DNA from: Pseudocercospora fijiensis CIRAD86
Taxonomy: Eukaryota > Ascomycota > Dothideomycetes > Mycosphaerellales > Mycosphaerellaceae
NCBI RefSeq assembly: GCF_000340215.1
Contig: NW_006921541.1
Location: forward strand, 2,949,527-3,013,526
DNA length: 64,000 bases
Direction: 5' to 3'
Every line of letters begins with the position of its first letter. The stretch's first letter is position 1. The translations under genes and the position numbers were made by a program. Shown piece after piece: positions 1 to 64,000 of this stretch. The notes under the pieces were generated by a model. The model was not told the DNA's origin and made no database searches. It saw only the letters and a program-made list of their open reading frames with translations.

Positions 1-419
1 ATAAAGTAAAGTCGAAGACGATAGAGTTATACTAAGCCTTAGCGGATAACTTAGCGATAGTTATTGTCTTGCACCTTTCTACCTCCGAGTCCTTTTAGGC
101 GCCCCGCTTTATAGACTACTTAGACCTTCTAACTCGTACTACAAACTTCCTTCTATATTAATAAGTAACTAGCCCTTATATTATTCTTTTCTAAGTAGAC
201 TATTCTATATATATATAAGCGGTCTATGCTAAGCCTATAGCGAAGCGCCTAAAAGAAAACTATACGGCTCCTATATAACTATCCGGTATATAAACGAGAA
301 TTCGAATTTATAGAAGTATAACTATATATTAGATAGATAAACCTAAAAAAGCTGTTCTACGTAATAATAAGAAGAAGATTTGTTCTTATATAAGCCTATC
401 GCTAATTTAGATACTATAG
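1..419. other. RIP-mutated flank, no gene recognised
   Basis: AT-rich sequence left of GypsyL-1. It ends in ATAG (416-419), the left copy of that element's 4 bp target-site duplication. I see no coherent reading frame that I can name on either strand. The stretch after the element (12704 onward) is its continuation before insertion. Confidence 0.5.
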
Positions 420-698
420 TAAAGGACGGAAACTAACACTACTACTACTACTAGTAGCAATAGTATAGGCAACCGAGGGTAATATAACCTATAGCAATAT
501 AGGCAGCTATGTTTAGCAAGATAGGATAACGAGACTGCCGCTTAGGCTAGTAACTAGAGCCCTGCAATATAGGCATTATAGAAGTGTAATATAAACAATA
601 TGCTGTACGAGGTTAATAATCTGTCTACTCTATAGAAGGAGGCCTCTTATATAGGCTTAAAACTAGGCTATAGGTATAGGGCCGGTTACTAGCTAATA
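420..698 (-). repeat. GypsyL-1 LTR (downstream LTR in coding sense)
   Basis: 279 bp, near-identical to 12421-12699 and to the GypsyL-2 LTRs. It contains a short (CTA)n-like run near its start and ends GGTTACTAGCTAATA. The TA termini are RIP products of TG and CA. Confidence 0.93.
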
Positions 699-805
699 TC
701 CCTCCCTTTCTTCGTATCTAACTAGACACGTTTTATAAGGCACGCTTAAAACAAACATATACGCATCCTTAGCGCTCTTAGCTAAGGCCGTTTTCAGAAC
801 TCCGT

Positions 806-829
806 AATAACACCCCCGGGGTAGCATTA
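806..829. repeat. Palindromic hairpin motif, site 1
   Basis: ACACCCCCGGGGTAGCATTA-type palindrome just after the stop of the unknown ORF (minus sense) and about 110 bp before the LTR. Same core as the motifs at 4045, 4472, 8478, 11719 and 44251. Confidence 0.75.
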
Positions 830-891
830 ATCCTAGATACTATAATTATACAAAAACAATTTCCTAAACAACTAATTACTATATAGACTTA

Positions 892-3618
892 CTATTGCTT
901 TAGTGTACCGTAATCCTCGCTAGTAATAACCTTATCTACTAGTCGGCTCTCGAAATCTCCTCCGGAGGCGTAGAAGCTATTAGTACCGAAGTACTATCCC
1001 TCGTAGAGAGCTTAATTAACGAGGAGGTTAGTAGCCTTTTCCTTCGTAGCATTCTTCTAATCGTATAGATATTCCTTAAGTCCCTCGTTATTAAGCTAGA
1101 GGATCTGTTTAACTTCGTTCTAAACAACGTAACTTAACTAAGGAATCCTACTAACTAGGGCGTCGGAGATATAGCCGAGGCCTTCGACTAAGATAGCCGT
1201 AGGGAAAGCGAATAGTACGAAGGAGTTAGAGGCTAGGAGAGCGGTTAGATTGCGGTACGCTTTAGCAACCTAAGAGACTGTTAAGTTCTCGTAGCCCTTA
1301 ACCTTAGTGCCGTTAATAACGCGAGAGTAGCCTAGGTTAATTAATATACGGTTGCTCTTAGTCTTTAGATTACTATATAGTAGGTATAGCATCTAAATAG
1401 AGACTTCGTACTTCTTTAGAGGGTTGAGGATCTACTCCGCTTTACGCCCCTTACTATTAGGCTAACTATTAAACATATAGTCGAGGTCGTCGTCGGTAAG
1501 GTGCTTATTAGTAAGCTTACCGATTTTGCTTAGTAGGACTAGGCTACGAGCCTTAAGCTTCTTAACCTAGTTCGCAAAGACCTCGGGCTAGTATATACCT
1601 TCGATAATAGTAGAGTAGCTAGTCTTATCCTTAGATATAAGGCAGACCTTAATACGTAGGTAACTAGTACCCTCGCTAGCTACGAGCTTAACTATATCTT
1701 GTCCGAAACGAGTAGACTCCTTAGAAGGACAGTTTTTATAAGTACCGCTAACCTTAAAGAACTTAGTAGGCTTAGGGACGGAGATAAGCTCGTATATATA
1801 ATTAGGTCGAAAGGCGACAGCTAAGAGCTATAGAGCAGGGTACTAGCGGACGATTTAGTTGCTTATACTATAAGTTTAAAGGGCATTACGGCCTTCTTGC
1901 CTAGACTTAGGTATCGTACGTATATACTAAAGGTATATTTTAAACTCCTCCTATATTATATCGATAAGGAAAGGAAGGTATACTCTACGAGGCTCTTATA
2001 ACTAACCGAAGACTCGAAGGAAGATAATATTACTAGTCTAACGAAAGCGATCGAAGGAGGTACCTTAGCTAAGAATGCCGGTAACGAACTTACTCTAGCG
2101 ATCTATTAGCGTAAGGGCGCGAGTAATAGTACTAGTAGGGTTAAACGCGTAGAGTCCTAGAGATATCGGGGCGGCAATAGGGCGTCTAGGAAACTAGTTA
2201 GTATAGGCCTAATTAGCCCTAAGGGCAGCGAAGGCATCTTAATTAGCGACATTACGTCTAATCTTTAATAGGCGGCTAATAAGGACACTCGTCTTAGCAC
2301 TAGTATAGAGACTATACGCCTTAGCGGCCTTCTTAATATAGCTAGTATATATAGTAAACGGCTCTTCGCCTAGCTTACTAAGGTCGTCGTACTACTAATA
2401 AATAGACAGGGCGACAGATGCTTTACCTATATCGCCCTTAGGAACTATATCGATCTCGGTAATAAGATATACGATAGAGTTACCCTTATAAGATCTATAG
2501 ATGTTCTTAGTTAATAGTATCGGCGAGAGACCTCTATACCTACGCTTACTAAAAGAGCCCTTAGAGGAAATAGTGTCTTCTAGTAGCGTATCCGGTATAT
2601 TAACATCGGAGTCGCTATAGTTAGTACTAGAAGGTATAGTAGACTTCTTAGCGGCCTTCTAGAATGCCTAGCGAGCCTATAGTGCCTTCTAACGCGCTAC
2701 TTCTACCTTAGCGCGCTTATCTTAAACTTCTTAGGGGATCTTACGGTTATAGGTCGAGCGACGATCTTGTACCTATATCTCTATAGCGAGCGCTAGACTA
2801 GTAGCCGTATCGGCTTCCGTCTTAAGACAAAGGACCCTACGTTCGAGAATATCTACGATAGGAGCCTCTTAACCCTTAACAATAAAACCCGTACTATTAA
2901 TGCGATAGCCCTTCTCTTTTAGTAGATCTTTAGTAGACTAGGCGTTAAGATCTACTTCGGCAATAGTATCCTTATACCGCTTCTAGTAGGCTATCGTAAA
3001 GTCGTTAAGTGCGAAGGTTAAGTTAACTAATTACTTACCGTACTTCTTACTAGTAGTAGAGACTCGATAGATTATAGTACGGGAAAGGTACTCTACTCTC
3101 TCGCGATAGACCGGATACTTATTAACGAACGACGCAACCTGCTTAGTACGCTCTTATCTATCGTAGGCGAAGTTAATAAGGCTCTTTAGGAGACTACTCG
3201 GACCTCCCTACTACTCGAAGGCTTAATTAAGGTTCGTAAAGCGTATACGAATCGTAGTGCCCGCCGTCTCGAGGCTATAGACAATAGGAAAGGCTTAATA
3301 AAGCTCTATATCCTAAAGAACGTCTCGCTTAAAGATACGCTTACTAATATCCTAGCGTAAGTTGTTTATACCGTACGATACTAAGATAGTAGCCTTCTTA
3401 ATGTTTCTATCGATAACGCGTAGTAAGGTGCGAGCGGTCTTAATCTTCTTTTAGAGGTCGTCGATAGCGGTAACGATCTAGAAACAGTGCTCGAGACTAG
3501 TTATAGCGACTAAGGCGCTATCGGGGGGAGCTTCGATCGGAACTAATACGGCTAGGTTAAGGGCTAGTAGGTTGCTGCTACTACTAGCGCCTAGCGGATT
3601 TAGGGCGCCGGAAGATAT
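892..3618 (-). pseudogene. Unknown large ORF downstream of pol (ORF A), RIP-broken
   Basis: About 909 codons, read on the minus strand from an ATA (probably a RIP-changed ATG; N-terminus reads xSSGALNPLG) to a TAG after YGTLKQ. The frame is coherent throughout, and nearly all internal stops are TAG/TAA where Gln or Trp would stand. The early part is rich in Ala, Ser and Pro, followed by charged, probably helical stretches (around DDLQKKIKTARTLL) and a Lys/Arg/Ala-rich linker. I see no convincing transmembrane segment or catalytic motif and do not recognise the family. GypsyL-2 carries the same ORF at nearly the same length (47619-50354), so it belongs to the element. Its position after integrase is where env-like or other accessory genes occur in some Gypsy elements, but no env feature is visible. 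Confidence 0.65.
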
Positions 3619-4044
3619 CTTAGTCGACCGGAGCGGAAAGGAGTTAGTAACAAGTTTGCAAAAACGTTCGTAGCTTGTTAATAATAATTAAAGGGTTTAG
3701 ATAGAAGAAGGGGGAGAGGGTAGGCGGTAGTAAGTTAGTTAGTATTTAAGTAGAAGAAAGAGCTTAGAAAGCTCGCCTTAAATAGGGTACGAAGGTAGCG
3801 TAGTCCGTATATTCCGGTAAAGCAAACGGATAACGACTATATATAGACCCTAAAAAGTAAAGCTATATACGAGACTCCTTTGTTAGTAGGGTAGGCTAAA
3901 GTTTAACAATCGATCTAGCTAATTGCTAGTAGCGACTACGCGCCTTTATTAACCTCTAGCTTTCGTAGATTCTCGCGTACTCGAAATGTAACTAGTTAGT
4001 TTAAGTACCTAGTAGTAATCTATAGTAGTAAGGCTAGCGGGACT

Positions 4045-4068
4045 AATAATATCCCCGGGGTAGTATTA
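4045..4068. repeat. Palindromic hairpin motif, site 2
   Basis: Core ATCCCCGGGGTAGTATTAG, with arms CTAATA and TATTAG pairing. It lies about 430 bp upstream (minus sense) of the ORF A start. Confidence 0.75.
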
Positions 4069-4471
4069 GCTTTTCTCTAGAGACGCTCGGTAACTAGGAG
4101 CAAATCGCCTAGGCCTAGCGTAGCTTATATTAGCCTATAGCACTATCGTTATAGATACAGTATTACCTTTTATAGCAGTAGGCATATAAACGTAGCCCGT
4201 GCGTTCTTTTTTCTTCTAGACACTAAGCTTAGCGGCCTAAGGTCCCTATTCTTAGAGGCTATAGGCCTAGGTTGCTATATCTATCTAAGAGCTAGGGAGA
4301 GGGATCCTCCCTTTCTTAGTATCCTACGTAACTAATGCTAATTAGGGCAGGAACAATTCTCTCTAGTAGGGTATCTTGTTACCGTTGCTATCTAAGGGTA
4401 GTTACTAGAGACTAGGTAACTAGAGGGAAGTAGTCCTAGAAGGGTAGGGGGTTAGGTTCGGCTAGCTTCCG
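4069..4471. other. Spacer between pol and ORF A
   Basis: About 400 bp bounded on both sides by the palindromic motif. No coherent ORF on either strand. The same spacer, with the same bounding motifs, exists in GypsyL-2 (50802-51205), so it is part of the element and may hold leader or regulatory sequence for ORF A. Confidence 0.5.
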
Positions 4472-4501
4472 AATGCTACCCCCGGGGTATTATTCGGAAG
4501 T
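4467..4501. repeat. Palindromic hairpin motif, site 3 (extended arms)
   Basis: The longest arms of the set: CTTCCGAAT on the left pairs with ATTCGGAAG on the right, around the CTACCCC / GGGGTA core. It lies about 250 bp after the pol stop in minus sense. Confidence 0.8.
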
Positions 4502-4747
4502 TATACATCGTATAGTTCTTTCTAAGGAAATACAAAAGGAGTAAAGCTATAGCAATATTAAACGAAGGCAAAAGACAAAAGAGCAAAACAATAGACAAGG
4601 TAAAAGTAAAGGAGGGCAACAACTAAGAGTATTAACATCCGTAGGAATAGGTAGTAAGGACTAAAGCTAAAGGGTAGCGCTCTATATTAATAGCGCGGAG
4701 AATAGTTAATAGGCAAGGAAAAGCAACGTAGCGGGAAGGACAAGCAA

Positions 4748-7700
4748 TTATTTAGTCTCGGGGTCGTTTAGCTATTATTCTAGGCGGTCTTTATCGCTAG
4801 ACTAGTTAGGTTCCTTAGAGTTAGAGTTAGATAGCTAGAAGTCTAGTTTACTATTAGAATCGGAATCAATATCGGAATTAATATCGGAAACGCTCTATAT
4901 ATAGTTAATCTATATAGAACCCTCCCTTTATTCTTAAGTTATTCCTAATAGCTTACTAAGACGAATCTAGGGATAGGTATAGTTCTTAGGCAGAACAGGA
5001 TCTAGAATAGCGGCAGGATCCTCCTCCTAATAGGTATCTAAGGTCGGTAGAGGGTCTATAGAGGCACTAACTTCCTCCTCGGTCGGCGGAGGGCGGGTAG
5101 GTTCTCGTAACTTAACGATCTTCCTTAGATTAGCCCGAGGGTAAGTATACTTTAAGGTAGCACTATCTAACTCCTAAAGAAGGTATACGGAACCCGAGTA
5201 AAGGACCTCCTTTACTCTATAAGGACCCTTCTACTTAAAGGCTAGCTTATAGGAGTAACTATACTCTAGTTCGGACCGGTATAGAAGGACTATATTGCTA
5301 ATCTTTAGAGGTTCCTAATTAATAGTATTATAGTTATTAAAATACTGCTTAGCCTCTTCCCGAAGGCGACGTTGTCGAGCAAGACCCTCTTAAGAAGTCG
5401 TAGTTATATCCTTAAGAGCCTTAGCCCGTAGGGTAAGAAGATCTGCCTTAGTACGAACAGACCCCTAATCGTAAACGCCGTACGTACGATAGGACAATTT
5501 AATAGGAAGAACGGCGTCCCTCCTAATTATAAGCTCCGCTAGTATAAGTCTAGTCGTGCCGACAATAGTAGTTCGGTCCGCCTAGAGAAGGGCTAGGACG
5601 CGGGTAGAGATAGGAACTAATCTATCTTTACTATTAGTTGTCTTAGACAGGGTATCAATTGAAGACCGATAGCCGCGTTTAATAATAGTATTCGACTAGG
5701 GATAGTACGGGGAGATACGAACGTTCTTCGCCCTATACGAAGCAAGCAGCGCTTAGACTTCTTTAGCTATATTGTTTGTAGCGTTGTCTAAGATAATCTC
5801 GTAAGGCGCTTCCTAGCGGTAGAATAGATCCTTAAATAGGAAGGTAGCTATATCCCGGGCATTAATAGTACCGTAGGCCTTATAGAAATAATAGGCCTCC
5901 GGCTATCGAGAAAGACCCTCTCGAATAACATATAAGCTGTTATTACGGCTAAGATAAACTCTATCGCTATACTACCGCTCCCCGACCGATTCGGTAGTAG
6001 GAATACGTAGCTCTCCTAGACGTCGGTAGCTATTCCTAAAATTACACTTAGGACAGCTCTTATAGTAGCGGGAGATATTAGCCTATACGCCGTCCTACTA
6101 GTAGCGTCGACGAAGGACATCGAAGGTGCCCTCCGCCGCCCGGTAGCCGAGCTTATCGTAAACGGAACGAAGGATTTCTTATCGGGCTACTAGATCGTTA
6201 ATAATACGCTAGAGCGGTATATTAATTATAGCCTATCGCTAAAGAATGCGATCCTTAATAAGGAACCTCCGAGAATAGCGAATAATACGACGGTATTAAC
6301 TTTTTAATAGACTAGGAGCTCTCTTCGTATAGGTAAGGAAGTAGGCGATATTATAGGAGTCGTCGGAGTAGACCCTATTAAGGATATTATCCCTACCTAG
6401 TTCGTCCGCCTTAGCATCGTCCTAGTCCTCGCCGTTAGTAGTAGAGTCTTCGTTAGGCTAGTTACTAGGTTAGCCGTCGGCAGTAGGCCTAGTAATTACC
6501 GGTATAGCGTTAATATAGAAGGTAGTAAAGAAGGTGCGATTAATAACCGCGTCGACATCCTCTTCTTCTATTATCTCGGCGATGTCTTCTTCTATAGTAG
6601 GCCTTCTAAAAAGGCTATCCGGTCTAGTATGCTTCTTACTAGGAATATAGAAGACGTCGAAATTAAACAAATAGATCTAGGCAACCTACCGAGCTATCGT
6701 AGAGTTAGGTAGGTCGGAGGCTATACGGTTAAGTTAATAGACTAGCGTCTAAGTATCGACTTCTAGGCGAAAGAATACTCTAAAGAGCTAAGGTCGGAAC
6801 TTCTTAAGAGCCTTATAGATACTAAGGCATTCTCGCTTGCTAGTATCGTATTAGGCCTCGATAGGTTTCTATAGACCGGACTCGTACCGGATAGGGTAAC
6901 GTAAGGAGGGCTCCTTACGGTTGTGTTATGTTAGTATCTCGCCGTAGCCTTCCCCGCTCGAGTCGATAGTAATAATTAGTAGACCTACGCCTTCCGAGTA
7001 GTTAATAGAGGTAAGCGTAGGCGCGCTAACAAGTGCCTTAGTAACCTTATCTTTAGCGGCTTAGTAAACGGAGGTCTATTTAAACTCTATATCCTTCTTA
7101 AGCAAGGCGTATAGAGGCTTGTGTACTAACGTAAAGTTCTCGACCTAGATATAGAAGTAAGAGACTACTCTAAGCTAGATCCGGACATCTTTCTAATAGG
7201 CGGGGTCTAGCTAGGATACAATCTTTAGGACCCGTATATTGTTAGGATAGCGGCCGTTCTTATTAGTAACAAACCCGACAATGTTTATACGCTTATATAG
7301 GAGCTAAAGCTTTTCCCTATATACTATTAAGTTAGCCCGCTCTAAGTCGCAGAGGATACTATCGAGGTTCTAGATATATTTAAGAAAGAACCTACGAATG
7401 CTAGGCTCTACTTCTTCGTTGTTATACCTAGTTTTAGGGCCTTTAATACGACGTCGTCGAGGAAAGGCATCGTAGCACAAGAAATATAAGCTGCGAGGAC
7501 TTGATTTATAATACGCACGAACTAGGCTACTAAGTTAGTCGCCCTTTAGGGAAGGGTAGTTTATCTATATAGTCTAAGGGGCGTTTCGAAACTAGTTAGG
7601 TCTCTACTATTAGGGTAGAGAGGTATCTAGTCGTAGCCCGAGAATATATTAACTAGTAAGGCTACTATATAGTTAGTAAAGGCTTCTAAGAACCTATTAG

Positions 7701-8470
7701 TCTCCGGAGGAAGATTAGCGTCTCTAATCGTAACTATATTAAACTTCTAGGCAGCGTTAATTAGCCGATACTTCTTTAGTTCCCTAGGAGCTGTCTTCTT
7801 CTAAACTAGGAAGTATAGATTGCGATACGAGGCATAGGAAGGCTCTAAGGTGCTAGCCTTTATACGCTACCGTATTATGTCCTTAACTATACCTCTTAGG
7901 CTTAGGTTTAGCTTGAACCCTAGGTAAGCCTAAGGCTTATACTCGATCGTTCGGATCCTCTATAGAGGGGCAACCTCCGGGTTAATCCTGCCTAGATGCG
8001 TAAAGTTATATACTAATACGGCCTCGCGGTTATATAGAAGCTCGTATAGCAAATCTAGTTTAAGATCCGAAAGCTCGATACTAGGTTTAATGTTCGCTAG
8101 TCTCTCCGGCGTTAGCCTCGATCCCCTAGGAATAGTAGAGAACTTCTTAGTAATATACCTCTAGTCGTATAGACTATCCCTAGGTGTTAATATCGCTTCG
8201 CGGTTAAGGCACTTTTGTCGCTAGTTAGGATTTCCGCTAGGATTAGACCTATCGGTTATATATACGCTGCCCTTTACAAGCTTAATCTTATTAGCTACCC
8301 TCTTATATAGGGCACATATACTAACCGCTCGTAATACCCGAGCCCTCTCTCTTTAACGTTAGGCCCGAAGATTAGCGTAATAGAACAGCGCGTAAACTTT
8401 ATTAGAAGTCTCCTTAAGTCGGTAGGTATATAGCTAGTAATCCTAATTTATAATTCCGGCGAAAACGTTA
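4748..8470 (-). pseudogene. GypsyL-1 pol: reverse transcriptase, RNase H, integrase
   Basis: Minus-strand frame of about 1240 codons ending at TAA 4748-4750. It would copy element RNA into DNA and insert it. The RT is at roughly 8.1-7.1 kb, with NIFSGYD, a PFLDD catalytic box near 7465 (the Asp pair is intact) and GFVTNKNGRYP. RNase H follows at about 6.95-6.55 kb and ends in the typical linker YIPSKKHTRPDSLFRRP. Integrase runs from about 6.1 to 5.4 kb, with a C-terminal GPYRVKEVLYSGSVYLL module near 5.2 kb. No chromodomain is visible. The frame is offset from gag-pro and overlaps its end. Many Trp/Gln codons are now stops, so it is inactive. Confidence 0.88.
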
Positions 8471-11400
8471 GATTCCTAATAATACCCCCGGGATAGCATT
8501 CGATCGGCGCTCTAATTAGTTAGTTCGGATTCGGGCTCGGGTAGATCCGCTTCCGGCGGCGATAATTGCGATAGTATTATTACCGAGATTCGTATACTAG
8601 GTTATCGTTGCCGTACTATTATACTCGCTATCGCTTCGAGTATTCGTCTCCTTAGTATAGAGCCTAGAAACTTGCCTTAACGTATAAAGCGGCGCACCTC
8701 TAGATATAACCTATTTAAGCTATACTAACTTATAGCGTAGATTGCCGGTCTTACAACCGCGCTATAGCGTTTCCCGAAGAGCGTTTAGAAGTAGCAAGGA
8801 TATTCTCGTAGGATTTGTAGCTAGTATTTCCGATATAACTAGTAAATACGACTCGGTTACCCTTCTAGTTAGCGATAGTTCCTTCCTAGGAGCTATCGTC
8901 GTAGTTACGCTAGACATCCCGGGTTATACGAGACTATAGTCGACCTAGAATAATTAGCGTATTCGGGTTAGCGGCAATCTAGAAGGTAAAGGAGAAGCAT
9001 ATGCCGAAAGCGTCTACTATAATATTATAGTAGGTACCTACTAGCGCAACCTCCCTATTTACTCCCTATATACTAAGGGAAATATCTCTATTTATTAGCA
9101 GTCGGAGCTGTTTAGCCTAGCGCTTACTTATAATAAGTAACTCTAAACTATTATTAAGTATTACTAGCAACTGCTAACTATAGCTTCCGATAGTAACTTA
9201 AATATAGATAGCGGGAACGACGGCGAAGGAACGGGTAACTACGGAAAGGTCTATATTATTAGGGATAGAGTAAAGCTCCTTAGGTCGAGGAGGTCCTACT
9301 CGACCGATTTGTTAGCTAGTAAATCGGATAGCCTTAATAGAAACTAAAACCGAAGCAGGGTCGGCATTATTACTATCCCTTTAGCCTATCTCCTTAATCC
9401 CCTCTTCGTTAGCATTATCGATAGTCTCCTAGCTCTCGTAGGTTACTAATTCGCCTTCTGCTAACTCTTAGGCACCTAAAAATTCAGGAAGGAACTATAG
9501 AGAAGAGACGTCGATATAGTCCTCTCGCCCCTATTTACGTCGAAGGGCTACAAGGTCTTTTATAAAGGTAGTATCGTTAGGAATCCGGCTCTAGAATAGG
9601 TTAGTAGGCAAACCGTATACTAGAAGCTCTCCTATAGACACGTTAGACTTAAGGTCTAGGAACTATAAAGCCTAGAAGAGAGCATTTGCCTTTATATCGT
9701 AAGAGTTAGTAGGCCCGGTACCGTACTTCTTTATATACCTATTAAAGCGAAAGCTCTTTAGATCGGATAACTTCCGCTTATAGGTAGGTAGGTTAGCTAG
9801 GCCTAGGGTACTACTAAGGTCGGTAGTATCGTCCTCTATATCGATATCGGGAGTCTCTAGTACCTCCGGAGTAGCTATACTAGCTCGAGTTATACGGTCT
9901 TTAGCTATCTAGAGAGTCTTAGTCTTAGCGACTAATTCCCGCTATTTCTTAGCCTTATCGGCTGCCTATTTCTTAAGTATCCTAGTAGGGGCTGCCGTAC
10001 TAGGGCGGGTAGGGTTCTACGGGCTTTTACCCTTACCCTAGGACTAGGTTTAGGACGACTAAGTTTAGGACCTTATAGTAGCGTAGACATCTACGCTATT
10101 CTTAGTAACCGCGTAAACATTAGTAACTACGTCCGGGTCCTAAGAAACAAAGTTAACTTTAATAGGCTTAGTAGTACCGTTACTGCTCCGCTCCTTAACC
10201 TGTTTTGCCCTAACCTTCTAAGTTTCTCGTTTAGCAATAGCGGCGAGGGTACTATTCCTAGTATCCTTAAACTCGATCTTACTACTATACTTCTTCTCTA
10301 GAAGACTCTTAAGTTAAGGCAGCTTCGGGGCTCTACGATCCTACTTAAAGTCAATCTTATCGCTAGTATCGGTATAGTAGAACCGACTATTTACTTGTAT
10401 AACGAGCTTCCTCTTAAGAAGCTCTTTCTAGATAGGGCAGTCTAATTAAATATATTTGAAACCGCCGCATATCTAGCACTTGCTATCTAAGTTAGAATAG
10501 ATCTTCCGTATAGCGTAGACGTTAACTAAAGGGGCCTTAGGGTAGTTAGGATCGGAAACCTAGTAGACCGGTAGCTTATCCTTTAGTATACTAGTATTAA
10601 TAACCTCCCTAACTCGCTATAGTGCTTTCGCATTAAGGTTAAGCTAGGCTAGGGATTTAGCTAAGTCCGTAACGTCCTAAGAGTGCTTAGTAATAGTAGG
10701 AGTTACGGTCTTAGGACCGCTCTACGACTTAGGAAGGAACTTAGGTCCTCTACTTCCCGAGGCGTCGCTCTTTACCTAAGCTAGGTTATTCCGGTCCTCG
10801 CTATAAATAAACTTCTTCGCATCGGCGGAGCTATTAATATCGTCCTTAATAGCCTCTAGGACCTCTTTATACTTCCTAAAGGTCTTAGGATTAGCTTCGC
10901 TAAGCTTATAGCGACGGAAGATACGCTTAGCTATAGACTACGGCAACCCTTTAAGGAGTAGCCTCGTTCTCTAAGAATTCTCGAGGTCCTACTAGTCGAT
11001 GCCGTCCGCTAACTTAACAAACTCGCGGACGTACTCCTTTAGGTCGTTATCTTCGGTACGCCTCTCTATATAGAGGTTCTTAAGCTACGTACGACTACCT
11101 TTAATACGACGGCTATCGCGATCCCGATACTCCCTTATAAAGGCTTGCTTAAAGACCTCCTAGTTAGCATTAGACTTATCGTCCTTTTCTAGGTAGCTAA
11201 CTAGGGTTCTAAGGGTTCGGTAAAGCTTAGTAATAGTAGTCCTCGTAAGGGACCGGACCTTGTACTAGTCCGACTCCTCTTCGAGCCTATACTCGGCTAA
11301 GTTGTCCTTAAAGCGTTCTACGTACGCCGTAGCGTTCTACCCTTCGAATAAAGGGTTTCTACCGCTTCCTAGCTCTAGTAGGCGACGCCTGTTTTAACGG

Positions 11401-11597
11401 AGAAGCTTAGTTTGCCCTTAGATTATTTTTATAACGACGTTATAAAGAGCCTCGGGCGTAGAAGGCTCGATAGCCCCTAGGTCGATAGCGCTTATAATAA
11501 CTAGTCGTCGCCTAATTTCTTCGTTAATAGGGTTAGGTAGGTTATTAGATTCCGAAGATTCCGCTAATTCGTAATGCTCGCTTTCGCTAGAGCTTAT
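8448..11597 (-). pseudogene. GypsyL-1 gag-pro: capsid, zinc knuckle, aspartic protease
   Basis: About 1050 codons, minus strand, from an ATA that was probably ATG (xSSSESEHYELAE) to TAA 8448-8450. The capsid region spans about 11.45-10.7 kb (for example DNDLKEYVREFVKLADGID). One CCHC knuckle reads C-x-I-C-G-G-F-K-Y-I near 10.46 kb; its His is now Tyr and a Trp codon is a stop. A long Lys-rich linker follows. A retropepsin-like domain lies at about 9.2-8.7 kb, with RNYDD and LILGRL blocks typical of fungal Gypsy proteases. The active-site Asp is not evident (it reads LNNS, a likely Asp-to-Asn change). The short plus-strand ORF at 8742-8939 is a shadow of the protease. Confidence 0.83.
8478..8500. 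repeat. Palindromic hairpin motif, site 4 (gag-pro/pol junction)
   Basis: AATACCCCCGGGATAGCATT. It lies within the last codons of gag-pro (minus sense reads ECYPGG), some 30 nt before the stop and next to the shift into the pol frame. A coding role and a structural role are both possible here. Confidence 0.7.
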
Positions 11598-11718
11598 TCG
11601 ATTATTGTAAAGTAGTTAAAATAAAATGCTATAGGAAAGTGCTTTTAGTATATATTGTAGGTTTGGTTTGTTTCGATATTGCTATACGAGAAAGCGGTAT
11701 ACTAGGCTGTTTTCTTCT

Positions 11719-11741
11719 AATATTACCCCTAGGGTAGTATT
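11719..11741. repeat. Palindromic hairpin motif, site 5 (upstream of gag)
   Basis: TATTACCCCTAGGGTAGTAT. The outer arms TTCTAAT and ATTAGAA extend it to about 31 bp. It lies about 120 bp upstream of the gag start in minus sense, in what should be leader RNA, so it is not coding. Confidence 0.75.
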
Positions 11742-12420
11742 AGAATTTAGCCTCCTAGGGGTCGCCTAGACACTACTAGGAGCTTTAAATTAGTAAACTT
11801 TAGATAAAAGCCGCTCGGAGGAAGGAACTACAATCTCTATTTATACCTAGATCCTAGAAACTAGCCCCTTTACTAACCCTCGTTATCTCCTTTAGCTAGG
11901 CGGGGGGGCGGGAACCTTCTTTTTCTAGTAGAAGGCTAAGCACTATCCGAACGAGGCTACGAATCCCGAAACAATCTATCCTAATTAATAGGGAAACTAT
12001 CTAGGCATCCGACCTGTAATCTAGAAATTGCTATCGTATTAATAGTCTTAGCGGGGCCCGCTAAGGTCGATAGGTAATTAATCTATCTCCCCTTTTAGGC
12101 TTAGCGGTAGCTTATCTCGAGCAAGCGGTACTAAATAGGTCTTTAACCCGGAGCCGAGTCCTTAGAAACTAGCTATAGTTATAGACTAGGCCCTAAGCTA
12201 CAACAGTCCTAAGGGTTTGTAGCTTTTCGGGGTTAAAGCGATGCCCTCGTTAAGAGGTTTCTCTACTTGTCGTAATAGCCCCTTAAGATACTTCGGTATC
12301 GTCTATATCGTAGGCTCTTGTCGTGCCCTCGCTTTAGTTATAGCTATTCGTGCCTAGAGACTACCTTTAATATACCTAAGCCTATTAGATATAAAGAGAT
12401 AGCCCTACCTTCGGCTCTAA

Positions 12421-12699
12421 TAAAGGACAGAAACTAATACTACTACTACTACTAGTAGTAATAGTATAGGCAACCGAGGGTAATATAACCTATAGCAATA
12501 TAGGCAGCTATGTTTAGCAAGATAGGATAACGAGACTGCCGCTTAGGCTAGTAACTAGAGCCCTATAATATAGGCATTATAGAAGTGTAATATAAACAAT
12601 ATACTATACGAGGTTAATAATCTATCTACTCTATAGAAGGAGGCCTCTTATATAGGCTCAAAACTAGCCTATAGGTGTAGGGCCGGTTACTAGCTAATA
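12421..12699 (-). repeat. GypsyL-1 LTR (promoter-side LTR in coding sense)
   Basis: 279 bp partner of 420-698; the right TSD ATAG follows at 12700-12703. In minus sense this is the 5' LTR. Between it and gag (12420-11600) is about 820 bp of leader with no ORF that I recognise. Confidence 0.93.
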
Positions 12700-12703
12700 A
12701 TAG

Positions 12704-13420
12704 GCTACATTTGCTATATACTAAGGCTAGTTATCCGTATAAAGTCGAATAAAATCCCGGATTTTAGCGGCTCGGACGCTAGGAGACTATAAGACTATAT
12801 ACCTACCGATATCTACGATAAGGAGGCCCTTCTATAAGCTTGTCTCTCGGCCCTTTAGGTATACAGGTTTCCGGCTATCTCTATTATTCCTAGCACACCA
12901 GCCTCGAGGGCAAATGCTAAGACTTTTATCGCAATTTGCGTTTCCTCGTAGGTCGTAGAACGCGATATTAACGTACTATTATATATAATCTTAGACTTAG
13001 AGAGCGTTGTCTAAGGTATTAAGAAGGGCCTTAGTATCTTTATATTGTTATAATATCGTAGAGTTATTATATTATAGCCTTAGAGGGCAAATAGCTGTAT
13101 TCTATAGGCTGTTTTAGCCCGGTTTGTTCTTAGGCTTGTAGGCGAAGAATTAGTTGTATATTGTTAAAATGTCGTAAAAGTCCTATTAAATAACTTAAAA
13201 GTCGATGTAACGTAATTCTTCCTCCTACAAGCCTGAATAGAGGTAGGCACCTTTCCTAAAAGCTACCTATATCGACGCTAGACGCTAGGCGTTAATCGCA
13301 AGGTCTAGATTCACTATCAAGTATAGCTCCGTTTTCCTATTACTCCTATTTATATTTCTCGGAACTGCTTAACACTAGACTTTCAACGATTGCTATAAGC
13401 AGCCCTCGATATCTTTTCCT
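12704..13420. other. RIP-mutated flank between GypsyL-1 and the kinase gene
   Basis: No gene that I can name. On the minus strand around 12.72-13.0 kb a short coherent stretch (YEETQIAIKVLAFALEAGVL) suggests the remains of a gene cut by GypsyL-1, but it is too short to identify. The last 150 bp before 13421 would be the 5' region of the kinase. Confidence 0.4.
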
Positions 13421-14878
13421 ATAGTAGTAGGCGTAGATAATAGCATTAAGCCTATACAAGATGCCTTACACGCCGAGGCAAAGGAGGCAACCCTTATAGC
13501 TATTCCTACGTAGACGGAAGGCCTACCGGACAACGCCTATACAGATATATTTAGAGCCTTAGATTGGAATGCAACACCTCTTAGCCCCCTAAGCAACTAG
13601 CCTACTCCTTTACGATGCTATACTCTAATGCTCTTTGCCGACACCCGCCTAGCTTGCATATTTTAGGGCTAGGAAAGAATCGCTATTTACAATACGCCGT
13701 TTACTCCTTTCTATAGAAAGAATCATTCCGATCTTATAGGAAAGTCGGTTAGATTAGCCTTTAAAGATCATGCTATAGAAATTAAGACGTTGTTTAAAAA
13801 CGCTACTACGATATAGAGAGCAGTCGATGCCGTAGGCTAACTAAAATCATATATTATACAGGACAGCTAGAAGGAACAGCTTTCACAGTTTAGTACCTGC
13901 CTCTTTTTAGAGACGGCGGTAATATCGAAGGATTCTATAATACCGTTCTCGAAACCTCGAACGAGAAAGTAAAGAGCGAAAGGCTATTCGAGGCCTTAGC
14001 CGATAAGAGCGAGAGCAGGCTCTAGTTAATAGCCTAGCACGCACTACTAGGGATGTACCAAACGACTCTAGACAATTAACTAGCCTAGGCGAATGAGCAG
14101 TTCTACGAAATCTTTAAACATAATCGGTCGGATACGGAGATCTTTTCTATACTCGATAAACTTTCGGCTCGTAATAGGGAGATTGCCGTTAGTGACCTTG
14201 CAACGATAATAAAAGGAGGACTAAGGATAGTGCGAGAATTTCAGCTTTAGCGCAAGTAGACTTCTTTAAATGTCGAAGATAACTAGGAAGGAGCTACCTC
14301 TATATAGATTCTAACCTCTAGCTTTCCCTTAATAGAGGACGGAAGAGTCAAACTTATTATAGGTTATATTACTAACATCTCTTATTAAAAGTAGGTAGAA
14401 TCTATTCAATCTCGCAATGCAGAAGCAGTAACTTAAGCCAAACGACGACAAGAAGAATTTATAAGTAAAGTAAACGAAAGCAATATAACGCTTAGTCAAA
14501 TCCTATATGTAACGCAACTGCTTACAATTACATCTTGTACTTCTAGATCGATACTACGAGTTACGAGATGCGCAATCCATTAACAGCAATTACTTAGCTA
14601 GTAGATAGGATAAGATCGTGTCTTAATAAAGACGTCGAAGATACTAAAGAGAGTTACAAAGCAGTTATCGAAAGTAACGTAGATTCAGTAACTACTATAA
14701 TTGCATATAGAGCGTATTAGCGACGTGTAATTAACGACGTTTTAACCTTAAGTCGCCTTAAGTCGAACATGTTTACTATAACTCCTATGCCCGGACGTCC
14801 TATCGATGTAAGTTTAAGCAATCTATTAGTTCAAGAATTCTTAGATTATAGTCTAGTCGATTACTGCAATCGTTAATA
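13421..14878 (+). pseudogene. Hybrid histidine kinase, N-terminal part (PAS/sensor and H-box), RIP-mutated
   Basis: First part of a fungal hybrid sensor kinase. The frame begins near 13421 (ATA, probably ex-ATG) and reads GVDNSIKPIQDALHAEAKEA, then ALDWNATPLSPLS, RIAIYNTPFTPFYRKNHSDL (PAS-like sensor region), YLPLFRDGGNIEGFYNTVLE (typical of a second sensor module) and GYITNIS before the dimerisation helix. The H-box reads SYEMRNPLTAIT at 14559-14594. The phosphoacceptor His that belongs at its second position is TAC (Tyr) at 14562-14564, exactly the CAC-to-TAC change RIP makes. The frame runs to VLTLSRLKSNMFTITPMPG and is cut at 14878 by a Copia element; the gene resumes at 21776. RIP stops occur throughout. 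Confidence 0.85.
14562..14564 (+). other. H-box His codon changed to Tyr
   Basis: TAC stands where fungal hybrid kinases have the autophosphorylated His of S-H-E-M-R-N-P. A C-to-T change in a CA context explains it. With the catalytic His lost, the kinase would be dead even without the insertions. Confidence 0.8.
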
Positions 14879-15030
14879 TATTATAATTAAGCTAAGTAGA
14901 ACAAGTCATTAATTGATTGACTATAGAATTGTATAGAGAAGAAGGGATCAAGTTCTATCTGCGCTAGATGCTATATATATTACTAGGAAATTAGCTCTTA
15001 GCACTTGGTAGTGCTGACTAATCTACAACA
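14879..15030 (-). repeat. Copia LTR, left
   Basis: 152 bp. It starts TATTATAATTAAGC and ends ATCTACAACA. Differences from the right LTR are mostly transitions of the RIP type. Confidence 0.9.
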
Positions 15031-15349
15031 CTCCCCCTTAGGTAGAATCTGTTAGAATAAAAGGCTATTTTCCCTTACTTAACTGCTGCACGCGTTGTTA
15101 GTTAAAGTGTAACTACCTTGTAACTTATTAGATACAAGTAACCTACATATAACGATCCAAGTAACCTAGGGTTGCTTCTCCTAGCTCGCTAATTGGTCTA
15201 GTCCTTTTATATACATTAGAGTAAAGGTAAAGTCGTACTTGCCGTACGCTTACTGCTTAGACCCTAAGCCTAGCAGTCTATATTTAAGAAGTGCGCTTTC
15301 TATTCAAACTTGAACTTCTTCTTTCTACTAACTAATATACAACTAACAC

Positions 15350-16665
15350 TTTCCAATATAGCTTAACTTAACCTAACTCCAATTAGAGGTACTATTATAG
15401 CTATAGCAACTTAGTCTAGTCTAGGTAGCCTAGCTACTAGTATAGGTAGTAGTAGCGGAGGAGATAATCCGAACAAGAAGTTGCCTAGTCGCTATAACAA
15501 GTAGTAGCTAATTGATAACAGTAAGGCTTTTGCTAATTAGCGCCTTCCTATACTAATAGAGAGCAGTCTTAAAGGAGATTGAGATTACCGTCGCGCTCCT
15601 ATAGAAGATCCTAACCGCTCTAGCTAACTCGAAGTTTAACGAAATGCCTCTATAGCTACGCAATACCGACGTTGTTATCTTCGTACGTACCCTTAAGCAA
15701 AAGGGCAGCAACTCTCCCTTGTACCTAACTGTCGTAGCTATAATACGTAGGGCGGATAAGAAGTTCAACCTAGCCTCTAGATCTAACGTTAACTATCTTC
15801 CGGCTATACTCGTATATGCTGCTTCTAGTCGCACTGTTTATTAGGGAAATAATAGGTGTAAGTCCTATTAGGAGGGTAAGGGTGTATATAAGGAGTGTAT
15901 TACTCTAACCGTTAATAGGAGCAAGTTCCTTAAGGGTGCCTATACTAATTGTACTAGCCCGAATTATTATAGTTATTATAACAAGTCGAGTAAGTTAGGT
16001 TTAACTTAAGACCTTAATTAGGAAGAACTAACTAGGTTGTAGGCTATGTATCGCGCCCTCGTTCGAGCACTAACCGCTAGGCAGGTCTTCTAGGTCCTGT
16101 TAGGCTACCGCCTCGTAACCTAGGCAGTATAGCAGGCAGTAATTAGCGTCGCTTGCATATCCCGATTCCTTCCGGGATCAATTAGAACACTCCGGAAGGC
16201 GCTTAGGCGATTACGAATGCGTTAGCTTAGTAGGTAGGAGTCTACGTAGCTACTGCGATAGCTAGTCGTAGTCGCAATCTAAACTCTCGGCTTTCTTCTA
16301 GATCGGCTATACTAGCCCCGTCTAGCTCCTCTTAGAGTAGACTGTCCGATCGTTACTCTTCTTAGAGTAGGCTATCTAATCGTTAGGATAAAGAAAAGGG
16401 TAATTCTAACGAGGAAATAGGCAGTCCTTAAAGCGATAGGAGTATTCTTAGAAGGTTAGAGATCCTTTAGACAAAACTTCTAATATATAATTTGAGATTT
16501 GTAGTATTAGGGAGATTCTAGTCCTATAGATTAGGCTAATCTAGCTTCGATGTTTGTTTCTGCTTTAAGATATTATACTAAGAGCTAAAAGATTGCTCTA
16601 GATACCGAGATGCCCCGGTAGAGAACTAGAAGAGTAGTTAGTCTATAGAGAGTAATAAAATAAAA
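15350..16665 (+). pseudogene. Antisense cysteine-rich ORF carried by the Copia element
   Basis: A coherent plus-strand frame of about 430 codons, opposite to the Copia gag-pol and convergent with it. It reads LKEIEITVALL near 15.57 kb, NTDVVIFVRTLKQKGSNSPL, then a cysteine cluster near 15.85-16.0 kb: R-C-K-S-Y then EGKGVYKECITL, then KGAYTNCTSPNYYSYYN. Several Tyr codons sit where Cys is expected (TGC/TGT to TAC/TAT). The C-K-x-C, G-x-G-x-x-x-x-C and C-x-N-C spacing resembles the small cysteine-rich domain (DUF3716-like) common in ascomycete repeats; this is from memory and needs a profile search. A C-terminal region (RSFRQNF, LASMFVSALRYYTKS) follows. Function unknown. A related cluster occurs at 28.2-28.4 kb. 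Confidence 0.6.
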
Positions 16666-19600
16666 ATAAGTGTATTGAGTTTGACTTCCTATTCTAGTAA
16701 CAAATGAGAATAAAATAAGTAACTTTAGAGTTTGCCCTTTACTAGTCTAGATCCTAGAGGATAGGGTTGTTTGACTTAGGCTTAGTAAGCCAGTCTGCTA
16801 TTTAGAGATTAGTAGGAATGTACTAAACATCAATCCTCCCTTTGTTATACTATTCCCTATAGTAATAGTTCCTTAGAGAAACATGCCTTAATCTGCTAGA
16901 GTTAGTATAATTCTTTACAAGGTAGATAGTTAACTAGTTATCGCAGTTGATTTTGATATAGTCAAACTTAAACCTAGTAAAGCTACTAATTTCCTTAGAG
17001 AGGTTCCTTAGCTACTTTAGCTCCCTTGTAGCTTTAGTTAGTACTATATACTTAGCTTTAGTACTAGAGTAGACAACTTCTTTCTAAAGCTAGGATCTCT
17101 AGAGAACTAGTCCTCCTACTATAAGGAGTAGGAATCCTAATATAGACCTCGAGGTCTTTAGGTTACTAGCAAAGTTAGAATCTAAGTAGACCTTAAGGTA
17201 GCTCTTAATGTCAACCTTGCTAGACTTACTCTTCTTAAACACTAGGGACTTGTTAACTGTTCCTGCAATATATTTCTAAATATGTCTTACTGCTGTAATA
17301 TGCTCTAGTCTAGGGTTTTATAGGAATCTAGCTAGGTGGTTAACAGCATAAGTAATATCAGGTCTTATCTAGTTAGAAAGATACTGCAGCTCCCTAATTA
17401 TCTAATTGAAGAGTTTATAGTTCTCCTTCTTATAGTCTAGCTCGAAAGCAGTTAGGAGTTTCTTAAGTAGGTACTTTACACCCTTGCATTAGTTAAGACT
17501 ATGCTTTCTTAGCTTCTCTAGAGAGTAGTGCTTCTAGGAGATTCTAAGACTTGTACTGTCTTTAATAATATGCAGTCCTAGGAAGAGGTTTATCTAGACA
17601 ACCTTAATAGTATAGGTTTTCCTAAGTCCTTTAATTAGCTTGTCAATCCTAGCTTAAGTCTTACTAAAGATCTGAAAGTTATTAATATAAAGGATAACTA
17701 TAATCCCTTCTCTAATAAAGAGGCAGGCATCGCTCTTAGTTTTATATAAACTAAGGGTCTTGAGTATAGCTTTAGCATCGTAGTACTACAAAGCAGCTAA
17801 CTACTTTATACTATATAAGCCTTTCTATACAATTATATATAGAAATTCCTCTAGGTCTTTTCTAATCAAATGTAACCCCTTAGGTGCGTTTATGTAGTTA
17901 GGTCTATTAATGTCTGGTTCTAGAAATGTAGCCTTAACATCTACTTAATATCTAACCTAGCCAAAAGTAGCTGAAAGTCCTAAGTAGAACCTGCTTATTG
18001 CAGCTCTTAGGGTTGGAGCAAAGGTTTCTTTAAAGTTAACACCTTTCCTCTAGGTAAACCCCTTAGCTATACATCTCGCCTTAAACTTCTTAGTGGAACT
18101 ATTAGGTAAGCGCTTAATCTTCTAGACCTATTTGCTTAACATTGGTTTTCTACCTTTTAGAAGTTCTTTAGTAGAGATCCATTTAAGGGTGCCTGTTTTA
18201 TCTAAGGACCTAAGTTCTTTAGTAATAGCTTCCCTCTAAAGCTTAGTATCTGTGCTATTTAGTGCTTTATAAAGTGTAGATAGCTCACCCTCCCCTAGCT
18301 TCTTAGCCTTCTTCTTTAGGAATCTCCTAAGAGCAGCATTTAGGACCCTAGCTATATTGCTATAGTTAGGTCTCCTTGTCTGCCTGCCCCTCGAGGATAT
18401 TATAGGAGGTGTATCTATAAGGTCTGAGTACCTTAGCTTTGTTACAGCTCCTAGAGCTGCTAGTAGTAAGGCACTTCTTAGCCTTTTCTGCCCTACTAGC
18501 TAGTTTAGCTAGTATACGACTAGCCTAATTGCAACTTCCTAAGCTACTAGTAGTAAGGCGGCTCTCGGCCTTTTCTAACCTGCTAACTAGTTTAGTTAGT
18601 ACATTATCGGCGTATCCTTATCCTTAGCATTCTTAGGCTAGTATTGGTTCTTAGGGGCCTGTAGCTCCCGGGTCTCTTCGACTAGGCTTTCTAGATTCTC
18701 TAGACCTAATAGAATCTGCTCCCCCTAAAGAGGTGTTTCCCCTAAAGGTATTAGCTCCCCCGAAGGTACTAGCTCCCCCGAAGGTGCTTAAAACGGCTCT
18801 TTACTACTTCTAGAAGGAATAGGTCTACCAACTACCTGCTAGCTGCTCTAGGCTTGCTCAACATTAGGTAGGAATCCTAAAGCCACTCTAGATTCACTAG
18901 GGTCAATTCCTAACTAAGAGTGTTTAATAACTTGAATTTAGGGAGGGGCTAGATTTACCTTTCTGCCTTTATCCCCGTAGGTCCAATCTTTATTAAAGGT
19001 AATATAATAGGAGAATTTGATTTTATACTACTACAGTCCTTTACTATAGTTAAACTAAGGCCGCTAGAGGAGGTAGTTTGTCGAGGAGTTACTCTAGAAT
19101 CTAATGCTCTAGTAGATTAGAGCTCTTAATATAAACTTTGTACCTCTTAGCCTCTCTTCTTTACTAATGTGCTTGTATGCCTTACAACCAAATCTCCTAA
19201 CCCTAGACAGATCTACTAGAGTTCCCCCTTGCTTTAGATCCCTTTTAAGATAGACTAGAGGAACCTCCTTAGTTATTAGGTTGGCTAGCCTATTAGTTAA
19301 GTGCATAGAGTGCTTAACAGCATAGCTCTACAGCTCTTATAGTAAACCTGCATTAATGAGCATAGCCCTAGCCTTTGCTAGGATAGTCTTGTTTAATAAC
19401 TCTATAATGCCATTTTGTTTAGGTATATAGGGGCTTAAGAAATCCCACCTGTACCCCTTAATTTTAGCAGCCTTTTAAAGGTGCTTGTTGTTAAACTAGC
19501 CCCTATTGTCTGAGAACCAGATCTTTAGTCTTTTACTAAATTGATTGGCCTATAAGCTTATCCACTTCTTAATAAGAGCGGGACCATTTTTTAGGTCCGG

Positions 19601-21590
19601 GGTCTCGTTATCCTATCTATGCCTTGTCTTTGCACAAGTTAGTAGGTACAAGTAGCGGTTCCTATAGATATCTAGAGGTGTAACTAGTCTAACAATATTA
19701 ATATAGATTTCATCTAGAGCTTGAACTAGAGTCCTTCTTACAATCCTTAAGACTATCCTCTAAGACCTTGCAAGCTTATAGGCTTTATAGTGCCCTAATT
19801 CGGTAGTATTAATATAGTTAATGCTAAGACAGTCTTAGTAGGCTTTGGTTGCATTCAGTATCTTGCTTCTAATATAGCTAAGTCTCTAATGCACTCTAAC
19901 AGTGTCTGCCTTTAGTTAGGCAACTGCTAGCATAATAGCTAGCTAGCTTTTAGGAGGAACAATCCTAACATGCTTTAGAACTGTTATAACATTGTTAATC
20001 TTTGCCTCTCTAATAACCTTACTATCCTTTCTTTAGATAGTTATAGTTAGCCTGTATAGGAAGTATCCAGTTTTACTATAGATCCTCTCTACTAAGATTA
20101 GATTTATATTAGAGTTAGGTAAATACAATACTTCTCTAAGCACCATCTTTGTAGTTTTGCCTTTCTAAAGGAATTTAAGGTAAATGTCCCTAATTATTCT
20201 ATAGCTTCCCTTACCTAAAGCAAGGCTGAACTTAGTAGGTAATTTAAGGGATCTAAGGTTATAGAACTAGTCCTTGTTATTGAATATGTAGTATAATGTG
20301 CTAGTATCCTAGATTTTGATTGCTTTGTCCTAGTTTGCAGGGGATGCTAATGCAATAGGAGTTAGGCTTTAATTAAAGGATGCTTAGGCTAGGGTTAGTG
20401 CAACGCATGCCCCTAAAGCCTAGCCTTCCGAGTTAGAATCTGATTTATACTCGTTATTATCATCGCTGCTGTTATCTTTTCTAGTAGCTGCAGCCTTGTT
20501 CCTAGACTTAGATTTATCCTTATCCTTTGATTTAGACTTGTCCTTGTCTTTTGACTTCTTCTTTAACTTGCCCTTATCCTTAGATAGCTTTCTATTAGGA
20601 TGTTGTTTCTAGCACTTTGCATTGGTATGCTTGTGCTTGTAGTGCTAACACTACTTATTGTTATCCCTAACCTTAATATTAGAGACAACTGCAAAGGCTT
20701 TGCCTTATTACTAGTTCTATAACCTTAGAGGCTTTTCCTTCCTAAGGGATATAATTATTGCTTCGAGAGTCTAGCTAGTCCCTTCTAGTTTGTTATTGTG
20801 CCTCTAACTTCTGAGCTATTTATAGTGCTAAAGACTATTAATAAAGAGCATCCTAATCATTATATCTAGGATTTTGATATCCTTAGGCTTAACCCCGTAT
20901 ACTCTTTCAAACTGCTTAGTAGCTATTTTGTGCTTCTATACCTATGCTTAGAAGTCTTTATAGTACTTAAGGGTACTGTCGGATGTTGCTTGCTTAAGAG
21001 TAACTGTTCTAAAATCCTTTAGGGTATTATAGATATCTGCTGTAATAATTGGTTAGTATGTAGCTGCTATAGTCTCGTAGTAGTCCTTAGCAGTCTTCTA
21101 CGTAATTATGCTCCCAAAATTGGGTCTTAGATCTAGTAAGATCATCTTAACTAGAATGCCTATAGCAATGCTATCCTTCTCTATAAACTCTCTAAGGGCT
21201 TTATTAAAATCCGGATCGTTATCGTAGTCAATTCGGAGAGGTTTATAGTACAGCTTTGCCTATTTCAAGTTATGAAGTACATATCTATACACTTTCTCCT
21301 TTAGTAGCTCCTTCTAAAGGATCTGTCTCTATAATAAAAAGTTAGTCGTCCTCGTAAGGATACGATTTTCCTTAATGCTTTTTACGGATTCTTTGTTGTT
21401 AGCTATACTACTAAGCTCTTTCTTAGCTCGCTTAGCTTGCAGGTGCTAATTGTTAGTTAGATCTGATTTAGTACTAAGTGCAGGGTAGCCCTATTTCGGT
21501 TGTTAACTCTAGAGGTGCTACTTAATCTATAGCTAGTAGAATTAGCTTTAAACTAGTATCTCTATAATAACAATTCGTCTGTATTAGTTA
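16650..21590 (-). pseudogene. Copia gag-pol polyprotein (gag, integrase, RT, RNase H)
   Basis: Minus strand; limits approximate. Gag lies at about 21.4-20.5 kb and ends with a zinc knuckle reading C-x-H-Y-K-H-K-H-T-N-A-K-C-x-K-Q-H-P near 20.65 kb, followed by a Lys/Asp/Ser linker. Integrase is at about 20.2-19.0 kb; its end reads LTNRLANLITKEVPLVYL and RRFGCKAYKHISKEERLRGT, typical of Copia. RT spans about 18.3-17.4 kb; the catalytic box reads LYINN near 17.68 kb (Y-V-D-D expected, both Asp now Asn by RIP). RNase H follows (ELQYLSN, RPDITYAVNHLARFL). Domain order integrase before RT confirms Ty1/Copia. Confidence 0.88.
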
Positions 21591-21623
21591 GGACAGGTAA
21601 GCGTATACGCCGGGCTTATAACC

Positions 21624-21775
21624 TATTGTAATTAAGCTAAGCAGAACAAGTTATTAATTAATTAACTATAGAATTATATAGAGAAGAAGGGATTAAGTTC
21701 TATCTGCGCTAGATGCTACATATATTACTGGGAAATTAGCTCTTAGCACTTAGTAGTGCTAACTGATCCACAACA
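21624..21775 (-). repeat. Copia LTR, right (5' LTR in coding sense)
   Basis: 152 bp, starts TATTGTAATTAAGC, ends GATCCACAACA. Followed by the target copy CAATA. Confidence 0.9.
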
Positions 21776-21979
21776 CAATAGGCGCTCCTAGCTAGATTAA
21801 GCTTCTATTTACGGTCTGCGCTAACTCTATATCTGTCTTAATAGGTTGTGAATAATACTATTAAGATGTTTAGTACTAAGAGCGCTATAGAGGAGATCGA
21901 AATAGAGGCCTTGCAGGATTACTCGTACCACAATGCCGATATTGACTATGTTCTGCTAGACCCTCCCAGGCTTACCCAG

Positions 21980-22045
21980 GTATGTCACGAGCCGAATTCT
22001 GCCTGAAGTCTGCTAGATGGAAAGGCTAAACTGTGCTTACCTTAG
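21980..22045 (+). other. Kinase intron 1 (66 bp)
   Basis: GTATGT donor, GGCTAAAC branch-like site, CTTAG acceptor. Splicing joins DPPRLTQ to VLINMISNAI in frame, as in related kinases. Confidence 0.85.
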
Positions 22046-23038
22046 GTTCTCATCAACATGATCAGTAATGCCATCAAATTCACCAGCTCGCAGCCGACGA
22101 GAAGAATATCAATAGTCTATGGTGCACAGAAGTACCGACCTCCCAGGATCAGAACCATTTTCGGGGACTTGGACTGGATTGGAGCGCAAGACACCGAACG
22201 TGTAAATCTAGCCCTTGGAACGCCAGACTCAGGCAGTGAGAAGCTCTACCTGTATTTTTGCGTCCAAGATACTGGTCGTGGAATGACAAAGGAGGAGCAG
22301 GAGAAGTTGTTTCAGCGGTTCTCACAGGCCCGACCGAAGACCGACATCGCATATGGAGGAAGTGGACTTGGGCTCTATATCTGCCGACAGCTTTCGGAAA
22401 AGCAAGGAGGCGGTGTAGGATGTGCGTCTCGAAGTGGTGAAGGATCAGTCTTTGGCTTCTACATCCAGACCACGACTGTTAAATTCACAGACCTTTCTGC
22501 AGAGCAGAAACTAGCAGACCCGGCTCCCAAGGCGAAACCCGTCAATTCACGCCCAAATCTACCACAACGCAGCTCTAGCGCTCCTCCTGATCCGAAGCCA
22601 GTGAGAACGACATCGGAGAGCCATTCGCGTACAGCTCAAACTCCCACAGATACGGTCATGGCAGAAGGAATCAAAGACAAGGACGGTCCGAGTCGTGAAG
22701 ATGACGACAAAGAACTGGAGACAGCGGATATCATGCTTGCCTCTCCTCCCGTTGACGGAAATCGGCAACTCGAGGCTCATCCGGAAAGGGCGCCGGCAGG
22801 TGAAGAGTTTCCCAAGGAGAAACAATCGCAGCATCAGAACAATTTTCACATCTTGCTTGTAGAGGACAACTTGGTCAATCAGAAAATTCTGGCAAACCAG
22901 CTGAGGAAAGCGAAGTGCACGGTAATCGTCGCGAATCATGGCGAAGAGGCCTTGAATATTCTGGAAGGTAGCGACTGCTGGCAGTCGCGAAGCGATGACG
23001 CGGAGGCAGAGAAGATCGATTTGTTGCTCATGGATTGG

Positions 23039-23094
23039 GTAAGCCACGCGTAGCAGATGATATGTGCAATGATTGATTTCTGACTTTTTTGTAG
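23039..23094 (+). other. Kinase intron 2 (56 bp)
   Basis: GTAAGC donor, TCTGAC branch-like site, TTGTAG acceptor. It joins LLLMDW to EMPVMDG, completing the receiver phosphorylation loop. Confidence 0.9.
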
Positions 23095-23292
23095 GAAATG
23101 CCTGTCATGGACGGCTTGACATGCACTCGCAAAATCCGTGAACTTGAGAATCAGGGCCAGATTACCAGACGTTTGGATATCATTGGCACGACAGCAAATG
23201 TGAGACAGGAACAGCAAGATCAAGCTATGGAGGCGGGCATGGATTCAGTCATGTCGAAGCCTTTTACAGTTGGAGAGTTATTGCAGAGGATA

Positions 23293-23328
23293 CTGTGCTT
23301 TGCAGGAAGGTTGAGAATGCTAAGACCT
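23293..23328 (+). repeat. Mariner left terminal inverted repeat
   Basis: Matches the reverse complement of 26644-26679 with two differences (G/A and C/T, RIP type). In frame it adds a false C-terminal tail to the kinase ORF, which appears to end at 23355. Confidence 0.9.
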
Positions 23329-24800
23329 CTTGTTTTGAGCCTCGTAGAACACTAAGAATAGCCTTTCTATGCCTTCTATTACTATTATTATACCGCCTCT
23401 TTATAAACCAGCCTCTTAATATGTGTTACTATAGCTTATTACTACCTAAACTCGCTATTCTTATCGCTACGAAAATAGCTACCGATATTTAGCGCGTTTA
23501 CGTCGACGTAATAGCGGAACGCGCGTCGCGTTCTCGAAAGGCGCCTTCGAAGGAGCTACTAGCGTATACGGAAGCGATTAAGCGGCGCGAGTCGCCTACT
23601 AAGAAGGGTAAGAAGAAGAAGGTAGTCGGTAGAAAGTAGAAGAAGATAGCGTAGTAGGAGAAGTTTAATAATATAACCGCTTTTAAGGCCGCGGCGTAGA
23701 AGGACTTCTAGGTTAATAATATCGCTACTGCTATAGAAGAAGGTAATAACGGCGAGGTTAATATAGCTAGTTAAGTTAAGGTTAGCGAGTTAACGCGCTT
23801 AGCTAGTAATAGCTCGCTATTACGAGGGCAGGAAGGAAGGCGCCTAGTTAGTAGTTAATAGATAAATAAGGAAGATATATCTACGCTATCTTACGACCCT
23901 CGCGAGGACCTCTAGTATAAGCAAACCTAGCGCCTTCTTACTAGCAATAACGAGCTAGCCTTCGAGAACTATAATTGTAATAGCGCTAGTACTTAGTACG
24001 CTAAAGATACGTATTATTAGGCTAATAAAGAAGCGTAGAAGAAGCAACTATATATCGGTAATTGTATATTAATCGTATCCGCCGCTAAAGTAGCGAAGGG
24101 TAACTAGTTTAAGCAGAGTTAGAAGAAAGGTAAGGTATCTACTATTCTTACCTCTACGGCTGTTTCTACGGTTGTTTCTAATTCTTCTATAGCGGACGAT
24201 TACAATAAGGCTCTCGACTACGCCGTAGAGCTAAACAACGATAGTAGAGACAAGATTAAGATTAATATCGAGTTTAAGACTACCGCTAAGGACGCTAGAG
24301 CTAGAGCTATTCTCAAAGTTAGCAAATTGAAGCTAAACGACTAGTAGGCTATCGATAGTCTTACTTTTATTACTAAGGAGCAGAAACGAGGCAACTATAC
24401 TACTAAGCTTCTTGCTAGTTATATATATACACTCCCTAGCTGCGAGAACTATAACAACTACTACTATAGACCTAAAGGACTACTAGATATTAAGCGCTAT
24501 TATTACTAGTTCTATAGTAAGGCTATAAAGCTATAGTTATACGCCCTTGCTATAAAGGAAGAGGGTGTAACGCTTCGGAAGCTACTATATAGTGTATTCG
24601 CTAAGATACAGGTATATAAGGAGAAATAGCAGTCTCGGAAGCCTTATAGTCTACTTACTACTATAAAGGAGCCCTTCTAATTATAGACTCTAGCAAGGTT
24701 ACGCTCTATGCTAGTATATTTAGCGCCGCCGGCTATTAACTATATTAAGCTCTTCGAGACTATATTTACCTTAATTAATTAGCAACTAGGCGCTCCTACC

Positions 24801-24851
24801 GCTTAGTAAGAAGCTTAGTAAGAAGCTTAGTAAGAAGCTTAGTAAGAAGCT
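24801..24851. repeat. 12 bp tandem repeat, about 4 copies
   Basis: Unit CTTAGTAAGAAG, in frame with the accessory ORF; codes for repeated Gln-Gln-Glu-Ala if TAG/TAA are RIP-changed CAG/CAA. Confidence 0.85.
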
Positions 24852-25160
24852 CGGCCTATATAATAACAAGACTCGCCTATTCTAAAGCAGGTTGCTTAGC
24901 AGCTTAATATACCGCTAAGAAGTCTACTTAGACAGTTCTTTATATAGGTAGCGATATAGTATAAATAGAAAGAGCCGGAAGACAAAGAATAGCTCTTAAA
25001 GATAGAAGCACACTTTATAACTAAACGATATAACTGTAACTAGTTATATTAACTTCCTTTAAGAGAGTAGAAGGAGCTTAGCTTCTTTAAAGGCGACCTA
25101 GGCACGTTACGTAACTGTCTAAAGCGCTTTTAGAAGGAAAAGCTTGCCGGGAGAGAGTAA

Positions 25161-25284
25161 GATAATAACGATATACGTAACGGAGCGACGGCTATTCTTA
25201 TTAGTTTAGGTTAGCTAGGCGTTTGCTTACAATCTTCGAATTTAATAGCTTGTTATTTGCTCCGTTACGTAGACCGCTATTATC
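25161..25284. repeat. Inverted repeat with about 26 bp arms
   Basis: Arms 25161-25186 and 25259-25284 share ACGTAACGGAGC and flanking GATAATA on opposite strands, with some mismatches. They lie near the end of the accessory ORF; possibly a hairpin or 3' end signal. Confidence 0.55.
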
Positions 25285-25489
25285 GTCGTTGCCTCGAGAG
25301 AGCTTTCCGGAAGTAAAAGCGTAGGAAGTATAGGGCTTAGTAGTACGCACTATTACATTATTAATTTTGCTACGCTAACACTATACTAGCTATATATATA
25401 AAAATCGCAGCGGAGCTTTAGATATATATTATCTTAATATCCTATAGATACTAAGACATATTATCGATATTATAGTAGCTAAATATAAA

Positions 25490-26560
25490 GCGACTAGAGA
25501 TTGCTAGTAAGCTCGGCTTTATCTTCTTTAAAGCCTTAAACGTTGTATCCGCTATGCTTAAATAAGCCTCTTATATTTATCTTTCTAACGTAGTCTAGAG
25601 CCTATATAAGGAAGTCTTAGAAGGACTCGAAGTCGGCTATAAGGTCTTTATTCTTCTTTAGCTATTTCTTTAGTAATACGAAGGTCTGTTTAATTAGGTT
25701 CAAATTAGGAGAGTATAGCGGTAAGTACTTAAGAGTATAGCTAGCTAACCGGATTATCGACTCGACCTTCTCGCTATAGTAGATTAAAGCGTTATCTATT
25801 ATAATAATTATACTTCTATTAAGAAGCGGCAGCACTTTATTCTTAATCTAGTCGTTAAAGGTAACCTAATTAACAGCGCCTTAGATACAGAGGGTGCAGG
25901 GCAAGTATCTATTAATTGTAAGCGCTAGAAGTACTAAGAATCGCTCTTGCCGTTACGTATACTAATAGTCGTAGCAATCAATCCCCTTCGGAGACTATCT
26001 AAACTTGCGGTATCTACTCTTCTTATTAGAAGCCGTCTTATCGATAAATACTAACTTGTCGATAGGCTATTTCTAGCTCCTAGTATACTAGGCGGCTCTT
26101 GCTATCGGATTGCGCTCCTTCGCGACCTTCCGAGAGGCCTTCCTTATCTATCTAATCCTATACAAACAACGCTATACTATAGCCGGATCTACTTTAATCT
26201 CGAAGCGATCGAATAGCGCTATATATATCTCTTTAAGGTACGCCTTAGGTCGCTTTAAGAGGTACTTAAGGAGGTAGATTTCTATCTCCTTCGTTATCTT
26301 CCTCTTACGACTCAGTTTAAACCGCTCCGATAGTAAGAACACCTTACTAAACTAATTATAACAGAACTTCTAGCGATATACGGTCGACTAGCTCGTACCT
26401 GTCTTTAATACAACGTCGATTATATCGTATCCGCTATCGAAGTATTCTTTAGCGCGTCGAGCGGTATAGGTAGGCAGAGCGGTAGGAAGGGCGCGGACGG
26501 CGTAGAAGAGCTAGAATAATACTAACAACAATACCTCGGACTGTATATTTAACGGCTATA
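25490..26560 (-). pseudogene. Mariner DDE transposase, RIP-broken
   Basis: Minus strand. It would cut the element ends and insert at TA. An N-terminal helix-turn-helix region (ITKEIEIYLLKYLLKRPKAY, FDRFEIKVDPAIVQRCLYRI) is followed by the catalytic domain: LVFIDKTAS (first Asp), IIIIDNALIYYSEKVE (second Asp), then YLPLYSPNLNLIKQTF. In that last motif the third acidic residue (Glu of N-P-I-E) reads Lys, a RIP-type change. The layout is the DDE superfamily endonuclease of fungal Tc1/mariner elements. Confidence 0.82.
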
Positions 26561-26643
26561 CTAACAACATAGATTTAGGGCTGTATTGCTAAAGAATAGG
26601 AAGAAATAGTCGATTTGCTAGCAAATTCGTAGTAGGATTTCCT

Positions 26644-26679
26644 AGGTCTTAGCATTCTCAACCTTCCTATAAAGCATAG
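26644..26679 (-). repeat. Mariner right terminal inverted repeat
   Basis: Partner of 23293-23328, ending in GCATAG before TA. Confidence 0.9.
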
Positions 26680-26741
26680 TACGGTAGACGTTGCCTACTA
26701 AGCGTAGGAGAAGGGCAGAACAGGACGACTATAATAGTAAA
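26680..26741 (+). pseudogene. Kinase 3' end, displaced by the mariner element
   Basis: With the transposon and one TA removed, the receiver helix ...GELLQRI continues in frame here. The next residues read R, a RIP stop (TAG, probably Gln), TLPTKRRRRAEQDDYNSK and TAA at about 26740. A short basic tail after the receiver is common in such kinases. Confidence 0.65.
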
Positions 26742-26812
26742 TAATTTTAGATCGTAAAGTTCCTAGGATAGAAAGAGAGGGTTTAGTACTATTAGAAAAG
26801 AAGCGATAGGCG
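26742..26812. other. Kinase downstream region
   Basis: Short 3' flank between the kinase stop and the microsatellite; nothing else seen. Confidence 0.4.
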
Positions 26813-26989
26813 CATAATAACAATAATAATAACAATAACAATAACAATAACAATAACAATAACAATAACAATAACAATAACAATAACAATAACAATAACA
26901 ATAACAATAACAATAACAATAACAATAACAATAACAATAACAATAACAATAACAATAACAATAACAATAACAATAACAATAACAATAAA
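26813..26989. repeat. (AATAAC)n microsatellite, about 29 copies
   Basis: Nearly uninterrupted hexanucleotide array of about 177 bp. The long poly-Leu ORF it creates on the minus strand is an artefact. Its CA dinucleotides are intact, so it has expanded or been repaired since RIP, or it escaped RIP. Confidence 0.95.
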
Positions 26990-26999
26990 ACAGTGTAGT

Positions 27000-27740
27000 C
27001 TACAATCAATTTAATCAATCTAGGACCCCCTAGATTGAATTAGATTGCTAGGACCCTTAGATTGAATTAGATTAAATTGCTTCCTAAGGTAGTAGATTGA
27101 ATTGAATTACAATCTAGCCTCTCTAGATTAGATTAATTAACTAGATTGCAATCTAAGTATATACCTTCGGCTCTAACCGAGGTTAATCTCTAATTAGTAC
27201 GGAGCTAGTTGCTATAGCTATTTATAATTTATTAACAACTCTTTTATATATATTTAGTATTCTGCTTTAGTTAAGTATATGCTTTTATAGCTACTAGCTG
27301 CTAGCATTAGCTAGCAGCTACCTTACTTTCTAGTAACTTTTAACTATAAATCAAGCTTTGTTAATATAATTTTAGCTAACAAAACAGCTAGTAATACCTT
27401 AGACTTTCTAGTATATACTAGTTAGTAGCTTTACTTCTTGCCTTTACTTCTAGTATATATAATAAAGCTTGTAATTGCTATAGCTATATATAGCCTAAGC
27501 TCCTAAGCTAGTAGTTAAAAAGAACTATTTCTTTAACTACTAACTTTCTCTTCTATATACTATAACTACTACTAGCAACTAGTAACTAGCAACTAGCAAC
27601 TAGCAACTACTACCTTCTAATACTAATCTAATACTAATCCAGCCTTAGTCTAATATACCTAATACTAGTAGTAGTACCTTCTCTACTAGTAATAGGCTCC
27701 TTACTACCTACCCTCCTCTACTAACTTAGACTTAGTAAGA
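27000..27740. other. AT-rich stretch with short TAGATTGAAT repeats
   Basis: 27005-27160 holds several copies of TAGATTGAATT and its complement, including the palindrome CAATCTAGGACCCCCTAGATTG-like hairpin at 27016-27037. From about 27220 to 28040 there is almost no CG, unlike neighbouring RIP sequence. Simple AGCAACT repeats occur at 27570-27607. No gene before about 27740. Confidence 0.45.
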
Positions 27741-28900
27741 AAGAAAGAGCAAGGCAGAAAGAGCAAGATAGCAATAGTCCTCTTAACTAGATTAGGAGGT
27801 AGTACTAGTAGCTAAGATCCTAGGAGACCTAATATAACTTAAAACAAGGGTCCTATATATACTAAGTAGGCTAAGATTGCTAGGGCAATTAAGTTAGCTA
27901 ACCTCTACTTTAATAAGAATAATAGAAAGGGTATAATTAGCTTTAAGATTATATAGAAGAAGAGCAACCTACTAAAGGAAGGAGAGATAACTTATAATAA
28001 GTTTAATACCTTAATTAAGGTACTATATCTGCTCCTAACCTTTTAGCGCTGCCTATAGAATATTAATATATATAGAAATCCTTACTCTATTTTAGAGGAG
28101 TAGAGCGCTAAGACTCTAATATTTAGCGCTTTCAAATTAATCGTAGTATCTTAGAAGTTCTTAATAGAGCACAGTTTAGTATTAATTTGTATAGAAGCAA
28201 CTACTACCTCCTAACTATTATAGCTACTCTTAGCTTCGGTGCTATCTACTAGGAGGGTAATAATACTTGCGAGAACTACTAGAAGATTAGGACTAATTGG
28301 CTATATAAGGGCCTATTTAATAGCTATATTACTATATATTTAGGAGAGGGCAAGGACTATGCTTTTAGTAGTACCTATACTAACTATACCTATAGTAATT
28401 ATTAGAAGACATATAGCTTTAACGATAGGTCTAATCCTCTTAAGAGAACCCTATATAAGATAGAGCTAGCTAAGGAGTTAACTAAATATAAGTCTATTAT
28501 AGATCTAACTCTAAACCTCTATTAGATATAGACTTAATCCAATTAGGAAGGCAGTTAAGGCTTAGTACTAAACATATAAGTTGTACTCTTAGTTTAATAT
28601 ACCTATTTAACCTAAATAAGGATTATCGTTCTTAGCTAGCCCGTTTAACTATTGCTCTCCGCTTTACTAAGCGTTAGGTAAAGGAGTAGAAGGAATCTTA
28701 GGACGAGGAGAATAATTCTAATATAACTAGTAATTAAGCTAGGTTAGGAGTTAGGAGTTAATAGGCTACTTAGTAGGATAGAGTTTCTTAAGGCAGCTAG
28801 ATATAGGATTTCTTTTGTTGCTATAGGAGTTTTAGCTTATTTAATTTAACTAAGCAAGGGCTATTAAGAGCTAATATACTCTTACTATAAGCAAAAGTTT
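27740..28900 (+). pseudogene. Decayed cysteine-rich ORF related to the Copia antisense ORF
   Basis: Plus strand, approximate limits. Before the cluster the frame reads basic and polar. The cluster at about 28.24-28.42 kb reads QEGNNTCENY (first residue a TAG), LYKGLFNSYITIYLGEGKDY, then AFSSTYTNYTYSNY. Tyr again stands where C-x-x-C, G-x-x-C and C-T-N-C would fit. The order (Gly-rich C-x-x-C, GKD, then C-T-N-C) parallels 15.85-16.0 kb. A charged helix (LYKIELAKELTKYKSIIDLT) follows. The family is probably a small ascomycete cysteine-rich domain (DUF3716-like), inferred by spacing only. Function unknown. Confidence 0.45.
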
Positions 28901-29400
28901 TAGAGTTTGGTTTAGCTTCTAGGGTTTAATAACTTTGCTATAGGGCTAAAGGGCTAACTATACTACTACGATATATTTAATAAGTATTTAGAGCCTTAGA
29001 TTAGAAAGAGCAGTAGCAGCTTTCTAGCTGCTAGCTTTGCTTAAGTATACCTTGTAACTAACTAGCTTAGGCGGAGGGAACTAGTATAAAACATAATATA
29101 CTTATTAAAAATATAGCAGCTATTATACTAAACTTCTTTCTTATACTCCTATCTCTTCTTTAGAACAAAATTCGCCTTACTAACAAGTATGTTTTATAGC
29201 TGAAGATGCTCTATAATCTAAAGCAGTTAATAACTACTATCCTAAAAAGTAGTATTTTCAGAAAATAATAAATTCAGTAATTTAATAATCTTGCTTTCTA
29301 TATCTTAGCTTAGTAGCTTATTTTTAAGAGGCAATTCCCTTTTACCTAGATAAATATCCCTACTAAGTATTAGGTCCTAAAATGCAAATTAGTAACATTA
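28901..29400. other. RIP/AT-rich sequence, no gene recognised
   Basis: Tail of the previous ORF region up to the gypsy-3 LTR; the five bases before the LTR are CATTA. Confidence 0.4.
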
Positions 29401-29596
29401 TATAAGAAGGGTATATTAGCAGGTAGATAGGGTAGTAGTAGGTACTAGTAGTATTCGATAAGGAACTAGGAGGAGAGGGAGGAAGGCAGGCAAGTTGGCC
29501 TATTGCTAAGTGCTAAGCCCTGCCTAAGGCACTGAGACCCTAGCTTCGCTCGGCCTAATCACATACCAATTACGTATAGCCTCTTTAGCCCTAACA
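29401..29596 (-). repeat. gypsy-3 LTR (196 bp)
   Basis: Starts TATAAGAAGGG and ends GCCCTAACA, the reverse complement of the LTRs at 38527 and 45491. Its CA terminus is unmutated. Confidence 0.92.
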
Positions 29597-30359
29597 TACG
29601 CTTCCCTTCTAAAGGCCGCGCCCTCGTAGCCTGTCTATATTCCAATCTCGACCTCTATTGCTACTAACTTAGCAGGTCTAATAAGCCGCTTAGTTCGCGC
29701 TAAATTAAACGTATAACTACCTAATTATATAACTATATCAAACCTTACTTCTAATACAATATCTAACTCTAACTGTACTATCCTTGTATATAATAAAGTG
29801 ATATATAACTACGAGAATTAAGGACTATCGACTAATTACAATACGAGCGCGCCTTCCCTACTATAATAGGTAGGCGTACGAGGTATTATAGCACTACCTC
29901 CGTTCTAAGTAATGTCGTTCCGAGTTCTTTGCGTCTACTCTAAAAGACCTAGCTATGTCCGCTTCCGAGGGTTGTCCGCTCCCGAGGGTTTGTTCTTATT
30001 ATTACGAGGGCTATTATTGTTCGTAGTTTCGCTAGCCCTAATTAGTTAGGTTTAGCAGCCTTTAATTGTTAATCTTATCTTATCTTTTTAGAAAAAACAT
30101 AGCTCGTCTAGTTTCTATAGGTAAAGGCTATTATAAGTGTAGTAGTTAAGGTTCGCCTCGCTTAAAGGATTAGAAAGATCGAGGAGTAACCTATTGTCCG
30201 CAAGATCGACCCCGGCTAGCTTAGCTCTATAGTTTTGCCCTTAGTTAGTTAGTCTATTAAGCTACTCAATCTTTTTGAGCCTCAATATTTTAACTTAGCC
30301 TTAAAGTTTTAATCAAACCTTTAATATAGCTATTCTTTTGATTTAATTAGTATAGTGCG
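29401..30359 (-). mobile_element. gypsy-3, 3' end (inverted copy of the chromodomain Gypsy), part 1
   Basis: Reverse-complement match to the 3' end of the element at 38527-45686: a 196 bp LTR (29401-29596) and then about 760 bp of its non-coding 3' region, ending where the hAT element begins. The copy continues on the far side of the hAT at 63867, so one old Gypsy copy was split by the hAT insertion. Its last 8 bp (30352-30359, ATAGTGCG) is the left hAT target copy. Confidence 0.88.
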
Positions 30360-30480
30360 TAGACCCCGCAGTAGTTCGGGTTGGTTTGGTTTAGTTTACT
30401 AAGCCGAAACTCTAGTTTGGTTTAGGTTGGTTTGCTAAGCAACTATATAAGTAGCTGGTTCGAACTATATAATTTATCGG
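30360..30480 (+). repeat. hAT left terminal region
   Basis: 20 bp terminal repeat followed by GGTTTGGTTTAG-type runs (GGTTTGG repeated), as in many hAT ends. The right end holds a similar AAACTAAACC-type stretch. Confidence 0.8.
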
Positions 30481-31590
30481 TTTTTAAGAAGTGTACGAAT
30501 GTATACGTAGCTTTAAGCAAGCCCTTTGTAAGACTTAGTAGTGTAGCCGGTAGCGTGGCCGGCATTTTTAGTCCTTAGTACTTATAGAATTTTCGAATCC
30601 TACTTAGGCTACGTGGTTGTATAAAGGTACTTATATAACCTTAAATCTATAGACAATTAGCTAAGGGCACTAACTAATTAAAAGTATACACACATATACA
30701 CAAGGCATTATAGTTTAGTTCGGAAACTGCACTCCTTAGGTATGAATTTCATCCTTTCGTTTACGGTTCAATTCCCTAACTGCTTAGCAGAATGTCTTTA
30801 TCTAGATCTAGGTAGAACTTATCGATTTCCGTCGAAGCTCTCCGTAAGAAGTTTATATACTTTCCTACTAAACTATACTCTAGTATTAAGTGCTAGGATA
30901 GCTCCTCCCTCGACATCGGCACTATATACGAAACAGCTATAAGGCAGCTCTATAGGGCGTTCTACTAGTTACTCGCTATACTACGGCCGAATGCTAGTTC
31001 GTTCCTTAGAACTCTAGGTTATTTAGTAGATATTAAGGATAGGGTAGGCAGTAACTTCGTATTGTATAAGGAAGTAGAGGCTACTATAGAGGAGTCCTTT
31101 AACCTATAGAAGATAGTAAAAGATATAGAGGCAGCTATAGGTCTAGGTACCTAGTTGAATTTCTAGTAGGTAGAGTATAAGGATATTTAGTAGGAGTATT
31201 AGGTAGAGTTGCGAAAGCAGGTATATAATATAGTCTAGAGAATAGGGATAATACCTATAACTATAAGTATTAGGTTCTTTAATCTTCTTCCTTTTTTCCT
31301 TGTTTTCTTTTTCTAAAAATCCAAACTAATACAAATTAACTAGAATGTCTATCTTCTTTTAGTTCTTTGTAAGACCTAGCAGCGTAGCCGGTAGCGTAGC
31401 CGGTAGCGTAGCCGGCCTTTTAACTCCTTAGTACTAACGGGATTTTCGAAGACTTCTATTCCGTACGGCTAATAAAGCATACTATACTATATATATATAC
31501 TTAGAGAGTATTTAGAGCGCGGTATATAGCGCCGTATAACCGCGGCTTATTTCGTATATAGAAAAGCTTATAGACGATACTACGAACATC
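30481..31590. other. hAT left arm, unidentified ORFs
   Basis: Two related 80 bp segments, 30517-30600 and 31364-31452, share TTTGTAAGAC, CCGGTAGCG, a CCTTAGTACT block and TTTTCGAA. Each has GTAAGA and a CCGGC repeat, so they may be introns of a plus-strand gene. Between them (about 30.98-31.27 kb) a plus frame reads SNFVLYKEVEATIEESFNL and VEYKDI. I cannot name it. The ORF from 30742 to 30942 is open by chance or is a short exon. Confidence 0.4.
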
Positions 31591-31958
31591 CTTCCTACTA
31601 GAACATCTATCCTACCTAGCACTATCTCGAATATAGACATTCTAGCCTTTTAGAATCTAATCGAGTGCTTTAAAATCCTTATCTATAATCGTTATACGCT
31701 TCGCGTAGATAGCTATAAGGTTAACCGCTAAAATAGTATTAGTATAGTCCGAAAAGAGGTAGGAGAGAAATATATATTCGAAGATACGAACTAGGTAGGC
31801 TTCTATAGCCTCTTAAAGGGCGTCTATCGCGGAGGCTTAGAAGCGAAGGTCTATTCTATAAACCTAAGCAATTTCGCGAACAAGTCGTCGGAAAGGAGCT
31901 TTACGGATTAGGAGCTTAGAACTCTTCTAATATTACCGAATCTAACGGAGGGCTACGG

Positions 31959-32061
31959 CTAAAGAAGGATTAGTAAAAAGATAGTAAGAATGCCGGCTAC
32001 GCTACCGGCTACGCTGCCGGCTACGCTACCGGCTACGCTACCGGCTATAAATAGGACTTAC
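31959..32061 (-). other. H3-1 intron 1 containing a 12 bp minisatellite
   Basis: Minus-strand donor GTAAGT at 32061, branch TTTACTAATCC, acceptor CTTTAG at 31959. Splicing joins RLG to TVALR exactly as in canonical H3. Most of the intron is the CCGGCTACGCTA array. Confidence 0.8.
31992..32048. repeat. CCGGCTACGCTA minisatellite (12 bp x about 4.5)
   Basis: Near-perfect tandem copies within the H3-1 intron. Same family as 31385-31417, 60836-60955 and 62881-62935. Confidence 0.92.
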
Positions 32062-32344
32062 TTCCTAGGCGCTATCGACGCTTCGTACGATTGCTACTAG
32101 TAGTAGAAGCGCTAGTTGTCGTCTTACGTAGAGCCTTGCCCGCCGTTGTCTTACGCGGAGCCTTACTCGCGACGCCCTTTCTAGTACCGGAGCTAGCGGT
32201 AGTAGTAGCAGCCCTCTTACGTTAATATACTATACTCGTTCTATTATTTCCGGTCTTATTACGACCCGTAGAAGTAGTAGGTCCCTTCTTACGAGGCGTC
32301 GTAACTTAGTTAAGTAGACTCGGTATTATAAAAGTCGTCGAATT

Positions 32345-32412
32345 AAGGAAAAAAGTGCGTTACGAAGGTATACGAAGGCGCGCGCTATTAGACCGCTATA
32401 CTAGTACGCCCG
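32345..32412 (-). other. tRNA-like remnant with A-box and T-run
   Basis: Minus strand: TAGTATAGCGG fits the RNA polymerase III A-box TRGYNNARNNG, and TTTTTT follows about 50 nt later. No B-box, and too short for a tRNA. It sits directly next to the 145 bp direct repeat, as does the unit at 36224-36296. Confidence 0.35.
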
Positions 32413-32543
32413 TTTACTAGCGTCTTACGCCGCGACAAAAGATCGGAAGTATCCGCGCTTAATAAGCACAGATCTCGGGCGCACTTATAGGCTAGAAGTC
32501 ACGTGAGTCTTGGCGCCAAGCCTCAGCCTGCACCTCTAGACTC
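32399..32543. repeat. 145 bp direct repeat, left copy
   Basis: CGCCCGTTTACTAGCG ... CTCTGACACGCGC. The right copy is 36289-36433. The pair brackets the GC-rich island, the tRNA-like unit and the MULE inserted between them. Confidence 0.88.
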
Positions 32544-32881
32544 TGACACGCGCTTCCCTCTTCTTAGCTGCGGCCCCCGCAGCCTATAACGTTATACCCC
32601 GCACCCGAACATGCAGCCGGGCAACGTCTTCTTGGCATACCCCGCACCCGAACATGCAGCTAGGCAACGCCTTGGCATACCCCACACTCGAGGCAGCCAA
32701 TCAAACAACTGTCGCAATCTAGTGTAGCGACGTTTTTCAACTGCCTATAAGTCGACCCCTCTAAGGCAGGTGCGCCTGCAGCAGAGTCGCGCGCCTGAGG
32801 CAATTAGGCGCCTCCGAAGCCGCGTCTACCGAGGATCAGCCTAGTCGGCCAATGAGCGTGCGCCGACTCGCCGAGAATCGA
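32544..32881. other. GC-rich island with little RIP
   Basis: CA and TG are common here, unlike its surroundings. It includes three tandem copies (the last partial) of about 40-44 bp starting TACCCCGCACCCGAACATGC at 32594, 32638 and 32678. No ORF recognised. Read on the minus strand it is the segment downstream of the tRNA-like unit before the MULE split them. It may be the body of a SINE-like element or a recent insertion. Confidence 0.5.
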
Positions 32882-33079
32882 GGCAAAAGCTAGTTAGCAA
32901 TTCCCTCTTTACTATTTGGCAATTCCCTCTTCTTAATACAGACAAGAGTGCGCACGGACGATTTATAGTATACTTCTACCCCTTTATACTCGATTAGGTA
33001 ACCAAGCAAGGGCATATAGGAACCCTTCTATACTAGTAACGCTAAGGGCTAAGAATAAGGCATTTCCGGAGGCTATCGG

Positions 33080-33830
33080 TTAAGTAGATATATAAGACTA
33101 CTAGAATTAATTACTATAACCTATATACTAATAACTACGAGGGTATAGCACTAGCTACTACTACTATAGACCTTGCTACTACTATATACCTCTACGGAGT
33201 AGTACTATAGATAGTAGTAGAGCTATAGAACCTAGTATATACTAGTACTATTGCTAGGTATATACCTATTAGTTTAATAGCGGTAGATAGTCGAATATAG
33301 TATATTATATCGCTACCGGTAGACCTAGAGTATGCGGTAGTATAGGTTAACTGCTATAGAACTAGACAAACTATCGCTCCGAGTAAGGCGGTACTAGCGC
33401 TATTAGACGTTGTCGATTAAGTGCTATAGCGGCTCTTTAAATGCTAGCTAGATCGTTGCTAACAAAGCCGTAGCGCTTAGTAGGTATATAGACTAGCGGA
33501 GCTAAAGGCCGTAGTTGTTATATTACCGTACGAGTACGAGATTGTTATATAGATACCCTCGTACACCTTCTACGGCCTCTTTAAGAAGCTAGGTTTAACT
33601 AATCTACGTATTCGAAGCTAGAAGCCTCTCGTTAATTAGTATAGACGTGTCTTCTAGGTGCCGCTCTACCTCTTCTACCTCTTCTACGGCGGTTGTTTAG
33701 CAATATAGATAGCTCTTAGATAGCTCGTTCTACCTCGATAATAGTACGTAGTAGAGCCGCGGCTTTATCGATATACTAGTATCGGTTAAAGTGCGTATAA
33801 GGGTCGAATTCGAAGGATCTAGTTAACTTA
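33080..33830 (+). pseudogene. Possible second ORF of the MULE
   Basis: Plus-strand frame with RIP stops only. It reads TIARYIPISLIAVDSRI, then SKAVLALLDVVD, AELKAVVVILPYEYEIVI and YTFYGLFKKLGLTNLRIRS. Convergent with the transposase. Not recognised; could be a decayed host fragment. Confidence 0.35.
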
Positions 33831-33849
33831 ATCGTATCGATAATAGTAT

Positions 33850-35991
33850 GCTTATAGATAACACCCTAAGCAACTCGAAAGCAGCCTAAGCACTAAGAGC
33901 GTTGTTTGCTAGGCTCCTTAGCAAGCTTAGCTATCTCGTCGTACGCTAACTTTAGCTAGTTAAGGCCCTTAAATAGAGCCTTGCGGTAGATCTTTAGGTT
34001 AGCTTTAGTAAACTCAGGTCGGCGTAGACTACTAGGCACCTAGATCCGCTTACGACTAGTGCGTACAGTTATCTCTCTATAGCGAAGAGCCTACTATAGC
34101 TTCAGCTTAAGGAATAGGGTAAGAATATTATAGCGCCTGCTAGCAAGCTACTTCTTTATTATTAAGTAAGCACCTTCAGCTCTCGAAGTAACTAATTGCC
34201 CGTAGAAGGGGAACTTCTTCTACTAGAAGTAGTGTACTAGCTTGTACTTATAGCTCTAGTATTTACGTAGAATATAGGCTCGAAGGGTTATATAGTAAGG
34301 GTTTAAGTAGTTTGCTATCTACTAGTCCTTAGTATTAAATTCTTCTTCTATCTTAGCATAGATACAGGTACGGAAGTTGTCTACGAATGTAGCACATTCG
34401 GGGTCGTCTTGCTACTTAGATTTGCCTGTCTCTTTATTAACAACCTGCTTCTAAGGCATCAGCTTCCGAGCCTAAGCCTAGACATTCTTAAAGACATGCT
34501 AGGCGCAGATAAGAGCCGGTGTTCGAGGGTATGTCTTATTAAGGGCATTTATACAACTACGGTCTCGATCTATAACCTATAGGCCTAGCGGAGGTAGGTT
34601 GTGTGCCTTACAAAGCGACTTAAAGTTCTTAGCAAACTAGGTAAACGCAGCTTCGTCCTTATTGCCTATAATACAGTATCTAAAGGGAATGGTATCACCT
34701 GCTCTAGTGCCTGCTATAATGTTTAAAAGTAGACAGTTGTATTTGTTTGTCTTATAGGTATTATCGATAATAAGGTACTTAGGATACTACTTATATAACT
34801 CGGCTATTTAAGGGTTGAGAACGAGGAGTTTGTCGAGTTTACCGGCTAAATCTACCTCCTTCTTCTAGTAGAAACCCAGTTGGCCTAGCAGCTTAAAAAG
34901 CGCTTTAGAAGCGGTTAGATCGCCTTGCGCTGCCTTCCGTATATAGGCTCGAATATTAGCGATGTCTTTAGCTAGCTGTATGCCTATAGAATGTAGTTGT
35001 TAGTATGTTGTTTGTAGAGAGAGTAAGGAAGAGTATAATTTAGGAGGAAATTAGGCTTAGGCCGAATCTCGGCCGAGTGCATTTAAGAAATGCGACTGCC
35101 TTAATACTTACATTCTTTTATATCTATCAACCTATGCAGTGTCGTATATACGGCGGCATTAGCGTTTAGATCGTCGACAATTATCTTCTTAATCTTCTCG
35201 TTGCGCTAGCGTCGTCTATATATAGCGAAGTGCTTAGGCGGCTTAGGTTAATAGTTATATTAGCCGCTTATCTTTCTAACCTGCTAACGACCCTCTAGAT
35301 TCTTCGGATTACACGCACTTAACGTAAGTGATGCTAAACACTTCTTACGCGCAGAGACCGCGTTTAGACGCTTTGTCTTTACCTTGTTAGATAGCGTACT
35401 GCCCTAGTTATAAAGAAGCTACCGAGATACCTATACCTTAGTATTTTAATAGATCTTCGCCCTCGACCTGTTTCCGGACTTAATAGCCTAATAATAACCG
35501 GCTCTTATTGCGTAGTCTTAAACTGCTAAGAGGGTAGCATCTATAGAGCGATAAGTGTCCCTCGGAGGTGCTAACAATAGTTAAATAGTTTCCTTATTAC
35601 TATTAGTCTCGCCTTTAGCATTAGTATTACCTCTAGCCTGTCTATCTACCTTAGTAGCAACCTCTTTACTAGTTAGCTCTATAGGTAGCTGTTCTTCTAT
35701 GCCCTAGTCTTCCTCTTCCGCCTCCTTCTCGAGCTCGTATTTACGCCGTTCCTTATTATTTAAACCGTCCAATTCGACCGACTCTTTATCTCTAATTCTA
35801 CTGTTAGTAACAGGGCTTCTACCTGCTACTCCCTACCCTTCGACCGACTTAATATCTTAGAAGAAATCGTCCGCTTAGCGGTCTTTAGCACTACTACCGA
35901 AATACAGTCCTTACGATAGAATAGACGACTCGTAAAGAGCCTAAGAAGCTAAGGGTACTAGAGCCTCGCTCTATAACACTAAGAAAGACAT
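33850..35991 (-). pseudogene. MULE transposase, RIP-broken
   Basis: Minus strand from ATG 35991 (MSFLVL), 3' limit approximate. A long acidic and polar N-terminal part, then a cysteine/His-bearing DNA-binding region near 35.3 kb (SLTLSACNPKNLEG). The catalytic core includes PPLGL then VIDRDRSCINAL (an essential Asp of the MULE DDE domain), followed by TYPRTPALICA, a stop in place of Trp, and HVFKNV. This matches the L-C-x-W-H-x-x-K-N-V block of MULE transposases. It would bind the ends and make the 9 bp duplication. Confidence 0.83.
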
Positions 35992-36214
35992 AGTAACGAT
36001 AATAACACCTTAGTTTAGTCTATACTATTAAAATTCTATCGATATAAGATAAGGTTTGTAGTAGAAAAGACGCGACGCGCCGCATCCCTTAGCAAAGTGC
36101 TATTTCCAGCTATTTATAGTAACAAGAACGCTAAGAGCCGGGCACTAGCGCTTTGCTATTTATAGGTTAAGAATTGCTAAATAGCAAAGAGGGAATTGCT
36201 AACTAGCTTTTACC

Positions 36215-36296
36215 GAGAATCGAACGCGCGACTGTTAAACCTATAGACCGTTAAGCGCGGATACTGTATCAAACTACTGCACTAGCGCGCCCGTTT
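36215..36296 (-). other. tRNA-like/SINE-like unit split by the MULE
   Basis: Minus strand: TAGTGCAGTAG fits the A-box TRGYNNARNNG and GTTCGATTC fits the B-box GWTCRANNC, spaced about 50 nt apart as in tRNA genes. The MULE inserted just past the B-box, using GAGAATCGA as target. The T-arm does not pair well, so it is not an intact tRNA. A tRNA-derived SINE head or a tRNA pseudogene both fit. Confidence 0.5.
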
Positions 36297-36433
36297 ACTA
36301 GCGTCTTACGCCGCGACAAAAGATCGGAAGTATCCGCGCTTAATAAGCATAGATCTCGGGCGCACTTATAGGCTAGAAGTTACGTGAGTCTTGGCGCCAA
36401 GCCTCAGCCTACACCTCTAGACTCTAACACGCG
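36289..36433. repeat. 145 bp direct repeat, right copy
   Basis: Partner of 32399-32543, differing by a few C-to-T changes. Confidence 0.88.
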
Positions 36434-36920
36434 CAGAGCGAAGGTATTACGGAGGTAGTAGATATAAAGCGTAGAGTATAGGTATCGATACGAAGGTTGA
36501 ATATAGCGAGAGAGGTAGTATCGCGGTATCGCTAGGCAATAGAGTAAGCTTCGCGTAAGCCTATATTATAGTAACGTTAGAGTAAGGAAAGAAGGTAGGC
36601 ACGGCTAAAAAAGGCAGGTACGGCTAAAAAAGGCAGGTACGGCAGACTTTGAAATATAGCCGGCATATATAGCTAGTATAGTAATAGGCGAAAGCCTCCT
36701 TTTAATAAATAGCCGGCGTAATAATAGTATCCTACTATAGTATAGATATTCTTTAGTAATGCCTTTACTAGCTATAGTAATCTTATAAGTAACCTAGGCC
36801 TATTACTAGTAAATATAAGAAATATCAGGTAGGCTATACTAAATAAGCTAGTCATTTAGTAGGAAAAGGCCTACTACCGTCTCTATATGCCGGCTACGAG
36901 TGCCGGCTATCGCTCTAAAT
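36434..36920. other. hAT internal region with short repeats
   Basis: A 19 bp tandem repeat (GGCAGGTACGGCTAAAAAA, 3 copies) at 36594-36644, and AGCCGGC motifs at about 36655, 36710 and 36890. No ORF recognised. Confidence 0.45.
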
Positions 36921-37275
36921 TCAACTCCGCCCTATCTCGGAGGCTAAGGTACCGAGCGGAAACCCTATAGCTTATATTCACTCGGTTGTCGCGGAGCGCT
37001 TATAGGTAAGGTATTAGAAAAGAGTATAAAAAGTACGAGAATAGTATCCTAGGATATAGGTCGTAAGTGAATAAGAGTAGCACGCCTAGTTATTTATATA
37101 GTACGTTACTCTATACGACTAAGAGCCTATATTATCTCGTACTTCGCTTATAAGACCTCGACTCTACTAATATACTATTATTCTTCTGCTCGGTCGCTGT
37201 CTTAAATCTTCTTCGAGTTGCCGGACTTAGTACGCATCTATAGCTATATAATAGCGCTACGTATTATAGAGAATT
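36921..37275. repeat. Tandem duplication, copy 1 (about 355 bp)
   Basis: Begins TCAACTCCGCC and repeats at 37276. Contains GTATAAAAAG (TATA-like). This copy is the more RIP-mutated. Confidence 0.85.
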
Positions 37276-37636
37276 AACTCCGCCGTATCTCGAAGGCTAA
37301 GGTACCGAGCGGAAATCCTATAGCTTATATTCACTCGGTTATTGCGGAGCGATTATAGGTAAGGTATTAGAAAAGAGTATAAAAAGTCTCAGATGAGCAT
37401 CCTAGGATGTTGGTCGGATGCTCATAAGAGTAGTACGCCTAGTTATTTATATAGTACGTTACTCTATACGACTAAGAGCCTATATTATCTTATGCTTCGC
37501 TTATAAGACCTCGACTCTAATAGTATACTATCGATCTCTTCCTCGGTCGCTAATACGCTATCTTAATTCTTCTTCGAGTTGCCGGACTTAGTGCGTATCT
37601 ATAGCTATATAATAACGCTACGTATTATAGAGAATT
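37276..37636. repeat. Tandem duplication, copy 2
   Basis: Contains an imperfect hairpin, ATGAGCATCC at 37393 and GGATGCTCAT at 37417, degraded in copy 1. Could be a duplicated promoter region or paired LTR-like sequence. Confidence 0.82.
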
Positions 37637-37644
37637 TCTCGTTA

Positions 37645-37985
37645 AAGTTTCTCTCTCGTAGGCTTGCTATCTGCTTCGTAGTATAGAGGATTAAAGTGCT
37701 AATACTAAAGAATCTCTTTATAGTTAGGATACTAGGGCTCCTTAGGACCTTTGTGTTTTAGGTCTAAATAGAGACGTATTATAAACGTTCTATCGCCCTT
37801 TCGCTTACTACCCGCTAGGTCGCGATATACGAAGAAACTAATCTAAATATAGCTCGTCTCTATAATAGCCGGATAAATATAGAGCGCTAGGTTTCTACTT
37901 CGTACCTTAGATTTAGGGACAGCGCGGAGATAAAATCAGAAATATAGCCGGCACCTATAGCCGGTAAAAGGATGCGAAAATAGGC
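37645..37985 (-). pseudogene. Unidentified minus-strand ORF downstream of H3-2
   Basis: About 110 codons: KVRSRNLALYIYPAIIETSY, then ISFFVYRDLAGSKRKGDRTF and IIRLYLDLKHKGPKEP, then NPLYYEADSKPTREKL. Two CCGGC motifs lie at its upstream edge (about 37.95 kb). The block resembles nothing I can name with confidence. Confidence 0.35.
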
Positions 37986-38001
37986 CTCCTCCTAGGTTAA
38001 T

Positions 38002-38526
38002 CTAACGACTAAATACAATTTCTATTTAATCCGCTATAAACCGACGCCGAATTTTAGCTAGAAGCTATATATCTTTATTTTAAAGAGTAACCCGCTTCGT
38101 ATAGATAGCAAGGAGGTTTAAAAGCTTAAGCTCGGTTACGAGAAATGCCTCCGTAGCTTCCTAAAGAGCACTAATCGCCTTAGCCGTAAATCGTATACTA
38201 GACCGAAAATCTAATATAATTTCTCGGACGAGTCGCTAGAAGGGAGTCTTAGGGATTAAAAGCTCGGTCCCTCTTTTGTTTTAGAAAAGCCGGATCTAGC
38301 GAAGGGCAATAGTACCTAGTTTAAAGCGCCGCTTCTTTATCGTCGAGTCCTACCTTGTTCTCTTTCTTTTAATAGAAAGATAACTTTTCTTCGCGATAGT
38401 CTTCGTCCGCTTACTCTTTTTAGCCTTCTCCTATCTACCTATAGCCTTCTTGTTTTTCGGTACTATTTTCCGAGGAACCCCCTTCCTTCGTATATACTAT
38501 AGAGAGCCTTACTCTTCCGATATCTC
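38002..38526 (-). pseudogene. Histone H3-like gene 2, main part (tail and histone fold)
   Basis: Continues from 45784-45687 across the chromodomain Gypsy with no frame change once one TSD copy is removed. Minus strand: basic tail (RRKGVPRKIVPKNKKAIG, then EKAKKSKRTKTIAKKSYL), then FKLGTIALR, TELLIPKTPFQRLVREI, DFRSSIRFTAKAISAL, EATEAFLVTE, LLNLLAIYTKRVTL, NKDI, LLAKIRRRF, ending at TAG 38004-38002. This matches every secondary element of H3 in order, without introns. The whole ORF is about 206 codons against 135 for canonical H3, because of a long N-terminal tail. Two extra residues precede TELL. Loop 1 has canonical length. RIP stops replace Gln and Trp. Inferred role: H3 variant. Confidence 0.9.
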
Positions 38527-38722
38527 TGTTAGGGCTAAAGAGGCTATACGTGATTAGTATGTAACTAGGCCGAGTGAAGCTAGGGTCTTAATGCCTTAGG
38601 CAGGGCTTAGCGCTTAGCGTTAGGCTAACTCTCCTACCTTCCTCCCTCTCCTCCTAGTTCCTTATCGAATACTACTTGTACCTACTACTACCCTATCTAC
38701 CTGCTAACATACCCTTCTTATA
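38527..38722 (+). repeat. Chromodomain Gypsy 5' LTR
   Basis: 196 bp, TGTTAGGGCTAAAGAGG ... CCCTTCTTATA. Confidence 0.95.
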
Positions 38723-38959
38723 TAGTATTCGATCTACCCTTTAAGGGTAGCAGCTAGATAGTCCTTATTTCAAGCTTTTAGCGGTATAGCTACGAAAACT
38801 ATCGATTTAACTATATTGCGCCTAAAGAACAGGACCTATACGTACTATTCTATCGAAACAACCGTACCAATTATTAAGCAAGGCCTTCTATACGGCCTAT
38901 TATACTAAGTTAAGCATACTAGACCGATATTTACTAATTCCGCTACATCCGCATCTTAG

Positions 38960-40345
38960 GGGCTAATAATATATTATTAGTGTTACCCCCTATTACAATA
39001 GCCGGCTTATTACGAAGCAACAACAACCGTGCTGCCGCTAGTAGCGCTAGCAATAATAATGCTAGTAGCACAGTACCTACTAAAGTGCCTGCTAAAGCAC
39101 CTGCTAAGGTGCCTACTAAAGAGCCTACTACTAGGCCTGCCGAAGAACCTATAGTTCTAGGTAACGACCTAGAATTGCCTATCGACGACATTCTTAACAA
39201 CATTGTCAATCGTCGATATAGCTAACTAGCCTTTAGTCCTTAACTAGTAGGGAGACTTTAAGAAGCTACCCAAAACAGGCTTACTACCCTACGTTAAGAA
39301 CAATAGCTAAAGGATAATCTCCTCGAAATTCGCCGCCTTTAGGAGGCCCTAATAACTAACACTAAGCCGATAGCAGGGCCTTCCTTACTATTAGTCCTAG
39401 TCTAGAAGAAGGATGCTAAACTCAAGGACTACACCGTGTTTAATAGCTCTAGTCGAAAGTAATACAACGACTACATTCGTAACTGTAAGCTTAACTAACG
39501 AAACGCACCTAGGGCTCTACTAAACGACTATTCACTAGTCGTCTATGCTATGCAGTACATTAATAGCGACCTAAAGCGCACCTAGGATAACTATTTTGAT
39601 TCCCTTAATAACCAGACTGCTATTTAGTAGCAAACCTACAAAACTATTATACTAGACACCCTTAGAAACCCTATACTAAGGTAACAATACGCTTAGGACT
39701 AGTACCTTCGGGCTAAGCAAAAGACTGATTAATCAGCCCGTTTATTTAAGGCCTATTTAAAGACCCTCGAGGACGATTTACTAGCTAAGACCGACTCTAT
39801 CTAGATTTCCGAAATACGCCCTAAATTAAGATAGGAATTAGTCCTTGAATTAGACCGCCGCCGTGTGTTTAAACAGGCTAATCTTATATGCATTTAATTT
39901 ATAGTCGAAGTCGAAACTACTAAACGAGCTGTCTAGCTCTAGTAACGACTAGAATTAAGGATCCGACCTACTAGCAACTATAGCAACCGTAGCTGCGGAG
40001 GAAATCAAGGTTCCTACTAAGACAACAACGCTAATAATAGGAATAGTAACAACGACCGCAGAAGAAGCCGTAGCCGGCGGCTATATAGAGGAGGCCGCGA
40101 TAGGGGCCGTAGAAGGGGCTCGTATCCCTATAGTACTAATCGCTCGGCTAATAATAGCGGCAACAGCTACAGCAATCCCCTAACCGGACTAAAGTGCTTC
40201 AATTGTAACAGCACTAGCTATCTACTAGGCTAATACGACAAACCTAAGGACTAGGCCCGAATCGACCGTACTACCGCCGAACACCGAAAGCACCTTTTAG
40301 TAGCTAACGCTACCCCTATAGGCTAACCTTCTTATTAGTCGAAAA
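38960..40345 (+). pseudogene. Chromodomain Gypsy gag
   Basis: Plus strand, start not certain. The N-terminal part is Ala/Asn-rich with Pro-Ala-Lys-Val repeats (TKVPAKAPAKVPTKEP) at 39.06-39.15 kb. A capsid region follows (DYTVFNSSSRK, RAKQKTD, LKTLEDDLLAKTDSI). An Arg/Gly/Ser-rich RNA-binding stretch (RRRSRSRRLYRGGRDRGRRR) leads to one zinc knuckle near 40.19 kb, C-F-N-C-N-S-T-S-Y, in which His and the last Cys are now Tyr. It would package element RNA. Confidence 0.8.
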
Positions 40346-43300
40346 AAGAGTAAGCGCCGCACTAACTGTTAGCCCCGCACGGCGTAAGACCATCGATATT
40401 GTACTAGCTATTATACGTACCTGTCTTATATCTAGGCCCGATACTAACTATAAGGCAAAGGTTATGCTAGACCCCGGAAATTCAGTTAGCGCCCTTATTA
40501 GCTATTACCTAGCTAAGCAATTAGACCTTCGACAACTGCCGAAGACTAACCTGCTAACCCTTGCCCGGTTTAATAACGCTCGGCACTTAACCTATAGAGC
40601 CTACTATATTCCTATAGTTCTAAAAGACGACCTCGGAAATAAACGCCTACTAAACTTCACTACCTACGCGGTGGACATAGACAGCCTCCTATCCGATATT
40701 ATTATTAGTAACCCTGTTCTTAAGTACTATACTATAGTTATAGACCTAGGTAGCTAATAGTAGCGATTTAGAATCGCTAGGAAAGAGGACATTAAACACA
40801 TTAATGTTAGCGAGTGCCCTAACGATATTAGGGTCCTATTTATTAGCAACCTAACCCTAGCTAATCCGACTACCGACCTACTCGGTAGGGATAACGAAGA
40901 ACCTGTGCCCTCTAACGGCATAGACTCTAATTAGCTCGAACGCATACTAGAGCCTATTCGAGAGACCTATATTAATATATTCAAACACTACTTAGCATCG
41001 ACATTGCCTATATTTAAGGAGACAGATTATAAGATTAATATTATAGAGGGCAAAGAGGTTCCTTTTAGTCCCCTCTATAACCTTAGTAAACGAGAGCTCG
41101 CTATATTACGTAAGTACCTAGAGGAAAACCTAGCTAACGGTCGCATTCGGTATAGTAACAGCCCTGCTAGTACACCGATCCTGTTTGTTCTAAAGAAGGA
41201 TAGTAGCCTACGGTTATGCGTCGATTACCGTAGACTCAATGCTGTTACTATTAAAGACCGCTATCTACTTCCGCTTATTAATAAGACCCTCGATCGCCTT
41301 TCTAGCGCTTACTACTACACTATACTAGACATTAAGGATGCGTACTATCGTATCCGCATTCGTAAGGGCGACGAATAGAAAATAGCCTTCTATACTCGCT
41401 ATAGCCATTTCGAATACTTAGTTATGCTATTCGGCTTAGCTAATGCCCCTACAACATTCTAGTCCTATATTAATCGGGCCCTTTCGGGTCTACTAGACTA
41501 TCTCTGTATAGTCTACCTAGATAACATCCTAGTTTATATACATTTACCTAATATTGCAGAACACTAGGCCGTAGTGCGTAAGGTCCTCGACCGCCTACGA
41601 GCCTATAGACTATATTGCAAACCTTCTAAATGCACCTTTGCTTCTAAGGAGGTGTTATTCCTTAGCTTTCTCATTTCAACCGAGGGTATTAAGGCTGATC
41701 CTAACCGGATTAAAACAATTACTAAATAGCCCGTTCCTACGTCTATTAAAGAGCTTCAATTATTCCTAGGTTTTGCTAACTTCTACCGTCGGTTTATTAA
41801 GGGCTATTTACGGCATATAATGCCCCTAACTAAGCTTACTAAAACCAAGGCCAACCTAACTAGAGAGTTCAAATAGACTAACAGAGCATAAGCCGCTTTT
41901 GACGGCCTAAAGTAACGCTTTACTAATGTCCCCTTATTGCACTATTTCGTACTAAGCAAGCAGATCCGAATTGAAACTAACGCTTCACAGTTCGCTATAT
42001 TAGCTATTATGTTATAGCAGGCTAATAATACCTATTAGCACCCGATTGCCTTCTTTTTACGGAAGATAATCGATATAGAACGTCGGTACGAGACCTACGA
42101 GTAAGAGCTCCTAGCAATCGTAGAAGCCTTTAAGTACTAGCGCTATTATCTCGATAGTGCTTAGTACCCTATTTAGGTCTATACGGACTATAACAACCTC
42201 CGTAGAATTACGAAGGTTACTAGGGTTATAGGTCGATAGGCTAGATAGGCCGTCTACCTCGCCGGGTTCGATTTTAATATATTATATCGGCTAGGCGTAA
42301 GTAACCCTACTAATAGCCTATCGAGGCGACCTAATTATAATAGCGAAACCTAATATATCAATTCTCTGTTTCTAACCCTACAGTATAAGATTGCTATAGA
42401 CCTTGCTATAAAGCAGGCGTAGGATAAGCGGACTTCTAGACCCCGCGACGGTAATAAATACTATAGCGGAGTTGTCGTTCTTCTAGTATACGTTAAAAAG
42501 GACGTAGATCGCTCGAGCTATAACGACTCGATTAAAGATATTGCTATCTATAGCGACAGCACTATAGAAGAGGTTGCAGTTAATCCGGCTGCTAGTACTA
42601 TTAGATGCATATAATGCGTACCTCGTTCGATAGCGAGGGTGCTATTAAATAACCTTGCAAATAGGGATAGTCAATCGTTTATAGATAAGCTATTACGGGC
42701 TTAGTAGAGGGACGCCTTTGCTACTAAACGTATCGACAAGCTTGTAAGTAGGCGAAAGACTCGATCTAGTAAGAGTAATTAGTCGATCGACGACAAAGGT
42801 TACTTAAAGTTTAAGGGCAGATACTATGTCCCCGCTAAACAATCGATTAGATAAGAGCTTCTTAAGCGACACTATAATAGTAAGCTTGCCGGTTACTATA
42901 GTACAGAGAGGTCGCACGAGTTACTATCGCGTATATACTACTAGCTAAATAGTAAGCGGGATATAAAGGACTACGTAAATACGTATGCCGTATATTAACG
43001 AGTCAAAGCACTAAAGCACTTACTATTTGGCGAGTTTTCTTTACTCCCTGTTCTAAAGAAGCTATTTGCTAAGCTTACAATAGATTTTATTATAGGTCTC
43101 CCGCCTACTAAGCGTAGGGGCAGTAAGGATGTATATAATACTATCCTAGTTGTCGTAGATCGGTTTACTAAGGGCGCTCGTTACATTCCTGCCCGAAAGG
43201 ATTAGACGGCTATTAACCTAGCTAAGTCGCTATAGAGCAATATCTTCTGTAGCTACTAGGGAACCCCTAAGGGGATAGTCTCCGATCGAGGCCCGACATT

Positions 43301-44228
43301 CATATCTTACTATTAGAGTAAGATTTGCCTACAGCTAAGACTTAAGCATCGCCTATCTATAGCATTCTATCTACAAACAGATAGTTAGACCGAAAGGCAG
43401 AATGCTACGCTATAGCAGTACCTGCATAGCTACATTAATAAGAACCCTAATAACTAGGTTAACCTCCTACAACTAGCCGAATTCGTATATAACAATAGTG
43501 TCTACTTATCTACTAAGGTGTTACCTTATTTCGCTATAATAGGAAGCAACCCTGCGCTACTACAAGACCCCCTATCGCTCGAGGCCGAGCGTAAGGAAAG
43601 GGAAGCGTATTAAGTACTAATACCTAAGACACTAGCAGCTATTAAGAGGGTTCAAAAGATGCGAGAGATTTACGCTAAGATAGCTAACAAACTAGCGAAG
43701 GCCTAGGCCTATTAGAAGGCCTATTACGACAAACACTACATACCGATAACCTTTAAGCAAGGCGACATAGTTATGTTAAGTACTAAGAACCTCCGTATCC
43801 GCAAGCACCTATCCCCTAATAGCAAAACAAGGCCTAAGCTCGTACTAAGATACATTAGTCTATTCCGCATTCGAGAAGTTAAGGGCTCCTCCGTACAGGC
43901 CTATCAGTTATAGCTCCTACTACACTATACTATCTATAACACCTTCTATATCTCCCTCCTTAAACTATACTACTACCGCGGAGACTCTAATAAAGAAGCC
44001 CCTACTAAATATAAAGACATACTAGCGGATAGTAAAGAGCTATAGTCTGTAGAACGTATTCTAAAGCACCGGACTAGGCAAGGCAAGAAGGAGTACCTGC
44101 TAAGATAGTAGGGCTATTTACTAGAATAGGACTTATAGGAGGCTAAAGACTCTTTTAAAGATATAACTAAGTTGTTAGATAAGTATTAGACTAGTGTAAA
44201 GGACAAGAAGAAGGCTAAGAGGCTATAA
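40346..44228 (+). pseudogene. Chromodomain Gypsy pol (protease, RT, RNase H, integrase, chromodomain)
   Basis: Plus strand to TAA 44226-44228 (possibly ex-CAA; the next in-frame stop is 44274). Protease near 40464: MLDPGNSVSALISYYLA, with Asp-Pro-Gly where D-S/T-G is usual. RT 41.0-41.55 kb: [39 protein letters not shown], and the catalytic box YLDN (Y-L-D-D expected). RNase H about 41.95-42.3 kb. Integrase 42.8-43.55 kb: a His/Cys-type start, then TIDFIIGLPP, VSDRGPTF and TERQNATL, the three parts of the D-D-E core. Chromodomain at 44.04-44.2 kb: VERILKHRTRQGKKEYLLR then FKDITKLLDKY. The chromodomain would direct insertion to heterochromatin. Confidence 0.92.
44036..44200 (+). other. Chromodomain of the Gypsy integrase
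   Basis: About 55 residues. Two aromatic-cage Trp codons read TAG. Marks the element as a chromovirus. Confidence 0.85.
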
Positions 44229-44250
44229 TGTCACTATCGAGGCCTAGGAA

Positions 44251-44275
44251 TAATGCTACCCCCGGGGTGCTATTA
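44251..44275. repeat. Palindromic hairpin motif at the chromodomain Gypsy pol end
   Basis: TAATGCTACCCCCGGGGTGC then TATTA, 23 bp after the pol TAA. The same core as in GypsyL although the elements differ in sequence. Confidence 0.8.
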
Positions 44276-45490
44276 AGCTAACTAATTAGGGGCAAGCAAT
44301 TGTTAGCAAAGGACAATAAGACTACACTACGATAACGGATGCGCACCGAGCGTTAATAAACGCGCTATAACTATTAACTAATCGACTGCTCTTTCGAGGA
44401 TTCTACCTCTTTACTAATACGCCCTATAGATCCCCCTCTTATTCTTTATTCTATCGAGGCCTCGAGGCCTAGGCGATCGGCGAGGGCGGTGCGTATACGC
44501 GTAGAATAGTAATAATAATAATAACGACGGCGTCTCGCCTATACTAAAGGGCGGCACGGCCAGCGCGGCTATGTTAGTAACGGTATTGCGGAGTGTATTA
44601 TTAGTAGAAGGAGGAGATTAGAAGCGAGGTAAAGTTAGCGCTAAGACGACTAGCGCCGCTATTGTTAACATTACTTACTGTTGTCGCTACGCCTACAGAC
44701 ACAACCTTACCTACACTACGAGCCTAAGGCACCTTTAATTAAAACTTTAATTAAAGCTTTAAGCCTGTTAAAGGTTTGATTAAAACTTTAAGGCCGAGTT
44801 AAAACTTTAAGCCGCTTAAAAGATTAAGTAGACTAATAGACTAACTAACTAAGGGCAAAACTATAGAGCTAAGCTAGCCGGGGTCGATCTTACGGACAAT
44901 AGGTTACTCCTCGATCTATCTAATCCTTTAAGCGAGGCGAACCTCTACTACTACACTTATAATAGCCTTTACCTATAGAAACTAGACGAGCTGTGTTTTT
45001 TGAAAAGATAAGATAAGATTGACATTTGAAGGCTACTAAACCTAGCTAACTAGGGCTAGCGAAACTACGAACAATAAGAATAATAACCCTCGGAAACGGA
45101 CAAACCCTCGGAAGCGGATATTAGTAGGTCTTTTAAGAGTAGACGCAAAGAACTCGGTACGATATTACTTAGAACGGAGGCAGGGCTGCAATACCTCGTA
45201 CGTCTACCTATTATAGTAGAGAAGACGCGCTCGTATTGTAATTGGTCGATAGTCCTTAATTCTTATAGATACATATTACTTTATAGTTTATTGTATATAG
45301 GGATAGCGTAGTTAGAGTTGTACATTGTATTGTTAGAGGTAAGGTTTGATATAGTTATATAATTAGGTAGTTAAGTGTTCAATTTAGCGCGGGCTAAGTA
45401 GCTTATTAGACCTGCTAAGTTAGTAGCAATAGAGGTTGAGACTAGGACAAAGACTAGCTATAAGGGCGCGGCCTTTAGAAGGGAAGCGTA
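44276..45490. other. Chromodomain Gypsy 3' non-coding region
   Basis: About 1.2 kb without a coherent ORF. It contains TTTAATTAAAACTTTAATTA-type repeats at 44738-44820. Inverted relatives occur in gypsy-3 (29597-30359 and 63867-64000). Confidence 0.65.
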
Positions 45491-45686
45491 TATTAGGGCT
45501 AAAGAGGCTATACGTGATTAGTATGTAACTAGGCCGAGTGAAGCTAGGGTCTTGATGCCTTAGGCAGGGCTTAGCGCTTAGCGTTAGGCTAACTCTCCTA
45601 CCTTCCTCCCTCTCCTCCTAGTTCCTTATCGAATACTACTTGTACCTACTACTACCCTATCTACCTACTAACATACCCTTCTTATA
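45491..45686 (+). repeat. Chromodomain Gypsy 3' LTR
   Basis: 196 bp, nearly identical to the 5' LTR; its TG start is RIP-changed to TA. Confidence 0.95.
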
Positions 45687-45784
45687 ATCTCGTTCTCGCT
45701 ACGGTCTCCCTATACTTAGCTTGCTTTACCCTTGCCCTTTAGCCTCTAAAGATATTTATCTACGCGTTTAGGCGACGAGGGCAT
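45687..45784 (-). pseudogene. Histone H3-like gene 2, N-terminal exon part
   Basis: Starts at ATG 45784-45782 and reads MPSSPKRVDKYL, a RIP stop, RLKGKGKAS, then DRSENEI, where the chromodomain Gypsy cuts it. The frame continues at 38526. A serine/lysine-rich tail of this length is unlike canonical H3. Confidence 0.75.
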
Positions 45785-46090
45785 ATCGGTAGGACCTAGA
45801 AAATTAATAAGTATATAATCGTAAGGAGATATTAATACTTCTTACCTTCTAGAACAAATAGTCTTCTATTAAACCGCCTTAGTAGGTTATCGTTAGATTC
45901 GAATAAAGGATAGTAGCTTAAGGAAGGGGAGGTAGCCGGCTTAGGAAGGCCCGAAGAGCCGAATCCTTAAGGCATATTTATCTTTAAGAATATAGGGAAA
46001 GGGAAGAAGGAGAGGAAGAGCGAATAGAGAATTAGAAATAGTCCGTAGGTAAGCGGGGTCGGTTACTATAGCAACTAGTCTATTTAGGTC

Positions 46091-46147
46091 CTAGGAATTC
46101 GAAATATATTTCGGATATATACCGGCTATATACGCCGGCTATATTAC
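46091..46147 (-). other. Candidate intron with CCGGC repeats, near the hAT transposase end
   Basis: Minus-strand GTAATA donor and TCCTAG acceptor; two copies of TAGCCGG inside. It follows the basic end of the transposase (KETKRLRIR). Confidence 0.5.
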
Positions 46148-47151
46148 CTTATACGTAAACGCTTCGTCTCCTTAAAGCTACTCTAAGCCTATATACGTTT
46201 CCGCTTCTCGACCTAGTATCGCCTTCTACCTCCGCCCTCCTCCTCTTCGTTATTACTAATTAGGGTTTCGCTTAGACTAAATTTCGCATTCTCTTCGCGC
46301 TCCTAGGTTTCTTCGATCTTAAGGTTTTCTAATTCCTCGATTAACTCTTTTAGTATAATCTTTAGTAACCTACCTTAGCGATTCTAGTAGAGGAGATAGT
46401 ATCGGAATACTATAATAGATTCGAAGGTAGTAGGCGAGTATATTCGATTAAAGCGGCCCTAGTAACGAGCGATACTAAAAGACCTCTTATAGCCTATACC
46501 TACGCTCGGGATAGCGAGGACGTCCCGAGCGACCGACGCTATCGTTAGAAACTTAGGCTCTAACCGCTACTATATAGCGAGAATATCGTCTCCGAATTCG
46601 TCTAGAAGACCGGTAAGATCTAGAGATTATTAGCCCTCTTTCCGAGCCTACGGGTTTATACTTACTCGCGCGCCGATAGAGATCGAACTCTTCTTTATTT
46701 ACTTTAGTAGTTGCTTCCTCTTCTGCCTCTACTTCCTACCTACGAAACAGGTATAATATCGGAGCCTTCTAAACCTTCTTTTTCTTTATAGGAGCTGTAT
46801 TTAGACTAGTTTCTTTCTAATGCTCGTAGAATATCTTTTCTAGAATAGTCTAGTAATACTTCGGCTATACCTCGTCCGCCTTCTATTCCGGCCTCTACTA
46901 GTATATATCCTTTTCTACCGGGTTAAGTAAGTACGTAACGCTATAGATATCCCCGAACGACTTAAAGGTAGCACTATAATATTTATATAACTTAGTATAG
47001 GAGGTGTCTATAGCTTTCGTTATAGCTACTTTCTAGGGAACGCTCTTCTTAGCTAGCTTAGCTACGGTTTCCTCGAGCTCGTTAAAGAGCTAGTTATAGT
47101 ATATAAAGATAAGGTAGATCGTCGGTCCTCGGGTTCTTCTAATCGTAGTAG
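46148..47151 (-). pseudogene. hAT transposase, C-terminal part (dimerisation domain)
   Basis: Continues from 59441 after GypsyL-2. Minus strand: TIRRTRGPTIYLIF, LFNELEETVAKLAKKSVP, KYYSATFKSFGDIYSVTYLL, then the conserved dimerisation block SVARDVLAIPSVGIGYKRSF, SIARY, then RFNRIYSPTTFESIIVFRYY. This is the standard hAT C-terminus (the A-x-D-x-L-A-I-P-x-x-x-x-x-x-x-R-x-F-S pattern). An acidic then basic tail follows. RIP stops are present. Confidence 0.88.
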
Positions 47152-47430
47152 TAAAGGACGGAAACTAACACTACTACTACTACTTGTAGCAATAGTATAG
47201 GCTACCGAGGGTAATATGACCTATAGCAATATAGGCAGCTATGTTTAGTAAGATAGGATAACGAGACTGTCGCTTAGGCTGTTAACTAGAGCCCTGCAAT
47301 ATAGGCATTGTAGAAGTGTGATATAAACAATGTACTATACGAGGTTGATGCCCTATCTACTATATAGAAGGAGGCCTCTTATATAGGCTTAAAACTAGCC
47401 TATAGGTATAGGGCCGGTTACTAGCTAATA
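47152..47430 (-). repeat. GypsyL-2 LTR, left
   Basis: 279 bp, partner of 59162-59440. Confidence 0.94.
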
Positions 47431-47537
47431 TCCCTCCCTTTCTTCGTGTCTAACTAGATACGCTTTATATTGCGCGCTTAAAACAAACATGTATGCGTCC
47501 TTAGCGTTCTTAGCTAAGGCTATTTTTAGAACTCCGC

Positions 47538-47561
47538 AATAATACCCCCGGGGTAGCATTA
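47538..47561. repeat. Palindromic motif, GypsyL-2 site 1
   Basis: AATACCCCCGGGGTAGCATT, after the ORF A stop. Confidence 0.75.
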
Positions 47562-47618
47562 ATCCTAGATACTATAATTATTTAAAAACAACTTCCTAAG
47601 TAATACTATATAGACCTA

Positions 47619-50354
47619 CTATTGCTTTAACGCGCTGTAATCCTTACTAGCAATAACCTTATCTACTAGTCGGTTCTCGAAATCTCCTCCGTATACGTTA
47701 AAGCTATTAGTACCGAAGTACTGTCCCTCGTAGAAAGCTTAATTAACGAGGAGGTTAGTAGCCTTTTCCTTCGTAGCATTCTCCTAATCGTGTAGATATT
47801 CCTTAAGTCCCTCGTTATTAAGCTAGAGGATCTGTTTAACTTCGTTCTAAACATCGTAACTTAACTAAGGAATCCTACTAACTAGGGCGTCGGAGATGTA
47901 ACTAAGGCCTTCGACTAAGATAGCGGTAGGGAAGGGGAACGGTACGAAGGTGTTTGAACCTAGAAGGGCGGCTAGATTGCGGTGCGCCTTAGCAACCTCG
48001 GCGACGGTTAAGTTGTCGTAACCCTTAATCTTAGTGCCGTCGATAACGCAAGAGTAGCCTAGGTTAATTAATATACGGTTGCTCTTAGTCTTTAGATTAC
48101 TATATAGTAGGTATAGCATCTAAATAGAGACTTCGCACTCCTTTAGAGGGTTAAGGATCTACTCCGCCTTACGCCCCTTACTATTAGGCTAACTATCGAA
48201 TATATAGTCGAGGTCGTCGTCGGTAAGGTGCTTATTAGTAAGCTTGCCGATCTTGCTTAGCGGGACTAGGCTACGAGCCTTAAGCTTCTTAACCTAGTTC
48301 GCAAAGACCTTAGGCTAATGTATGCCTTCGACAATAGTAGAGTAACTAGTCTTATCCTTAGATATAAGACAGACCTTAATACGTAGGTAACTAGCACCCT
48401 CGCTAGCTACGAGCTTAACTATATCTTGTCCGAGACGAGCAGACTCCTTAGAAGGACAGTTGTTATAAGTACCGCCAACCTTAAAGAACTTAGTAGGCTT
48501 AGGGACAGAGATAAGCTTATATACGTAATTAGGTCGAAGGGCGATAGCTAAGAGCTATAGGGCAGGGTGCTAGCGGACGATTTAGTTACTTATACTATAA
48601 GTTTAAAGGGCATTGCGGCCTTCCTACTTAGACTTAGGCATCGTACGTATATACTAAAGGTATATTTTAAACTCCTCCTATATTAGGTCGATAAGGAAAG
48701 GAAGATATACTCTACGAGGCTCTTACAACTAGCTAAAGACTTAAGGGAAGATAGCATTGCTAGTCTAGCGAAAGCGGTCGAAGGAAGTGCCTTAGCTAAG
48801 GATGCCGGTAACGAACTTGCTCTAGCGATCCGTTAGCGTAAGGGCGCGAGTAATAGTACTAGTAGGGTTGAACGCGTAGAGTCCTAGAGATATCGGGGCG
48901 GTAATAGGGCGTCTAGGAAACTAGTCCGTATAGGCCTAATCGGCCTTAAGGGTAGCGAAGGCGTCTTAATTAGGAACCTCGCGACTAATCTTTAATAGGC
49001 GGCCGACGAGGACAATCGCCTTAGCACTAGCATAGAGACTATAGACCTTAGCGGCCTTCTTAATATAGTTAGTATATATAGAGAACGGCTCTTCTCCTAG
49101 CTTGCTAAGGTCGTCGAGCTATTAATAAATAGATAGGGCGGTAGGAGCTTCGCCTATATCGGCTTTAGGAACTATATCGATCTTAGTAATAAGGTGCGTA
49201 ATAGAGTCGCCCTTATAAGAACTATAGATGTTCTTAGTTAATAGGATCGGCGAGAGCCCTCTATCTCTACGCTCGCTAAAGGAGCCTTCGGAGGAGATAT
49301 CTTCTAGTAGTGCATCTAGTATATTAACATCCGAGTTACTATAGTTAGTACTATAGTTAGCCCTAGAAGGGGCGCTATACTTCTTAGTAGCCTTGCGGAG
49401 GGCCTAGCGAGTATACAATACCTTCTTACGCGCTGCTTCGGCCTTAGCGCGCTCGTCCTTAACTTCCTAAGGGACCTTACGGTTACGGGTCGAGCGACGG
49501 TCTTAAGCCTACATCTCTATAGCGAGCGCGAGACTAGTAGCCGTATCGGCCTCTATTTCTAGGCGAAGAGCCTTTCGTTTAAGGATATTAACGATAGGAG
49601 CCTCTTAACCTTTAACAATAAAACCTATACTATTAATGCGATAGCCCTTCTCTTTTAGTAGATCCTTAGTTGTCTATATATTAAGATCGATCTAGACAAT
49701 TACATCGTAGTGCCGCTTCTAGTAGGATGTCGTAAAGTCGTTAAGCGTAAAGGATAAGTTAAGTAACTGCTTGCCTACCTTCTTACTAGCGGTAGATATA
49801 CGATAGATTATAGTGCGGGAAAGGTACTCGGCGCCTTAACGACGGACCTTATACTTATTAACGAACGAAGAGACCTGCTTAGCACGCTCTTGTCTACCGT
49901 AGGCGAAGTTAACAAGGCTCTTAGGAAGACTGCTTAGTCCTCCCTAATATTCGAAGGCCTAGTCGAGGGTCTTAAAGCGTAAGCGAATCTAGGTACCGGC
50001 CGTCTCGAGGCTATAGACGATAGGAAAGGCTTATTCGATATCTATATCGTTAAGGACCTCGCGCTTAAAGACACGCTTACCGATAGACTAACGCAAGTTG
50101 TTTATACCGTACGCAACTAAGATAGTAGCCTTCTTAATATTCCTATTAATAACGCGTAGTAGGGTGCGAGCGTTCTAGATCTTCTCTTAAGGGTCTTTAA
50201 GGGCGGTAACGATCTAGAAGTAGTGCTCGAGGCTAGTTATAGTAGCTAAGGCGCTATCGGAGGGGGCTTCGATCGGGACTAGTACGCCTAGGTTTAGGGC
50301 TCGTAGGTTGCTACTACTACTAGTACCTAGCGGATTTAGGGCGCCGGAAGATAT
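47619..50354 (-). pseudogene. GypsyL-2 ORF A (unknown, 912 codons)
   Basis: Same ORF as 892-3618. The C-terminal region has the longest open stretch (47865-48119), reading YLLYSNLKTKSNRILINLGY and LTVAEVAKAHRNLAALLGSN. Its retention at near-equal length in two copies shows it is a stable part of the element. Confidence 0.68.
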
Positions 50355-50777
50355 CTTAGTCGACCGGAGCGGAAAGGAGTTAGTAACGAGCTTACAAAAA
50401 CGTTCGTAGCTTGTTAATAATAATTAAAGGGTTTAGATAGAAGGAGGGGGAGGGGTAGGCGGTAGTAAGTTAGTTAGTATTCGAGTAGAAGAAAGAGCTT
50501 AGAAGGCTCGCCTTAAATAGGGTGCGAAGGTAGCGTAGTCCGTATATTCCGGTAAAGCAAACGGATAACGATTATATATAGATCCTAAAAGTAAAGCTAT
50601 ATACGAGACTCCTTTGTTAGTAGGGCGGCTAAAGTTTAACAATCGATCTAGCTAATTGCTAGTAGCGACTACGCGCCTTTATTAACCTCTAGCTTTCGTA
50701 GATTCCCGCGTACTCGAAATGTAACTAGTTAGTTCGAGTACCTAGTAGTAATCTATAGTAGTGAGGCTAGCGGGACT

Positions 50778-50801
50778 AATAATACCCCCGGGGTAGCATT
50801 A
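50778..50801. repeat. Palindromic motif, GypsyL-2 site 2
   Basis: AATACCCCCGGGGTAGCATT, upstream of ORF A. Confidence 0.75.
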
Positions 50802-51201
50802 GCTTTTCTCTAGAGATGCTCGGTAATTAGGAGCAAATCGCCTAGGCCTAGCGCAGCTTATATTAGCCTATAGCACTGTCGTTATAGATGCAGCATTACC
50901 TTTTATAGTAGCAGGTATATAAACGTAGCCCGTGCGTTCTTCTTTCTTCTAGACACTAAGCTTAGCGGCCTAAGGTCCCTATTCTTAGAGGCTATAGGCC
51001 TAGGTTGCTACGTCTATCTAAGAGCTAGGAAGGGAGAGGGATCCTCCCTTTCTTAGTGTCCTACGTAGCTAGTGCTAATTAGGGCAGGAACATCCTCTAG
51101 TAGAGTATCTTGTTATCGTTGTCACTTAAGGAAGGTTGCTAGAGTCTAGGAATCTAGAGGGAAGTAGTCCTAGAAGGGTAGAGGGGTTAGGTTCGGCTAT
51201 C

Positions 51202-51234
51202 TTCCTAATGCTACCCCCGGGATATTATTAGGAA
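51202..51234. repeat. Palindromic motif, GypsyL-2 site 3
   Basis: Arms TTCCTAAT and ATTAGGAA. At the matching GypsyL-1 site they are CTTCCGAAT and ATTCGGAAG; pairing is kept in both. Confidence 0.8.
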
Positions 51235-51497
51235 AACACGCCTCGTACAGTTCTATCTAAGGAAACAAGAGCGAAGGAATAAAGTTATAGCAATATTAAT
51301 CGAAGGTAAAGGTAAAAGCAAAAGACAACAATAGGATAAACTAAAAGCAATAAACGAGAGTATAAACATTAGTAGGAACGGATAGTAGGTAAGGACTAAA
51401 GGTATAGGGCGGCGTTATATTAATAGCGCGGAGAACGATTGATAAGGGTAAGGAAGCAACGCAGTAGAGGCAGATAGAGGTAAGGAAAAGCAAGCAA

Positions 51498-54400
51498 TTA
51501 TTTAGTCTCGGGGTCGTCTAGCTATAATTCTAGGCGGTCTTTATCGCTAGACTAGTTAGGTTCCTCGGAGTTAGAGTTAGATAGCTAGAAGTCTAGTTTA
51601 CTATTGGAATCGGAATTAATATCGGAAACGCTCTATATATAGTTAATCCGTATATAACCCTCCCTTTGTTCTTAAGTTATTCCTAATAGCTTACTAAGAC
51701 GAATCTAGGGATAGGTATAGTTCTTAGGTAGAATAGGATCTATAATAGCGGTAGGATCCTCCTCCCGATAGGCATCTAAGGACGGTAGAGGGTCCGTAGA
51801 GGCACTAACTTCCTCCTCGGTCGGCGGAGGGCGGGCAGGTTCGCGTAACTTAACGATCTTCTTTAGATTAGCCCGAGGGTAGGAGTGCTTTAAGGTAGCA
51901 CTATCTAGCTCCTAAAGAAGGTATACGGAACCCGAGTAAAGGACCTCCTTTACTCTATAAGGACCCTTCTACTTAAAGGCTAGCTTATAAGAGTAACTAT
52001 ACTTTAGCTCGGACTAGTATAGAAGGACTATATCGCTAACCTTTAGAGGCTCCTAGTTAATAGCATTATAGTCGTCGAAATACTGCTTAGCCTCCTTACG
52101 AAGGCGACGTTGTCGAGCAAGACCCTCTTAAGAAGTCGTAGATATATCCTTAAGAGCCTTAGCCCGTAGGGCAAGAAGGTCTACCCTAGTACGAACAGAC
52201 CCCTAATCGTAAACGCCGTGCGTACGGTAGGACAATTTAATAGGAAGAACGGCGTCCCTTCCAATTATAAGTTCCGCTAGTATAAGTCTAGTCGTATCGA
52301 TAATAGTAGTTCGGTCCGCCTAGAGAAGGGCTAGGACGCGGGTAGAAATAGGAACTAATCTGTCGCTACTATTAGTTATCTTAGACAGGGCATTAATTAA
52401 CGACCGATAGCCGCGCTTAATAATAGTATTCGACTAGGGATAGTACGGGGAGATACGAACGTTCTTAGCCCCGTACGAAATAAGTAGCGCTTGAACCTCC
52501 TTAGCTATATTGTTCGTAGCGTTGTCTAAGATAACCTCGTAAGGTGTTCCCTAGCGGCAAAACAGATCCTTAAATAGGAAGGTAGCTATATTACGGGCAT
52601 TGATAGTACCGCAACCTTTATAGAAATAATAGGCCTCCGGCTATCGAGAAAGACCCTCTCGAATAATATATAGGCTATTGTTGCGGCTAAGATAGACCCT
52701 ATCGCTATACTACCGCTCCCCGACTAACTAGATAGTAGGGATACGTAGCTCTCCTAGACGCCGGTAGCTGTTCCTAAAGTTATACTTAGGATAGCTCTTA
52801 TAGTAGCGGGAGACATTAGCCTATACGCCGTCCTACTAGTAGCGTCGACGAAGGACGTCGAAGGTGCCCTCCGCCGCCCGGTAGCCGAGCTTATCGTAAA
52901 CGGAGCGAAGGATTTCTTATCGGGCTACTAGATCGTTAATAATACGCTAGAGCGGTGCATTAATTATAGCCTGTCGCTAAAGGATGCGATCTTTAATAAG
53001 GAACCTCCGAGAATAGCGAATAATACGACGGTATTAACTCCTTAATAGACTAGGAGCTCTCTTCGTATAAGTAAGGAAGTAGGCGATATTATAGGAGTCG
53101 TCGGAGTAGACCCTATTAAGGATATTATCCCTACCTAGTTCGCCCGCCTTAGTATCGTCCTAGTCCTCGCCGTTAGTAGTAGGGCCGTCGTTAGGCTAGT
53201 TACTAGGTTTGTCGTCGGTAGTAGACCTAGTAATTACCGGCATAGTATTAATATAGAAGGCAGTAAAGAAGGTACGGTTAATAACCGCGTCGACATCCTC
53301 TTCTTCTATTATCTCGGCGATGTCTTCTTCTATAGCAGGCCTTCTAGAAAGGCTATCCGGTCTAGTGTGCTTCTTACTAGAAACATAGAAGACGTCGAAA
53401 TCAAACAAATAGATCTAGGCAACCTACCGAGCTATCGTAGAGTTAGGTAGGTCGGAGGCTGCACGGTTAAGTTAATAGACTAGCGTCTAAGCGTCGACTT
53501 CTAGGCGAAAGAACACTCTAAAGAGCTAAGGTCGGAACTTCTTAAGAGCCTTATAGACACTAAGGCACTCTCGCTTGCTAGTATCGTATTAGGCCTCGAT
53601 AGGTTTCTATAGACCGGACTCGTACCGGACAGGGTAACGTAAAGAGGGCTCCTTACGATTATACTATATTAGTATCTCGCTATAGCCTTCCTCGCTCGAG
53701 TCGACAGTAACAATTAGTAGACCTACGCCTTCCGAGTAGTTAATAGAGGTAAGCGTAGGCGCGCTAACAAGTGCCTTAGTAACCTTATCCTTAGCGGCTT
53801 AGTAAACGGAGGTCTATTTAAACTCTGTATCCTTCTTAAGTAAGGCGTATAGAGGCTTGTATACTAACGCAAAGTTTTCGACCTAGATATAGAAGTAGGA
53901 GACTACTCTAAGCTAGATCCGGACATCTTTCTAATAGGTAGGGTCTAGCTAGGATACAATCTTTAGGACCCGTATATTGTTAGGATAGCGGCCGTTCTTA
54001 TTAGTTACAAACCCGACAATGTTTATTCGTTTGTATAGGAGCTAAAGCTTCTCCCTATATACTGTTAGGTTAGCTCGCTCTAGGTCGCAGAGGATACTAT
54101 CGAGATTCTAAATATATTCGAGAAAGAACCTACGGATACTAGGCTCTACTTCTTTATTATCGTACCTAGTTTTAGGGCCCTTAATGCCGATGTCGTTAAG
54201 GAAAGGCATCGCTATATAGGAGATATAGGCCGCGAGGACTTAGTTTATAATGCGAACGAACTAGGCTACGGAGTTAGTTGCCCCTTATAGAAGGGTAGTT
54301 TGTCTATATAGCCTAAGAGGTGTCTCGAAACTAGTAAGGTCGCGGCTATTAGGATAGAGAGGGATCTAGTCGTAGCCCGAGAAAACATTAACTAGTAAGG

Positions 54401-55215
54401 CTATAATACAGTTAGCAAAAGCTTCCGAGAACCTATTAGTCTCCGGAGGGAGGTTAGCATCTCTAATCGTAACTACGTTGAACTTTTATATAGCGTTAAT
54501 TAGACGGTACTTCTTTAGTTCCCTAAGAGCTGTCTTTTTCTAAACTAGGAAGTATAGGTTGCGATACGAGGCATAGGAAGGCTCTAAGGTGCTAGCCTTT
54601 ACACGCTACCGTATTATGTCCTTAACTACACCTCTTAGGCTTAGGTTTAGCTTAAACCCTAGGTAAGCCTAAGGCTTATACTCGATCGTTCGGATCCTCT
54701 ATAGAGGGGCAACCTCCGGGTTAATCCTACCTAGATGCGTAAAGTTATATGCTAACACGGCTTCGCGGTTATATAGAAGCTCGTATAGCAAATCTAGTTT
54801 AAGATCCGAAAGCTCGATACTAGGTTTGATGTTCGCTAGTCTCTCCGGCGTTAGCCTCGATCCCCTAGGAATAGCGGAGAACTTTTTAGTAATGTACCTC
54901 TAGTCGTATAGACTATCCCTAGGTATTAATATCGCTTCGCGGTTAAGGCACTTTTGTCGCTAGTTAGGATTCCCGCTAGGATTAGACCTATCGGTTATGT
55001 GTACGCTGCCTTTTACGGGCTTAATCTTATTAGCTACCCTCTTATATAGGGTATATATACTAACCGCTAGTAATACCCGAGCTCTCTCTCTTTAACGTTA
55101 GGCCCGGAGATTAGCGTAATAGAATAGCGCGTAAACTTTATTAGAAGTCTCCTTTAGTCGGTAGGTATACAGCTAGTAATCCTAATTTATAATTCCGGCG
55201 AAAACGTTAGATTCC
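51498..55215 (-). pseudogene. GypsyL-2 pol
   Basis: Collinear with 4748-8470. The RNase H end reads FDVFYVSSKKHTRPDSLSRR near 53.35 kb. Stop TAA 51498-51500. Same domain order, inactive by RIP. Confidence 0.88.
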
Positions 55216-58200
55216 TAATAACACCCCCCGGGGTAGCATTAGCTCGGCGTTCTAATTAGTTAGTTCGGATTCGGGTAGATCCGCTTCCGGCGGCGATGCC
55301 TACGACAGCATTATTACCGAGATTCGTATACTAGGTAGTCGTTGCACTGTTATACTCGCTGTCGCTTCGAGCATTCGTCTCCTTAGTGTAGAGCCTAGAA
55401 ACTAGCCTTATCGTACGGAGCGGCGTACCTCTAGATATAACCTATTTAAGCTATATTAACTTATAGCGTAGATTGCCGGTCTTACAACCGCGCTATAGCG
55501 TTTCCCGAAGAGCGCTTAGAAGCAGTAAGGATATCCTCGTAGGACTTATAGCTAGTATTTCCGATATAACTAGTAAATACGACTCGGTTGCCCTTCTAGT
55601 TAGCGATAGTTCCTTCCTAGGAGCTATCGTCGTAGTTACGCTAGACACCCCGGGTTATGCGAGACTATAGTCGACCTAGAATAATTAGCGTATTCGGGTT
55701 AGCGGCAATCTAGAAGGTAAAAGAAAAGCATATACCGAAAGCGTCTACTATAACATTATAGTAGGTACCTACTAGCGCAACCTCCCTATTTACTCCCTAT
55801 ATGCTAAGGGAAATATCTCTATTTATTAGCAGTCGGAGCTGTTTAGCCTAGCGCTTACTTATAATAAGTAACTCTAAACTATTATTAAGCATTGCTAGCA
55901 ACTACTAACTATAGCTTCCGATAGTAACTTAAATGTAGATAGCGGGAACGACGGCAAAGGAACGGGTAACTGCGGAAAGGTCTATATTATTAGGGATAGA
56001 GTAAAGTTCCTTAGGTCGAGGAGGTCCTACTCGACCGATTTGTTAGCTAGTAAATCGGACAGCCTTAATAGAAACTGAAACCGAAGCAGAGTCGGTATTA
56101 TTATTATCCCCTCGGCCTATCTCCTTAATCCCCTCTTCGTTAGTATTATCGATAGTCTCCTAGCTCTCGTAGGCTACTAATTCGCCTTCTACTAACTCTA
56201 GGGCCCCTAAAAATTTAGGAAGGAACTATAGGGAAGAGACGTCGATATAGTCCTCTCGCCCCTATTTACGTCGGAGGGCTATAAGGTCTTTTATAAAGGT
56301 AGTATCGTTAGGAATCCGGCTCTAGAATAGGTTAGTAGGCAAACTGTATACTAGAAGCTCCCCTATAGACACGTTAGACTTGAGGTCTAGGAACTATAAA
56401 GCCTAGAAGAGAGTATTTGCCTTTGTATCGTAAGAGTTAGTAGGCCCGGTACTATACTTCTTTATATACCTATTAAAGCGAAAGCTCTTTAGGTCGGCTA
56501 ACTTTCGTTTGTAGGCCGGCGGGTTAGCCGGGCCTAGGGTACTACTAAGGTCGGTAGTAGCATCCTCTATATCGATATCCGGAGTCTCTAGGACCTCCGG
56601 AGAGGCTATACTAGCTCGGGTTACACGGTCTTTAGCTGTCTAGAGTGTCTTAGTCTTAGCGACTAATTCTCGCTGTTTCTTAGCCTTATTAGCTGCCTGC
56701 TTCTTAAGTATCCTAGTAGGGGCTACCGCACTAGGGCGGGTAGGGTTCTACGGGCTCTTGCCCTTGCCCTAGGACTAGGCTTAGGACGACTGAGTTTAGG
56801 ACCTTATAGCAGCGTAGATATCTATACTGTTCTTAGTAACCGCGTAAACATTAGTAACTGCGTCCGGGTCCTAAGATATAAAGTTGACTTTAATAGGCTT
56901 AGTAGTACTATCGCTACTCTACTCCTTAACCTGTTTTACTCTAACCTTCTAAGTTTCTCGTTTAGCAATAGCAGCGAGGGTACTATTCCTAGTATCCTTA
57001 AACTCGATCTTGCTACTATACTTCTTCTCTAGAAGACTCCTAAGTTAGGGCAGCTTCGGAGCTCTACGATCCTACTCGAAGTTAATCTTGTCGCCGGTAT
57101 CGGTATAGTAGAACCGACTATTTACTTGTATAACGAGCTTCCTCTTAAGAAGCTCCTTCTAGATAGGGTAGTCTAATTAAATATGTTTAAAACCGCCGTA
57201 TATCTAGCACTTGCTATCTAAGTTAGAATAGATCTTCCGTATAGCGTAGACGTTAACTAAAGGGGCCTTAGGGTAGTTAGGATCGGAGACCTAGTAGACT
57301 AGTAGTACATCCTTTAGTATACTAGTATTAAGGACCTCCCTAACTCGCTATAGTACTTTCGTATTAAGGTTAAGCTAGGCTAGGGATTTAGCTAAGTCCG
57401 CAACGTCCTAAGAATGCTTAGTAACGGTAGGAGTTACGGTACTAGGACTACTTTGCGATTTAGGAAGAAACTTAGGCCCTCTAGTTCCCGAGGTATCGTT
57501 CCTTACCTAGGCTAGGTTATTCCGGTCCTCGCCGTAAATAAACTTCTTTGCGTTAGCGGAGCTGTTAATGTCGTCCTTAATAGCCTCTAGGACCTCTTTA
57601 TACTTCCTAAAGGTCTCGGGATTGGCTTCGCTAAGCTTATAGCGACGGAAGACACGCTTAGCTATAGACTACGGCAACCCTTTAAGGAGTAGCCTCGTTC
57701 TCTAAGAATTCTCGAGGTCCTACTAGTCGATACCGTCCGCTAACTTAACAAACTCGCGGACGTACTCCTTTAGGTCGTTATCTTCGGTACGCCTCTCTAT
57801 ATAGAGGTTCTTAAGCTACGTACGACTGCCTTTAATGCGACGGCTATCGCGATCCCGATACTCCCTTATAAAGGCCTACTTAAAGACCTCCTAGTCGGTA
57901 TTAGACTTGTCGTCCTTTTCTAGGTAGCTAACTAGGGTTCTAAGGGTTCGGTAAAGCTTAGTAATAGTAGTCCTCGTAAGGGACCGGACCTTGTACTAGT
58001 CCGACTCCTCTTCGAGTCCGTACTCGGCTAAGTTGTCCTTAAAGCGTTCTACGTACGCCGTAGCGTTCTACCCTTCGAACAAAGGGTTCCTACTGCTTCC
58101 CGGCTCTAGCGGGCGACGCCTATTCTAACGGAGAAGGTCAGTTTGCCCTTAAATTATCTTTATAACGACATTATAGAGGGCCTCGGGCGTAGAAGGCTCG

Positions 58201-58328
58201 ACAGCCCCTAGTTCGATAGCGCTTATAACAACTAGTCGTCGCCTGATTTCTTCGTTAATAGGGTCCGGTAGGTTATTAGATTCCGAAGATTCCGCTAATT
58301 CGTAATACTCGCTTTCGCTAGAGCTTAT
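55187..58328 (-). pseudogene. GypsyL-2 gag-pro
   Basis: Collinear with 8448-11597; stop at 55187-55189, start ATA at 58328. Zinc knuckle near 57.2 kb, protease at about 55.45-55.95 kb. The plus-strand ORF 55473-55670 is its shadow. It overlaps the pol frame at the 3' end. Confidence 0.82.
55217..55241. repeat. Palindromic motif, GypsyL-2 site 4
   Basis: ACACCCCCCGGGGTAGCATT, at the gag-pro/pol junction. Confidence 0.72.
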
Positions 58329-58463
58329 TCGATTGTTATAAAGTAGTTAAAACGAAATAATTTGAAATGTAATGCTATAGGAAAGTGTTTTTAGTATATG
58401 TTATAGGTTTGGTCTGTTTCGATATTGCTATACGAGAAAATAGTGTACTAGGCTGTTTTCTTC

Positions 58464-58489
58464 TAATATTACCCCTAGGGTAGTATTAG
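58464..58489. repeat. Palindromic motif, GypsyL-2 site 5
   Basis: CTAATATTACCCCTAGGGTA then GTATTAG, in the gag leader. Confidence 0.75.
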
Positions 58490-59161
58490 AGTTTAGCCTC
58501 CTAGGGGTCGCCTAGACACCCCTAGGAGCTTTAGTTTAGTAAATTTAGACAAAAGCCGCTCGGAGGAAGGGACTGCAATCTCTATTTACACCTAGATCCT
58601 AGAAACTAGCTACTTTACTAACTATTGTTATCTCCTTTAACTAGGCAGGGGGGCGGGGACCTTCTTTTTCTAGTAGAAGGCTAAGCACTATCCGAACGAG
58701 GCAGCGAATCCCGAAGTAATCTACCCGGTCGATAGGGGAACTGTCTAGGCATCCGACCTGTAATCTAGAAATTGCTATCGTATAGATAGTCTTAGTAAAC
58801 CAAGCAAGGCCGATAGGTAATTAGTCTATCTCCTCCTTAGGCGGGCGGTAGCTTATCTTAAGCAAGCGGTGCTAAATAGGTCTTCGACCCGGAGCCGAGT
58901 CCTTAGAAGCTAGCTATAGTTATAGACTAGGCCCTAAGCTGTAACAGTCCTAAGGGTTTGTAGCTTTTCGGGGTTAAAGCGATGCCCTTATTAAGAGGTT
59001 TCTCTACTTGTCGTAACGGCCCCTTAAGATACTTCGGTATCGTCCGTATCGTAGGCTCTTATCGTACCCTCGCTTCGGTTATAGCTATTCGTGCCTAGAG
59101 ACTACCTTTAACACACCCGAACCTGTTAGATATAAAGAGATAGCCCTACCTTCGGCTCTAA

Positions 59162-59440
59162 TAAAGGACGGAAACTAATACTACTACTACTACTTATAGC
59201 AATAGTATAGGCTACCGAGGGTAATATAACCTATAGCAATATAGGCAGCTATGTTTAGTAAGATAGGATAACGAGACTGTCGCTTAGGCTATTAACTAGA
59301 GCCCTGCAATATAGGCATTATAGAAGTGTAACATAAACAATGTGCTATACGAGGTTAATGCCCTATCTACTATATAGAAGGAGGCCTCTTATATAGGCTT
59401 AAAACTGGCCTATAGGTATAGGGCCGGTTACTAGCTAATA
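59162..59440 (-). repeat. GypsyL-2 LTR, right
   Basis: 279 bp; followed by target copy GTAG. Confidence 0.94.
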
Positions 59441-59784
59441 GTAGTAACCTTCGCGTAATGCTTACTAATATCGACGAGATACTCTACTTAGCGCTATTCG
59501 GCGGCGGTAAGGCCGAGCTACTTAATACCCTCGGAACTCTAATAGATCTCGAGAGCGGTACGTAAAGTATATCTCCTCGTAACTATATAGAAAGTCGAAT
59601 CGAACCGGGTCTTAACGTCTTAGGTAAAACGGAGTAGGCGCTAAGGAGGCCGCTTTTGCTATCGCTTATTCTATGCGATATTCTAGGTATCGGTTTTAGG
59701 GCGCTCGATTAGGTTCTTTTAAATAGCTTCGAATCGGTTATATCTCTATAAGCTCGAGTTCGTATATATTGCTAGACGACGAAG

Positions 59785-59853
59785 CTAGAGAAAAAGAGTT
59801 AGAACTATACTAGGTTACCGGCTACAGGTGCCGGCTATAGACAAAAGTTATAC
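59785..59853 (-). other. Candidate hAT transposase intron with CCGGC repeats (69 bp)
   Basis: Minus strand: GTATAA donor, TTCTAACTC branch, CTCTAG acceptor; two CCGG copies inside. Confidence 0.6.
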
Positions 59854-60808
59854 CTTATATAAAACGAGAGCGAGGCTCTCTACCTTATCCCGTTTTATTG
59901 CTGTAATAAGTTTCTCGACTTTCGAGTTTGCTTTATCCTTATCTAGGATCTTCTATTAGTCGTCGTTTAATAGTGCAATTTTAAGCGTCTTAAAGAGGGC
60001 TCGGATCGCGATTTGAACTATATAAGCGAGGTAGGGAAACTTCTATAGGGATGCAACTAGTAACGACGTCGGCTCCGATTTAATAGGGTTAGGGCTATTA
60101 ATAGGCTCCTCTTTATCGTTATTATCGTGCGTATTATCGTACGTATCCGGAATCGTAGCGAGCTTAACATTCGGAAGATTAAGCTAGATTATAGACCTTG
60201 TAATCTCCTCTACGTACTCGACCCTATCGATATAATTAGTAATTTCAAAGACATATACGAGTGAATTGTATATACAACGCCTTATATAATGTTCGATTAT
60301 TACTAGCGTTGTCCGTAGTAATCGAGATCAGTTTCGTTGTTACGCTAACCCTATCTATTACCGTATAGATAAGCTTCGCTATATCCTTACTAGTATAGGA
60401 ACCTAGAATTTTAGGGAATCCGATTATAAGTTCCTAGAGTTTCTAATCCGAATTAATAAAGTATAGTATAATCGAGAGGAAGGAGGCTCTTATAGTCCGG
60501 CTTAACTAGCTATCGATAGTAATAGCTACTCGGCGAGTATTACGGAGGATCTCCCGAATGTCGTCTAACGTAGCCTCTTTGTTCTTTTCGAATATAATAC
60601 GCTAGGTTGTCGCGCCGAGAAATAGGGGAGGGTAGTTTGTAAGATACAGGCATGTCTTCTATATAGACTCCCTTTCGTAGAAGTCTTCCGGAAGACCGTT
60701 TATAGCTAGCATTTCGTTTACTAGTTGCTTAAAGTCTTTAGGGGAGAAATCGGTAGCCTTTAATCCTAGAGCTTCCTTAAGCGTAGCCTATAATAATTAG
60801 CTAGACCT

Positions 60809-60965
60809 CTACGGTTGATTTAAGTAGCCGGAATCTGTAGCCGGTAGCTATAGCCGGTAGCTATAGCCGGCAGCTATAGCCGGCAGCTATAGCTAGCAGC
60901 TATAGCCGGCAGCTATAGCCGGTAGCTATAGCCGGTAGCTATAGCCGGCATTTTAAAAGACGTAC
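60809..60965 (-). other. Candidate hAT transposase intron, mostly minisatellite
   Basis: Minus strand: GTACGT donor at 60965, CGTAG acceptor at 60809. The interior is the AGCTATAGCCGG array. Confidence 0.5.
60836..60955. repeat. AGCTATAGCCGG minisatellite (12 bp x about 10)
   Basis: Tandem copies with G/A, C/T variants only; same family as the H3-1 intron repeat. Confidence 0.93.
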
Positions 60966-61300
60966 CTCTTTCTAGAACGCTATATCTATATTAACTCTCC
61001 TCTCTCCTTAAGATTCCCGATACCGTTTAGAATAGAGATAGTTCGTAGGCGATAAGTTCCTATCCCCTAGTTTCGGGTATTTTAAGATTAAACCGTAGAA
61101 GTTGTAGACAATTACTAGTTAACCTTTAAGTCGAGAAGTCGTATAACGGTGTAATACCCCCTCTATAAAGAACTTCTAGAATGTGTCCGTTCGCTCCTTA
61201 CTCCCTTATCGCATCGAGTACTTCCGGAGTTTATACTCCTTTAAACGTAAGTATATAGGGAACTATATCTTATAGACCTATTAATTAAACTGCTCTATAT

Positions 61301-62843
61301 ACTCGGGTTTCTAAAGATACGCCTAGCTAGCCTTTTCGAAGATTTCCGGGTTAATACTCGATATTCTTATATCTCCGAATAACCTTCTACTTAGACTCCG
61401 TAAAGGTAAGGACTAGGTAGTAGTACCCTATAATAAATTCCTACTACTAGGATTCGGAGAGGATAAATCTAGCCCTAATCGTCGTCTAGGACTCGATAGG
61501 CTCGAAGGTAAGTATACGACCTCCTCTCGACGTTGTCGCAATCTCGCTCGTATACTAGACTGTTTCGACTATCGTCTCGTTATTACCCTTCCTAGTATAG
61601 CTCCTAGTATATATATAATGTCGGTCGGTATGTTTTAAGGTTTCGTACGGTAAGGTAAGGACTTAGGAGTAGTAGATATATACTAGTAGCTATAGGGAAA
61701 CACCCTTTCTTTTATAGTATCGTATCGTTAGGAATAGCTAGATAGTAAATAGCTAGCTACCTTTTTTTTTGTTTCCTAGCTACCTAACTACTAGATTTTT
61801 TTTTTCCTAGCTACCCTAGCTAGCCTAACTACTAGAATTTCTTTCCTAGCTACCCTAACTACCTAAATTTCGCCTTCTATACGGCGGCTCTCTCCTACTA
61901 ACGGAACCGAGCTACTATACCTAACGAATCTAAGCTCGTTTTTAGTCTTAATCTATCCTCTTTCGGTATAAGACACTCGATAAGCAAATGCTTAGGCCGA
62001 GTCTAACTACGAAACCTAAGACTAACTAATAGCTCTATTAACTAATCCTAATCCTCGAACTCCTTCCGCTTCTTAGTAAAGACCTTAAAGAGCGCTCGAG
62101 CTTCTTCGGGTACCTACGGAGTAGTCGAGATAAAGCCGTATCGCTAAAATAGGTAATCCTTCGGAGGCTTATATAGAGATTTAGAGAATTCTAACGCTAA
62201 CCTATCCTACTAGTAGCTTAGATTCCGGATATAAGCCCTCTCTGCCTTAGTAAAGATTTTATATAGTAGTAGCACTCTACCTTCGAGAAACGCTTTCTAT
62301 TTAACTATTAGTATCTGCCGGCTACGAACGCCGGCTATATATACCGAGTATAGAATAATTACCTATACCCCTTCCTTCTATAGTAATACTTCTACCGTCC
62401 CTAGATACCTAGCCCCGATCGTATTAATCGCAAGCTACTTTGCCTTTATAGATACAAAGGCTTCGCTCTAATACTAATAAAGAAACTTCTACTCTATATC
62501 GAGGATATAAAGACGACTAGTCTCGATTCCAATCCTTACTAGCTTTTCGTAGTAGCTTTAACTATAATTTTCTAGATTGATAGGACTTATACCTTAGCCC
62601 TTTACTAGTATCTCGTCTCTTTAACTATACTCGATCTACTCCTAGCGCTTATCGTCTATAGCGTTAGGCCCTAAGACTATACCTGTTACTAGATCGACGT
62701 ATAGTATCTCCTCGCTTTTTTTAGTTCCTTTATTCGTAGTATTAAGCTCTATCGCGGCATCCTAAACTCTAGTATTATTGTTCTCGGCTATCTAAACATC
62801 TCCGTTACTATCGGTTGTATCGATAGAGGTAGCGGCTATAGGT
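61301..62843 (-). pseudogene. hAT right arm, unidentified ORFs
   Basis: Minus-strand frames are coherent in places: LALEFSKSLYKPPKDYLFQ, RYGFISTTP, VPEEARALFKVFTKKRKEFE (about 62.2-62.05 kb). I do not recognise them. T-rich runs and CTAGCTACC repeats fill 61735-61865. A CCGGCTA pair sits at about 62318-62335. Confidence 0.4.
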
Positions 62844-62950
62844 CTAAATGCTATTAGTTAACGTATTAAAGAAAAATATACCGGCTATAGCTGCTAGCTA
62901 CGGCTGCCGGCTATAGCTACTAGCTACGGCCGCTAGCTAGATTGACTTAC
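62844..62950 (-). other. Candidate intron with CCGGCTA repeats
   Basis: Minus strand: GTAAGT donor at 62950, GTTAACTAATAGC branch, ATTTAG acceptor at 62844. Contains the minisatellite 62881-62935. Confidence 0.65.
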
Positions 62951-63290
62951 GCTACTAGAACTTTACGCTCGAAAACTAGCCGCAATTCTTTCCTCCTCTT
63001 AGCCTTCTCTTAAATTGTCTTCTTATTCTAACCTTTACTTTTTTCTATAGGCGCTAGCTATCGATAAAATGCCTTATTCCGCGCCTTTCTTCTCTTATCC
63101 TTAGCTCTTTTATCCTTATCTATCTTATCCTTTCTCTCGCGGTCTCGTACGGAATTCTTCTTTATAGAGTACTCCTCTTTAGTCTTACGCTTTTTAGTTA
63201 GACGCTTAGGTAAAACAAACTCGCGGTCTTTAGTTCTATCTTCTGTTTAGCGCGCGGCGCGCTTCTCTCTTGCTATTATAAGGGAAAGGG
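62951..63290 (-). pseudogene. Lysine/arginine-rich ORF upstream of the intron
   Basis: Reads LPKRLTKKRKTKEEYSIKKN, then VRDRERKDKIDKDKRAKDKR and NKAFYR, LAPIEKSKG, KRRKELRLVFERKVLVA. Highly charged and probably helical. Could be a DNA-binding or linker protein of the element; the family is not recognised. Confidence 0.45.
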
Positions 63291-63404
63291 GCGGGGGCGT
63301 AGCGTATAGTAGTTATTATCGGTATAGGTATAGAGGAAGAAGTTGAAAGTATAAGAATATCGCGAAGCCCTAATTGTTGCCGCCTACGTAACGTTATATA
63401 GGTA

Positions 63405-63730
63405 AGCTTTCGTAACTACGGCAACTACGCCCTAGCAATAGCAACTACGCCCTAGTAACGGCAACTACGCCCTAGTAACGGCAACTACGCCCTAGCAACG
63501 GTAATAAAGCGTAGTAAATACAACCTAGTAACTATTATAGCCGGCAATCGTAGCTAGCAGTCGAATAAGAGTATCCTTATAGCAAAACTACGCCCTAGCA
63601 ACGGCAACTACGCCCTAGCAACGGTAACTACGCCCTAGCAACGGCAAAAGAGCGTAGTAAATGTAACAGAGTTACTATTATAGCCGGCAATCGTAGCCGG
63701 TAGTCGAATAAGAGTGTCCTTGTAGTAAAA
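63405..63730. repeat. 20 bp minisatellite in two arrays with a larger duplication
   Basis: Unit CAACTACGCCCTAGCAACGG, about 4 copies at 63413-63500 and about 3 at 63590-63650. Each array is followed by a related segment of about 85 bp (GCGTAGTAAA ... AGCCGGCAATCGTAGC ... GTCGAATAAGAGT). Subterminal in the hAT element. Confidence 0.88.
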
Positions 63731-63769
63731 CTAATACAGTCTCTAGTTTAAACTAGGAATCTATATAGT

Positions 63770-63866
63770 TCGAAAAAACTAAACCGGAACTAGGGAGCTA
63801 GTTCGCCGCTAAGAAACTAAACTATATACGTTTAGTAGTTCGGAAACCGAACTACTACGGGGTCTA
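63770..63866 (-). repeat. hAT right terminal region
   Basis: Ends CCGAACTACTACGGGGTCTA, the inverted match of the left end; a second GTAGTTCGG-type block inside makes a local palindrome (TAGTAGTTCGG at 63834 and CCGAACTACTA at 63847). Confidence 0.88.
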
Positions 63867-64000
63867 ATAGTGCGCTTCCGGCCTTAGGCCGCAGTATAGG
63901 TAAGGTTGTTTTATAGGTATAGTAGCGATAATAGGTAAGGTTAGCAATGTTAGCGAGCGGGTAATATTAACAATAGCGGCGCTAGTCGTCTTAGCGCTAA
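63867..64000 (-). mobile_element. gypsy-3, part 2 (runs off the window)
   Basis: Begins with the right hAT target copy ATAGTGCG and matches the reverse complement of 44630-44735. Together with 29401-30359 it forms one continuous Gypsy copy interrupted by the hAT. Confidence 0.85.

Follow-up and report, generated by a model that had tools for sequence, protein, structure and literature searches.

The 64,000-nt stretch of Pseudocercospora fijiensis CIRAD86 DNA analysed here (the window; C10:2949527-3013526 of a searched genome of 73.9 Mb in 30 contigs) contains what is very probably, at roughly 85% by our estimate, a dead copy of the published P. fijiensis H3-hAT: formerly a cut-and-paste DNA transposon carrying two divergent histone H3 genes, both presumably expressed, and subsequently killed by RIP. 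The H3-carrying hAT itself is already published. Dhillon et al. (2019; PMC6710886) reported 784 H3-like copies in 471 elements, with 99 complete elements and 133 of 9.5-9.9 kb, a 20-bp TIR, an 8-bp TSD, RIP, and one or two H3 per element, and traced the element to an ancestor common to Cercospora and Sphaerulina. Manning et al. (2013; PMC3538342) had earlier described an H3L-carrying hAT from Pyrenophora tritici-repentis, and the statement in the first-pass annotation that no such case was known thus finds no support. As far as our literature search shows, the interpretation of two H3-B interruptions as introns and the evidence for preserved reading frames, both presented below, add to this work; no later paper on the H3 genes or introns of the P. 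fijiensis element was recognised by title and abstract, in a search that most subscription journals lay outside.

Structure and classification of the element

The element is bounded by 20-bp TIRs, the left (TAGACCCCGCAGTAGTTCGG, plus strand) at 30360-30379 and the right (minus strand) at 63847-63866, and immediately outside them lies a perfect 8-bp duplication, ATAGTGCG, at 30352-30359 and 63867-63874, bearing out the original delimitation of a single element. Both the short TIRs and the 8-bp TSD are those expected of a hAT. Identical 8-mers were also present at both ends of 5 of 10 joined copies, which had been chosen by their H3 matches; the other five had one end outside the fetched stretch or ends that did not match. 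Two sets of transposase pieces were located on the minus strand, a C-terminal piece at 46474-46596, for which related copies give a weak Dimer_Tnp_hAT match (Pfam; 14.7-17.7 bits in four readings, best E=0.0032, cut-off 21.4), and N-terminal/central pieces at 60476-60724, from which no Pfam domain was recovered. DUF659 was absent among the Pfam matches of the RIP-damaged transposase readings, in which stops were given as X. As DUF659 is a frequent but not universal feature of hAT elements, its absence is compatible with the hAT type indicated by the TIRs and TSD, although it counts, like the sub-threshold dimerisation match, among the points against this reading. DUF659 was reported for the P. 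fijiensis H3-hAT by Dhillon et al. (PMC6710886), whose available text records no dimerisation match of the kind weakly detected here.

Three nested insertions interrupt the window copy, which without them measures 10,002 bp, short of the ~10.7 kb given in the first-pass annotation. The first (32386-36434) is 4.05 kb long and ends in direct repeats of 168 bp. The second (38527-45686) is an LTR element with a reverse-transcriptase fragment (RVT_1 match of 28.5 bits, just missing the cut-off of 29.6), an ATCTC target duplication and 99% identical terminal repeats. The third (47149-59444) is a repeat of 12.3 kb bounded by direct repeats of ~280 bp, and a second copy of it, 90% identical, lies at 417-12703. 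Two of the insertion points, 38526/45687 and 32385/36430, are crossed uninterrupted by loci elsewhere in the genome. The 4.05-kb insertion has 51-bp inverted repeats inside it, at 32875 and 36171, and is perhaps one mobile element within another. Minisatellites of the GTAGCCGG type occur in the hAT at 60825-60963, 62879-62939, 31381-31425 and 31983-32047; direct repeats are not reported for the P. fijiensis H3-hAT in the accessible parts of Dhillon et al. (PMC6710886). Elsewhere in the window, a 331-aa open frame at 22058-23053 (plus strand) matches HATPase_c at 63.5 bits and, below threshold, a response regulator; it is a sensor-kinase piece among repeats.

In its 20-bp TIR, 8-bp TSD, two H3-like genes, RIP, and a second H3 with a 16-AA insertion, the window element is like the H3-hAT described in the text available to us from Dhillon et al. 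(PMC6710886), at 10,002 bp net against the published ~9.5-9.9 kb; this comparison covers features and lengths and leaves aside the letters of the TIR in the published figure. To that account we would add the intron signals, the H3-B tail exon, the minisatellite and the 373-bp derivatives described below. The Pyrenophora hAT shares with the window element an H3-like gene beside the transposase, but comes in 5.6-kb and 2.3-kb forms, and its 26 H3L genes are for the most part intact and represented by ESTs (PMC3538342); no nucleotide similarity exists between the two hATs according to Dhillon et al. (PMC6710886).

The two H3-like genes and their copies

Both H3-like genes are encoded on the minus strand. 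H3-A (38029-38493) is intronless, with its fold at 38029-38313 and an uncertain start codon. H3-B spans ~31624-32326 and is read as three exons: exon 1 (32062-32326), an H3-like tail whose presumed start codon reads ATA; exon 2 (31776-31958), from TVALR to FE|S; and exon 3, as compared here, at 31624-31727. A TAG is found at fold codon 89 of H3-B in all 35 aligned copies and may be the true stop, and therefore the last codons of exon 3 may fall outside the gene. Against the Histone profile (cut-off 26.4), H3-A scores 81.1 bits in the window (C10:2987573-2987944) and 87 bits in copy c4, which among solved structures matches H3.3C (E=2.2e-26). An H3-B reading with both introns omitted, assembled from two main-subfamily copies and not from the window copy, scores 95.6 bits and matches solved H3.6 (E=2.5e-37). 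The core profile, H3-type residues through alpha1-alpha3 and best PDB hits that are H3 uphold the first-pass identification of both genes, and the profile scores and PDB hits rule out chance resemblance. The two are nonetheless well diverged from host H3, with 48/87 (H3-A) and 55/85 (H3-B) residues identical. A protein search returned no hits for H3-A from 24 candidates, and for H3-B 24 hits from 107 candidates, 50-60% identical and with no close relative among them. Separately, a 311-aa protein, P0013, was seen to carry a C-terminal H3 fold; it belongs to a cluster of 487 member sequences.

The H3 cargo is present in other copies of the element as well. Exact matches to the TIR were found at 269 forward and 267 reverse places in the genome, with none for a reversed control. 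From the first 100 of these 536 places, 29 adjacent pairs were built, and among the TIR places listed 16 pairs are spaced at 9.4-10.0 kb, again below the length first proposed, eight at 15-34 kb, one at 5.2 kb and four at exactly 373 bp. The H3-B intron-2 donor site (100 of 322 sites listed) lies within all 24 pairs of at least 9.4 kb among these places, and H3-A, counting just the 150 scored candidates of 772, is represented in 11 of the 16 pairs of 9.4-10.0 kb and 4 of the 8 of 15-34 kb. That the H3s are unrelated fragments from different repeats can be rejected, as H3-A and H3-B lie at regular places within TIR pairs. Copies without H3 had been named as evidence against cargo status; among the places listed, every long pair has the donor site, while in the five shorter pairs, which look as if they arose by internal deletion, neither the donor site nor any H3 match was seen. 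The outcome mostly favours H3 as a regular constituent of the element. The 373-bp pairs, which among the places listed are at C1:8853279, C1:8896685, C1:10656734 and C2:581713, are likely short non-autonomous (MITE-like) derivatives of the same hAT.

A genome-wide search for H3 yielded 772 candidates, and all 150 that were scored exceeded the Histone cut-off; stop codons interrupt 148 of them, the remaining two being host genes. In the published account the H3 matches are mostly to the third exon (PMC6710886).

RIP damage and the reading frame

For counts of damage and frame, the ten loci coinciding with joined copies were removed; of 61 sources sent to alignment, 34 (H3-A) and 38 (H3-B) were sufficiently long and well covered to be retained. 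Across 27 H3-A copies the folds contain 139 stops, and across 35 H3-B copies 274; every one is TAA or TAG and none TGA, in agreement with the prediction for RIP. Host-H3 Gln codons account for 153 of the 274 H3-B stops and 86 of the 139 in H3-A (113 including neighbouring codon 10), with the rest elsewhere. Purine/pyrimidine divergence is 0.000-0.012 within subfamilies versus 0.031-0.086 between groups, and therefore the damage consists nearly entirely of transitions.

Relative to copy c4, counting insertions as well as deletions, the frame is kept in 27/27 copies of the H3-A fold and 25/27 of its tail, and in H3-B in 34/35 copies of exon 1, 34/35 of exon 2 (one copy has a 7-nt shift there) and 35/35 of exon 3. 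Intron 1 is out of register in length in 8 of 35 copies, and exon length differs across subfamilies by whole codons. Judged from sequence, both H3s look like genes that stayed intact up to their damage by RIP. The evidence for constraint that substitutions provide is weak. Differences at codon positions 1/2/3 number 3/3/11 in H3-B exon 3 (main vs c12; P=0.008), in favour of working genes, but 4/1/6 in the H3-A fold (P=0.12), and by degeneracy H3-A shows no silent excess (5/190 amino-acid-changing vs 1/44 fourfold). The codon-position test is low in power, since even the transposase gives no more than 9/8/14 (P=0.12) and 4/1/7 (P=0.07). In a neutral simulation the absence of stops at codons other than Gln had P=0.16 and 0.27, and the stops are therefore compatible with drift.

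Putative introns of H3-B and the origin of the H3 cargo

The published explanation is transcript capture followed by RIP inactivation (Dhillon et al. 2019; PMC6710886). In its passive form, a host H3 transcript would have been transduplicated by accident and never used by the hAT, an account which we place below even odds and which has points in its favour. H3-A is continuous, without introns, across the positions of the host H3 introns, and shows no clear excess of silent-position substitutions; Dhillon et al. likewise described exon-exon junctions without introns, reading the missing introns as transcript capture and the 16-AA difference as mutation (PMC6710886). Against passive capture stand two intron-like interruptions with splice signals in H3-B. 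Intron 1 (31959-32061; GTAAGT..TTTAG, containing the minisatellite at 31983-32047) splits Gly/Val of GTVALR, one codon downstream of the second intron of host H3, and its donor reads GTAAG in 34 of 35 copies. Intron 2 (31728-31775; 48 nt) has no counterpart at its position in host H3 or host CENP-A. Its donor is mutated by RIP to AT in the window. Pattern matching recovered 322 such sites (0 in a reversed control), of which 100 have GT; among the 35 aligned copies GT survives in just 4, which weighs against the preferred reading. The remainder read AT, the change expected from RIP at TpG. Where the donor is intact the intron starts with GTATGT or GTATAT, has ACTAAT near its end, and finishes in TTTTAG (TTTCAG in one case). 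Its removal restores FESVNLIAIYAKR, compared to FEDTNLCAIHAKR in host H3, and the Histone score of H3-B rises from 71.4 to 95.6 bits with introns omitted and the tail added.

On these sequence signals, what was published as a 16-AA insertion in the second H3 looks to be an intron of 48 nt. A reading of the 48 nt as an extra protein segment draws on its length, which is divisible by three and constant in 35/35 aligned copies, and on the lack of a stop in most copies shown; we consider it improbable, as the splice-type donor, ACTAAT and TTTTAG/TTTCAG end argue for an intron, the host-like match returns once the stretch is removed, and where GT is missing, the donor shows the TpG to TpA mutation typical of RIP. 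The intron reading bears on how the H3s were captured: H3-B has a second putative intron, and therefore simple transcript capture is inadequate as an explanation. Passive transduplication is further opposed by the frame kept across subfamilies whose exons differ by whole codons and by H3 in all 24 long TIR pairs among the places listed, all despite the large divergence of both genes from host H3. The tree proposed in the first-pass annotation placed H3-A copies in one group and H3-B copies in another, but with three groups it is compatible with one capture or with two. That both H3s are captured CENP-A-type variants steering the element to centromeres, as the strong divergence of both folds might suggest, is very improbable and CENP-A identity is rejected: both are nearer to host H3 than to host CENP-A (H3-A, 48/87 vs 44/87; H3-B, 55/85 vs 46/87), neither has the additional residues seen in loop 1 of host CENP-A, no CENP-A occurs among the best 60 of 179 and best 60 of 176 PDB hits, and in the tree CENP-A sits apart on a long branch, not grouped with the element H3s.

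Within H3-B, the tail and alpha1-L1-alpha2 have changed faster than the introns and flanks. Exons 1 and 2 show 74/1258 differences against 29/1147 in introns plus flanks (P=4.6e-5), with 57/836 amino-acid-changing versus 7/205 fourfold (P=0.075). Compared with unassigned stretches, main vs c6 shows 26/407 differences against a background of 30/2230 (P=2.8e-8), and the excess in main vs c12 is small (37/436 vs 115/1899); this background comprises five stretches, none proven non-coding, of which 6450-7150 gave no comparison and 8450-8900 only main vs c6. Diversifying selection on exons 1 and 2 and segment exchange between diverged lineages may each account for the pattern, as both fit.

Under the preferred reading of a RIP-killed H3-hAT, the live element would have been a cut-and-paste DNA transposon with TIRs, an 8-bp duplication, a hAT-like transposase and two divergent H3 genes, both of which probably made protein while it was active; RIP would later have killed all copies seen, and the window copy would then have received insertions of three other repeats. 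If the H3 proteins helped the element, our best guess is that they would have entered nucleosomes, altering chromatin near it or genome-wide; a chromatin role, which the first-pass annotation framed as setting or evading the chromatin state of the element's own copies, is a hypothesis. Manning et al. (PMC3538342) considered their H3L neither a typical H3 nor CENP-A and had already asked whether the H3L-hAT alters chromatin. A further proposal, which we regard as tentative and rather doubtful, is that the H3s were long-kept working genes of the transposon, comprising an intron-bearing H3-B with a fast-diversifying tail and alpha1-L1-alpha2 region but not C-terminal exon, and a steadier H3-A, which would have served to counter host silencing or to redirect it in an arms race waged through histones, and that the H3-hATs of several Dothideomycetes may be one old lineage as opposed to separate accidents. 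If working, intron-bearing H3s were indeed kept by this transposon, a mobile element would have encoded its own nucleosome parts, and transposon manipulation of chromatin through histones would become directly testable.
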